Positions 1 to 64,000 of a stretch of DNA of 64,000 nucleotides are shown here, one piece after another. This DNA comes from Taiwanofungus camphoratus (Eukaryota; Basidiomycota; Agaricomycetes; Polyporales; Taiwanofungaceae). A program made the position numbers and the translations under genes. The stretch is from the NCBI GenBank assembly GCA_003999685.1, contig CP021232.1, forward strand, positions 1,240,001 through 1,304,000. Reading direction: 5' to 3'. Every line of letters begins with the position of its first letter. Position 1 is the stretch's first letter. Under the pieces are notes generated by a model. The model had not been told where the DNA came from, searched no databases, and saw only the letters and a program-made list of their open reading frames with translations.

Positions 1-1698
1 TAGAACATCGGCTCATTGGCTGCGTACCCTTTCGCGCCATATTTTTCTGACGGAATAGGTCGTCGAAGAACCATTTTTATTGGCGCAGCCATCATTTTAG
101 TTGGTGTTGCTGTGCAAACCGCCGCCTATAATATGGGCATGTTTATAGGAGCACGGTGAGTGGATTTCCTGATCGTTTCACAGTGTCCATGACTGCGTCG
201 ACTAGGTTCTGCATCGGTTTCGGTGTGACATTCGCCTGTAAGATTAATTGTTTAGTTTACTATAGATGCCACGCTTACTTGCGTCAGCTAATTCTGCTCC
301 GTTACTCGTCACGGAGATATCTTACCCTACATATCGTGCCCCTCTTACGTCGGTTTACAACTCCCTTTGGTATTCCGGTAATGTGATGTGCGTGCTCAAA
401 TGCCTGTCTTACTGTGACAAAACTCCGAATTTCTTCTGCATGATACAGCGCCTCCTGGACGACGTACGGTACTGCGAAAATTCCGAATAACTGGTCATGG
501 CGCATTCCTTCCCTTATTCAAGGCATTCCTTCAATATTACAACTTTTCCTAGTTCTCCTCGCGCCGGAGAGTCCCCGATGGTTGATATCGAAAGGCAAAG
601 AAGCCGAGGGACTGAAGATCCTTGCTTACTACCACGCCGATGGAAATGAGCAAGACCCCTTGGTTCAGTTTGAATATGAGGAGATCAAGGCTGCAATTGA
701 CCTGGATCGCCAAAGTTTGTCTCTCACAGTTCTCATTCTGTCTGCATTTTACCTCTAGTAGTGTCTAGAAATTTAGGTTGGAAGGCTCTTGTTGCAACTC
801 GAGGAAATCGGAGGCGACTCCTTATTATCGTTGCCATCGCTTGGTTTTCGCAATGGTCCGGCAACGGCCTTGTGTCATACTACTTAAACAAGGTCTTTGA
901 TACCATTGGTATTACGAGTAATACCATTCAACTGCTTATCACTGCGTATGAAATTTTCATGCACTCAAATAAACGGTATTTTAATATTCTTTGTAGGATC
1001 CTTGCTGTTTGGAATTTGCTATTTGCTATAACTGCCTCGTTCTTAGTAGACCGTGTCGGCCGTCGCGGCCTTTTCTTGACCGCTACAGGAGGCAGTCTGG
1101 TTTTCTTCGTCATGCAGACAGTCTGCTCTGCACAGTATGCTATGCACGCAAAACCTGCTGCAGCACATGCTGTTATTGCCTTCATATTTCTATACTACGC
1201 GGCCTACGAGTAAGTGTATCATATTTATAGCATCGAATTCATACTAAGTTTTGGCTCTGTACTCGTCAGCCTCGCTTTTTCGCCCCTCATAGTAACCTAC
1301 ACTGTCGAGATCCTGCCAACTTCTCTTCGTGCGAAGGGACTCAACGTCTTCAGTATCTCGATCTCCCTTGCCCTCATTTTCAACCAGTACGTCAACCCGA
1401 TCGCGTTTCAAAAACTCGCCTGGAAATACTACGTGAGTTCTGCCGTGTCATACCATCGTGACTTGCCAGTGTGCACGCTGACTGATCATCATGTTAGCTC
1501 GTTTACTGCTGCTGGCTCGCCTTTGAATTTGCCTTTCTCTACTTTATGCTCGTCGAGACTAAAAATCGTACACTCGAGGAGACCGCTGCATTGTTTGACG
1601 GTGGAGATCTCGCGCAGCGCGTTGAACCCGTTGCGGACGAAGTGAGCCAGGATGACCAAGGCTCTGATCAAAAGGTGGTAGAAAAAGTAGCAGTCTGA
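1..1698 (+). CDS. MFS sugar transporter (hexose/lactose-permease type), 5' end outside window
   Basis: Twelve-helix major facilitator of the fungal sugar transporter family, expected in the plasma membrane for proton-coupled sugar uptake. The window opens inside the gene: the first visible exon carries the loop 2-3 signature GIGRRR, later exons carry APESPRWL after helix 6, FLVDRVGRRGLF in the second half and ETKNRTLEE near the C-terminus, all family hallmarks. The stop is TGA at 1696-1698. Introns are short: one begins at about 156 (GTGAGT) and others lie near 245-270, 400-460, 715-775, 955-995, 1212-1255 and 1434-1498. Reading across them keeps the frame with no internal stop, so the gene looks intact apart from the missing start. 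The substrate cannot be read from the sequence. Confidence 0.88.
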
Positions 1699-2505
1699 AG
1701 TGGTTCAGATCATAGAGGTAGATCGAGTACTTATACTCTATGCATTTACCATATATCCAAGATTCATTGTCATCCTGACCGTCCCAGACGCCATGACTTC
1801 ATGGACACTAAAAAATCCGGTCCTTTTGTATTACTTCTTCGAGGTTGGAACACGACTGACTGATCCCCACGGTAATGAGCTACATTGCCAATTTAACACC
1901 CATTGTTTTGATCCATTGACTTTATGTGCAAGCTGGACCAGTTTCAGCATAGGAATAGCATCCCTTGTAAACACTTACCAAATGCATGTGGGCATCGCCG
2001 ATTGGTGGTATAATTGAATTTGTCAAGTGCAGTGGCGATTTACTTTTGCAGCTTACTATATTTGATCGATGCATTCTGTGTGGAGAAATGAAATCCGGAG
2101 AGATTGCCACATTCAGATACATGACACTCACTATAATTTCAGTTTCACTGTTCACAGGGTACCGGTAGCCGATACAATGACTGAGGAATTATGGGAAAGT
2201 GTCTTATGGCATCATGCATATTGAGGACTTTGTTCTGCTCTCAAGCTAGCAAATGGAATGTGTTTTGTGAGTGTGCGCAGATTACATCTCATTTAATGAC
2301 ATGCGAACCATGAAGATGTCTTGCGACTGGGTTCTTCCCGGCTCTTACCTTGGCCGAATTTCATTCCAGTTGCTTGATCTCTGGCAAACTAGCATCTAAA
2401 GTGTATCTTGCTTGAGGTACTCAGGGTCCTCACACCTGCAACGTTTCAAAAGACATGAATAGATGTATCACGATAGAAATTACAATCAACCTTATTCTAT
2501 CGAGG
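1699..2505. other. Intergenic region between convergent genes; nothing recognised
   Basis: This lies between the 3' ends of the sugar transporter (+) and the nucleotidyltransferase-like gene (-). Short open frames occur on both strands but none shows a recognisable motif. It presumably holds both 3' UTRs and terminators. Confidence 0.5.
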
Positions 2506-3239
2506 TCAATATGTCTGAAAACCTAGACTTTGCCAGTACAAGGCGGACTCCCGGAATTCCTCCACATAGTCATAGACACGCTCCTGAGCGGCATCAATGA
2601 GTTCGTTAGAAAGCCAACCCAAACTTGAAATGGTAGTATCATGATCACAAGAAATCGCCAGGAGTTCTTCTATGTCCTCCACGTCTACATGCTGTTTGTC
2701 TCGCATATCCGGTCGGTCGGAATCACGATGGTGAGACCAGCCTTGAAGCTTCAACATCAACAATGGGACAAGTGGCATAACGGGCAGCCGGTTGATGTAC
2801 TCGATTTGATCGCTGGGAACATCGGGAATGTCGAGACGCTCTCCAGGAGTGAGTATGTCCACTTTACACACACGCTCTGGTTCCTCTGGGAATGTCGTGA
2901 GACTATACCAGAGGACCTTGTAGTCTGCATTCGGGCTCGATGATGCGACGACAAAGAAATTATCCTCCTCTGAGGTGAGGATTTGCTTGAGATACTCAGG
3001 GTCCTCATCAGTGAAGACAACCAGGTCCACATCCTGGGGCAACCATAAAGTTAGCTACTCAGAAGAAACAGCAATCGCCAGCAATCATAAAGGTGGCATA
3101 CGTTGGGACATCTACTGGTGCCGTACAGCGCACAGGCTGCGCTACCGAATAGGCAACATTCCATGTTGTGAGAGGAGAATATAGACATTGCCTGATGGGC
3201 GATGCCGTAGATTTCTTCAAGACCTGCAAGGCGTGCCAT
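2506..3239 (-). CDS. Nucleotidyltransferase-fold protein (fungal, uncharacterised)
   Basis: Two exons, 3239-3102 and 3033-2506, separated by a 68-bp GT-AG intron (3101-3034); about 221 residues. Splicing joins the end of exon 1 (LFGSAACALYG then TSRCPN) to exon 2 (DVDLVVFTDED). This gives the Pol-beta-type nucleotidyltransferase signature: a GS motif, then about 15 residues later D-x-D. A conserved-looking C-terminal half (RLPVMPLVPLLMLKLQGW; VDVEDIEELL) follows, as in many proteins of this fold that lack the third catalytic Asp in the usual place. The start ATG gives MARLAGLEEIYG. Related stand-alone proteins occur in many Agaricomycetes with unknown substrate; bacterial relatives include AbiEii-like antitoxin-system enzymes. 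Function is not inferred here. Confidence 0.7.
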
Positions 3240-3975
3240 TGAGACAGAGGACGTGAGCCTATCAGTAGATCGTCACGCGCGTCCGACGAGGCTTGAAACC
3301 ATCCGACTTCCCTGAAAGGCATCTGGATCTAAATAATGGATCCATTGTCAGGAAGGTTTGGATTTCAACCAATACACTTACAGAAAGTCCAGTGAGATAT
3401 CTGAGGTTAGATCTAAACTTGTGCCTACAGGCCACCGGAAGCGTCTTCTGTTAAGGGCTTCGATGGATTTTCGAATGCTCATGTGTCGGCAGTACTAGTC
3501 AAATTTCGTAAATGCCAATGGTGGCGGCGCGTGCATCGGCAGACTATTGAAGTTAGCTTAAGCTTCAGCCTTCGATCCACCTGTGCACACCCTGCTAACT
3601 CATACGAGCTGTTCGACTCGGAAACAATCGTTGAATTGGGAAAGGGCACGGGTACTCCTTTTATATCAATTGGGACACATTACGGTATAGCCAGTAAGCA
3701 AGCTGCCTGAGTTTTTCTGTGATTCGCGATGTTTAGAAGGCACAAATTGACGAGTTCGAAGCGGGAGGGCTGCCATGATTCAAAACAGCTATATTAGGAA
3801 CCGTGTACCCAATGCTAAAGGACACGCTTTCACCGGGCAAGCAAGATGCAAAATCTTAGATGTATACTGGAGGGTCCATATAATATAATTACTCAAAATG
3901 GAGGAGGAATATCTTTTTACTGCCTTTGATTCCAAATAAGCTATAAGATTCCATGGGTATCGGATCTAGTAGAGA
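3240..3975. other. Intergenic region; no gene seen
   Basis: About 740 bp between the start of the nucleotidyltransferase-like gene and the 3' end of the GH5 gene, both on the minus strand. It should contain the promoter of the former. Small open frames (for example 3483-3710) show no motif. Confidence 0.4.
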
Positions 3976-6900
3976 TTACTGCATAGCCAGGTAAACGAGG
4001 AAAGACAGGACGAGCACGACAATGGCAGCAATATGACCTCCAAAATCGTCCAGAAAGCTATTCACTTCAAATGCAGCTTTCAAGGGCGGTTCAACGGAGA
4101 CCGTAATGCGTCGTATCTCTCCAGGGACCAAGTCGCCAGTGATGATTGATAACGTCTGCTGTGCCTCCTCATACTTGTAACGATCCTTTTCACGCAGCCC
4201 GTGCACGACTAACTTCCGTCCATGAACGAGCATGGAGGGAACAAATATTTCAGTTTTTTTGCTCGTTAATGGCGGGTGTCCCATACTTGGTGGGTTCTTC
4301 ACACTAATGGTACTCGCCCCTGTATCCGCGCTCGAATTCTTGTTTGAGGGAGAACCAGGAGTCATCCACTCATATGTGAACTGCCCAGTGTTCATCTCAT
4401 AGTCAAAATTGAGTGGTATTCCAGCCGTCTTGGCGGGATAAGGTCGGACGATAGCGCGCAGGATGCGTGCACCGTTGTCTAGCGTCGGCGATGCCTGCTC
4501 CAAGTCAAGCCACACGCCATGCAGTGCACGGCGCCGACTGACCCACGAGAAGTTCTCGCCATTCCAATCATCACCCTTGTGGTCGTCGTTGTCGGGGTTA
4601 TAATTCCAAAGCCTACGACATGGTTGAGTAGAGGAACCGAGGCACAATGCACATCCTGAACTCACGTGAACCCAACAAGAGATCGCTCTAAGCCTGTAAT
4701 CATAGCATCCATCATACGGGACTGCCAGGTCCAGTCGTCAGTCTTAAATGCTTCGCCTTTACTAGATAATATATCAAGTTGAGCACCGATCAGGAAGACG
4801 GACAAATGTATACTAACTTCAAGTCCATGGGTATGCCACATTCACCAATAACAACGGGTCTTTCTCCCAAGGATCGGTAGCCTGCCTCTACCAAATTTCG
4901 TATTTGCAATGCGAAATTGTCGCGAGCGTCCTGATGACCCCAATAGAAAGCCTTCAAGGGAAACATACCCTGAGGATGGTAAGCTTGTTCAGTAAATATG
5001 AGTGAAGAGGCAACCACAACCATACCCTAGAGAGGCCCTGTACGTTGACTGTGAAGTCTCCGTACGCCTTGGCAAAAAGAGCATTCAGATCGTACCTATA
5101 GCTATCCTTCAGCATGCAGTAAATCTCGCCATGAAATAACTCGCCAATGAGGAGCATAGACCATTTTCGGTGGCTGCCGCTCCGCTATCCATGACGAGGG
5201 GCAAAACTTGAGTAGCAATTATTACAGACGAAAACCCGAACCAAAAGGGGCTGAAGACATACTTCATTTGGTATGGGCTCCAGAAATACCGCTTTGTCGG
5301 CGCTTGATACGCTGCGCACTCGACCCGCCCAACGCACGAGGAAAGGGTAGTAGAAATCCGTGTACCAGTCGATCTACAACAGCACGTTAACATGGCATCC
5401 AACGACATGGAAGTTCTGGAAAAACCTTGCGCCCCGTCAATGGGTCCTTGACGAAGTAGCTCTCTCGTAGCACCACTCCCTCGTTCTTATTCTTGTCCCA
5501 CCCCCACGCGCCATGCATCTCCCATAGGCACTGGCCATTGGTCGGCCCATCATCTCTCCACGCCTTTTGGCCGGCGGTGTTGATCACTTGTTTTGACGTG
5601 AGGCGCGACGGGAAAGGGAAGGAGCGCGTCCAGAAACCGACTTCGGTCGGGTGCCCGGCGCCGAGCATGAATGACTGAAAGGCAGTGGCTAGCCATTTAA
5701 TTGCCCATCAGTACATAAAGTGCTCGGTAGCGTGAAGTTCACTTACGAACGTGCCCGAGATGCAGATCGGTGTTGTAGTCGAATGCGTGCATGGACTGCA
5801 GTTCTACATAGCCTCTATGGGGCTCGTTCATGATCTATACATCCGTCAGTTCAACATAGCCAGGACATCCAAAACAGACATTACTTCAAAACCCAGTACA
5901 CCCTCGAGGTCACCAACAGTCTTTGCGACAGCCTCCCAGGCATTGAGGAATGAGGTTTGGAGGAATTCTTGTATCGAGACATCCTCGCCCTTCGTATTCT
6001 TGACTTTAAGCTTGGGTGCAAACGTATCGCCCGCCCAAAAGCAAGTACTAGCAACCAAAAATGAATCACCCGTTGATGAAGGACAGTTAAGAATTGGGAC
6101 CTACGCCATGGTAGCAGCAGCCAATTTCTGGTACCCGCAGGGCCACAGCCCTCTTTCTTCCTCGACATGACCACCGCCCTTAACACCCTTGAGCCATGCG
6201 GCACCAGGTTCCTCTAGACCGTGTAGATCAAAGCCAACAGCATCAAGCGTCCATGCAGGAGCACCAGACCCTCCAGAATAACGAGACCAAACGTCCTGGT
6301 GCATGGTGACAAACGCAACTATCCCATACTGTGGTAGAAGAGAGAGAAGACTGCGGATGTATTCTAGATATTCCAAGTCGTAGACACCACTGAGAATGCA
6401 GATCATGTTACATTTGGGTGCTCAAAGAAATAGTGTCAAAATCTCACTTACGGCCCTGCGTGTTCTACAGCCTCCCATGTCACCAGGAATCGAACTGGGA
6501 CAGTCCATGAGTCAAATATTACTGCCAAATAGGCTACCTATGCTCATACCGAACGTCAGTCCCCATCTGCGCAGCCTAGCAAAATGCTCAGGTGCCTCCT
6601 CTAAAGGGAACGGTCGACCAACGAATGTGACGGCTGCGTGATTCGCAGGGAATGAATCATGATCATGGTTCACTGGCCTTCAAGATACCAATTCAACATC
6701 CTCCATATTACCCATGTCTCGAGGCAGGCACGCAACACGAATGTCTCGCGCCTACGATACCTGCCACTTACACAGAACATTTACTGAGTAGATCTACGCA
6801 CGTTTTACAGTTGCCAGACAGGTTCACACCCCGCAAGTTGCACACCCTCCCGTACGCGTCGACAAAGTGACGTCCGTGAATTGAGATGCTTCCTCCAGTT

Positions 6901-7162
6901 CCTGCAGCAGACCAGTCATGTGCAAAGGAGGATGACAATGTCGGATTAGATGGGACATTCTGCGCAGACGCCAACTGAGGTTGCTAATCGTTGATTGTGA
7001 TCGCCATCATAATAAGTCGATACCGGGCCTGGATAGTGGTGCATCACTCACTGTCTCAGTTTGTGCAGTCACTGCATGATCACGGGTACTAGCTCCTAGG
7101 TCTTGAGACTGCTCAGACCCTACGAGGATGAACGATGCCTCTGACGCGGTTCGAGATATCAT
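3976..7162 (-). CDS. Glycoside hydrolase family 5, ergosteryl-beta-glucosidase/glucocerebrosidase type
   Basis: Intron-rich GH5 gene resembling the fungal subfamily (GH5_12-like) that cleaves glucose from steryl glucosides or glucosylceramide. Evidence: VRFLVTWEAVEHAG near 6470; HQDVWSRYSGGSGAPAWT at about 6250-6300; the acid/base motif MNEPHRGYVELQSM near 5800; the nucleophile motif VVIGECGIPMDL near 4840; and WNYNPDNDDHKGDDWN near 4590. The C-terminus ends in a hydrophobic stretch (IAAIVVLVLSFLVYLA) that could anchor it in a membrane. I place the start at ATG 7162: exon 1 is 7162-7052 (37 codons) and a GTGAGT...CAG intron (7051-6975) joins in frame to LASAQNVPSNPT. Without this exon the next open stretch lacks an ATG. 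No break was seen, though not every junction was verified. Substrate choice between sterol and ceramide glucosides is open. Confidence 0.82.
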
Positions 7163-7725
7163 TGACGCGTAGGCACAGTCAGTCGCCAGACCTGAACGCA
7201 GGACTCAAGTGGGCACCAGAAATCCGGTATATGGAGGATGTATCTCGGTGAGCTTCTGATGGCACTGGCGTGACCAAGGGAGGGACCCTGAAGTTAGTAG
7301 GCACTGTAAATATGTGGGCAGCAACAATCCTGAGGAATTTGCTGCGGGGTTCTTGCAGCACTTCGTCTAGAATATACATTTAGACGCTGGCAACGATCGC
7401 TTGTCTGAGTGCTAGATCTAGAGGCTACTATGCGACGACATTTGAGGGAAACTCGGATAGGCATCATGTCTCGAACTTTAGACTCAAGGTATCATGTAAG
7501 TAGTCCTCACGTTGAAATGTCTGGAAAGTGTGATGGAAATAACAAACGAGACCGCCCACAGACCGGCTTGTTAAGTGAGACATTTTATGGGTTACATAAG
7601 TAATAAAGTACACTTCTCCATTTCATTCGAAGGACTTATTTTCTAGTCCGGAGAGCACAGTGATTGTTTAAAGGAAAGAAGGTCGTCGTAGATAGCTATT
7701 GAGGCGAGCCACGCCTGTCTCTTTT
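7163..7725. other. Intergenic region; promoter side of the GH5 gene
   Basis: About 560 bp between the GH5 start and the 3' end of the next minus-strand gene. No coding motif or RNA gene seen. Confidence 0.4.
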
Positions 7726-9041
7726 TTATTCCTGTTGTACTTGCTGCCGCAGGACACGTCCGCGGTCCAACACGGCATCAGCCTCGAGATAACAGCCTTT
7801 CAACCACCGGTTCGTCCCGTCGCCCCCAGGCTTACCCTTACCTACATCGTCATCCGCACGGTCCGTGAACGCCGTGCGTGCATGCAGCACGCGGCGATTG
7901 TCGAACAGCACCGCGTCGCCCTCACGCAGCGTATACTCGAACCGTACGGCCGGGTCTTCAAGCAGGCTGACGAAGCGCTCGAGCGCGGGATAGAACACAG
8001 CGGGGGTGGAGAGTGGGAGGGGCGCTTGGAAGGGCGGAGAGTAGTTGACGAACTGGATAGGCCGGAGCGAGGACTCGGCACCACCGGGACCGGAAGGGAG
8101 ACGAGAATAAGGGGCGAGCTCGATCGTAGGGTGGGAATGGTGTAGATGGTGTCCGTCGTTGATATAATGGAACGTGACGGGGGTTGAGGCGAGGATGTCG
8201 AAATCCGACGGGTGTGATTGGCGCAGCTTAGCAGCAGCGTTGAGTGCGTCGACGAAGATCGACGAGCCACCCTCGACGCGGTTCCGGAGACAGTGAAGAA
8301 TTTGATAACGGGGCGGGTGTTGGAAGTATCTACAAGCCGGAGAATCAGTGTACGTAAAATAGGTGAATGATCAAGAACATACAGAATGTCCATGTGAAGT
8401 CCGAGATCAATGTTGGTGTACGCAATGTTGCGGCTGTCCTTAACCTTCTTCACATCCCATGTCTCCCCGTAGAATGTGGTGCGTATCTCGCCGAACCGTT
8501 CGGCAAGTATACGCAACTCGCATTTCGCATTTGAGGTCTCGTTGATGGGGACGCCGGTCAAGAAGAGAAGGCCGTATCGAGTCAATTGGGTTATGGCAGT
8601 CGATAGCCCAGGTGGAGTTTGTATGGCCTCATAAGGAACAAAGAGGTCCGGCGCAGATCGAAGGCGACCGACATCCCAGGGATCAAGTTCTTGATCTTGG
8701 TGAAAAGCATGCAGCTTCTGGGGTGAGGAGTAAAGGTCCAAAAAGGTCTTGGTGTAATATGATTGGTGCCCAGACGACCACGTTATATGAACTCCGTCAT
8801 CGGCATACTTGATGCCGTCAGATTTCGGTTGGCTGTCTGCAGGAATATCGGAGGTTCTGTGCAACTTCTGACGGGTGGAAGGGTGAACGCAGCTTGGACA
8901 CTGGCAGGAATCGCGCAACCATCTGTATGGCAAAGAAAGGCCATTGAAAGTAAGCGCGCGGGAGGGGTGACTGGCGTTGGCGGTGGAGAACAGTCGCCGA
9001 GGGATTACCCCAAGACGCTCTATCCACTTCAATGAGTGCAT
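7726..9041 (-). CDS. Gamma-butyrobetaine/trimethyllysine dioxygenase-like enzyme (carnitine pathway)
   Basis: Two exons, 9041-8383 and 8329-7726, with a 53-bp GT-AG intron; 420 residues. The N-terminus (RLGVIPRRLFSTANAS) resembles a mitochondrial presequence. It is followed by the small zinc-binding domain typical of this family (WLRDSCQCPSCVHPSTRQ) and then a TauD-type double-stranded beta-helix. The iron ligands are visible: GLHMDI gives H216-x-D218, and RRVLHARTAF gives His369, with the 2-oxoglutarate-binding Arg following. Family members hydroxylate gamma-butyrobetaine or trimethyllysine using Fe(II) and 2-oxoglutarate in carnitine synthesis; which of the two cannot be decided here. The intron lies two nucleotides into the Leu codon just after the HxD motif. 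The gene looks complete. Confidence 0.85.
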
Positions 9042-9614
9042 CTTAGCCTGATCTGTCCATCCTTCACGTCTGCCTTAATATTGACTCGTCCGACGGAGAC
9101 CATCCGGGAATTGGAAATGCCGGATCTCCGCCCCAGGTACATATGGTGTGTCGCAATACCCATGACCAGCTCTCTGACTTTCCGAAAGGTGACGAGAACT
9201 AGCTGGTCAACTCCGGGGCACTGATTTCGGCTTACCGTTACATGCTACCGGCTGCCCGTACTCTGCTGAGGCTTCTTGCTAGTGGAAGTACGGCGGAGAG
9301 CATAAGACTGTCGTGATTCAGACCAATGGATTGACGTTAGGGAAATTCTCTCCTAAATCAGTCCAAGACGACTCCTAGTTGGAACAAATGACCCTGTTCC
9401 ACAAAAGACCGCCACGGTAGACCATGTGTTATATGGGGTGATCGAGGCAGCAGTGTGAATGTGTTTTGAATAATAAGGAAGACACAAGGCACAGCTCAGA
9501 CAAAAGGAATAATGCCCCAAACCCGTGGACAACGCATTACTTGTGAACGTCGCAAGATGTGTGGAGGTTGAACCAGAACGTTCAGAAGGAACAGAGCCCG
9601 AAGAGGGAGAGGGA
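9042..9614. other. Intergenic region upstream of the dioxygenase gene
   Basis: About 570 bp up to the TA that flanks the transposon block. No gene found. It holds the promoter of the dioxygenase gene and is the host side of the transposon insertion. Confidence 0.4.
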
Positions 9615-9616
9615 TA

Positions 9617-9703
9617 CAGTTGATTCGGAAATTCTTAGGAGACGCGTCTCGGCAGCGTTCGTAAATACGAATAAATCAAATAAATCAGAATAATTGTAAA
9701 ATC
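9617..9703 (+). repeat. Left terminal inverted repeat (87 bp)
   Basis: Matches the reverse complement of 21228-21314 with five mismatches. It contains a perfect 12-bp palindrome GAGACGCGTCTC at about positions 23-34 of the repeat, a plausible transposase-binding site (inference). Confidence 0.9.
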
Positions 9704-9707
9704 GTCT

Positions 9708-10087
9708 ATGACCTCTCCTCTTGGTAAACTGCTCTACTTTGCTATGGTCTGTCGACGGATAAGCGAAGGGATGAAGCAGCGATCTTTAGAGCTCCTTCAG
9801 GAAGGCTGGGAATACCCACATATTGCAGAAGCATTGGACGTCTCGCCGCAGAGCATGAGCCGGTGGGTCGACAATTATCAACAGCATGGGCATGTCCAGC
9901 AAGGATGGGCGAACTGTATTCCGCCAATATGGATGAGCACCTGCAGAAGAGTGTGCGTCGCAAACAATGCCACTTGATCGAGGGGTTCGTTATAGCATTC
10001 TACCTGCTCTCTCCTTGGCTGGATACACGTTGTTGAAGGTTCAATAGATGGAGAAGAGTTCTATGATTGGGTAGTTAATGATCTGGT
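9708..10087 (+). pseudogene. Tc1/mariner-type transposase remnant
   Basis: From ATG 9744 the sequence reads a helix-turn-helix domain (SLELLQEGWEYPHIAEALDV, then SPQSMSRWVDNYQQHG) of the homeodomain-like type that begins IS630/Tc1-family transposases. After an internal deletion that removes the region of the first catalytic Asp, another frame carries SSKDGRTVFRQYG and RGVRYSILPALSLAGYTLLK, then EGSIDGEEFYDWVVNDL. These are the conserved start of the DDE domain in Agaricomycete members. At least one in-frame stop, two frame changes and loss of everything beyond about 10,087 (second Asp and last acidic residue) make it a pseudogene. Confidence 0.75.
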
Positions 10088-10481
10088 ATGTTTTTTGACC
10101 TTCCTCCATGTCTATACAGTGCTTGGATATCTGATGAAGGGCTAGTCCATTACTCTATGTACCGAAATTAGGAGAAACTACAAGAGGCTGAGGTTCCAGA
10201 GATTGCATTGATGGAGGGATGCTTGCCTGCTGTCAATTCTCCAAAGGTAAGGGGTTGGGTCACACATATTGGCTTCTAAGCGAGCACGAGGCACGAGCAC
10301 GACCATAGAATATAGTCTACATATGGATTAGGCAGTGCGATGCACTCTCTCTTATCCAGCATCGCACACTGCAAAAACACTGCTCGACGACACAGTTCTC
10401 AGTCAACAGTGTCACTTTGAATTTCATAATTGATATAGAGTACCTTGAGACTGGTATCCTAGGCAGTAACACATCAGAGCA

Positions 10482-11289
10482 ATGCAGAGAATACTATTGG
10501 ATCCATCTGAGGCCCAATGTCTGGACTATGCATCTCCAAGATATGCAGCTACTCGGGCATCATGTATCAATGCCAACACTACTGAGGCTCAAGCAATCCA
10601 GCTGCTGATAAACATATGGCATAAAGCCAATCAGGTGGGTAGACAACAGTGGCAAAACCAGCTAGATGAACAGGCAGCAATATTAGAAAACCACATTCAT
10701 CTAGCAGAGGAAGCTGAGACACATCAGCGTGAAGCTGCAAAGATCGAAGAAGAAGCCACACAGAAGAAAGAACTAAAGAAGAACAAAGGGAAATACATTC
10801 CTATTCCAGACCGAGATGCACCAATCATCACACCAGTTCTTCTGGCAACTTATGCAGTCAGGAAGATGGAAAAAGGTCTGTATGTGGAGATGTACTATTA
10901 CACTAACAAGGGGCTTGATGAGGCAATCAATGTCACTGGCACAATTGATGATGAAGCAATGGTTCTCCAACAAAATGCAAATGGAACAATGGTGTGGGTA
11001 CCTGCTGCTGCAACCAGAGATGCGTGTGGTGTTATTGATGATAAGGATCTGGTGTGGGAAGATTTCTGCCAGGCAGTTCTGAGAATGATCCTTGCCATGG
11101 AACAAGCTGGATGGCTTGCAGAGCAAGTCCTCATGGTCGCAATGTTCTGGAGAAAATCTTCATATTCATCCAATGCGGTCATTAAGAGATCCATTAGATC
11201 AGAAGACACTACTGCTCTATCAAGCGGAGCAGCGGAAACTGTGGCATATGGCCATCCCCTCAGCACAGGGCGCATAGAATCTATCACGA
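10482..11289 (+). pseudogene. DIRS-like element, ORF1 part (fossil)
   Basis: A Glu/Lys/Gln-rich central stretch (LAEEAETHQREAAKIEEEA) is followed by a globular region with KYIPIPDRDAP and WVPAAATRD. I recognise this as the protein that usually precedes the reverse transcriptase in Agaricomycete DIRS-like elements. Its remainder resumes at 13,050 after the LTR-like insertion. Broken. Confidence 0.6.
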
Positions 11290-13049
11290 TGATGAGTCCC
11301 ATAGCCTCCTGGGCCCCGAATAGCGATTTTAGGAGCTTTCTAATCCCCTAACCGACCATTCTATGACTCTTCTACAGCCTACGACAGGTGGGATAGGTTC
11401 CTATAATATTCCTAACACCTCCTTTCCTTTCTAAACCCTTCTAACACCCTACGAAGTCCTGCAAAGTCACATGAGATGCTACGAGGTTTCAAACGCTAGC
11501 CACAAAGTCTCTAACTCCTGCTAAGTCCACTATCGGACACTGCCGGCCCTCCCATACTGTTCTATTGGATCTAGGTCCCAGCTACTACGTCACTCATCCT
11601 GGGCTTAGCTAAGAAGTCTTAGCTAAGTCTCTCCTAGCTCTTGTGATTGCAGCTACCTCCGATAGGCTCTGAAACGGTCTGAAGTTCCGGAGGCTGGACT
11701 TAGGAAGTCTTGCGCACCCATGGGTCTCGATCCTATGCCATAAGGTCCTCCTATGGCGCATCCATATGATCCTCCACCCATTTAGGACACCTCCTATCCC
11801 GATTAGGCCAAGTCCTGCTGCTAGAAACTTTGTACGCTCTTAGCCCACTAAGATAGTTGATCATGGCACATGGCTGCTCTTGGATAGTCATCCTGCCCTT
11901 GTGAATGAACTTGGTCACCTTTCTACCATACGTAGTTCCCCTGCTTCAGTTCCTATTTAGTTCCTATCCTCCTCGTGTTCACTTCGGAGCCCATGCGCTG
12001 TAGTACACATTTCGGACTCATAAGGATCACTTCGTGCAAGAATAGTTTACCTCACGCTCCCCTATTTAGTCAGAGGTAGTCTACTATGTACGAGAGAGAC
12101 CCCTCAGTGCACGCTTCTTCCTTTGGAATACAAGTTCCCCTGTAGCTCCAATCTCAAAAAGTGCTGCGAGTACAACCTTAGGAACGGTCCTAAGCCCCTA
12201 AGTCTCTACCCCAGCTCTGTTTCAGTATCTTTGAACTACGTCTACGCTTGCGATATATCTACAAACCACGCCTACGCTTCCCGAACTACGCACTATGATC
12301 CATGAAGTCACCGTGACTTCGCATCCTTCAGCACCTCTTACAGCACCTATCCGATGGGCCTCCGCCTTAGTTATACCCTTAGGCTCACATTGCGTCATCC
12401 CTACGTCCTACAAATAGCCCTACGACTCTACCGTAGCCTTTATTTCAGATAATAGTACATCTCCCTACACCTTCAAACTCCCTGATCTACGCCTCAAAGT
12501 CATCAGACACTTCGGAGCTTCCAGCAACCTCGTTCTCCTATTCCTATGCCAAGTATTAGCTCTCTGAACCATCTGACCTCTTCTACAGGTCTCCTACGCT
12601 AGCCAAATCTCGCCCATCTCACTCTAACAAACCTCTAAGTCTTACGCCCTTTAGTTAACTCTAGTTAAAGACTTCGCAGCAGTCTCGTACCCTCTGCCGC
12701 TTAGTTGAAACTATATTCTATTGGCTTATTGCTCCCTAACCCCATACAGCCTACGAAGTCAGCTCGTGCGCTTTAGCTAAAGCTTCAAAGGACTTCGCAA
12801 AACTTTGAAGGACTTCGCACACTTCGGAGGGCCCCGCAAGGCCTTAGGAATTGTACAGCACTTAGGAACAAGATCCTGTCATGCAGGACCCTTGGCCTCT
12901 TACTCCCTCACTTACAAAAACAAGACATACAGGTTTCCCGGTATCATACAGGTTGTAGCTCCTCCCCTCACATCCCCACAGTTCACACACTACCTACTAG
13001 CCATGTTGCAGAGCACTCCCTAGGTACCAGGGTCCCCTAGGTCGTATCA
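11290..13049 (+). mobile_element. LTR-like element, copy 1 (1760 bp, long form; probable solo LTR)
   Basis: Starts TGATGAGTCCC and ends GGTCGTATCA. It is flanked by ACGA (11286-11289) and ACAA (13050-13053), a 4-bp duplication differing only by a CpG-to-CpA transition. It is homologous along its length to copies 2-5 in this window and interrupts ORF1 of the DIRS-like element. TG...CA ends and a 4-bp duplication fit a solo LTR of a Ty3/gypsy-type element. No coding internal region is present. Confidence 0.75.
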
Positions 13050-13218
13050 ACAAATCAGTGAAGAGATCTTAGAAAGAACCAGGGCATGAGTTTACTGGGA
13101 AGACCGACGGCAAAAAGACAATCAGAGAGATTTGTATATCCATAATATTCATATGCCTTAGAAATTTATACTCATATTATCCCCCCCCCTTCTTTCAATG
13201 TCAGGATTTAGCTCCCTT

Positions 13219-13320
13219 TTTTCATCCTATTCCATCTGCCATCAAATGCCATCTGCCATCATATGCCATCTGCCATCATCCACCAGCGATCAATGTGCCA
13301 TCATATGCCATCGCAAAGCC
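13219..13320. repeat. Imperfect tandem repeat CCATCTGCCATCAAATG-type
   Basis: Repeats of the unit CCATCTGCCATCATATG with small variations, about six units, within the DIRS-like remnant just downstream of the first LTR-like insertion. Probably slippage-derived low-complexity sequence. Confidence 0.7.
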
Positions 13321-13499
13321 GAGCTGAACAGCGCAGTATGCAAAATCTGAATATGATGATATCCTTACCAAGACACTTGAGTCATACCCAAGGCAGCTCG
13401 AACATTGATCGAGTGCCATCAGATAGCCATCAGCATGCCAATGTGAGAACTGCAGCACAACCTTATCCATCTTGAAAACAGAATTTTCAAGCTGGCACA

Positions 13500-15642
13500 A
13501 GTGGACATGTCCTCTCTGCTTGTGCCATCTGTTTTGGACGTCATCAACACCGTGTCATGGAATGCTGTGACACAAGTATATGGGACAAAATATACTCATC
13601 TCTGGTGCAGCAAATCAACAAAGTTCTCTCACTGCGAGATGGCTGAGCCCTATGCTTCAATTGGCAACACCCTGAAGGATGCACAAGCAGGAACCACGAC
13701 GAACATCAATTTATACTCAGGGTGTGGACAGAACACTTATGGAGCTCAGCAGTGTCCTCGAGCAGCAAAAGCATCAACCTATCACATCATATAAAAGGGA
13801 TCATTGGAAGATTTACTTACAGAGCACAGGACTTCTTCCAAAATATGATCTTCTACTGGCAGCAGGCTTGCAAAACAGCTTCATCATCAACATATCTGCT
13901 ATATCGCATACACAAGCTCCATCTAACACAGATTCTGTATTTGATTTCTCGCATGAATTTGAAAATATTGTTGCCACAGAGACAAGAAAAGGCCAATACA
14001 TTGGTTCATTTTCAAAGGATGCACTCGAGCAGCTTATTGGGCCTTTTCGGACATCACCGTTCTCTATCATTCCAAAGCCAGGAAAGCCAGGCAAGTGTTG
14101 AATTGTTCAGAATTTCTCCTTTTCTCGTTGTCCATCCGTTCAATTTCCAAACCCCTCTATCAATTCCACCATTAATTTCAATGACTTTCCGAGCACATGG
14201 GGGACCTTCACCATCATTGCGCAACTTATTCGAGGACTACCCCCAGGTTCACAAGCAGCCACACAAGATGTGGCAGAAGCCTATCGCACCATTCCACTTC
14301 ACTACTCACAGTGGCCAGGATCAGTGGTATGTACAGGAGACGACGAGTTTTGAGTGGACACTTGTGTATCCTTCAGGAGCACACCATCATCAGGAGTATA
14401 TGACTATATTGCAGGTGCTGAAAATGACATTTTTAGATCACAAAGGATACTGCTGCTATCGAAATGGGTGGATGATCATCTCTTTGTTTGAATTCTTCGA
14501 CAGGAGCTTCAGCAATACAACAGTTGTTGCAGCGACTTACATTAAAATCCAGCCACACGAGAACACCATCATAATGGAGGACACATCTGGTATGGCATAA
14601 AATCCTCAGCCAACAATGTCAGTAGGGAGTCTGATGAAGACTACACTTTTGTGTGCAAAGACCTATCATCATCTTCATCACAAAGCCAGGATGAGGCCAA
14701 GTACACCTACAACTTTGCTGACATTGGTGCCCTTTCAAGTGACCTTGACATTCCATGAGAGCGCAGCAAGGACATTGCCTTCACATCTACGGCAACATTC
14801 ATTGGCCTGGTATGGAACCTTATGCAAGTGACAGTCAGTCTTGCAGCAATGAAGATGGTGAAATATCAACAAGCGATCTGTGATTGGCAACATTAAAGCA
14901 GGCATACCCTTCTCAAGGTACAAAGGCTCTACAGCAAGTTGTTACATGCCTGCCTGGTTGTTCTCAGAGGATGTGCATATCTCACTGGACTGGAGACCAT
15001 GCTCGAAATCTGCTCTGATTGCCCTTTCATACCATATGCACCTGTCAAAGGTGTCACTGCAGATCTGAAATGGTGGGCTACCATCCTCAGCCAGGCTGCC
15101 CCAGAACCCATACAGTCCGTACCAGACAGCAACATTGAGGTTGTCAATATCAGAGCATTCTCAGATGCCAGTTCAGGCATTGGCATCGGCGTCATCATCA
15201 ATGGCTGGTGGCGAGCTTGGCAGCTTATCCCTGGATGGCAAACATTGAATGGATGCAGAGATATTGGATGGGCAGAGGCAGTTGGATTTGAACTTGCGGT
15301 ACGCACCCTCACCAGGACTCGTGGCTTTACGAGCCATTACAGGATATACAGGGACAACCAGGGCGTTGTTGATGGATGGCAAAACAGCCGAAGTCGCAGC
15401 AAAGCCGTCAATGCCGTTTTTAAAAGAATTCATCAGTACCTCACTGAAGGCAACAATCCCGAGTGCATACACACAGCCTACATACCCAGCAAGCACAATC
15501 CAGCAGATGCCCCATTTCGGGGTGTCTACTCATTCAAATCCCTCCTCCTCCCACCACTTGAGCTTCCATCAGAACTCGAATGCTTTATTATCGATGCTGA
15601 AGAACCCTACACAGCTACAGAGCTATGATGCCTCTAAGAGGG
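13500..15642 (+). pseudogene. DIRS-like reverse transcriptase and RNase H region (fossil)
   Basis: Reverse transcriptase motifs appear around 14,050-14,350 (SIIPKPGKPGKC; AEAYRTIPLHYSQWP). A connection region and an RNase H-like domain follow at about 14,940-15,628 (IRAFSDASSGIGIGVIING; YRDNQGVV). The order is that of DIRS-order elements. The frame is broken in several places. The 3' end abuts an inverted LTR-like insertion at 15,647. Confidence 0.75.
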
Positions 15643-15646
15643 ACGT

Positions 15647-17252
15647 TGATACGACCTAGGGGACCCTGGTACCTAGGGAGTGCTCCACAACGTGGCTGTG
15701 GGGTAGTGTGATAACTGTGAGGATGTGAGGGTAGGAGCTACGACCTGTATGATACCGGGAAACCTGTATGTCTTGTTTTTGTAAGTAGGGGAGTAAGGGG
15801 TCAAGGGTCCTGCACAACAGGATCTTGTTCCTAAGTGCTATACTATCCCTAAGGCCTTGCGAGGCCCTCCGAAGTACGCAAAGTTCTTCAAGATTCTGCG
15901 AAGTCCTTCGAAGTTTTAGCTAAATCGCACGAGCTGACTTCGTAGGTGCTGCGAAGTCCTTTTAGCTAGAGTTAGCTAAAGGGCGTAAGGCTTAGAGGTT
16001 TGTTAGAGCGAGGTGGGCGAGGTTTGGCTAGCGTAGGAGACCTGTAGGAGAGGTCAGAGAGTTCGAGGGCGTAGGGAGATGTACTATAGCCTGAAACTAA
16101 GGCTATGGGAGAGTCGTAGGGCTATTCGTAGGATGTAGGGATGACGCAACGTGAGCCTAAGGGTATAACTAAGGTGGAGGCCCACCGGGTAGATGCTATA
16201 TGAGGTGCCGAAAGGTGCGAAGTCACGGTGACTTCGTGGATCGTAGTGTGTAGTTCGGGAAGCGTAGACGTGGTTCGTAGATATATCGTGAGCGTAGACG
16301 TAGTTCAAAGGTACTGAAACGGAGCTGGGGTGGAGACTTAGGGACCTTAGGACCGTTCCTAAGGTTGTACTCACAGCGCTTTCCTGAGATCGGAGCTACA
16401 GGGGAACTGGTATTCCAAAGAGAGAAGTGTGCACTGAGGGGTCTCCCTCTTACATAGTAAACTACCTCTGACTAAATAGGGGAGCATGAGGTGAACTATT
16501 CTTGCGCGAAGTGATCCTTACGAGTCCGAAATGTGTACTAAAGCGCATGGGCTCCGAAGTGAACATGAGGAGGATAGGAACTAAATAGGAACTGAAACAG
16601 GGGAACTATGTATGGTAGAAAGGTGACCAACTTCATTCACAAGGGCGGGATGACTATCCGAGAGCAGCCATGCGCCGTGATCACCTATCTTAGTGGGCTA
16701 AGAGCGCACGAAGTTCTTAGCAGCGGGACTTGGCCTAATCGGGGTAGGAGGTGTCCTAACTGGGTGGAGGGCCATATGGATACGCCCTAGGATGACCTTA
16801 TGGCATAGGATCGAGACCCATGGGGTGCGCAAGGCTTCCTAAGTCCAACTTCCAGAACTTCGGACCATTTCAGAGCCTATCGGAGGTAGCTGCAATCACA
16901 AGAGCTAGGAGAGACTTAGCTAAGACTTCTTAGCTAAGCCCGGGATGAGTGACGTAGTAGATAGGACCTAGATCCAATGGAACAGTATGGGAGGGCCAGC
17001 AGTGTCCAATAGTGGACTTAGCAGGAGTTAGGGACTTCACGTCTAGCATTCGAAACCTCGTAGCACCTCGTGTGACTTCGCAAGACTTCGTAGAGTGTTA
17101 GGAGGGTTTAAGAAGGAAAGGGGGCGTTAGGAATATTATAGGGACCTATCCCTCCTGTCGTAGGCTGTAGAAGAGTCTTAGAGTGGTCGGTTGGGGGATT
17201 AGAAAGCTCCTAAAATCGCGATTCGGGGTCCAGGAGGCTACGGGACTCATCA
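15647..17252 (-). mobile_element. LTR-like element, copy 2 (1606 bp, short form, inverted)
   Basis: Inverted relative to copies 1, 3 and 4. It is flanked by a perfect 4-bp duplication ACGT (15643-15646 and 17253-17256). It lacks two segments of roughly 70-100 bp present in copies 1 and 3, as do copies 4 and 5. It remains CpG-rich, which suggests a younger insertion than its surroundings. Confidence 0.78.
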
Positions 17253-17256
17253 ACGT

Positions 17257-18569
17257 TATCTGAAAGTGATCGCAAAGTCAATTGCAAACACTGTCACAGA
17301 TACTCGTGCCTGTGAGCAATTTGACACAGACGACTTTCGTGACAAGTGCATCTACAGCAGTCTCCGGGACGATGACCATTGATGGTACTCAGTGTTTCTC
17401 GGCTCTCCTTCCATCATCAACATCTGCATATAATGCACCAAAACCATATCAAGTAGGGTTGACTCCCATACCATCAAACTTGCATCCCCACTGCCTTGCA
17501 CGAGATCAGCTATGACTCTGGCAACCATTGACATTGTGCACACCCAAAGATCAGCAAGGGAAGCCAATCACTATAACAGATGCTGACCTTGACTGGGTGC
17601 TAGCAGTCATTACAGTGTCATGGGCACAAGGCACTCAGGAGACGTATGGGGCAGGTCTTCTGATATTTTATGTCTTCTGTGATACTTGCAACATTCCAGA
17701 GTTGCAGCGTTACCCAGCTAGCAATGTTCTTATGTTAGCATTCATCGCAAGTTGTGCAGGAGTGTATTCAGGCAAGTCATTAGCCAACTAATTCTATGCA
17801 ATCAAAGCATGGCATACCCTGCATGGCCAGCCTTGAGAGATGAACCATGCCAAAATGAATGCAGCGCTCAATGGTGCTACCAAACTTGCTCCACCCACCT
17901 CCAGAAGACTGAAGTGTCACCCCTTCACCATTGACTTCATCACCCAGCTTTGGTCAAAACTCAATATCACATTATCACTGAACGCAGCAGTTTTCACATG
18001 CCTAACAACGACGTTCTTTAGCATGGCAAGACTAGGTGAATTCACACTAACAAATTCCAAAGCTTTCAACCATCAGACACACATCACACCCAGTGATATC
18101 TTGACCAGGCAAGACTGTCATGGCTTGGACGTCACAGTCTTCCATATCCCACGCACCAAAGTCACTGCAGTGGAAGGGGAAGATGTCTATTGGGCCACAC
18201 AAATGGGACTTGAGGATCTCGCAGCAGCACTCGCAAACCACCTCACCATCAACAAACCACCAAGGGATGGGCTGCTTTTTGCACAACAACATCAACAAGG
18301 CATGGAGCCACTTACACGATCAGTTTTTCTGAAACAGCTCAACATTGCAGTGAGCATGCTTGGAGTCAAGTCACTCAAAGGGCACAGCATACAGATTGGA
18401 GCTATGCTGGAGTATCTACTTTGGGGAGTACCATTTGATGTTGTCAAATCTCTCAGCCGCTGGAGCGGAGACAGTTTCACACTTTATCTCTGGCAGCATG
18501 CAGTGGTCATGGCACCATATCTGCAAGGCACCCCCATTCTGGAACCCTTCACACGGTACACCATGTCAC
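17257..18569 (+). pseudogene. DIRS-like tyrosine recombinase region (fossil)
   Basis: An N-terminal SAM-like half (about 17,528-17,800) and a catalytic half (17,840-18,569) with MARLGEFTLTN, IPRTKV and the region GHSIQIGAMLEYLLWGV ... SRWSG are recognisable as a phage-integrase/Crypton/DIRS-type tyrosine recombinase. The copy is broken and CpG-poor. It is followed immediately by another LTR-like insertion. Confidence 0.7.
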
Positions 18570-18573
18570 CCGC

Positions 18574-20314
18574 TGATGAGTCCTGTAGTCTCCTGGGCTC
18601 CAAACCGTGATTTTAGGAGCTTTCTAATCCCCTCACAGACCATCCTATGACCATTCTACAGCCTATGACAGGTGGGATAGGTCCCTATGATGTTCCTAAC
18701 AGCTCCTCTGTCTCCTAAACCCTTCTAACACCCTACGAAATCCTGTGAAGTCACACGAGGTGCTACGAAGCTTCGAACACTAGCCACGAAGTCCCTAACT
18801 CCTGCTAAGTTCACTATCAGACACTGCCGGCCCTCCCACATTGTTCTATTGGGTCCAGGCCCCAGCTACTACATCACTCATTCTGGGCTTAGCTAAAAAG
18901 GCTTAGCTAAGTTTCTCCAATCTCTTGTGACTGCAGGCACCTTCAATAGGCTCCAAAATGGTCTGAAGTTCTGAAGGCTGGACTTAGGAAGCCTTGCACA
19001 CCCCCTGGGTTTCGATCCTATGCCATAAGGTCCTTCTATGGTGCATCCATATGATCCTCCACCCATTTAGGGCATCTCCTACCCCAATTAGACCAAGTCC
19101 CACTGCTAGAAACTTTGTACACTCTTAGCCCACTAAGACAGTTGATCATGGCACATGGCCGCTCTCGGATAGTCATCCTGCCCTCATGGATGGACTTGGT
19201 CATCTTTCTACCATACGTAGTTCCCCTGCTTCAGTTCCTATTTAGTTCCTATCCTCCTTGTGTTCACTTTGGAGCCCATGCACTTTAGTATACTTTTTGG
19301 ACTTGTAAGGATCACTTTGCGCAAGAATAGTTCACCTCACTCTCCCCTATTTAGTCAGAGGTAGTTTACCATGTACGACAGAGACCCCTCAGTGCACACT
19401 TCTCTCTTTGAGATACAAGTTCCCCTGTAGCTCCAATCTCAGAAAAGTGCCACAAGTGCAACCTTAGGAACGGTCCTAAGCCCCTAAGTTTCCATCCTAG
19501 CTCCGTTTCAGTATCTTTGAACTACGTCTATGCTCACGATATATCTACGAACTACATCTACGCTCCTCAAACTGTGCACTACAATCCACGAAGTCGACGT
19601 GACTTTGCACTCTTCAGCACATCCTATAGCACCTATCTGGTGGGCCTCCGCCTTAGTTATACCCAAAGGCTCACATTGCGTCATCCCTACGTCCCACGAA
19701 TAGCCCTACGACTCTCCTATAGCCTTCATTTCAGATCATAGTACATCCCTTGACGCCCTCTAACCCCTCGACCTACACCTTGAAGTCAACGGACACTTCA
19801 GAACTTCCAATGACCTCATTCTCCTGTCCCTCTCCCAGTATTGATTCCCCGAACCATCTGACCTCTTTTATAGGTCTCCTACGCTAGTCAAATCTCACAC
19901 ACCTCATGCTAACAAGCTCCGAAGCATTAAGCCCTTTAGCTAACTTTAGTTAAGGACTTCGAAGCAGTCTCGTACCCTTCGCCAATTAGTTGAACCCATA
20001 TCCCCCTTGACCTATCCCCCCCTTACCCTACGTAGTCTACGAGGTCAGCTAGCGTGCTTTAGCTAAAACTTCGAAGGACTTCGCACACTTTGAAGGGCCT
20101 TGCAAGGCCTTAGAGATCGTCTAGCACCTAGGAACAAGATCCTGTCAACAGGACCCTTGGCCCCTTACTCCCTTGCTTACAAAAACAAGACATACAGGTC
20201 TCCCGGTATCATACAGGTTGTGGCTCCTTTCTGCACATCCCCACAGTTCACACACTACCTCTTAGCCACATTATGGAGCACTCCCTAGGTACCAGGGCCC
20301 CCTAGGTCATATCA
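18574..20314 (+). mobile_element. LTR-like element, copy 3 (1741 bp, long form)
   Basis: Starts TGATGAGTCC and ends CATATCA. It is flanked by CCGC (18570-18573) and CTGC (20315-20318), a 4-bp duplication with one CpG-to-TpG change. Internally many positions that are CG in copies 2, 4 and 5 are TG or CA here, so it is the oldest-looking copy. Inserted at the end of the tyrosine recombinase region. Confidence 0.75.
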
Positions 20315-20639
20315 CTGCTCAATAATAGACCAAGATACATTTTCCCGCTCCTAACACAGGGGTATCTAACCTTCGCTTTGACACATCATGAGACTCCTAA
20401 TTCATGGGAATCACAGCTCACGTTAGTCTTTCTCCCTTTGCTAGGTTCAGGCTCTTGTTTCAGGTCAAAAAACCTCTGGTTTTTGCCCACATATGCTAAT
20501 ATCACTTATTGTTTGTATTGGCGGCTCTGCTGCAACCCATCCTTAATAACAAAGTATTATCCTACTCTCTCTCTCAAATCCACGTACTGGACGTACATAG
20601 AGTAGATACTCCTGAAAAGACAAGTCATATTAAATGGGT

Positions 20640-21180
20640 GTACTATAATTGAACATTGTGCAAATACAGGTGTCACACATATACCATCAATAAGTAGAAT
20701 GATATAAGCAAAGACTTAGGTGCTATAAGATTACTGACAAAGGTAATGAAAGTCTCTCAAGCTGGGACTGGGGGCACCATCTCTTGAGCGGATCCAGAGC
20801 TTTGTGTGACTGCAGCGGGGTGAAGCTATAAGAATAGTAAGTACAGGTTCATACCTTGGTAAAGGATTCCTGATACTCACCTTCAGAGGCTTCTATCATA
20901 TTCTCCTCCACAGATTCAGATGTACTTACTCTTGTTATCTTCGTTGTCTGCAATCACTGCCTGAGAGATCACTTCGTCTTCATCTCCCCCCTCCTCTTCA
21001 GTCTCCTCACCTTCATCCAGTCTGCACGACGATTGACAGGTGTTGTTCTGGCTGGTAAAAGTGCCTCATTTGTTGCATCTATGGCTTGCTGCATCTCAAC
21101 CAGGTCATGGCATCAGGCACTTTGAAGTGATCATGCTGCTCTGAGGTTTTGGGAGATGCTTGCGACATTAAAAGACAATA
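20640..21180 (-). pseudogene. Unrecognised acidic coding fragment inside the right inverted repeat
   Basis: On the minus strand an ATG at about 21,178 opens MSQASPKTSEQHDHFKVPDA. A later frame gives EMQQAIDATNEALLPARTT and an acidic stretch (EGEETEEEGGDEDE) with GT-AG-like intron borders further on. It reads like the N-terminal part of an intron-containing gene damaged by at least one frame change. It may be cargo of the TIR element or part of another insert; no family is recognised. Confidence 0.35.
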
Positions 21181-21227
21181 TATACTGTAGAAGATAGACT
21201 GTAGAAGTGAACGTGTGTACAAGGAAT

Positions 21228-21314
21228 GATTTTATGATTATTCTGATTTATTTGATTTATTCATATTTATGAACGCTGCCGAGACGCGTCTCCCAAGAAT
21301 TTCCGAATCAACTG
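21228..21314 (-). repeat. Right terminal inverted repeat (87 bp)
   Basis: Inverted partner of 9617-9703, with the same central palindrome GAGACGCGTCTC. It is followed by TA. Three of its five differences from the left repeat fit CpG-to-TpG/CpA decay. Confidence 0.9.
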
Positions 21315-21355
21315 TAGTGACTGTAGTATCCCGTAATAGGAATTCTTAACGGGCT

Positions 21356-21369
21356 CCATTGTCACACTC
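21356..21369. repeat. LINE target-site duplication, left copy (14 bp)
   Basis: CCATTGTCACACTC, identical to 28891-28904 at the other end of the LINE. It lies directly next to the poly(T) run that is the LINE's poly(A) tail on the minus strand. Confidence 0.9.
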
Positions 21370-21682
21370 TTTTTTTTTTTTTTTTTTTTTTTTTAAATTC
21401 CTCATGTTTATACTCCATACGACTTAGGTACATGTAGAGTAATAATGATAGTAAGTGGGCATCCACGCCCGCATGAGCGGCACACCTACAGTTTTCGGTG
21501 GCCTCGTTATATGGCGTGGGCATGTAATCCAACAAGGCCTGAAAGGAAGTGTACAGTCGCCATAAGGCGCCATACCCAACCCTGACCCGTTTTTCACGCT
21601 CTGTGTGTTTACTCGGCCCGGTAATCCCATTCCGTCAGCAAATCACTTAGGGAACTGAGTGTAGCCCTACAGGTTTCAGGCC

Positions 21683-24600
21683 TCAGTTATCGTTCACATT
21701 GATGTGAGGGTCGTCGCGAATGTTGGGTTTCGCTATCCCCTCATCTATCCAATTATGGTACATTTCAAATGCCTTTGCTTCGACGTCGTACCACTCGCAG
21801 AAATCCCGGTATTTTCCACCCAAGGCGGTGGTCATACCGGGATCTAAATGTCGGTCTGCATGGAACCGCTGCCAGGCCGCTTGTCTTCCGACAGTGTGGC
21901 ACATAAGACGGGCACGAGTGAATGTTCTCGTCCGCGCAGCTTCAGCTTCAAGCAGGGATTCTGCCAGAATCTCTGCCCAGTCAAAGGTGGAGACCATCGG
22001 GTTGAGCTGAAGGAACTCCATGATGTCATCCGGGGTCCATCCCTTTTGTTCAGGGGGCCCCATCAGAAGCGGATCGCGAGGACCCTGTTGGCGCTTCGTC
22101 CTGATCCAAAATGGACAGTCAAAGAGCACGTGTTCTCTGGTTTCTTCCGCTCCGCATAAGCAGAGGTGAGGGCCAGGGATATTGAACCTAGAACGGTATT
22201 CACTGCCTGGGAAATGGTTGGTGAGCACACGACACACGCGTGCCACCTCCTTGTTGGACTTGCCAGCTGCCTTCGAGACCCACGTGCCCTTGGCCGTGGT
22301 TCCGTGCAGCGGTAGAGCATCCTCGATTACTTTCCATAACCGTCGGCCGTGATAACTGGGGTTATCAACTTGTGTCCCCCAGCGCTTTTTGACCCTTGCC
22401 TTGACGCGGGCAAGGGCCATCGATTGTGAGATGAATTCCGGTTGGGGATCATCCAATGCCTTCTTCGCGAGTTCGTCGACAAACTCGTTCTGAAAAATGC
22501 CTTTATGGGAAGGGACCCAAAAAAGGACAATGTGTCGGCGTTCATCTGTATCGAGGAACGCTCGAACATGTTGAGAGGCCATGATCGCCGCCATTTGCGA
22601 CGATCCGACTTCCGGCTTGAAAATTTGGTCCAGTGCCGATTGGTTATCGGAACAGACTATGAGGGTGGTGATGTGGGCAGGGACGTCACGGACCGCTTCT
22701 CGCAGCCCGCGCGCCAATGCCAGCATCTCCGCATCGAAGCTCTGGACCTTACCGGCCCCAAATCTTCCATGGGCAACGTGATCTTCCCCGTCGATGATGA
22801 GCCATGCGCTACCAGATCTTACTGTGGGCGCATTTGCATACGATCCATCAGTAAATAACATTCGCCCTTCTGGCTGGGCCAACTGGCGCCGGAATTCCGG
22901 CCACCAGGTGAACTCCAACCAGTCGGCGAATTCAGGTGAGCGTTTGTTTGGACCTTTTTTATCCAGGAACACCCGCTCAAATCTATCAATGTACCGGTCC
23001 ACAACCCGATCTCCGGGCCGTGCCTCCAGGTGGAGGGGTGCAAAGTCTTCTGATGACTGCCGCCCTATGCGATCTATGAATGTTATAGGAGTGACAGCCT
23101 GTTTCTTGCTACGGCGCGAATTAATCGGCCATGGCGCAGTGATATTGGTTACGTTAGTCGCCCAATATGGTGGAAGAACAGCCCTCATTGGGTGTCCTTC
23201 ATGAATTTGCCTCGCTCTAAGCGCAGCTTTTTCCATGTATCGGTCAACCTGGATGCGGATGGGGACCAATCCACCCAACATCTCCATTGCCCCAATTGGT
23301 GTGGTCTTAAAACAGCCAGTTATCCACCTAGCTGCTCTCGACTGGGCGGTCTGTAATTCTTTTGCAGCCCATTTGAGGCCCTTCCACTGTGGATTCCACC
23401 ACAGTTGAGCGCCGTATAGCATCAGCGGAACGACGTGCGCTATATAGAGCCGCCGTTTGTTGATGGGATGGAATCCTCGTGCCGAATTCCCGAGCATGCG
23501 GAGTGCATTGCACGTGCTGGCCGCCTTGTTGGCGTAAAACCACACATGTGCATGGAAGCTAAGCTTGGGGTCTAAAAAGAACCCAAGATAGCGCATCGTA
23601 TCTTTTGCTCGCAAAGTGACGTCGTGTCCATCAGTTCGGATAGTTAGGTCCGGGCCAAGGGGTCGGGAAGTCGAATACCCCTTCTGGCGCTTCCAGAAGT
23701 GCATCAACTCCAATTTGTCTCCTTCGACGCCTAAACCTAAACGGTTCAGATCGCCAACGAGATCATGGAAGACATCCACCATGATGGCGTTGTTTTTCAG
23801 GACAAGGGCTTGCGGGCTGTCATCTACAGCCTTTGGCGAAGCCGCCATGATGAGACCGTCGTCCACATAGAACTGAGTCCCTGTTCGGCCCGGTTGTACC
23901 AAATGGACTGGTGCCCATTTGTGTATGACCGGTGCAATGTATACCCCTGATAATATCGGGGATAAACTCGATCCTTGCCCGACTCCGACATCAAAGTCGG
24001 ATGGATCGATCAAGGTACCATTAAACATGAATCTGGTTTTTCGCCCGATCAAGTAATTTGCCATGAAATTGCAAAGTTTGTTATTGAAGCCCTGCTTTCG
24101 CATGATTCCTACCAGCGCATCATGATTGATGGACGGGTAGAACTGTGACACATTGAGCAATAGCACCGATGGGATAAGGTTGCGCGCCCATGCCTCTTTG
24201 ACATTGTGTACTAATTGAATTCCAGCGTCTGTGGTGCTATGCTGCATAGCTCCACCAAACTGACATGGGTGTAGGATTCCCCATTTTTGGGCATCCCACT
24301 GCATTCGTTTGGCAATGATCTTTTCGAACAATTTGCCAAAGCAATTGAGCAAGCATATAGGCCTGTAGGCCTTCGCTAGCGTATAATCTGGTTTGTTCGG
24401 TTTGGGCAGAACCACCGTAACAGACCGTTTAAAGACGCTCGGGTACACCTCGAAATCGAGGCAGGCGTTATAGTACGCGCGCAGCCACTGCCGCACGTGT
24501 ATGCCGAGATCGGTCTCGATGCCCTCCTCGGAGCGCTCGATCCGGTCTACCATCCATTTAATCCACATCCAGTTCACATGATCAGGACCGGGTGCGGATG

Positions 24601-26182
24601 TATTGCTAGTGGATTTGAGATTCTCACGAATCTCAGTCTCACTAATATCCGGTAGAGTCACTTCCTCTTGTTGAGGAATTTCGTCTACAAATGACAGATC
24701 CACTGGCCGTGGGTTGGCAGGCGTGAACTGAGCTTGGAACGTGCGACTGAGATCAGTCGCGCTTTGGACTGGCGCACCATCAGCTTGTCGCAGCTGAATA
24801 GTGGCCTCTTGTCGTCTCGGCTTTGTCCAGGCGACAAAATCCGAGATTAGTTGGGGATTGGATTCGTCCATGATCCGATCAAAGTGTGCACGCTTTGCCC
24901 GCTTTGTGGCCAGGCAAAGTGTTGCACGTTGTTTGTGCCGTTCGGACCGGAGTTCGGCAGCAATATCGTATGCGTCTGCAGTGGCCTGATTGCCAGATCC
25001 CAACTGATGACGTGTGTAGCGATACTGTCCAGACGCCGTATTAAGGCGGTGTTGGGTGTTCGCTAGCTTAGTGGCCGCACGGGAGCATGCAGCATCCCAC
25101 CACGACTTTGAACGTTTGGATGGTCGTTTTACTGCTGAAAATTCCATCCATAATCGTTGGAGGTCTCGCTCTAAACGGTCCCCCATTCTTTCAACGCCTT
25201 GTGCACTGCTGAAGTGTGTTGGGTAATTAGCGAACAATTTCGCTGTCGCCGTCACAAATTGTTGGGCCGCGTCGCCAGTGCGAGGAATACCCCGCACCGG
25301 TTCTGGCTCAACCTCAATCGGCATCTCCCACCGCAGGACCACGTGGTCACTGTTGTGGCGATGTGACATGAGTACATGAAGGTTTTGGCCTTCATAGTAC
25401 ACTGGGTTGATCCACACCAAGTCTATGACTTCAGGCGTGAGAGCAATGTTATGGGAACGCCAAGTGACTGGACCGTCCTGGGCGTTCATCAATATCAGAT
25501 CGAGTTCGGCCTGGGCCAACTCGATGAGGCGATTGGAATCAGCATAGTGCGGAGGCCGCATCTGAGATCCCGCAGCTCGTGTATCCCACAATGGGTGGCG
25601 GAGATTGAAATCCCCGCACATACACGCAATGGGTGGAAGCGCGTGTACACGTGTTTCCAAATATCGGACAGCATCAAAAGTGGTGCTGTTATTGTACACG
25701 TTCAGGACATTAAAGTCTCCGGACGGAAGCTTGAGCGTTACCAAAAGGCAATCCTTATGGGAGACGCTGTGAGTGACAACTTGTGGAGAAGCCGAAGCCC
25801 ACCGCTTGTTGACATAAACTGTGACTCGGGAATCTTTTGATGCCCCGAGGCACTTGAACGAGGCATGGGCAGACGTGTTCTCATACGCCTCCCCGTCTCG
25901 TGACTTAGCTGAGGCCACATCTTTGATGCGTCCCCAGTATATTTCTTGGATACATATTATATCAGCGTCCCTATGTCTTTCCAGCAAAATGCCAGTATTT
26001 TCCGCCGATTTCTGGACATTTGCACTAATAATGGTGAGGACATGCCGATTGTTCGGTTCATTCTCAATTTCTTCGCTTCCAGCTGGTGGGCTGGGTGTGC
26101 GGTTGAGGTCCGGTGTCTCATATGGAGATTCGGATCTTTCATGCGTAGTATTTACAGTCTGTCTTTGTGGTGTACTATACAT
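21683..26182 (-). CDS. LINE ORF2: endonuclease, reverse transcriptase, RNase H
   Basis: 1499 residues from ATG 26182 (the frame is open a little further upstream, without ATG). Domains: APE-type endonuclease, roughly residues 45-280, with SANVQ, CIQEIYWG, CGDFNLRHPLW and NSDHVVL. Reverse transcriptase, roughly 560-850, with VVLPKPNKPDYTLAKAYRPI, VGQGSSLSPILSGVYIAP and the motif C box FYVDDG near residue 770. RNase H, roughly 1105-1240, with FTDGS, SDNQSAL and NEFVDELAKK. A C-terminal zinc motif lies near 1337 (CLCGAEETREHVLFDCPFW). In reverse transcriptase motif A the expected LLLDVSQ reads LLLNVSQ: codon AAT at 24,154-24,152 replaces the first catalytic Asp (residue 677). The frame is otherwise unbroken. 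Confidence 0.92.
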   Translation of the reverse strand: MYSTPQRQTVNTTHERSESPYETPDLNRTPSPPAGSEEIENEPNNRHVLTIISANVQKSAENTGILLERHRDADIICIQEIYWGRIKDVASAKSRDGEAYENTSAHASFKCLGASKDSRVTVYVNKRWASASPQVVTHSVSHKDCLLVTLKLPSGDFNVLNVYNNSTTFDAVRYLETRVHALPPIACMCGDFNLRHPLWDTRAAGSQMRPPHYADSNRLIELAQAELDLILMNAQDGPVTWRSHNIALTPEVIDLVWINPVYYEGQNLHVLMSHRHNSDHVVLRWEMPIEVEPEPVRGIPRTGDAAQQFVTATAKLFANYPTHFSSAQGVERMGDRLERDLQRLWMEFSAVKRPSKRSKSWWDAACSRAATKLANTQHRLNTASGQYRYTRHQLGSGNQATADAYDIAAELRSERHKQRATLCLATKRAKRAHFDRIMDESNPQLISDFVAWTKPRRQEATIQLRQADGAPVQSATDLSRTFQAQFTPANPRPVDLSFVDEIPQQEEVTLPDISETEIRENLKSTSNTSAPGPDHVNWMWIKWMVDRIERSEEGIETDLGIHVRQWLRAYYNACLDFEVYPSVFKRSVTVVLPKPNKPDYTLAKAYRPICLLNCFGKLFEKIIAKRMQWDAQKWGILHPCQFGGAMQHSTTDAGIQLVHNVKEAWARNLIPSVLLLNVSQFYPSINHDALVGIMRKQGFNNKLCNFMANYLIGRKTRFMFNGTLIDPSDFDVGVGQGSSLSPILSGVYIAPVIHKWAPVHLVQPGRTGTQFYVDDGLIMAASPKAVDDSPQALVLKNNAIMVDVFHDLVGDLNRLGLGVEGDKLELMHFWKRQKGYSTSRPLGPDLTIRTDGHDVTLRAKDTMRYLGFFLDPKLSFHAHVWFYANKAASTCNALRMLGNSARGFHPINKRRLYIAHVVPLMLYGAQLWWNPQWKGLKWAAKELQTAQSRAARWITGCFKTTPIGAMEMLGGLVPIRIQVDRYMEKAALRARQIHEGHPMRAVLPPYWATNVTNITAPWPINSRRSKKQAVTPITFIDRIGRQSSEDFAPLHLEARPGDRVVDRYIDRFERVFLDKKGPNKRSPEFADWLEFTWWPEFRRQLAQPEGRMLFTDGSYANAPTVRSGSAWLIIDGEDHVAHGRFGAGKVQSFDAEMLALARGLREAVRDVPAHITTLIVCSDNQSALDQIFKPEVGSSQMAAIMASQHVRAFLDTDERRHIVLFWVPSHKGIFQNEFVDELAKKALDDPQPEFISQSMALARVKARVKKRWGTQVDNPSYHGRRLWKVIEDALPLHGTTAKGTWVSKAAGKSNKEVARVCRVLTNHFPGSEYRSRFNIPGPHLCLCGAEETREHVLFDCPFWIRTKRQQGPRDPLLMGPPEQKGWTPDDIMEFLQLNPMVSTFDWAEILAESLLEAEAARTRTFTRARLMCHTVGRQAAWQRFHADRHLDPGMTTALGGKYRDFCEWYDVEAKAFEMYHNWIDEGIAKPNIRDDPHINVNDN

Positions 26183-26204
26183 AGGCAATTATAAAATTGT
26201 CCGC

Positions 26205-28829
26205 TTATGCGACAGATCCTCCAACACCTCGAGGCCTGGGCGTGCTCGAGTCGCTGGAATGAATCTCTCCGCTTTCGTGACCAGATACGCCTTCTACATC
26301 AGAAGGGTCCGTGATTTCAAACGACTCTCCCGCAGGTCCGGGCCGAGCTGGCTGTTTGCCGCATGCCTTTTCAGATAGGCCACGTAATTTACCTCTGGTA
26401 GCCGCTTTAGCGGCCGCCGTCCTTCCTTTGGCGACAGACAACACCGGCGGGTGTGTCTTATGCCACTGTTGATCACGTCGCTTCTTCGCCCATTGGCACT
26501 TGGGCGAATCCGCTTGATGTCCATCTTCGCCAGTTTTGCCACAATTCGGGCAACTGGCGTGTTCAGGTGGGCATGCAATGGTTTTCACCGACAATGCAGC
26601 CCTTCGTTGTGCGCAACACGAAGCTTGTTCTTCGTGTAGTGCCAATATATGAGGTTCGCCACATTTGACGCAACACTCATGAGCAGATTGACATAATGGG
26701 GCAATATGACCCCATCTCCAACACCGGAGGCAAATCGGGACAGCTGACGTCTCGATCCACGGTTGTAAACGGTACGTCTTGCCGAAGAGATGGACCGGTT
26801 TCTTCATGATCCGGATGGCCATAGAACCAGACCAGGTGTCGAATATGGCGAATATGAATAAGCCGCTGCCGCCTGAGGCTGATTGATACCTAGCCTTAGG
26901 CGAGTGGTGTGGGTGTAGGACTAATTCCTCCGCCCACTCGTTGTTGCGCACGAGTTCTTGAAAAACTTCGAGCGGCGTGTATTCGACCCTAGACCCTTCC
27001 CGGTACAACGGGAAGGCCTTGATCGCCATTTGGGTGATTACGTGAGCCCAGTCGAGCGAAAGCCCAACTGGGTTCATTCTGTTTGGTGCCACATGGAGAG
27101 CGACTAATTGTCTCATGCCAGCTCTAAGGGCACCCAATTCCGTGGTGGTGGGGCGTTCACTGCATATCAAGTGTACCTCCCCGTTTCCAGGTGGCACAAT
27201 GGCATTGACGAGGTAGTTGACTGAGTTACCCGCTCCAGCCAGCAGTTGTTGCACGACGACCTTGAGGCTGTCGAGATTTAGGAGATCGCCGAGTTCAAGA
27301 GCTCGGTCGAATCTGAGAATTACGGTCTTGGGGCTTGCACCCCGGGCCGGTTGCGTCGCGTGTTTGATTACGGGTGGGGGGCGGGCATTTATGGCCGTCC
27401 CTATTGTGATTAATGGACGGGTTGGGTCCCGTGCCACCATTGTGGGGCCTATTCCACGTCCACGTCCTAATCCAGGGCGGAGACGGGGGTCGCGCGTGTA
27501 TCTGCTATCGCCTTGTCGAGATGACGTTGGAGCGGGAGCAGCCATGCCTTGTGCCATGCGTAAAGCGTCCGACAAGGAAATGTTGGGGGCAATTTGTGCG
27601 ATCTCTGTCGCTCCCCGTATGTCGTCCCAGTTGGGACCATCATCGGCTGTAAGGTTGATTACCGGACCGGTATTCGCCCTTTTTGCTGCAGGCGAAGCCG
27701 CCCTACTCCTTGTGGGAGAGGGTGGGGCTGCGCGCTTTTTTCCCTTATCTGCAGATGCAGATTTGGGTCCTTCGTTAGGTGGCGACTGGATTCGCACCTG
27801 TTTGGGCGTCTGTTTCGCAGACGATGAGGCCGTAGCAGCAGCGTAACCTGGTGCGGCGGCAGCTATTCCCTCCACTCTCTTTGACAGTGCTCGTAGAGTG
27901 GACGTGTTTGTGGTGACAGCTTGGATTAATTTACCACTGTCATTGGTGGTTGAGGTCGCAATGGCCCCAAGCGTTGTGCGTGCTCCTTCAAACCATTGAT
28001 CCGATGGTTTGGGGAGTACCGATGTGAGTGCTACCGACATTTCGCCGATTGTTTTGCGTTGTTCAGCAATAGTGGATTCCAACTCCGCCCTAATGTCGAC
28101 TAGTTCACGTACACGGGTGGCCAAGTGACCAATCCCGTTAATATCCACGATATGTTCCGCTCCAATCAACGTGACCATTTGATTGGCCACTTGCAAAGCG
28201 GCTTGTGCCGTGTCCCTCCACTCAAGTCCGTAGGCTTCAGCGCGGTACTTATTAACATCCCTCCGTATGATGCGCGAGTACGCATCCTGGTCGACGTGTA
28301 AAGTATACGAGATGTGTTGCAACGATTCCCTGATGGCCGCTAGCAGGGAGTCTGGAGTCTCATCTTGTGACGAACAGGTGCCTTGGAAGACCTGCACTTT
28401 GGGTGCCGTTGCATACATCGTGGCCTCGGGTAAAGCCGAGCCATGCGGTGCAGACCCCCCCTGTGGGAAATCAATAAATGTGTTGTCCTCGATGTCCCTC
28501 TGGGGTTTGCTCACCTCTGGTGTGGGGGTGGGCATGAAGGGCTGAGATGGCATGAAAGCCGCTGCAGCAGATGAAGGAGGTGGAGATGACTCTGGGATTG
28601 TCTCCATCTCAAAGGAGGCTCCACGAGCAAGTCGTAAAGCCTCAACTTGGGCTTGGGTTTGAGATCCCCGCGCATCAGGCGCAGGATATGGGGCAGGTCG
28701 CCCTGAAGGTGTACCGCCGGACACCCTCGAAGACGAAGTGCCAGTCGAGGACGTCCCAATGACTTGATAGTCACCAGCGGTATGTTGGGAGCCAGTTGGG
28801 TGAGAAGAGGGAGTGAAAACAGGGGCCAT
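26205..28829 (-). CDS. LINE ORF1: Gag-like nucleic-acid-binding protein
   Basis: 874 residues from ATG 28829. The N-terminal half is Pro/Ser/Ala-rich and low in complexity, then a predicted helical region follows. A globular middle (about residues 470-690) is followed by zinc knuckles: CLRCWRWGHIAPLC has the C-x2-C-x4-H-x4-C spacing, with two further Cys/His clusters (CVKCGEPHILALH; CPNCGKTGEDGHQ). This is the usual layout of ORF1 in fungal LINEs, where it binds the element RNA. It ends with TAA at 26205-26207, 22 bases before the ATG of ORF2, so ORF2 may be reached by reinitiation (inference). Confidence 0.88.
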   Translation of the reverse strand: MAPVFTPSSHPTGSQHTAGDYQVIGTSSTGTSSSRVSGGTPSGRPAPYPAPDARGSQTQAQVEALRLARGASFEMETIPESSPPPSSAAAAFMPSQPFMPTPTPEVSKPQRDIEDNTFIDFPQGGSAPHGSALPEATMYATAPKVQVFQGTCSSQDETPDSLLAAIRESLQHISYTLHVDQDAYSRIIRRDVNKYRAEAYGLEWRDTAQAALQVANQMVTLIGAEHIVDINGIGHLATRVRELVDIRAELESTIAEQRKTIGEMSVALTSVLPKPSDQWFEGARTTLGAIATSTTNDSGKLIQAVTTNTSTLRALSKRVEGIAAAAPGYAAATASSSAKQTPKQVRIQSPPNEGPKSASADKGKKRAAPPSPTRSRAASPAAKRANTGPVINLTADDGPNWDDIRGATEIAQIAPNISLSDALRMAQGMAAPAPTSSRQGDSRYTRDPRLRPGLGRGRGIGPTMVARDPTRPLITIGTAINARPPPVIKHATQPARGASPKTVILRFDRALELGDLLNLDSLKVVVQQLLAGAGNSVNYLVNAIVPPGNGEVHLICSERPTTTELGALRAGMRQLVALHVAPNRMNPVGLSLDWAHVITQMAIKAFPLYREGSRVEYTPLEVFQELVRNNEWAEELVLHPHHSPKARYQSASGGSGLFIFAIFDTWSGSMAIRIMKKPVHLFGKTYRLQPWIETSAVPICLRCWRWGHIAPLCQSAHECCVKCGEPHILALHEEQASCCAQRRAALSVKTIACPPEHASCPNCGKTGEDGHQADSPKCQWAKKRRDQQWHKTHPPVLSVAKGRTAAAKAATRGKLRGLSEKACGKQPARPGPAGESFEITDPSDVEGVSGHESGEIHSSDSSTPRPRGVGGSVA

Positions 28830-28890
28830 TTCGACGACTAAGCTAGGGCGCCTAATGGAGATGGTGGTGGTACTGGTTCAAGAAGCGGTG

Positions 28891-28904
28891 CCATTGTCAC
28901 ACTC
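28891..28904. repeat. LINE target-site duplication, right copy (14 bp)
   Basis: CCATTGTCACACTC, identical to 21356-21369; marks the 5' junction of the minus-strand LINE. Confidence 0.9.
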
Positions 28905-29133
28905 ACACCCAAGACTTCATTCCTGACAACCCTGGCCTTGGTGTTTCCGAGCTGTTGTTTCACAGATGCTCACTGCTTACATCCACATCGCGGCCATAGC
29001 ACGGGAATGAAGACGTGTTCCCAAATTCCGCGAATTTCGAATCGTCGGCTAGCTCACTACTGCTTCACCTCGGCTACTCCCGATATACATACTCCTTGAT
29101 TTTACCTCATATTCCAGGTTGTCCTCAACAACG

Positions 29134-31154
29134 ATGAGCACCGACTCTACGCATTCGGGGCGCCATGTCGACAAGGGAAAGGCAAGAGCACGCTCACCTG
29201 AACCCAATGAAATCACTCCTCTGCTGGGATCTGCCAGTGGTTCGGTCACCTCAGGAGAAGAACCAGAAAATACTCCTTACGGCCGTCGACTCTACTCAAG
29301 ACTAGTCACTGTGTTCCTCATCTCTCTCTCCCTCTGTATTTTAACTCTCATTCTTCTTGTCTTGATTATTTACTCCTACCGCTCCCGTGCAGTGAGTGCC
29401 TCACCAAACGAGATCTTGCAGCATGCGCTGGTAGTAAGAGGGCCCGACCGTGTTGATGTCCTGAACACTACTGGCGATGGAGGAATATGGCTGACGGTTC
29501 ACGGCAGAATGGGGCTGGATGCAGGGAATGTGTCAGGTGTCAATACGGCTCCAGGAGACAACGTATTGCAGGGCGCATGGAAGTCTCTAGGCCGATGGGG
29601 CATCCGAAAGCTAGACCGCGTCACAGTCAACCTAACTACGATTGAGATATCCTCGGAAAGCGATCCATCTTATGTTCTGACAACGATAGACGTGCCTCTA
29701 CTGGAAGTCCCGTTGACCGTGAATCCGCCACCAGATACAACTTGGCTGCAGGCAGTCGCTTTTCCTGTGCTTATGCGACCAACGAAAGATATGGCGGTTC
29801 TGATGCGATTTGTGCGTGAGAGCTGGAGAAAGGGCAGTATCTCGGTCCAGGCAGTCGTAGGTCAAACCGTAGTAGAAGGTGGCGGCCTGCAAGAACATAG
29901 TTGGCGGCGTGCACTCAACATCGTGCATTCCGACATTCACGTCGGTATTCAAATCAGAAGTGTGTTGTTTCAGCTTTCTTCTTTCCGACTTAAAGTAACG
30001 CTGCACAGTTCCAAAATTGCCAGGACTTCCTCAGGCGGGACATGATAACCCATTACCAGACTTTGCCGAGCTCGTCACGTTGCAGTCATTTGTGATCACC
30101 TCCGAGCGAGACACCCTTTCTATACGTGCTCAAGCGACTGCCATCGACCCAGCGCCGCCTATGCTCAACTTCACTGCACCGCCGATGCCGTTCGTTATTT
30201 CCCTCCCGGCAGTCAACGCCACAGCTCCCTGCACCTCTGTGGAAATCGCCAACGTTTACACACAATCGTTCACGCTGACGCATCCGAACATCACGCTCAC
30301 GATCGACGGGACGGTCCTTCCACTGTCAAAGAACACTTCAGCGACGATGTCAGCGTTCCTACGAAACTATGTCTCTGGGCGCGATTCTGCCATCATCGTG
30401 TCCACGCCGCTGCTACCTAACGTTAGTGCTGGAGTAACATTTCCCGCGCCACATCCGAAGCCAGAGATCCTGCGGAATGTGACGATCCGCGAAATGAAGA
30501 TCAAGCCTGCCGGCTCAGCGATGGTCGCAAGCGGGACGGTCTTTGCGCGTGTCGTCCTGCCGCGCGGCATTGACGTCGGGCTAGACGTGTCGCGCGTATT
30601 TCCCGACGTGCTTGTCTATGACGGTGAGGTGCCATCTGGTGACGCGCTGATGGCGTTGGTACAAGCGGAGAGCTTCCCAGTGGACGATGGTGACCCGGAC
30701 GTCCCGCCTGCGCCTCCCCTCCCCGGCCCGCTCCCTGATCGCGCATTCGCACACATCAGACCGGACCACTGGCTTGCATCAGTGAGCCAGCCTGCTGAGG
30801 GTGGGGAGGGTGACGGCTCTGCAGTCGAGGTATCAGCCAAGATCGTCGATGTGCCATTGGAGGTGCTCCCCGGGCGGGAGCGTGAATTCAGCAATTTCGT
30901 CTCGAAGGTACGGCCTCCAAATATGCTTAACATAGTTCGATCTTCAGAGAATTAACTCACTGATTGTGCAGGTCGTGTTCGGGACCAATGGAGCTGTGGC
31001 TGGGGTGCAAGGAATAGCTGCTGTTGCTGTACATGTGCATGGCCTTCCGTTCGAGAACGGACGCGACGGTGAGATGGAGTTCACAGGGCTTCCGTTTCAA
31101 GGAAGTGTACGGATAGGAAAGCGGAGTATGCTCGACGGATTTCTATCCAGTTGA
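29134..31154 (+). CDS. Single-pass membrane protein with DUF3712-like repeats, probably vacuolar
   Basis: Three exons: 29134-29959, 30009-30907 and 30972-31154. The introns are GT-AG (49 and 64 bp) and joining keeps the frame. I use ATG 29134 (MSTDSTHSGRHVDKGK), the first ATG of the open frame. The cytoplasmic tail is charged and carries an acidic dileucine signal (EITPLL, residues 26-31), typical for AP-3-dependent sorting to the vacuole. One hydrophobic helix follows at about residues 57-80, then a long lumenal part with repeated beta-rich modules and many N-x-S/T sites. This resembles fungal DUF3712 proteins; yeast Tag1 (YLR173W), a vacuolar membrane protein involved in ending autophagy, has a similar layout, but orthology is not shown. 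The gene looks complete. Confidence 0.75.
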
Positions 31155-31259
31155 ACATTTGTTGCTTTGCATTGTATATTCTTTGTAGTCATAGACATAC
31201 ACCTCACTTCTATCTTCTATTGACGTACAAGCCGCTTCGTGCCATCCGTCGAGAGCCGC

Positions 31260-32867
31260 CTAATTATAATGTTTCACGACAACGCCATTGATGATTTCTT
31301 CTTCCACCCCGTTCTCTTTCTTCTCCAACTCAGTCAGTCCATACTTACTGATTCTACTCTTTCTCCACATTTCCATTGTAGGGGCATCAGCGTCGTCACA
31401 ATACCTTGTTATACCGAGTTTCTGCAACACCGGACTATCAGCAAACGGGACCAGCTTCACGTTGTCGTCAGGCATGGCGAAATAGAATACGCCCACGCGC
31501 CCATAGCCCCGTTGGTCTACCGGGGGTTGGATAACGCGGTGTATGGTCGCTTTATAGAACCCGCCAGAGAGGAATTCCATGACATCTCCAGCATTGATCA
31601 CCTGCATCAAAGTCAATCACGTTGAGAAGAGTAGACATTGCCTAAGTTCGCACAAGAGCATTCTCAATGTGCCTGATCCAGCGCCACTTGCCATCCGAGG
31701 AGAGGATCTGTAGCGCAGCAATGGGTTGGCTCCAAAGGATCGTGACACTTCCAATATCTGGATGACTGTTTCAGTAGCTATGCAATATGAAACACGGAGT
31801 ATGTACCGGTATGGCCCTTCAGCCACACGTTCTTCGTCTTCGTTTCTTCATCTTCGGGGCGAGGGTAGCTGCATTCAGGGAAGCTTTTCTATAAATCTCG
31901 TCGATTACCGATTGCACTCACTATTTCATGAAACGGGCTGTATGCAGTTAGCGTTAGGCACACGACGAGACGTTATTCTTTAACTGGAAGCGGCCTACCG
32001 GATGACTCGCCCACTGATGAGAAACCATGGATATTGACGAAGGTCTCCTCGGGGAGTTCCATGCCGAGCGCAAATAGCCTTTGGGTCCGTATCAGCCATA
32101 CCGAAGAATAAACCAGAATGTCGCCCTCTAGTCATGCGCACCGTAGGACTTGATGGAGGATGTTCAGGTGGCAGAATTTTGCAAATGCCTCGATCTCCGG
32201 CAAAAATGGTCGGAGTGCCACCGGGTGTTGTTGTTTCGAGTTCATAACGTCTCGATGAACTAGCAATCGAAGGTTGATTCAGCCCATCGGAAGGAGAAAC
32301 ACGAACAACACATACTATTATATTGTTCTATCTGATCGTGGACTCCTGCTTCGATAAGCTGCTCTGCAAGGTCAGAACGATGTGACGACGTCTTGATCAA
32401 ATGTGAATCGTACCCAGTGTCGTCGTAATTTATAGCCGCGATGGGTTCCGGTCGCTCGAAAGTCCGAGGGGTACTCTTGTTTCTCTTCATCATCGACTTG
32501 TGAAAATGTAACATCCGCAATATCGAAGGTTCGATCGTTCTTCGAAGTCGAAAGGTTAAGATGTCTTCTGCCGCATTGTGAGTAATTATTTCACCTGAGC
32601 CTGGGTATATCCATGATTGATGACATAAAAGAATCCTTGGTCAGTCATTGCATCACGTAGCTTGAGTGCGAGTTCTGCACGCCCATCATAAGTGTATGTC
32701 TTGCTGAGATCAATGACTGCCAATTCAGCATAGTCCACTATAGTTCGTGCAAGTGTTGCCAAGGTTAACCCTTCTTCAGTCACTGTAGGACGGAAATACC
32801 CACAAGTCTCATTTGTTCGCGGGGGTGGAACATAGCGAGGTGCAAATGGAAGTACAATTCCAGGCAT
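31260..32867 (-). CDS. 2-oxoglutarate/Fe(II) oxygenase, isopenicillin-N-synthase-like (tandem copy A)
   Basis: First of four same-strand paralogues. ATG 32867 gives MPGIVLPFAPRYVPPPRTNE. The N-terminal DIOX_N-type region has DQGFFYVINHGYTQAQV. Later exons read PEIEAFAKFCHLN and ELPEETFVNIHGFSS. The catalytic core has VWLKGHT, an intron, then DIGSVTILW (iron-binding H-x-D), and ATIHRVIQPP (third ligand His). The C-terminus ends VVKHYN and TAG at 31260. I could follow exons and short introns through most of the gene without an internal break. The family uses 2-oxoglutarate and O2 to oxidise small molecules; the substrate is unknown. A tandem array with paralogues B-D suggests specialised metabolism or a dosage role. 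Confidence 0.8.
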
Positions 32868-33288
32868 TCTCTCTGTCGTATGGTGGCAGGACTAGAGTAG
32901 AGAGATTAAGGCTATACCTTGTGGTGGTCCGGCACATTTATAATGAGATAAGCTAATCATCCAATGGGAAATCCAGGCATCGCAAAGTCAGTTCCCAGTT
33001 AGCCAAATATTTCCTCCAGTGGGTTGATTCAGAGGCCCTGGGATGTATCATCTCATTCACGCCCATCATCCTTACTTCTTGCAGCTTCCGACTCTGCAAT
33101 GGTAAACGCAACTGAGAGGCTCTCTTTGTTTGAGAACAGCTTCAGGAGCTGTAGTTCAGAAGTTGAGATAAAGGTATGCCGCACCTTATCATTGGGAAGA
33201 AACATGCTGCACGTCTATTCTTGAACAGTCTCATCGCTGGGGGTTCTCTATCGTCGACCTACTTATGTATGCCGTTATCTCCAATGGA

Positions 33289-34906
33289 CTAATTATAGTG
33301 CTTCACCACAACCCCACTGATGATCTCTTCCTCGATGCGGCTATTGTCCTTTTTCTTCAGCTCAGTGACCCCATACGCACTGACCCTACCCCTCCTCCAC
33401 ATCTCCATTGTGGGAGCATCGGCATCCCCGCAGAGACGAGTTATGCCATACTTCTGAAGCACAGGACTCTCAGTGTACGGTATCAGTTTCACATCGTCGT
33501 CCGGCATAGCAAAGTAGAATACACCAAGACGAGTGTAACCGCGTTGGTCTATAGGAGGTTGTATAACGCGATGAATGGTCGCTTTGTAAAAACCGCCCGA
33601 GAAGAATTCCATGGCATCGCCTGCATTTATGACCTGCACAGATAAGCGTGGCTGGGTGAAATCAAAAGTAACTGCAGATGTGTGAAATGTATACCAGAGC
33701 ATTCTCGATATGTTTGATCCACCGCCACTGACCATCCGAAGATAAGATTTGCAGGGCAGAAATTGGTTGACTCCAAAGAATTGTAACACTGCCAACATCT
33801 TCACGACGCATTTTTCAGTCATTGTACTGAAATGCGGGATTAAAATCACCTGTATGTCCCTTCAGCCAGACGTTGTTGGTTTTGGCTTCTTCGTCATCCG
33901 AACGCGGGTAGCTAATTATTTCATGAATGTCCACACTGTTTATGGTATCAGTTTTACCGATTACACTCACTATTTCATGAAACGTGCTGTGACAGTCGTT
34001 GGAGCTTGATATCAGGGCTGAATTTGCATGATCTTGAGAGTGATGGAACTCACCGGACGATTCTCCTGCAGAGGAAAACCCATGAACGTTGACGAAGGTA
34101 TCCTCAGGAAGTTCCATGCCGATTGCGAACAGTCTTCAGGAGCTCAATATCATATGTGCTGGGAAGGAAATATTGTGAAGAGCATACCTCAGAATGGGAA
34201 AGAGAACATTGAAATGACAAAACCGGGCAAATGCCTCGACCTCTGGCAAGAGCGGTTGAAGCATTTCTGGATGCTGCTGCTTCATGACATTTCGGTTTAC
34301 TGATAAACAAGTACGTTTCATCATCTGCTTGGAACAATGTAACGGTGAACCAAATCTACCGTTGTAATGCTCTATCTGATCGTGAACGCCCGCGTTAATA
34401 TGCTATGCTTGTGTGTCAGCAAACGCGAATTATTATCTGTGTAACATGATTCGGACCCAATTTCTGCGTGATTTGTATCCTTGGTATACACCTGTCGTCT
34501 TGAAATCTACAGTATAGGCTTGTTTCTCGTCATCACTGACCAGAGAAAACGGAACATCTGCGATATCGAAAATACGGTCATTCTGAATAGCCATGAGTAC
34601 AGATCTAAAAATGTAAAACACAGAACTGGTTACCTGTGCTTGGGTGTATCCGTGATTGATAGCATAGAAGAATCCTTGATCGGTCATTGCATCACGCAGG
34701 TGAAGGGCGAGTTCCCCACGACCTTCGGGAGTATGTATCTTTGAGAGATCGATGATTGGAAGATTTGCATACTCCACTGCCCCAATTGTGAACACATCAG
34801 ACAAGAAGTATGAAATGGCGAGAGTAACAGGGGGATACTAACGGGTCTGGTTGGTACGAGGAGGTGGGATATAGTGGGAGATAGACGGCAAGATTGTACC
34901 GGGCAT
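33289..34906 (-). CDS. 2-oxoglutarate/Fe(II) oxygenase, isopenicillin-N-synthase-like (tandem copy B)
   Basis: Paralogue of copy A, 420 bp upstream of it in gene order. ATG 34906 starts MPGTILPSISHYIPPP. Visible parts: DLSKIHTPEGRGELALHLRD, DQGFFYAINHGYTQAQ, NDRIFDIADVPFS, ELPEDTFVNVHGFSSAGESS, VWLKGHT / DVGSVTILW (H-x-D, split by an intron inside the Asp codon), ATIHRVIQPPIDQRGY and a C-terminus ending VVVKHYN at 33289. No break seen. Substrate unknown. Confidence 0.8.
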
Positions 34907-36417
34907 CTTCCTCGGGAGGTCTCAGGGATTGCAAGACAATGGAGGACCCGATTGAGGATTTTTTCATTATATAGACTTGTAGTTGATCGTAATCAACCTA
35001 AGACATCTCGAAGAATGATGATAGAGCCCTCACACAGTAAAGCGACCTTCTAATGGATACTGCCGCGACACAGTCTTTTCTGAATGAGGGAACCTCTGTC
35101 CAGCTCGTCAATGTACCGTTGCTCCTGGACTTGGATCATGTGTGCTTGCAACTGATAACGAATTAGTAGTGAAGCTCAACTTCTGGCAGGTCAGCTGATA
35201 GCGGTAGTATTTTGTCAAGGTGTTCTGGATTAGCGGAGTCCCCCCAGGATGAGAACGCTGTTAACAATATTTCTGGAAATTCTATGCGGAATGCAGAGTG
35301 TTCGACGACATCGGTCAGACGTAGAGGCGTACGAGATTGGAACGATCATCCCACGAGATAAACTGAGCTGAGCACAGAGTACGCGACTAGAGAATCAGGC
35401 AAAACCTCCGAAACCTAGGGCGACAGGGACCTCCAGACATTACAACCTTTTAAGACCTGACTCCTCGTAAAGCGCTAAACGCTGTCATGGACACGATTTA
35501 CACAGGTCAAGCCTCACTGTTATGTTACCTGTGTCCGAACAAAAGTTTACTGTCAGGCTACGGTGTGCTAAATGCACGAAGTTCATCCATTGTATGATGC
35601 CGTGACCGGTTATTTCAATGGGTCGAGCTTAGGACATCATTGATTATCGTTGTGATGTACGTGATCTTCGATGCTAAGATAAGCGGGATTGAATATTGAG
35701 TAAAACTGTGGGTATACGCCTCACCATTGCTCCTCATGATCGATGTCGAACGAGCATTATCTCGAACATCGTGATTTTTGCACAGCGACGCGGAACGGTG
35801 AATCCTGAGTAGAGGCCCGCCCAAGTGGGCTCTGGCTGCCAAGATGACAGTGCGGACTGACGGGATAGACCCAATTCGACTATGACAGCCTTGACAAGAC
35901 TTGACGAGTGTTGAAATTGTGAAGACGAGAACCGTAGGGCCTTGGGAAAATGAGGATCGTGTCTGCAAAATAAAACGGAAGCCGGGAGAGGACTGTTCTA
36001 GCTCCTGTTACGCAATGGTCATAAAATGTGGAGAATTCTCCTCCCCAGCCGATAATTTAGGTCGTAGCGTCTGGTGACCTGAAATCTTCCTCGGCAAGCA
36101 CCTTTTACCTTAAAAAAGATGACTATTGAGTTTTGATACATACACATGAGAGTGGATCCAAATTGTGCTAGTCGATGTGTTGATTCGGGAGATAGCACTA
36201 GCCAGCATAGAACGCGAAATAAGCTCGTGGTGTCGACATTGAGGGTGGACGGGAGATTGACACTCAGAGCCTTGCACTTTTGAAACATTGGACTGGACGG
36301 GACGACACCTTATCAGCGACTAAATGCAGGCACGCAATAGTTTCCATCTTTGAACTGCGGGGCGGCGAACTGCACGCACTCTCGACGTGGTCAACTCCCT
36401 GTCAATAGACGCTGCAG
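34907..36417. other. Intergenic region between oxygenase copies B and C
   Basis: 1.5 kb, clearly longer than the other gaps in the array. No oxygenase motif is left in it. One minus-strand stretch at about 35,340-35,170 reads like an exon end (SSWGDSANPEHLDKILPLSA, closing LPEVELHY and a stop) with no ATG and no recognised family. Other small open frames show nothing. Confidence 0.4.
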
Positions 36418-37999
36418 TCAATTGTAGTGTTTTACCACAACACCGCGGATAACCTCTTCCTCGTTGCCGTCCTCCCTTTTCTTCAGCTGACTGAGTCCGT
36501 ACGCACTAGCCCTGCCTTTCCTCCACATTTCCATAGTTGGAGCGATGTCGTCTTCACAAAGGCGAGTCATGCCGTACTTTTGCAGTACAGGGCTCTTAGC
36601 GTAAGGGACGAGCTTCACGTTGTCATCCGCCTTGGCGAAGTAAAAGACGCCCACGCGTGCATAGCCGCGCTGATCCACAGGGGGCTGGATGACACGGTGA
36701 ATAGTCGCCTTGTAGAACCCACCGGAGAGGAACTCCATGGCATCACCGGCGTTGATCACCTGAGTCAAAAACAACTTCAGACATCATCCGAGTAGACAAT
36801 TAGTGTTCGCACAAGAGCGTTGTCTATGTGCCTGACCCAGCGCCATTTGCCGTCCAACAAGAGGATTTGCAGGGCAGATATCGGCTGGCTCCACAGAATT
36901 GTGATACTTCCGGTATCTGCCCAGAGAATATCAGTCACTGCGCAGGAAGTTATGCAAAACGTATAACCGGTGTGGCCCTTCAGCCAAACGTTATCAGTCC
37001 TGGCTTCTATGTCAGCCGAGCGTGGATAGCTGCGGCACAGTGAGCGCAAGTCATTCCTGAGATGCCAAAATAACGTACTACTTCATGAAGCGTACTAGCG
37101 ATGGAGTCGACATCAGCCAGCATGTCAGTTAAAGAAGGGTTACCTACCAGACGACTCGCCGGCAGAGGAGAAACCATGGATGTTAACAAATGTCTCTTCA
37201 GGAAGCTCCAAACCGATTGCAAAGAGCCTGTGGAAACGGTCAACATTGGCGACCAAGAACAGATAAGTTGTTGTATCACATACCTGAGGATTGGATGAAG
37301 TACATTCATATGGCAAAACTTAGCGAAGTCCTCTATTTCTGGCAACAGCGGTTGAAGCGCTTCCGGATGCTGTTGTTTCATCACGTCTCGGTTGACTAAT
37401 CCAACAAGATGTTAGTCGTTAATGATCCAACGATGACGAATCTGAAACTACTATTGTAGTGCTCAATCTCGTCAGGAACTCCAGCGTTGATGTGCTGTGC
37501 AATCCTGTCAGATTAACTGCGAGTATGGGGCTGAAGAAAAACTGCACCCATTTACCCCGAGACTTGTATCCTTGATATATTCCGGTCGTCTTGAAATCCC
37601 CTGCGAAGACCGTTTTCTCTTCGTCGTCGACTTGAGAGAACGGAACATCCGCTACATCGAAGATGCGGTCATTCTGGCATGCGATCAGGCTGGGACTGTC
37701 GCTAGTCAGAACATTTCCCTTCACCTGAGCTTGAGTATATCCATGGTTGATAGCGTAGAAAAATCCCTGCCCAGTCATAGCATCACGCAATTGTATCGCA
37801 AGCTCAGCGCGTCCTTCAGCAGTGTGCGCTTTGGCTAAGTCAATGATCGGTAAGTCGGCGTAGTCCACTGTAAGTCACGGAAGGATGATAAACTATCATG
37901 TCTCTCCACGTTCGATAACGGGTGAGAACCCTTACAGATCTCATTCGTACTGGGAGGTCGAGTGATATGAGGAACGGAGGATAATGTGGTACCAGGCAT
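36418..37999 (-). CDS. 2-oxoglutarate/Fe(II) oxygenase, isopenicillin-N-synthase-like (tandem copy C)
   Basis: ATG 37999 gives MPGTTLSSVPHITRPPS, matching the start of the other copies better than an in-frame ATG further upstream. Visible parts: GQGFFYAINHGYTQAQV, NDRIFDVADVPFSQVDDEEK, RDVMKQQHPEALQPLLPEIE, VWLKGHT / DTGSITILWSQP, WRWVRHIDNALV, ATIHRVIQPPVDQRGYARVG and ending GVVVKHYN at 36418. The same intron splits the Asp of the H-x-D motif. No break seen. Confidence 0.8.
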
Positions 38000-38623
38000 A
38001 TCGCTTGAAACAGAGGAAAGGACAAAGCGACGATGCCCCATAGGCAGGCTTACTTTACCAAATGATTTATGCAAAAACCACAGATAAGGACTGCCCCCAT
38101 TCAGACTCAGGCATTAGAGCCCGAGCTCGTATCAGCGAGCCGACCCCTTCTGGTAAATTGGGTAGCGCATTAATCGAATGGAAGCCAACATACTCTGTAA
38201 TTCTTCTCGTTCCAAAGAGAATTCACTTGGAGCATCACGTTGACCCTCGAACTTACCACTTGTTCATTCTCCTAAAGCCACCTTCGGACAATACATTTGC
38301 AAATGACACCCATGCCGGTCGCATGGGCCGACTGGAAGCAGGAATGATACACCAGCAAGAATGCAGACGCTGCGAGGACCAGGACCGTGCTATCGCACGT
38401 GTGATCAGACTGGCTTCTAGAGTGCGGGTACCATAGCACGATACAACAGAAGGGTAGCTCATCGGGCCTTTGACGTTCATGCAGAAAGGGGGCCATTCAA
38501 CTGACGAAGAGACGCATAAGCTTCTACTGATTATATATTGCATCGTACCTTATCGGTAACCACAAACGTGCATCGTGGCTCTAACTTCAGTGGATGCATT
38601 GGTCCTTATCTTTGGTCGTATAG

Positions 38624-40222
38624 CTAGTTGTAGTGCTTGACCAGAACTCCGTTGATAATCTCCTCCTCAACACCACCGTCCCTCTTATTGAGCTCAGTCT
38701 GTCCATACGCACTGGTTCTGCCCCTTCTCCACATCTCCATTGTGGGCGCATCAGCGTCATCGCATCGGCGATTAATTCCGTATTTTTGAAGCACGGGACT
38801 CTCGGCGTACGGAAGGAGCCTCACTTCGTCATCTGGCATGGCAAAGTAGAAGGCGCCAAGACGCGTACGACCGCGCTGGTCCTTGGGAGGCTGGACAACG
38901 CGGTGGATGGTTGCCTTATAGAACCCCCCTGACAGGAATTCCATTGCATCGCCTGCGTTGATTACCTGCGACAAAGTAAGATGTCTTCCACAGTGAACAT
39001 CACCGTTGATACCGACGCGACAGCTGAATTGCGCACAAGAGCATTGTCAATATGCTTAATCCAGCGCCAGTTGCCATCGGGAGACAATATCTGCAGTGCT
39101 GCAACAGGTTGACTCCAAAGAATCGTCACGCTGCCAAAATCTATAAAGCAGATGAGTCTTTACATGATTACATTGAGGTATCTCACTACCTGTGTGCCCT
39201 TTTAGCCAAACATTCTGAGTTTTTCTTTCCTCATCTTCCGAACGTGGATAACTGCACATATAAAACACCCATCAGCATTTTGAGTAGATGTGACTGCATT
39301 GGTAATACTGACTATTTCATGAAACGAACTGTATGTGTAGTCAGGGATTATCACAAACCGATTATTGTTTCAGATCGCTTACCATACGTTTCACCCACAG
39401 CGGAGTAACCATGATTCTTGACGAAAGTATCCTCGGGCAATTCCATACCGAGCGCGAGAAGCCTTTGCCGTCAAATAAAGAAGCATTTACAGGAAATTTG
39501 CTTCAAAGGTGAGCGTACCTGAGGATGGGATGAAGAATGTTCAAATGATTGAATCGCGCAAAGGCTTCGATCTCTGGCAAAAGCGCTCGGAGGGGCTTCG
39601 GGTGATGCTTTTTTGTAACGTCTCGATTTACTAAACATGAAGGGTCAGCATCCACTCGCTCGCGTATCACGATGACCTACTGTTGTAGTGCTCAACTTGG
39701 TCATGAACTCCAGCGTCTATATGCTGTATCGCAAGGTGAGAATTGATAACATATGTGCAGAAAATGATCCTACCCAGTATTGCCGCAACTTATATCCCTG
39801 ATACGACCCGGTAGCTTTGATATTCCCTGCGTATGCTCGCTTCTCTTCATCGGCTACAAGAGAGAACGGGACGTCCGCGATGTCAAAGATACGATCGTTC
39901 TAGAAAGGCAATGAGTATCGCATATCCCAAGATAAATTGTGGTAGATATCGTCATAAAACACCTGCACTTGGGTATATCCGTGATTGATGACATAGAAAA
40001 ATCCCTGTGTGGTCATGGAATCCCGCACTTGTATAGCGAGTTCTGCACGACCTTCACTGGTATCGGCCTTAGAAAGATCAATGATCCTCAAATCCGCATA
40101 ATCCACTTTTGATATGTCAGAAATCGTATATTTATGAAAAATCGATGCGAGCACTCACGACTCTCATTTGTTTGAGGTGCAGGAACGTAATGAGGAATCG
40201 ATGGTAATATCGTACTAGGCAT
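38624..40222 (-). CDS. 2-oxoglutarate/Fe(II) oxygenase, isopenicillin-N-synthase-like (tandem copy D)
   Basis: ATG 40222 starts MPSTILPSIPHYVPAP. Visible parts: DLSKADTSEGRAELAIQVRD, TQGFFYVINHGYTQVQV, NDRIFDIADVPFSLV, VWLKGHT / DFGSVTILWSQPVAALQ, WRWIKHIDNALV, ATIHRVVQPPKDQRGRTRLG and ending GVLVKHYN at 38624. Spacing to copy C is 624 bp. Intron positions match copies A-C, so the array arose by duplication of an intron-containing gene. Confidence 0.8.
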
Positions 40223-40491
40223 TCTTGCGCTGCGCAGTGACAGTTTGCAGAACAGAATAGCCAAAGACTATAAAAGACAAGAGAAGCCGACAACATCTAA
40301 TATATAGCAATGGTTGCACTAGTCAAGATAAGCACGCAATCTTGTACAGACATCGCGACGACTCTATACACAATCACCGGGTCGGGGTTGCAGACTGAGA
40401 CTAGAGTAACGCAAATGCAAATCTAGTCGCACCGTTTTCAACCTCTCGCAATATGGCATGGGCCCGATGATATCGTAACAAGTAAAGATTA

Positions 40492-40803
40492 GTGTTGCCG
40501 CGAGTGGAGTCGAGTTCGCGAACTCGCCACAACTCGGTTTTACGAGTGAGAGCGAGCGGCGAGTTGACTCGCGCTCAGCACGTCATGTGCTTTTCCGGTC
40601 ATGTGTGCTTTGGTCTTGTGCTCGTGGGAGGCAGCTGGTGCCAAATCACGAGGCACACAGTTTCAGCCAATAGACAGCGTGGATAAAACATCATCAGCTC
40701 GCTCAAGTCGACTTGTGAGCCGACCACGCAACCGCGAGTCGAATGATCAAATTTTGGGTCGAGTTCAACTCGCGAGTCACTTGACTCGAGCTCGCGGCAA
40801 CAC
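40492..40803. mobile_element. MITE-like element with GTGTTGCCGCGAG inverted ends
   Basis: A 312-bp segment bounded by GTGTTGCCGCGAG (40492-40504) and its exact inverse CTCGCGGCAACAC (40791-40803). It is rich in ACTCG/CGAGT motifs, including near-palindromic runs such as GAGTTCGCGAACTC. The ends resemble hAT-type termini (TGTTGCC), but no 8-bp target duplication is visible. It has no coding capacity. It lies in the gap between oxygenase copy D and GWT1. Confidence 0.55.
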
Positions 40804-41106
40804 CAGTATGGATGGGCGAATGTCGAACGAGTGCACTGCGACAGTTGAACTCCCTGTGTCGAGCACGAGCTACCAAATGGTATATCTGCATGCATTTGGA
40901 GAAGGTTCATGTATCTGATCACTACTGGGTAGCACTACTAGCAATTTCTTTTCGATGACGATGCCATCGCAGATTTTCGAAGGGGTGCTGGGACCGCATT
41001 ACAAGCTTTGAGGTTTATTCACCGAGTGAACATCGAGGAATCACCAGTAAATATTATATTTGACCGCTAGAGTCGGTGGAGTGTATCTATAACAGAAGAC
41101 GCAAAC
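40804..41106. other. Intergenic, 3' side of GWT1
   Basis: About 300 bp without a recognised gene, presumably the 3' UTR of the minus-strand GWT1 gene. The stretch 40,223-40,491 on the other side of the MITE-like element likewise shows nothing beyond the promoter of oxygenase copy D. Confidence 0.4.
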
Positions 41107-43172
41107 TCAGAACCTCCACAGCCTCCTATTTCGGCATACCCACGCTACCCCAGATATCCCGGATGCATACAGTGAAAGGACAAGCATAGCTGCCCAATCC
41201 AGCATATACATTGTCGCCATTGACAGGTTAATCAGCCCTGTCGCAATGTTCGCCTAAGCAGCGTGTTGCGGGTGAGCTTCCCCATACATATGAAGAGAAT
41301 TTGTGGGAGTGAGATGATGAATACCCACTAGCAAGAACAACACTAGTCCATTCCGGTTCACCGCCTCCAGTAAAGCTGGTGCACCCCTTTCGACCTCACA
41401 CCCCCTATTATCATGCTTGCTTAACGCTGTTGGATCTGGATGGACCTTGAGCTTCGATACAGAAGAGTATGTGGACCTGGAGAGCGGCGAGGGAAAGAAG
41501 AACAGGTCGAGGAAGAGGTAGCCCAACAAGAAGGTCGTATTATAGGCCGACACCCAGAGAATATACTGCAGGTTTACCTGCATATAAAGAATAGGGACAT
41601 CAGTAACTCCAAGACGGATAACATGAAAGGACCAACCAAACGGCGCGAGATGCCTCCACCGACTCCGAAGGCTTTCACAGCACCCAACAGAACCCACCAA
41701 ACGATAGCATACGAGCACAGTTCGATCGCTGTCTTGTCATTCTCACGTCTTTCTTGAATCTGGGTAGGTTGTCTGTGAGCTCTACTTCGTACACTATCAT
41801 CATTCTCGCTGTCAGAGTCACTGCTGTAGCGATGTGTTCGAGCATGACCCCTGTCGGATTGCACTAGTTGATGTAGGCGACGGCGAAAGTGGGAAGGTGA
41901 GGGTGGGAAGAGTAACGCTCCAGTTGATAGACCAAGTAGGTGAATGGCAAGATAGCCTGTAAATCAGGATATGAGATAATTATACTATCGATACAAAACC
42001 ATACGCACCAAACAAGGACACAAGGCCTTCTTTATTTGCACTGACGAATGTTGCGCGAGGTGCATCGAAGACATACTTCGTGAGGCCTCCAGGAGATAAG
42101 GCGAGTTGTTGAGCTTTACAAGACGAATGAGCCGAAATGTGTTACAGTGAGTGGGATCACATACACAATGCAAGCAAGAATCCAAGCAAGGAGATGGGTA
42201 AGCGCATCATGAGTGGGTGCAGTAATACTTGAAGAACGGGTATAAGCGCAAGAGTGATGAAGAAGTTCCAGTGAACTCCATATTCTGAATGGTGTTCCTG
42301 TGCGATATTAGGGACTTATCTCTACTCAAATTGAGAATGTAAGCAAACCGGATAGTCAACGCCCTTCACTGAGATCGTTCGCAACAGGCCAAGTAGCAAA
42401 AGAGGAAGACATTTACGGGCAACAGCCGCCAATTTTGGAAGAGCAGGCTGAGTAAGGTATGACGGATTCTTGATAATAGGTATGGCAGACACAATTCCTT
42501 GTGAGAATACGAACGAGCCGACGCCCAGATCCATCTAACTCCGACTTAGTCATGAAAACATTGCAAACGAGCGATACAAACCATTGATGCCCCAAATGTC
42601 TCGCACTTTGCCAGCGAGCGAGGGAAGACGGGGAAATCCACCGCGAGGATTGACAAGAACGTGAGTAGTAGCATATGTGCTCGGTATGTTGTTAATGGAG
42701 GCAGCGAGGGAATGCGAGTCGTCATTGGAGCATTGCTGCTATCTCGCGTCGAGCTCGTCGTATAATCTCGTTCCCGTGAAGGGGACGACGCGCGACTCGG
42801 GCTCAGACTCGACGGCAGCGGAGTTCCCAGCTCCCGGCGCGGCATAAGAAGCAATAAACCAGTCGGAATGAGAATGATCAGGTTGAGTAAACCAGGGGCG
42901 TTTGCAAAGAGTGTAATTGAGAGAAGAAGTGGCAGAACCAGAATGAGAAGCTCTACCCAGAAATTGTTGGTGATGTTTGGATGCAGACGGGTACGGAGGG
43001 CAGAATGGAGGGCTATTGACGACTAACTTCAATCAGATATAGCAAGCATGAGTGATTAGCTGCTCTGGATACTTACAAGCGCTGCAAGGGAGACCATGTT
43101 GATATGTCCGATGCTCGAACCGGTCATTCCTGAGACGAATGCCTCCTTCGACGCCTTATAGTCGACACTCAT
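41107..43172 (-). CDS. GWT1: GPI-anchor biosynthesis inositol acyltransferase Gwt1/PIG-W
   Basis: Multi-spanning ER membrane protein that acylates the inositol of GlcN-PI during GPI-anchor synthesis. Exon 1 from ATG 43172 reads [20 protein letters not shown], the conserved family start. Further hallmarks: RETISVKG-like loop followed by [17 protein letters not shown] with ITLALIPV (about 42,240-42,360), a Ser/Arg-rich cytosolic loop (about 41,800-41,850), [29 protein letters not shown], and after the last intron [20 protein letters not shown]. The stop is TGA at 41109-41107. Introns are short and those checked keep the frame. It is divergent from the permease gene, sharing about 640 bp of upstream DNA. 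Looks complete. Confidence 0.9.
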
Positions 43173-43816
43173 TTTCACGACTTTGGTCACGCTCGCAGTA
43201 TACTAAGACAACAAGCTTTCTTGCGGGCTTCAAAGCGCCGGTTCTCCGAAAATTCAAAATGGAGGATACCTGGGAGTAGCCTTGGTGTGTTCCTATGCCA
43301 TTCGTACACGTCAGGACGCAATTCTGCGTTTCGAGATTTACTGTAAAGGTGCAGACGTGGTTATCGTTTAATGTCAGATATGTGGCAGAATTTCACGAAC
43401 TGGCATCACTTTGGAATTGCTTTGGAAGGACGTGGTTTCGGTCACGCGCAACCCAAGCTACGGTCGCTGCAGCGCGTCGCGTAACTTGACTTTCCGACCC
43501 TCTTTATGACGTTCCTAATTATTTAGCGTTATGCGTCTTGACATTTCTTTCGTTCCAGCAATATTTTATTCGTATGAAACAAACTGCGCAATGGCTCGAC
43601 CGTGCCTGAGCAACAATCTTATCTGCCTCTCTCAGCGAACACCGGCAATTATCATATTCTGGCACCCATGTCTTATCGCTCCTAGTATCGCCCTGGGATC
43701 TTCATCATGTGCCGTCGGGTTGCTGCTATTAGTATCTCTGAATATAAATGCTCGAGTATCCGGGTGTTCTGTAGCTCCCCTCAACTGCACCCTCGGGTAT
43801 AGTCTAACTAGCAACC
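43173..43816. promoter_or_regulatory. Divergent promoter region of GWT1 and the permease gene
   Basis: 644 bp between the two start codons, so both promoters must lie here. Pyrimidine-rich stretches are present, but I cannot name a specific element. Confidence 0.4.
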
Positions 43817-45995
43817 ATGGACACTGCCGACATCGAGAGCATTACGAAGAGCCCACTCTCACCCGTAGAACTTCCGGTAGAGGTAGTGAGCGATGTCTCC
43901 GCATCAGACAAGCGTCTGCAAGAACTGGGGTACAAGAGCGAGTTCCGTCGCGACATGTCCCTCTTTGGCGTGCTCGGGATCTCGTTCTGTGCGATTGGCA
44001 TTTTGACGGGGATGAGCAGTGCTTTCCAGACAGGCTTATTCTCTGGGGGCCCTCTGGGACTGTTCTGGGGATGGAATGTGCGATGTTCCCAATGCAGGTC
44101 TTGTCGATATCCGTTTTGATGTGATTTCGGGACAGATATGCAGTCTGTTCATGTTCCTCATTGCATGTTCCTTAGCAGAAATATGCAGTGCATAGTAAGT
44201 ATTCGTAGGGCTCTGAGAAACCATTAGGATGATATATTCTCTGCCAGTCCGACAATGGGTGGCCTGTATTTCTGGGTGTGTAAGATGAAGCCGGAAACTC
44301 CGGTCTTAGGTTGTAAGTTTGTTCATCGCATATCTGGCACGAATGTTTTAGTCTCTGACCGGTATCTCAGTCTGCGTTAGTTCGGTTTTTGAGCTGTCAG
44401 ACATAATTGTGTCTGATTGACTTTCCGCAGACAGGCTGGATATACAGCATTGCCATGGTGTTTACCGGCACTTCTGGGAATTTGAGGTGCAGAGATATTT
44501 TGACGCTAGCCCCAATCTACTGACATGTTGTCTAGCGTTGCTCTTTACCTGGCGTCGCTAGCTGAGGTTGGACAGGGACGCACACTTACAAGAGTAGAGA
44601 TAGCTGCAATTGCTTGGGGTGTGAACATTGCATCTGGCATCATCAATACCGTAGGAACCAGAGCGATCGGTGGTATGAGTACGTTCAACCTCTGGTGGAC
44701 ACTCGGCGGAACATTTGTGCTTGTGATCACGCTTCTTGTGAAGGCTCCCGTTAAGGTGTGTTTTGCTTGGATTCTGCTGGCATTCTTTGGTGTATCCTCA
44801 TGTCACACGACCAAGAACACTGCGGAATTCGTATTCACCGATTACCAGAAGTGTGTATTTGTTCAATATAAACATGCTCGAATTGATTCAATACCAACAG
44901 CTTCACGGGCTGGGGCAACAGGGGCTTCGTGGTGCTCCTCGGCTTCCTGCAGGTACAGTCTTCATAGCTGTCACAGAGAATCCCATATTCAATCCTGTTA
45001 GGCCGTCTACACGCTCGAAGGGTGCGAGACCGCCGCACAAGTCGCCGAAGAGGCGAAGCGCGCCGAGGTGCTCGCGCCGCTCGCAGTCGTGGGCAGCATC
45101 GCGGGCTCGTGGCTGATCGGCCTCGTGTACATGCTCGCGCTACTCTTCTCCGTGCAGAGCATTGCCAGCGTGCAGGCGACGGCGTTCGCGCTCCCCATCG
45201 CGCAGCTGTATTACGACGCGGTGGGCAAACGCCTCACACTCATGTGCCTTACGGTCGTGTGCCTCGCGCAGTTCATGGCGGCGGTCACTGCATTCACGGC
45301 GAGCTCGAGATTGTTTTATGCGCTGAGCAGGGATGACGCGTTCCCTATGAAGAAGCGCTTTATGGCGCTGAACCGCTTCCAGGCGCCGTATTGGGGCGTT
45401 TGGCTCTCGGTATTGGTCGGGTGCATCATTTCGTGCGCATATATTGGCTCGGCAATCGCTGTGAGTGACAATTACGTTGTGGCAAGGTGCTTCAATTCAA
45501 GCTTTCCGGCAGTTCAACGCAATTCTGTCGTCGGCTGCGATCGCGGTCATGCTGAGCTACCTGCAACCCATCCTGATCCGGGTCTTCTGGCCTTCTACGT
45601 GAATAATTTGGCTCAAATCTCACTGAATATAATTATGCTGATAAATTTCCAGGAGCCTTCCAGTACGTGGTCCATTCAGCCTCGGCCGTTGGTCATGGCC
45701 AGTGAATCTTGCGAGTGCACTGGTAAGCGAGATCAACCTGTCATGCCTTGCCTCTTGCTCATTTATTCATGATTCGTACTTGCAGTTCACAGTGTTTATT
45801 TGCGTTCTTTTCATCTTGCCGACTGCGTATCCGGTGAACTCGTTGAACATGAACTACGCTATCGTTGCTATCGGCGGGGTTATTATTATTGTTGCTCTCT
45901 GTTGGACATTCTGGGGCCGATTCCATTTTGTCGGGCCCATCAAGACAAGGACGTCTGATGCACTGCCAGATGAGGCGTCAATGAAGGTAGAGTAG
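43817..45995 (+). CDS. Amino-acid/GABA/choline permease (APC superfamily)
   Basis: Fungal APC transporter of the GABA permease/choline transporter group. ATG 43817 opens MDTADIESITKSPLSPVELP, then the conserved pre-helix segment DKRLQELGYKSEFRRDMSLF and helix 1 (FGVLGISFCAIGILTGMSSA). Helix 3 region SLAEICSAYPTMGGLYFWV and FTGTSGN follow. Later exons give AAIAWGVNIASGIINTVG, IASVQATAFALPIAQLYYDA, ASSRLFYALSRDDAFP and, near the end, VRGPFSLGRWSWPVNL. The C-terminus ends SMKVE and TAG at 45,995. At least eight short introns; the junctions I checked restore the consensus in frame. Expected in the plasma membrane; substrate not determined. Confidence 0.85.
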
Positions 45996-46280
45996 ATTGA
46001 GCAGAGTGAGAAACGGTGAAATTAGTTTTTTTTTCCTACGGGGCCCGTACGGATGTCTGGACTGGATATGATAATAATAGACTACTCTTCTGCAACATAC
46101 ATCCTGCAAATTGAAAGGGTGATCCTATATCACTAGTTCAGTACTTGGCTGCGCCACACCGCTCGCTCAGACCTAGTGGTACATACCTTCATTGCACTAT
46201 CTCACTTGAATGCCTTCACTACAGCTGGATTTTCATGTTGCCTTTACCAGGTTTGCAGGCCTTCCTCGTATGCGGGCTCG
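45996..46280. other. Intergenic, permease 3' side and upstream of the uniporter homologue
   Basis: No gene or RNA feature is recognised. A run of nine T at about 46,027 is present. Confidence 0.35.
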
Positions 46281-47498
46281 ATGAGCTTCAGGGCGCTCCC
46301 GTCTCTACATTCCGACGTATTCCGCGCTCATGACCCACGGGCCTCCATTCGCCCGACGGTCCATAGCAGTCTGCCAGGTCGGAGGGGATCATTTATTGGT
46401 CGATAACGAGCTACCCAGTGTCTAGGAGGTTAGGAACACCAACATCAGTCACTTACGCTTCCTCGCAGAGGCTTCTACCAAGGCAGAATGGAAGGATACC
46501 AATGCGGCTAACGGTGGTGGCATAGGCAAGGGAAGGACAGAAGGCACTGAAAGTGACTTCGACACCCCACCCGAGGGTAAAGGTGTGTCACTCTACGGAT
46601 ACACGCGTTCATGCAGTTGGCTTACAGATCCTACTAGCGTACGCGCAGGCAAACTCTCCCTAACTTCTTCTCAAGTGTTCAAGCTCATCCTCCCTTTGGC
46701 ATACCTGAGACTGACTCAAGAATCGATGCACAAGTCGCGGCAGTCTCCCGAGATCAACTCGCCGCCGCCGACCGTCTTCCTCTTGCGCTCCTCGCAGCCA
46801 CTCAAGCACGTCAGCCGGCTCATCCTCACGTCCCTCACGCCCGCGACGTCGTCTATCTCCTACCGCAGCGTCTCCATGGACGGGCGCACCTTTGCGTGGT
46901 CAGACTCGACAGACGAGGGCGACTTCATCCGCGACAATGCGCGTGCGACTGAGTTCGAGATCGTCAACGCCGAAGATCCGAGCACAGTCGCAGGGCGACG
47001 CGCGCCAAAGGAGCAGAGCAAGGGCGAAGGCGGCCTGTGCGAGACTGCGGTCCGCGTCGAGGTGCCCTCGTTTCCAGACCACACGCGCTTCATGCGCCGG
47101 AGGCTGGGCGTAATCGAAGAGCTGTGGAAAATGGAGGGCCTTAAGCGCTGCAAGCTCGAGGTGCACCAAAACGAGCGCGGGATGACGATGGGCGGGTTTG
47201 GTCTGCCAGTGTACTGAACTGCTGTTGCGCCGCTGACGTTCTGGGACTTTGGCTGATGTGTAGGACGGCATTGGTAGAAAATCGTCCTTCTCGGTCGCTG
47301 GCAGGGATGTGATGGAGCCATCATGTAACACGCATTCCCCTGTACGGGCTCCCCTACCAGGGCCACGAAGTGTCCTGTTCCTCCGTGTTGCAGCACTCCG
47401 CCTCTGCGCGGCACGAGGCGCTGTACAAAGCGCGCGGGCTCGACATCAAGAGGTGGATGGAGCTCGTGAGCGAGGCGAAGGCCGTAAGAGCATCGTGA
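46281..47498 (+). pseudogene. Mitochondrial calcium uniporter (MCU) homologue, apparently decayed
   Basis: Exons 46281-46377 (MSFRALPSLHSDVFRAHDP, presequence-like), 46469-46582 and from 46649. The N-terminal domain is well kept: FLLRSSQPLKHVSRLI, ISYRSVSMDGRTFAWSDST and FIRDNARATEFEIV. The coiled region is followed by GMTMGGFGLPVY. Beyond this the gene fails. An in-frame TGA (47215-47217) stands where the family has Trp at the start of TM1 (VY-stop-TAVAPLTFWDFG). The next splice donor reads AT instead of GT, leaving a second TGA. The pore motif DVMEP is present after GGCAG, but the second helix is shortened and out of frame with GHEVSCSSVLQHSASARHEA and LDIKRWMELVSEA. The family normally transports Ca2+ across the inner mitochondrial membrane. 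Either a pseudogene or a truncated N-terminal product. Confidence 0.6.
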
Positions 47499-47902
47499 TA
47501 TGCTATATGGCTTGTCTTCCCCCGCTTTCTCGTTACGAATTCGTCGGCAGTAGGTGGGGGGATCGTATACGCGTGCGAACGATCGCCTCGACAGGATGAA
47601 GCATGCCAGCAAGCGACCAGACGAGACACGACCTTACCAATAGATCAATCACGCAGCACACTCCATCTGCACAGAAAGTACAGCAGAAGAGATCCAATTA
47701 CCCAAATGAACTTGAAAGGTCTATAAGTACAGTAGAGAGGCACTTTCAAGTTCTCTTTTGTGAGTGTCACGGATCGCAGACGCGACTGTTTGTATGTGTT
47801 TGTATGCCACCTCAACGAGTGGGCAGCGACGTGTCGAAACACATCCATCCGTTGAATATAACTCACTAAACTGTAGCCGCTCCTTGGTCCACTCCTTCAG
47901 CC
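47499..47902. promoter_or_regulatory. Upstream region of SEC61 alpha
   Basis: About 400 bp between the uniporter homologue and the Sec61 start, containing its promoter and 5' UTR. No specific motif is claimed. Confidence 0.4.
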
Positions 47903-49833
47903 ATGAGCGGATGTTCGTTCGTTTTTCGTTTGCTGTCAAGACTTGTCTCTGACCCGCACTAATATCTACAGTCCGGTTCTTAAACCTCGTCCGGCCATTT
48001 CTGCCCATTCTCCCAGAAGTCTCGTCTCCCGATCGGAAGGTATACCTTCCACCTTGAGACGTGTCCAATTGTTAACCGCCTTTTGCGCAGGTTCCTTTCA
48101 ATCAAAAAGTGCTATGGACGGCTGTGACGCTCCTCATTTTTCTGGTCTGCTCTCAAGTCCCTCTCTATGGCATCATGTCGTCCGACTCGTCAGATCCCCT
48201 GTATTGGATGCGCGTCATCCTTGCCTCGAATCGTGGAACGCTAATGGAACTCGGAATCACTCCTATTGTGACCAGTGGAATGATCATGCAGCTTTTGGCT
48301 GGGGCGAATCTCATCGAGGTTGACTTCTCGCTGAAGGAGGATCGGGCGCTATTCAGTGGAGCACAGAAACGTGAGTGTGCAGTCTCATGGTGCGCTGCAG
48401 GAAGCATCGTTGCGCAGTATTTCACGTGTGTGCCGTGATGTTGGTAAACGCCTTGCGACCAGTGCCGCGAGACAATTAGGCATTTATTCAATTCCAAGTT
48501 TTTGCTGACGACTCACTCTACAGTGTTCGCCCTTATCATTTCCCTTGGTCAGGCCACTGTTTATGTCCTTACGGGTCTCTACGGTCAACCACGCGACCTT
48601 GGTGCCGGTGTCTGCCTTCTCCTGATCATCCAGCTTATTTCGGCCTCTCTGATCGTGATACTACTCGACGAGCTCCTCCAAAAGGGCTATGGCCTCGGAT
48701 CAGGTATCTCGCTTTTCATTGCCACCAACATCTGCGAGTCCATCGTATGGAAGGCTTTCTCACCCACGACCGTCAACACCGGCCGAGGGCCTGAGTTCGA
48801 AGGCGCTATCGTCTCGCTCTTCCACCTGCTGTTCACGTGGAACGACAAGGGGCGGGCATTGCGTGAGGCATTTTGGCGCGAACGGCTTCCTAACATCATG
48901 AACCTCATCGCTACTGTCGTTGTATTTGCTGCCGTGATTTATCTCCAGGGCTTCCGCATCGAGATCCCGGTCAAGTCGAATAGATTCCGAGGCCAGCGCG
49001 GGTCGTATCCTGTCAAACTGTTCTACACTTCGAACATGCCCATCATGTTAGAATCAGCACTTACGTCAAACGTCTTTATCATTTCTCAGATGCTTGCGTC
49101 GCGGTTCCCGAACAACTTCTTCGTCAAACTTCTCGGCATTTGGGAGGTATGAAACTTGTTTACTTACATGTGTGAACTGACGCACAGGACTATAACTTTA
49201 GCCTATGGAAGATTCTCCTCAGCTTGCCGCCGTGTCTGGTATCGCATATTACATGTCTCCTCCACACACTCTAAAGGCTGCACTCCTTGATCCCATCCAC
49301 ACTGTAATCTACGTTACCTTCATGCTGAGCGCATGTGCCATCTTCTCCAAGACCTGGATCGAAGTCTCGGGCAGCGGTCCGCGTGACATCGCCAAGCAGT
49401 TGAAGGACCAGCAGATGGTAAGTTGACATGTGTGGTCCTCGCCTTTCGCCTGTCAATGCTGATATCCCACTTCCTTCGTAGGTTATGGCAGGCCATCGTG
49501 AAGGTTCAATGTACAAAGAGTTGAAGCGTGTAGTGCCAACTGCGGCCGCCCTCGGAGGAGCGATTTTGGGTCTTCTGTCTGTTGCTGCCGACCTTATGGG
49601 TGCAATCGGAAGTGGGACGGGTATCTTGATGGCCGTCACCATCATTTACAGCTGTAAGTAGATGTCGTCTGGTCTTGCCATTCTCTAATTGATTGTCTGG
49701 GACTTGTTCGTCGCAGACTGGGAGATTGGTATGCGGGTGAGTTCAATCTCTATAAGTTTATTTTCTCTGTCGTTTATTTTGTCCGAAGGAATCTGGTGGT
49801 CCTGAAATGGCTGCTTTGGGAGATCTGCTTTGA
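47903..49833 (+). CDS. SEC61: Sec61 alpha, protein-conducting channel of the ER translocon
   Basis: Eight exons: 47903-47912, 47972-48039, 48091-48370, 48524-49146, 49202-49417, 49482-49653, 49717-49736 and 49789-49833. They total 1434 bp, 477 residues, the usual length. Exon 1 is only 10 bp (ATGAGCGGAT) and joins to give [20 protein letters not shown], the conserved N-terminus. Other hallmarks: [107 protein letters not shown] and the C-terminus [20 protein letters not shown]. Ten-helix membrane channel with Sec61 beta and gamma for secretory protein translocation. All introns are GT-AG and the gene looks intact. Confidence 0.95.
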
Positions 49834-50949
49834 TACGGGAAGCCAGATGATGACACATATCATTGGTCGGCAAGGGGAGCTGCAATATTGGGTCCGACCA
49901 CAAAATTTACATTACCTTGGGCGCCGGCGTTGCATAATGATGATCGAGATGACACAGATATGGATAAAATGTCAAGGAGAAGTATCCAAGTGCAGCTTTG
50001 TTAAATGCTGGCTCAAGCATCGAATGCCCAGGAGCTTGTATATGTTATGTCGAGGTTGTGCATTACATAATTATTTGTGATACATAACTGATCGTCTTGG
50101 ATCTAATAACAAATTCCAGGACGACTGAAGGTATAACTGTGCGTGTGGTTCCCATCATCTTCGGAAGTACCTTGTGCGATGTCCACTTTCACCTAGCACA
50201 CTTTCACCTATCAGCTTCGTGGAGGCTGAACTTCCGTCTCACCGGAGATGGGACTCAGGGCAATTTTTGTGTCAGAGCAGTGTCCGATTGAGCACTCCAG
50301 AGGCCACTCCTGGGCGAGCCTATGAATCAACCGTCCTACTGACATAGCTTGTGCACATATTTAAGCATGTTGTGGTCTGACTGCTGCTCCGTGTTCAATT
50401 CCTGTTTCTGTCATCGTTCTTCCTCCTTCTCACTTGGGCTAGAACCAAAGCCGTTGCCTGATTTCATTACTCAATCTATGTGGCAATGTTGGACCACTGT
50501 TGCTGTCGAAGTGCAGAGTTTCAGTGTACGAATAAATTGTCCCGGTAGACGTGACTCTGGATGTCGGCTCAGAGGTTCTCATCTGCCAGGGGTCCTTTTG
50601 TCTGACAGAGGTCGATGACCGTCGATCACGTACGGAGATCACATAGTTCCGAATCAGCTTAGCTGTGCGCAATTTCCAGTACGAGATAATCCATCATAAA
50701 AGAAGCTGTTGATTCGCGTAATTGCTCAACTTTGACGTGTGGAACTCTCTGATATGGTTCAAATGGAAAATGGAACGGACCACCAAACCGGTATACCTTC
50801 GTTTTCAAATGGACATTGACAGGACTCAGAGTTATCTTGAACGTGAGTGATTGTCTTGTTACTGTTGGCCGTTTCTGACATATTGACATTATATCAGGCA
50901 AAACAATCAGTTTTGTGCATTGTGCGTCTACTGCACAATTCTTTGCTGT
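49834..50949. other. Intergenic, no gene recognised
   Basis: About 1.1 kb downstream of SEC61. A TATA-like ATATTTAAG lies near 50,357. Minus-strand open frames at 50,439-50,672 and 50,659-50,952 show no clear motif. CpG content is still ordinary here, unlike the following segment. Confidence 0.35.
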
Positions 50950-52740
50950 CAACGACTACAGTTATCAGCTTCGTTTCCATTCCAATCTGACCGCTTGTGA
51001 TTCACCAGACATTGAAGAGAGGTTGTATGACAAGTGTTGCCACGCGCAATGGCTGTGAGTATTAAATCTGCAGAGGAGAGTGAGATCCCCCCAACCTCCC
51101 GCTCTTGAACCCCATATCTGAGTCTTTTCATGGGTAGCCTGCTCCTTGTTTCCAACGACACCTTCGCCTGTATTTTCACAGGGTTATGCTTTTCTTATAT
51201 GTATGGCCTTTGTGCATGAGGCGGCAACTTGAACGGCGATCACTTACTGGAATCTGTAGGCTCTATGGCTTTACCTGTGCTCAAACCGTGTTCTATCTTC
51301 GCAACTATCACTCAGATGGTAAGATCTTAAAAGTTTTGGTATGTTCTTAGTCCTTTTGCAAAGCATATTTTTGAACTATTAACACTGGTTGCGGCGCACA
51401 GGTTCTTGTCTTCTGGTTGGTTTGTCTTGTAATGAGAAACTTCATCTCTGACATGTCTTCTATCAGGTGTATAGACACCTCACGAACAATATTGGATGCA
51501 CAAGTAGCAGTCATGACTAATCCTTGCTATTGCTGTTAGTGACATGAATCCATAGTCTATGTGGTTCAGCCTCATTGAGGATCATGGAACATTGGCTATT
51601 ATCTTTGATGTTTCACGAGTAATCAGGTGGGTGTGTCCATGCCTGCTAAAGTGATGCCATGTTCTCATAAACACTACATGCTATTCAGTACATTTGCTGT
51701 ATAGAAAATTCTCCCTTGGTTGTTTACTGTTGCTGATGTCTCATGAATAGGCAGGGCAGGTTTTAGTGGTGAGTATTTTCTGCATATCAGCCCTATGAGA
51801 AAATCAATAACAATTGGCTAGGCAATTACCAACTTTCTTGTGCAATGGTCTGTATTTCCTGCACCTATGGAGTTGAGTGCAAGGTACTGATATTCCCTAG
51901 CTTTTTCATCCACAAAATATGGAGACGTGAGTTGCATCTGAGACCTTGTAAATTGTCTCTTCTTACACTGCCTCTTCAGTTCCTACACAAACTCATTACC
52001 GAGTATTCCTTACTACCACTGCAGTAATATACTTACACTTCAGTTCTGGCTGAACTTTGACTGTTTTTGCAGATTATCTTGTCATTGACATCACTTGGTG
52101 ATTTTCCATTTGCTGTTGAAGCCTAAATCACCAGCTTACATGTTTTGAGTGTTTCAGCTAGTGGCCTTGGTGTGTATAGTAACACTTTGTCATATGCTCT
52201 CTAACTCCTTTGTGAATCTTGCATATGGCTAGTTGTTGCTTATGAAGTGTGAGTATCTATGTCATATTAGATAATGATGACAGTAAAGTGAACTTGGTTT
52301 CCTATCTTTCTAGATTTGTCAATATTCCTCTTGGATTCATATTCTTGTTAGAAAAATGCAAAGTAAGCTGCCTCCTAACTCCACATATCAAGTTGTAATT
52401 GTATGGACTTCTCTTAGATACCTGCATTAGTGGAGATGGTGACCACTCTTGTTGCAGATTTGTATATTGTAGTGTCCCTCTGTGGGATCTTACACCAGGC
52501 AAAGACCGGGTTTCAGCAGTGAGCTGTTTTCTCAAGGTTAACTAGCATGGCATTTAATGCTTCTCTGTCATTAAGCACAGAAAATATTATTTCAAAGCTT
52601 ATCTTATATGCTGTTCCCAGAGGTGTGCTAGTTTTGTGAGTGTTTGTCTCTTTTTCTGATGTTGTGCCCTGTCTGAAATACATGCTAATACTGCTTTGGT
52701 GTAGTCTGATGCAACTTGTGTGTCTCATACTTGTAGGTCA
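50950..52740 (+). pseudogene. DUF6534-like seven-helix membrane protein gene, decayed
   Basis: Fragments in order resemble the Agaricomycete DUF6534 membrane protein family: GSLLLVSNDTFACIFTG, then LYGFTCAQTVFYLRNYHSDG (about 51,260-51,320), AITNFLVQW near 51,820, and LVEMVTTLVADLYIVVSLCG with ILHQAKTGFQ around 52,430-52,520, followed by a last-helix-like stretch. Intron-like GT-AG borders occur (for example after 51,319), but stops and frame changes interrupt the reading, and CpG is scarce from about 51.5 kb. Function of the family is unknown. I take this as a decayed host paralogue. Confidence 0.4.
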
Positions 52741-55250
52741 TTCAATGAGTCTTTAGTGTACCATTAGCTCAAAACTCTGCAAGTTGATCAATGATCTTCA
52801 GAATTACACCCTCAAGATGAGTATAACTTACTTTCCATTAAGCACTCGTATGCAATTCATCAATACTTATCAGATAACCCATACTAAAGAATTTTCCCAG
52901 TCAATGTGAACATGGCCCTTGCTGTGTATGTGTAACAACCTCCTGATCATTCATAGATTTATCAGGCCTTGTAGATTGAATGCACGCAATTATGTCAGAG
53001 CATCTCCAGCTTCATCCACTATTTGATGTATGATGGAAATGTCTGCCTTTGATCACCTCAATGTGCAAGATCAGCTTGACATTACAATTAAGTGTGTATT
53101 TATCATCTTATCCAAAATGCAAACTGACTCTGTCCAACAAACCACTCATGTTGACATTTATAATAGGTCTGTTTATGATAGGTCCAACCATTTCTCAGAG
53201 ATATCATGTGAGACACTCAATAGCATTGCTATTGTTTGAGAATCAATTATGGACAATAGAATGCATATTTTGAATGTCTCAGCAACTATGACCACTTTGC
53301 AATACTCTCTTCATTGCAGGATAGCCTGAGTGATCATCCCTGTTAAATTGAGTTGATTTTCATTTGATGTATTCTTCTGCCATTATAGAATGAAACTTGT
53401 AAAGTTTTCTTCTTTGTTTACATGCATTTTCTCTTGAGCCAAGCTGCAGTCAGCCACTAGCATTAGACAACTTATCATAGACTATTATGCCACAGCTGAT
53501 GACATATTGATCATGGATATGATACTCAGATGTTCAGATTGAGTTTGTCTTAACTCTTAATATATACTGGAACATGCTCTCTTTTATTGCTCTTAGAGTA
53601 TGGACTGTATAGTGTTGTGACAGACATATTGCCATAAATCCAGACACAGGTGAGGCACTGGAAATCACAAGGCCATATACAGGTCCCTCTCATTATCTCA
53701 CATCATATTCAGAAAATGTGGCACTTGCAATCTAAATCACATATTAGCTGCCCAATGGTACAAGAGATACAAAAATGAGCCATCATAAAGAGTACTTTGT
53801 GTCTGAATCCCAAGTTGTGCACCTCCCTGCAGCATGAAATCTATTAGTTTGAAAATATTCAAGCTCCATCTTCATCTTGCATTCAGTGAAAACCTTATGT
53901 CCATTCTCTGAGAAATTAAAAGATTATCTTTGTGAATTCAAGAAAATCTCTGATCTTTATGCCTTGCTTTCTGGCTGGAGATTCATCACTAACAAGTATA
54001 AGGTAGTTAAGGAGAAACTGCACATTTAAGTGCTAAGGTGTATGTTGTGCTTCATTGCTTCAGTGTCTGACAGCTATTTTCTACAGATGGGTCAATGATC
54101 AGAAAACATATCAGAAAAAGTAGAAATTGTGGATCATCTGACTGTTTGAAGCCCCTGACCAAGATATACTCTTTTGGCTCCCAATGAGCACATTTCAATG
54201 GTTTTTTTAGTGCTATTGTAAAAATATAATTCATATCTGATTGAAACATCTTGCACCACATAAACTTGTAGGTGTTTGTCTGGGATGACTGTTAGACAGT
54301 CCAATAACCTTCAGGAGTGCTATGGCTGACATAATTTGCAGGACTTGACTGTAGTCCCCTCATGCACAACTTGAAAAAAAAAACACAGCTGTACAAAAAG
54401 AAAATGAATGTCTGCTTTCATCAGACTCTCAGTCATTCATTCAATAGCAACTGTCTAAAAATGGTGAAAATAGATGTAATGATTTGCACATTTTGTAAAA
54501 TCACAGTGAAAATGATAGTACACAAAATGCATTGTCTGCTTGATGCTGACAAGATCTGGGTCTTCTCAACAGATGTTGAAAATTGATACTTGAGATGCTA
54601 ATCAGCTATGTAGGAGGCACCTGCATGTTACAAGTGAAGCAAGACCATGGGGGCCAGAAAGAACTCTATGCCAACAAGAAGTTTATGGCCCAACATGAAT
54701 GCAGTGGTGAATGCAGCACAAATCTTAGTATGCCTTTGTGGGTTAATAAGGTATCCTTACAGCTAGCTGCTGGAGTCCACATCTAGCAGTATATCTCAAA
54801 ACTATATATATCTACCATCTTGATATTCCACCATCCATTTTGGCCAATGAATTGATACAGATGGTCTTCACACAAGCAGCTTTGACTGTGCATGTGTGAG
54901 TGTCTCAGAAAAGTTATTTTATATTTGTGCATTAGCATCAATGACATTATATCATTTGTAAAAGAACTGGTATGCACCCTTGTTTACAAAATACTCATCA
55001 CCAATGGTCTACAGTATGATCTTATGATTTTCAGAGGGACAGCTAATTTAACATTATTGTTACTGGCAATTGTTTGCTTAAAAACATGAAAGACGTTCAT
55101 TCTCACAGAAAAAGTTATACAATCCATACTATACTCTCATAGGGCAATAACTTTGTCAGACTTCTCATTCACATAAAGTGATGCTGCAATTATGCTTATA
55201 GGACTTTCTTAAAGACTTGGGCAAGACCAATGTAGGCAGTGTAAAGGTGA
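52741..55250. other. AT-rich, CpG-poor decayed sequence
   Basis: 2.5 kb with no long open frame, almost no CG dinucleotides by eye and many TG/CA. No known domain could be read. The pattern fits old transposon or duplicated-gene DNA long subject to methylation-driven CpG decay. Confidence 0.5.
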
Positions 55251-55299
55251 TCAAGAATCTACAGTAAAAGATGCATCCACTGGTTTTAATGCGAAGAAC

Positions 55300-56434
55300 A
55301 TCTTCAATGTGAGAATGAGGAATATTGTAAAGGTGTACACAGAGGCTTTGTGGGGTGCGGAGGACTCAGCCTGCTCCCAATCATGTGCTCTGAGCATATC
55401 GAGGTATTGGGTGAGGGCATCGTCTCTCATGTCTGGCTCTTTGTCGAGAGTCCCAATCGTTCCACCAGCGATGGCTTTGATGAGACCACTGCAGGTCTGG
55501 AGCTTTGTGATTTCCCCCCTTCTTCGACAATTGCCATGCATGACGCCATGACCTCAGTTTGGGCGCCAGTTCTATCTCCAGCGTGGCTAGAGATCTCACT
55601 CCCTCCATGTGATATAGATTTGATTCGTGAGATGGGTGATCTAGAATAGATTGCCTGTTGTAGCCAAAATTCTGTATTGCTAGCGAGCAGTGTGCATGAT
55701 CAACGTGATGAGGAGATTGCCAAGAGCAGGTATTCAGAAGCATTTAGAACGGACCTGCTCCCTGGCATGTACTCTATGCCAGTTCATGCTGTACCGAAAC
55801 CACACACAGACAAGTTCCATCTGGTGACAAACCATAGTGCTGGAAGATATGCTCTCAACTCGATGATACGCCCTGAGTCTATCCGGAGTGTGGTCATGGA
55901 TGGCATCCCCGCCCTTGGTTATGCACTGCAAAGGTTCCGACGCATTAATGGCATGGCTCGGTTAGTCATGTGGAAGTCCAACGTCGCACAAGCTTACCGG
56001 CAAATTCCCATGTCACCTTACTGGCAGATCAAGCAGGTCGTCATCATCGAAGGACAGCGGCATGTCGACCACTGCAACATTTTTGGCGATCAAAACGGAA
56101 ACCGCTGTTATGACTCACCTACCTCTTTAATCAATTGGGTGGCCGAGAACGAGTATCAAATTGACCTACTTGCATACATAAATGACAACTCAGGCCTTGA
56201 ACAGGAGGGCAAGGTGGAATTTTACGAGCCTTATGGGGTGTACTATCCGTCAAAACAGGCACGTCTACTCTGGCTCTGGGATGAGGTTGGACTCCCCCAT
56301 GAGAAGCACAAACAGCTTTATGGACCTGTGCTCACCATAATTGGGTTCAAAGTCAATCCAAATGCTATGACAGCCACTCTAGCGCCTGACTGCTTGGAGG
56401 AGCTTACACAGCACATTGACATGTTTCGTGACGG
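55300..56434 (+). pseudogene. DIRS-type reverse transcriptase remnant (fossil, second lineage)
   Basis: From about 55,680 an open stretch reads LLPGMYSMPVHAVPKPHTDK, FHLVTNHSAGRYALNSMI, VAQAYRQIPMSPYWQIKQVV and LPHEKHKQLYGPVLTIIGF. I recognise the reverse transcriptase type of Agaricomycete DIRS-like elements, distinct in sequence from the one at 13.5-15.6 kb. The part upstream to about 55,300 is more decayed. Broken, and cut at its 3' side by a gypsy LTR starting at 56,435. Confidence 0.6.
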
Positions 56435-57410
56435 TGATAGGCGCCAGGCCCTTCTAGGCCCCGTGGAGCGCCCTCACTCGACCCTAGGACCTTAGTCATA
56501 CCTTCAACGCCACTCGACACGTCCGATACAGCCCAAAAAGCCACCGCGGGACTCTCTGATGGCTTCGAATCACATCACCGCCACTCCGCCAGTTCCGGTC
56601 CGATGTTCCGGTGCACCGTTCTCTCTACGCACAATACGCCACACGCAGTTGCCACTCAATGTCCTCGCACGTGACTGGTCTCGCCACTCCAATATCGCTT
56701 GATCTGCTACGACGCACCACTCGATGTACTTGATAACGCTACGGCCCCAGGCCTTGTCTTAGTATATTTCATGCCACTCCATAGTTAGTACGCAAGTAGT
56801 TAGGATGCCACTCGTACTATGCCACTCCCAATGCACCTTACATTATAGTACAGTAGTATAAACACAATGTATGGCGTCTGGGAACAACAGAGAAGTTCTC
56901 CCCCATCCTGCAGAGCTCAAGAAGAGCACCTTCGATTCAGTCTCCTACTGCGTTCTACTGCGTCCTTCCGTCTTCGATTACGTTCGAAGAGTTGCGTCTA
57001 CTATCCGCCTTCTACAGTATCTTGAAGGGTTGCGTCTCGTCCGTCTTCGACATCCATCGAAGAGTTGCGTTCAGTCTTACGTCCACCTTCGAGTCACATT
57101 GAAGGGTTGCACTAGCATCTCTCTCTAACCCAAGTCCGCCTTTTACAGTATTTCGAAGGGCTGCATATCAGCTAAGTTCTCATGTTTGAGCCTCTCCTTA
57201 GTATAGTACAGCATAGTAGCGCATCGAAGCTATGTCAAGCAGTCACGACATACGTCGAAGGTCATCGAAGACCTTCGTAGACGTCTCTCGACCCATTTGA
57301 GATCGGGAACCCTTTGCTGCTGACTCTCCCCTCCACACTAACTAGTTCTATAGCCTTTCAGCTTCTCTAGGTCGAACCCAGTAGGGGTTGGAGTGCTATA
57401 GTGCGCATCA
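56435..57410 (+). repeat. Ty3/gypsy element A, 5' LTR (976 bp)
   Basis: Starts TGATAGGCGCCAGGCC and ends GTGCGCATCA, so it has the TGAT...ATCA termini. Flank is ACGG (56431-56434). It contains many GCCACTC motifs (56,500-56,840) and a degenerate tandem block with TTCGAAGGGTTGCGTC-like units (about 56,980-57,170). TTTCTGGAGCCCACCG, just after the LTR, is a possible primer-binding site. Its first 340 bp recur inverted at 61,332-61,674. Confidence 0.75.
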
Positions 57411-60400
57411 TTTCTGGAGCCCACCGCGAGGGGATTTCAGGCAAGGAATCCGCCGCTTTCAGATTCGCCGAAGACGTCTCCAGTATTCACCCGCTCACAA
57501 GCACGTGAGGCTGCCAGTCGTAGTGCAAGCGAAAACCTCGACAACAGTTCTACCACCCTTTCCACAACTCCTGACACCTTCGACCACGAGGAAGAAGACC
57601 TCGTAGATCACGAGCTAGAGTTTCCTTCAACCTCCGATGAACGTACTTCGTCTCCCGAGCTTCTAGGGCTATCTACGCCAGAAGTCAACCTCTCGTCCCC
57701 TGATTCCTACGAACAGTCCGGTTCATCGCCTGAGCCAGAGGACCCAGTAGAATCAACATCGCATACCGCTATCCTCACTACTATGACTCTACCCTCGTCC
57801 CAGCAGACCATTACTCCATACATTCTTCTCAGTTTTTTGAATCACCCCACACCAGCCACTGTCAATCCCTCTACTCCTAAACCTACAATGAATCAGAACG
57901 TGGCACCTACGCCATTTATGCCCCCTCAAGGCCATTTGACAGCCCCCATCTTCGACCCGACAGAAGTCCGATTGCTTTGACATTACTTCCAGGACATCGA
58001 AGTCTTATTCACCCAGTGCAGAATAGTCGATGACGCAGAAAAGAAGTCATGGGCCATTCGTTACCCCTCGATCGATGTCGCAGACCTATGGGAAACCCTC
58101 GAATCCTTTTCCGATCAGACCAAGACATACGCACAGTGGAAAGCCAACATCCTAGCACTCTACCCAGGTATCGATGACACCAGGAAATGGTCCCTTGCAG
58201 ACATGGACCAGTTGATTGGGGAGCACGCACACATTGGAATCCACAACGCCGCAGACCTCGGAAGCTACTACTGCGACTTCGTATCTATTACGAAGCACCT
58301 AATCACGCAACGACGACTCTCTGACATCGAACAGAGTCGAGCGTTCCTACGAGGCTTCCAGCCTTCTCTACTTGCACAACTCGAGGCCCGACTTCACCTG
58401 AAACATCCTGACCACTATCCTGATGACCCCTATCCACTTTCCAATATTCATGCAGTGGCCACGTTCATTCTTCATGGTACTTCGAGTACGCCGACAGCCG
58501 CAGCACCGCAGACAACAGCTTCGACAACTACTCCGCTGATGAGTCCCGTAGCCTCCTGGGCCCCGAATCGCGATTTTAGGAGCTTTCTAATCCCCCAACC
58601 AACCACTCTAAGACTCTTCTACAGCCTACAACAGGAGGGATAGGTTCCTATAATATTCCTAATGCCCCCTTTCCTTCCTAAACCCTCCTAACACCCTACG
58701 AAGTCTTGCGAAGTCACACGAGGTGCTACGAGGTTTCGAATGCTAGACGCGAAGTCCCTAACTCCTGCTAAGTCCACTATCGGACACTGCCGGCCCTCCC
58801 ATACTGTTCCATTGGATCTAGGTCCTATCTACTACGTCACTCATTCCGGGCTTAGCTAAGAAGTCTTAGCTAAGTCTCTCCTAGCTCTTGTGATTGCAGC
58901 TACCTCCGATAGGCTCCGAAACGGTCCGAAGTTCCAGAAGTTGGACTTAGGAAGCCTTGTGCACCCCCATGGGTCTCGATCCTATGCCATAAGGTCATCC
59001 TAGGGCGTACCCATATGGCCCTCCACCCAGTTAGGACACCTCCTACCCCGATTAGGCCAAGTCCCGCTGCTAAGAACTTTGTGCGCTCTTAGCCCACTAA
59101 GATAGGTGATCACGGCGCATGGCTGCTCTCAGATAGTCATCCCGCCCTCGTGAATGAAGTTGGTCACCTTTCTACCGTACGTAGTTCCCCTGTTTCAGTT
59201 CCTAATTAGTTCCTATCCTCCTCGTGTTCACTTCGGAGTCCATGCGCTTTAGTACACATTTCGGACTCGTAAGGATCACTTCGCGCAAGAATAGTTCACC
59301 TCACGCTCTCCTATTTAGTCAGAGGTAGTTTACTATGTACAAGAGAGACCCCTCAGTGCACGCTTTGCTCTTTGGAATACCAGTTCCCCTGTAGCTCCGA
59401 TCTCAGGAAAGCGCTGCAAGTACAACCTTAGGAACGGTCCTAAGGTCCCTAAGTCTCCACCCCAGCTCTGTTTCAGTACCTTTGAACTACGTCTACGCTC
59501 ACAATATATCTACGAACCACGTCTACGCTTCCCGAACTACGCACTACGATCCACGAAGTCGCCGTGACTTCGCACCTTTCAGCACCTCATATAGCATCTA
59601 CCCGGTGGGCCTCCGCCTTAGTTATACCCTTAGGCTCACGTTGCGTTATCCCTACGTCCTACGAATAGCCCTACGACTCTCCCATAGCCTTAGTTTCAGG
59701 CTATAGTACATCTCCCTACGCCCTCGAACTCTCCGACCTCTCCTACAGGTCTCCTACGCTAGCCAAACCTCGCCCACCTCGCTCTATCAAACCTCTAAGC
59801 CTTACGCCCTTTAGCTAACTCTAGCTAAAAGGACTTCACAGCACCTACGAAGTCAGCTCGTGCAATTTAGCTAAAACTTCAAAGGACTTCGCAGAATCTC
59901 GAAGAACTTCACGTACTTCGGAGGGCCTCACAAGGCCTTAGGGATCGTATAGCACTTAGGAACAAGATCCTGTTGTGCAGGACCCTTGACCCCTTACTCC
60001 CCCACTTACAAAACAAGACATACAGGTTTCCTGGTATCATACAGGTTGTAGCTCCTACCCTCACATCCTCACAGTTATCACACTACCCCACAGCCACGTC
60101 ACGGAGCACTCCCTAGGTGCCAGGGTCCCCTAGGTCGTATCACCGCCCGGCATGATTAAGACCGAAGACATCTCGACGATCATCGAAAGCCTATCGAAGA
60201 CCATCGCCACCCTTATTCAGCCCAGTAGTAACAAATTGAACGTAGCCGCTAGGCTTTCGTCAACCCAAGGTGGTACAGAACAGACCTGCCACTTTTGCGG
60301 CGACCAGAACCATAGTATTCGAAGCTGCCCGCACGTAGAAGCAGACATAGCCGCTGGGAAATGCAAGCGTAACACCGAAGGAAAGGTCGTACTCCCAAAC

Positions 60401-61331
60401 GGTCTATTCATCCCACGTAGTATCCCTGGCATTACAATCCGCGACCGCCTCTACGAGTGGATTCACCGCAACGCACCAGCAGCACCTGGCCTGCTCTATG
60501 GCATCGATGAACAAGCCAGCGTCCAGACTTTCACGCTCAACACGGAAGGAAGAATCAAAGCCCTCAAAAGAGAGCTCCTACAGCTTCGAAAACGTAGGGA
60601 GGTCTTCGACGGCGTTGAGATTTTACAGCGCAAGAAACCTACTACGACACCGCAGCAGACCACAGAGGTTTCTGATACGACCCCCATCTCACGCAGTACC
60701 AACAACCCAGCGCCTGACACAGTCAAGTCAGCCGCTCCTACTGCAGTCCCAGTCCCAGCAACCCCAGCTAAACCTTCGACGAGTACCTCTGCACCTTCGA
60801 CGATCCCCGCAGCTATAGTTCCCCCGCTGTCCGTACCTTCGACACAGCCCGCTACCGTATCTACTCCATCAGCGCCCCCAGTCCATCCCTTTGCAAATGC
60901 TCGAGACGCGACCTACGCTCCGCTGAACCTTCAAAACTTCGGTACGCCGCCTAAGCCTTCGAACGACAAGGGCAAGGACCCAGCTTACAAGACCATAGTT
61001 CCCATTCATCAGCCCAAGATAGCCGACGACATCTTCACGCGCTCAATGGGATCTCCTCTCGTCACACTGACGCCAGAAGAACTTCTTTCGATCTCGCCTG
61101 ACGTACGCAATAGGTATCGAGAAGCAGTTACACCCAAGCAAGTATCAGCGGAACCCGTCACTTCAGCACACATCGTAGAGATTACCGACGAAGACGAAGC
61201 AAAAGAGGTACACCAACTATCTTGTTCAGGTGCAGTGCTACAGCCAGGAGCTACTATCGTCCCTGACCCCTACGAAACCTATCTCAAGCACATCCCGCAT
61301 GACAAACATCCCGTCAATCTCACGGTTGCGA
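57411..61331 (+). mobile_element. Ty3/gypsy element A, internal region with Gag (fossil)
   Basis: Fossil. A Gag-type region runs from about 57,440, is interrupted by the LTR-like copy 4 (58,537-60,142) and continues to 61,331. It carries an acidic/Ser-rich N-terminal part, a capsid-like helical part (about 57,980-58,500), one zinc knuckle CHFCGDQNHSIRSC (about 60,290-60,330) and a long Pro/Thr/Ser-rich linker. It stops near the expected start of the protease domain. No reverse transcriptase, integrase or same-orientation 3' LTR is present, so the element is truncated; the remaining part shows only about one further break besides the insertion and looks rather young. Confidence 0.72.
58537..60142 (+). 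mobile_element. LTR-like element, copy 4 (1606 bp, short form)
   Basis: TGATGAGTCCC...GGTCGTATCA with a perfect 4-bp duplication CCGC (58533-58536 and 60143-60146). It is inserted in the Gag region of gypsy element A, so it is younger than that element. It has the same length as copy 2 and is very close to copy 5. Confidence 0.8.
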
Positions 61332-61674
61332 GTGGCATGAAATATACTAAGACAAGACCTGGGGCCGTAGCGTTATCAAGTACATTGAGTGGCGCGTTGT
61401 AGCAGATCGAGCGATATCGGAGTGGCGAGACCGGTCATGTGCGAGGACATTGAGTGGCAACTGCGTGTGGCGTATTGTGCGTAGAGGGACCGGTACACCG
61501 GAACATCAGACCAGAACTGGCGGAGTGGCGGTGGTGTGATTCGAGGCTATCGGAGAGTCCCGCGGTGGCTTTTTGGGCTGTATCGGACGCGTCGAGTGGC
61601 ATCGAAGCCATGACTAAGGTCCTAGGGTTGAGTGAGGGTGCTTCACGGGGCCTAGAAGTGCCTGGTGCCTATCA
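61332..61674 (-). repeat. Inverted partial LTR of gypsy element A
   Basis: Inverted copy of roughly the first 340 bp of the 976-bp LTR (56,435 onward). It ends in GCCTATCA (the inverse of TGATAGGC), followed by ACGC (61675-61678). Its inner border at about 61,332 is abrupt and coincides with the end of the Gag region, so a deletion or recombination junction lies there. Confidence 0.75.
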
Positions 61675-62516
61675 ACGCACAAGCACAATACACTTTATTT
61701 ACCAGGTTACATCGTAGTAGGAGAGAAAGCCGTCGCCGCATGCCCCTTGTTGGATAGTGGGGCTGACGCCAACCTAATTCACCCCGACTTCATAAGGAAG
61801 TGGGGACTCCCCACTCGACCGCTTCCCAGGACAGTAACCTCAACCACCATTGATGGCTCTACAAACAAAGGGGGACCAATTACCCACAGAGTCGAAGGAA
61901 GTATACAATTAGAGGGGAATGACATTCCAACCAACTTTTACGTCTCAAACATTGGAACGCTCGACGTAGTACTCGGCAACCCCTGGCTCGCACAAGTCAA
62001 CCCACACATTGACTGGGTAGAAGGAACACTCGAGATTGACCAAGCTCGACTCACAGAATGGCAAGGATACTATGCCTGGATCATGAGCCAACCCACAACA
62101 GACAGAATTCCCCTGTGTTGAGCTTCCATTCATGAAGACGATGAGGAGCTTTTGGACATAATGTGTGCTTACACACAAGGAGAAGGGGTTCTGGGGATCT
62201 TCCAACAGAAAGAGCAGCTGCTCACATGTGAAGACGGGCTACTGCAGGCCCTAAAGCCCCCACAGCCCCCACAAGTAGGGCTCAATCGACTAACACATTT
62301 CTCTGACTCCCCACATATGGTATGGAATGCCCCAGAGCTCACGGAATTGGTGATCTCCAAGGACCCACCCCCGTCCATAGAAGACCTCGTCCCAGAATAC
62401 CTGTGGGACTATAAACGGTTGTTTGAAAAGGAGGCCACTAACCGGTTCCCAGAATCCAAGCCCTGGGACCATGCCATTGAATTAAGGCCAGACTTCGTGC
62501 CCAGGAAATGCGCCGT
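61675..62516 (+). pseudogene. Ty3/gypsy element B, protease to start of reverse transcriptase (fossil)
   Basis: Fossil fragment of a second gypsy lineage. It has an aspartic protease with the active-site motif LLDSGADANLIHPDF (about 61,747) and VVLGNPWL, then the typical lead into the reverse transcriptase (PWDHAIELRPDFVP near 62,470-62,505). It is broken at about one place in the coding part and cut by the LTR-like copy 5 at 62,517. Confidence 0.7.
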
Positions 62517-64000
62517 TAATATGACCTAGGGGACCCTGGCACCTAGGGAGTGCTCCGCGACGTGGCTGTGGGGTAGTGTGATAACTGTGAGGATGTGAGG
62601 GTAGGAGCTACAACCTGTATGATACCAGGAAACCTGTATGTCTTGTTTTGTAAGTGGGGGAGTAAGGGGTCAAGGGTCCTGCACAACAGGATCTTGTTCC
62701 TAAGTGCTATACGATCCCTAAGGCCTTGTGAGGCCCTCCGAAGTACGTGAAGTTCTTCGAGATTCTGCGAAGTCCTTTGAAGTTTTAGCTAAATTGCACG
62801 AGCTGACTTCGTAGGTGCTGTGAAGTCCTTTTAGCTAGAGTTAGCTAAAGGGCGTAAGGCTTAGAGGTTTGATAGAGCGAGGTGGGCGAGGTTTGGCTAG
62901 CGTAGGAGACCTGTAGGAGAGGTCGGAGAGTTCGAGGGCGTAGGGAGATGTACTATAGCCTGAAACTAAGGCTATGGGAGAGTCGTAGGGCTATTCGTAG
63001 GACGTAGGGATAACGCAACGTGAGCCTAAGGGTATAACTAAGGCGGAGGCCCACCGGGTAGATGCTATATGAGGTGCTGAAAGGTGCGAAGTCACGGCGA
63101 CTTCGTGGATCGTAGTGCGTAGTTCGGGAAGCGTAGACGTGGTTCGTAGATATATTGTGAGCGTAGACGTAGTTCAAAGGTACTGAAACAGAGCTGGGGT
63201 GGAGACTTAGGGACCTTAGGACCGTTCCTAAGGTTGTACTTGCAGCGCTTTCCTGAGATCGGAGCTACAGGGGAACTGGTATTCCAAAGAGCAAAGCGTG
63301 CACTGAGGGGTCTCTCTTGTACATAGTAAACTACCTCTGACTAAATAGGAGAGCGTGAGGTGAACTATTCTTGCGCGAAGTGATCCTTACGAGTCCGAAA
63401 TGTGTACTAAAGCGCATGGACTCCGAAGTGAACACGAGGAGGATAGGAACTAATTAGGAACTGAAACAGGGGAACTACGTACGGTAGAAAGGTGACCAAC
63501 TTCATTCACGAGGGCGGGATGACTATCTGAGAGCAGCCATGCGCCGTGATCACCTATCTTAGTGGGCTAAGAGCGCACAAAGTTCTTAGCAGCGGGACTT
63601 GGCCTAATCGGGGTAGGAGGTGTCCTAACTGGGTGGAGGGCCATATGGGTACGCCCTAGGATGACCTTATGGCATAGGATCGAGACCCATGGGGGTGCAC
63701 AAGGCTTCCTAAGTCCAACTTCTGGAACTTCGGACCGTTTCGGAGCCTATCGGAGGTAGCTGCAATCACAAGAGCTAGGAGAGACTTAGCTAAGACTTCT
63801 TAGCTAAGCCCGGAATGAGTGACGTAGTAGATAGGACCTAGATCCAATGGAACAGTATGGGAGGGCCGGCAGTGTCCGATAGTGGACTTAGCAGGAGTTA
63901 GGGACTTCGCGTCTAGCATTCGAAACCTCGTAGCACCTCGTGTGACTTCGCAAGACTTCGTAGGGTGTTAGGAGGGTTTAGGAAGGAAAGGGGGCATTAG
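62517..64000 (-). mobile_element. LTR-like element, copy 5 (short form, inverted, runs off the window)
   Basis: Inverted copy nearly identical to copies 2 and 4, starting at the inverse of the GGTCGTATCA end and inserted in the reverse transcriptase start of gypsy element B. The 4 bp before it are CCGT (62513-62516). At 1606 bp it would end about 122 bp beyond the window, so its second flank cannot be checked. Confidence 0.75.

Follow-up and report, generated by a model that had tools for sequence, protein, structure and literature searches.

CpG-centred 4-bp target sites of two Ty3/gypsy LTR retrotransposon families in the fungus Taiwanofungus camphoratus

Phygy, a Ty3/gypsy lineage of the moss Physcomitrella, is described as having an NCGN insertion preference (Neumann et al. 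2019, PMC6317226), and the same account presents it as a non-chromovirus without a chromodomain, with fairly short elements in which the polyprotein takes up nearly all of the internal part. A target containing CG is also reported for the Drosophila errantivirus ZAM, which inserts at CGCGCg and whose integrase, produced as a GST fusion, is reported to bind the target DNA directly (PMC2527525). Errantivirus subgroups are assigned TATA, CGCG or ATAT targets, and these reports describe palindromic, clade-specific motifs and give 4-bp duplications for most of the gypsy families that they list (PMC5408687, PMC3276498). One of them states that only errantiviruses and elements derived from them integrate in a sequence-specific way (PMC5408687), and the other describes a general tendency of all its LTR families towards AT-rich motifs (PMC3276498). 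PFV integrase is reported to cut with a 4-bp stagger, giving 4-bp duplications (PMC4477651), and retroviral base preferences are characterized as weakly conserved palindromes (PMC4422553). No fungal case of CpG-centred LTR-element insertion was found in the literature searched.

A window of 64,000 nucleotides from Taiwanofungus camphoratus, the whole stretch of DNA that was analysed, contains insertions of two LTR families, A and B, that resemble Phygy as described in their NCGN preference, their Ty3/gypsy affiliation and the lack of a detected chromodomain. Compared by description, they differ from the moss lineage in residing in a fungus, in a full length of about 12 kb, in LTRs of 1–1.76 kb and in possessing extra antisense ORFs. 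Like ZAM, they are LTR elements with a CG-containing target; unlike the reported CGCGCg, only the central CG is fixed, while the outer duplication bases and the neighbouring positions vary. The 4-bp duplications are shared with PFV and with most of the gypsy families listed in the errantivirus reports, which also supply the parallel of palindromic motifs, whereas the central CG is near-absolute in A and B and the retroviral palindromes are described as weak.

Both families belong to the Ty3/gypsy LTR retrotransposons, and no chromodomain was detected in either. Paired LTRs bounded by TG...CA, a PBS-like stretch after the 5' LTR and a polypurine tract before the 3' LTR are present, with LTRs measuring 1.6–1.76 kb in A and 976 bp in B, and a start-to-start spacing of approximately 10.47 kb in three A pairs and 10.92 kb in one B pair. 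Specifically, B pol forms one open 941-aa frame carrying RNase H followed by an H2C2 integrase (Pfam), the clade profile aligns successively with the RT, RNase H and integrase of Ty3, and an RVP_2 match, the candidate aspartyl protease, lies in a broken region at window positions 61636–62118; at E <= 0.01, Pfam matched no chromodomain either in B pol or in the integrase ORF of A. Antisense ORFs occupy the region between pol and the 3' LTR, adjoining the latter; one of them was searched and gave one protein match, and three scanned pieces gave no Pfam match. The earlier note, made from the letters alone, had regarded the two families as unrelated-looking, a view that has to be given up: although their LTRs do not align, the 23 bp of the presumed primer-binding site (57411–57433, + strand) are identical and the integrases are 75% identical, and by sequence similarity A and B are judged to be related. 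A relative of the integrase occurs in Heterobasidion irregulare at 67%, and a search of viral contigs for relatives with DNA context found none. One gene of the window has a protein match of 100% identity over 98%, and its best named match is a Taiwanofungus camphoratus protein at 69% over 88%, which makes a polypore-like host likely.

On rereading, the seven insertions of the window and their flanks, given here in element orientation, are as that note described them. Family A LTR copies lie at 11290–13049 (+; duplication ACGA/ACAA), 15647–17252 (−; ACGT/ACGT) and 18574–20314 (+; CCGC/CTGC), the last belonging to a diverged subfamily. The family B 5' LTR at 56435–57410 (+) has ACGG on its left and passes on its right into internal sequence, TTTCTGGAGCCC, the presumed PBS, where no duplication is readable. 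A further A copy at 58537–60142 (+; CCGC/CCGC) is nested within the internal part of the B element, and its empty sites were found downstream of B 5' LTRs in two collected loci, L016 and L036. A truncated, inverted B LTR at 61330–61674 (−) carries the external flank GCGT, which is ACGC on the + strand. The A copy at 62517–64000 (−) extends beyond the window to C13:1304122, with ACGG at its 3' side and, outside the window (L002), ATGG at its 5' side, the two differing by one CpG transition. The further claim that every one of these insertions lies inside another transposon stands for the copy at 58537–60142 and is not established for the other three of the four window copies tested.

The genome-wide check proposed in the earlier note was run and reveals strong enrichment of CG at the two middle positions, bearing out its suggestion that a gypsy-type lineage of integrases uses 4-bp targets centred on CpG. 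Exact 5' ends of family A show CG in 275/431 and a YR step in 362/431; the first 100 of these 431 ends listed comprise 64 CG, 19 CA/TG, 17 polypurine tract and no others, the polypurine-tract ends marking junctions inside an element. Exact LTR ends of family B show CG in 76/155 and YR in 127/155, with 62 CG, 23 TG, 14 CA and 1 TA among the first 100 of the 127 YR ends listed, and the 28/155 non-YR ends counted as a class only. Among 134 deduplicated external junctions in the collected loci, the middle is CG in 106, CA/TG in 25 and otherwise in 3, one of the latter being a polypurine-tract variant, against a background of 131/3216 (4.1%) in the outer flanks of these loci; the excess has a binomial probability of 10^-119, a figure to be read with the caveat that the two flanks of an insertion do not count as independent observations. 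Flanks in these loci that depart from the pattern include CTCT in L011 and ACTG in L040. Additionally, T is disfavoured in the first target place (T first or A last in the target 4-mer in 15/212, versus 32%). The nCGn pattern is absent from family C, an LTR family taken from the same genome as a control: CG occupies the corresponding position in 3/218 cases, and the full-length C elements chosen have 5-bp duplications in 10/10, with CG inside the duplication in 2/10. All target-site data come from this one genome, in which a CpG centre, with decayed CpG allowed for, is approximately an absolute requirement for families A and B.

Both families make 4-bp target duplications. In 41 two-sided copies, one of which (L014) is actually a 3' LTR adjoining a polypurine tract, the halves are identical in 20, differ by a CpG transition alone in 10 and differ at outer bases in 11; that a CpG transition often separates the halves of imperfect duplications is supported by the second group, and the mismatches of the third perhaps represent recombinants or mutation. 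The outer duplication bases match between sides in 67/82 cases, against a shuffled mean of 25.0 and maximum of 37. Full-length elements include one A with GCGG/GCGG, one B with TCGT/TCGT and one A with the mismatched pair CCGT/ACGT. Decay affects one side in 12/41 two-sided copies and both sides in 0/41, and because none is decayed on both sides, the CA/TG flanks look like decayed CG.

Analysis of empty sites places the CG in the target DNA, since uninterrupted copies of the target carry one nCGn. Paralogous empty sites were found for 18/35 tested insertions, a lower bound given the sequence collected. At >=80% identity, 119 distinct empty sites were obtained, with places present twice in overlapping loci or in the window counted once: 85 carry one nCGn each, 33 carry CA/TG, 1 carries TA and none carries anything else. 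Two insertions, A_L047 and B_L031, contribute 62/119 of these contexts, and without them the counts are 36 CG, 20 CA/TG and 1 TA; relaxing the identity threshold from 80% to 60% brings in three aligned empty sites that are neither CG nor CA/TG.

These observations are very probably explained by an A/B integrase whose target cuts are staggered by 4 bp, whose joining is nearly confined to nCGn sites and which reads these sites itself, with CpG decay later converting some CG duplications into CA/TG. We infer that the base reading resides in the integrase, with two protomers acting on opposite strands; each protomer most likely needs a C in second place of the 4-mer on its own strand (equivalently G on the partner), a requirement that, combined with two-fold symmetry, would generate a central CpG. 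As a flexible YR step, CpG would also suit the bend needed by integrases with a 4-bp stagger, but flexibility alone would equally admit TA, CA and TG. In PFV and MLV, the choice of the scissile-proximal base is governed by the C-terminal β1–β2 loop of integrase. The counterpart of this loop in the B integrase piece, residues ~364–380, shows strong conservation and, by this analogy, is the likeliest candidate for the base reader. The integrase conserves D138/D196/E231 (D,D35E by eye), and PFV integrase is the best solved-structure match to the integrase piece by both sequence and fold. Opposite PFV Ala188 in the alignment, A and B both have an ordinary alanine, at a position that varies in related integrases, and this points to no reader residue. 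The integrase model has a pTM of 0.42 and low confidence around the loop, and its domain placement was left unused.

The surroundings of the insertions bear on a second reading. The 200-bp flanks have a CpG o/e of 0.65, compared with 0.83 in the pooled loci and 0.95–1.21 in five gene-like window ORFs, and the suggestion that insertion is biased towards CpG-rich DNA is rejected on these values. Depletion of this kind, like the decay of CG duplications to CA/TG, is as in methylated DNA, and would fit an integrase or intasome partner that reads methylated CpG, the families thereby homing on silenced, methylated transposon DNA. CpG methylation reportedly affects retroviral integration in vitro, to go by the title of a 1992 study from Kitamura and colleagues, and this was counted in favour of such reading. 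However, the flank depletion can be later decay, and a cut centred on CG to the base is equally explained by reading of unmethylated sequence. Recognition of methylated CpG is accordingly considered unlikely, and its specific form, in which the integrase reads 5-methyl-CpG at the cut site directly and homes on silenced transposon DNA without a chromodomain, slightly more so.

Selection only for a flexible central YR step, with CG as one of several YR steps used, is highly improbable. Retroviral integrases are described as favouring central YR steps (PMC4422553), and the most frequent flanks after CG, namely CA and TG, are YR as well; yet TA is absent from the 100 A ends listed and occurs once in the 100 B YR ends listed, the empty sites are mostly CG, and original CA/TG targets would often show both halves altered, whereas only one-sided cases occur. 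The scarcity of TA and the lack of doubly decayed copies led to its rejection. Still less credence is due to targeting by chromatin or survival, in which only certain DNA would retain insertions, CG being a by-product: many insertions do lie in repeats (18/35), but tethering and selection would both be unlikely to place the cut with single-base-pair precision, and family C shares the genome without sharing the pattern. That CG belongs to the element ends and is added at integration, the true duplication being shorter, would agree with its fixed distance from both ends but is virtually dismissed by the single nCGn in empty sites without an insertion, by outer bases that vary yet match between the two sides, and by 16 insertions for which a CG empty site contradicts it.

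An NCGN target preference is thus already known as a kind from the moss Phygy, and families A and B add a clear-cut case from a fungus to what is a rare type of integrase, one that would read sequence. Retroviral-type integrases usually show weak target preferences. With the A/B integrase as the preferred reader of its nCGn target, the near-absolute two-base requirement makes target-base reading directly testable. Moreover, because every duplication would be CG at birth, the CG or CA/TG state of its two halves constitutes a built-in clock of CpG decay in fungal repeats. The motif shared by moss and fungal lineages raises the question of common descent versus convergence, and a preference for methylated CpG, if there were one, would tie transposon nesting directly to DNA methylation.

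The window (assembly G000, contig C13, positions 1240001-1304000) belongs to a 33.2-Mb, 15-contig genome and carries five LTR copies of Ty3/gypsy family A (1.6-1.76 kb) and two 976-bp LTR copies of family B, one of them truncated. The flanks given for these copies in the earlier note are the same on re-reading, and the fifth A copy, which crosses the window edge, reads ATGG on its other side against ACGG, one CpG transition apart. The repeats are LTRs, because same-strand copies are paired (three A pairs spaced by about 10.47 kb, one B pair by 10.92 kb), a polypurine tract lies directly before the 3′ LTRs, and TTTCTGGAGCCC, taken as the primer-binding site, directly follows the 5′ LTRs. The families had been called unrelated-looking, and their LTRs give no alignment with each other, yet 23 bases at the primer-binding site are identical and the integrases are 75% identical. 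The seven window cases are thus two families of one lineage rather than independent lineages. In both families the stretch from pol to the 3′ LTR contains ORFs on the strand opposite to the element, for example at loci L014:566-1333(-), L041:959-1549(-) and L040:6070-7035(+). These include a cysteine-rich CDRC...C..C stretch; three pieces scanned gave no Pfam match, and the single ORF searched against 5.8 billion proteins gave one match. Adjoining a B 3′ LTR, L017:2416-3978(+) holds a piece of another retroelement polyprotein with a retroviral-type protease.

The proposed preference for CG at the middle of the 4-bp site holds genome-wide. Among 134 external junctions from the loci and window, left after removal of duplicates (same 30-bp flank and same 14 bases of the element), the middle positions are CG in 106, CA or TG in 25 and other in 3 (one a polypurine-tract variant, properly internal), against 131 CG in 3216 dinucleotides further out. 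Counts of exact LTR ends, independent of the choice of loci, give CG at 275 and YR at 362 of 431 A ends, and at 76 and 127 of 155 B ends. Specifically, manual comparison of the first 100 listed A ends gives 64 CG, 19 CA/TG and 17 non-YR; the 17 all prove to be polypurine tract (14 in one set, three more at L004, L040 and L057), so that 83/83 external ends among them are CG or CA/TG. The B total includes 28 non-YR ends. In addition, T first or A last is rare in the duplication (15/212, where CG sites in the same DNA show 32%), and two bases outside it purines are preferred (93/134). Together these preferences make up a weak symmetric halo of a kind familiar for integrases. Control family C, found by searching the loci for TG...CA repeats with flanking duplications, is about 7 kb at full length; its 554-bp LTR (L019:3154-3707, TGATACAA...TTGTATCA) occurs at 218 places. 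Its duplications lack a CG preference: in ten of ten chosen full-length elements the duplication is 5 bp long, and in two of these it includes CG; CG occupies the position tested for A/B at 3/218 ends, some of the 218 being internal 3′ LTRs. In a second set of ten places, seven have one internal side, one is a solo LTR flanked by a 5-bp duplication, one has no duplication and one no readable 3′ end.

Decayed CG is the best reading of the CA/TG flanks, because the 41 two-sided copies show one-sided decay in 12 and double decay in none, and outer bases match between halves (67/82 versus a shuffled mean of 25.0). The remaining copies are CG on both sides (27) or CG plus other (2, one being L014, a 3′ LTR beside its own polypurine tract). 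The halves are identical in 20/41, differ only by a CpG transition at the middle positions in 10/41 and differ otherwise in 11/41. Non-CG ends make up 87/362 YR ends in A and 51/127 in B.

The CG comes from the target DNA. Among the 41 two-sided copies, 35 have halves that differ by no more than one mismatch; their flanks, joined without the element, were compared with the loci and window, and 18 of the 35 have paralogous empty sites at ≥80% identity. The 151 rows reduce to 119 distinct contexts: CG 85, CA/TG 33, TA 1 and other 0; a 60% cut admits three others (CAGG, TCTG, ACCT). Insertions A_L047 and B_L031, both in A LTRs, contribute 62/119, and their removal leaves CG 36, CA/TG 20 and TA 1. 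At least one CG empty site exists for 16/18 insertions.

The suggested bias into CpG-rich DNA is contradicted by the surroundings: CpG o/e in 200-bp A/B flanks, duplication left out, is 0.65 versus 0.83 in pooled loci. The loci represent the best-matching copies rather than a random sample. The insertions therefore lie in CpG-poor DNA, consistent with methylated, decaying repeats; this poverty may reflect decay after insertion. Five gene-like window ORFs reach 0.95-1.21, and a LINE-like element 0.93 (window 21683-28877, minus strand; its 1500-aa ORF encodes endonuclease, RT and RNase H). Its second ORF (889 aa) has no Pfam match. Four diverged copies without a named family, spaced by 2-3 kb and about 73-77% alike, lie in window 31260-40056.

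This type of system is already known: an NCGN insertion preference has been reported for the Ty3/gypsy Phygy lineage of the moss Physcomitrella (PMC6317226), ZAM targets CGCGCg (PMC2527525), and errantivirus subgroups target TATA, CGCG or ATAT (PMC5408687). No fungal lineage with an nCGn rule was found in open-licence literature, represented mostly by titles and abstract beginnings. In PFV and MLV, the C-terminal β1-β2 loop governs bases adjoining the joining points and an α2 residue (PFV Ala188) more distal ones (PMC4477651), while bending favours central YR steps (PMC4422553). We infer that each of two integrase protomers would read one base, the C at the second position on its own strand, which would yield a self-complementary CpG centre and would work without methylation. 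A requirement for C by each protomer would also explain why TA, equally self-complementary and flexible, is not used. The β1-β2 loop, a low-confidence region of the integrase model, is the candidate reader. Both halves of an A or B duplication start as CG and seem to decay independently, forming a paired CpG-decay clock.
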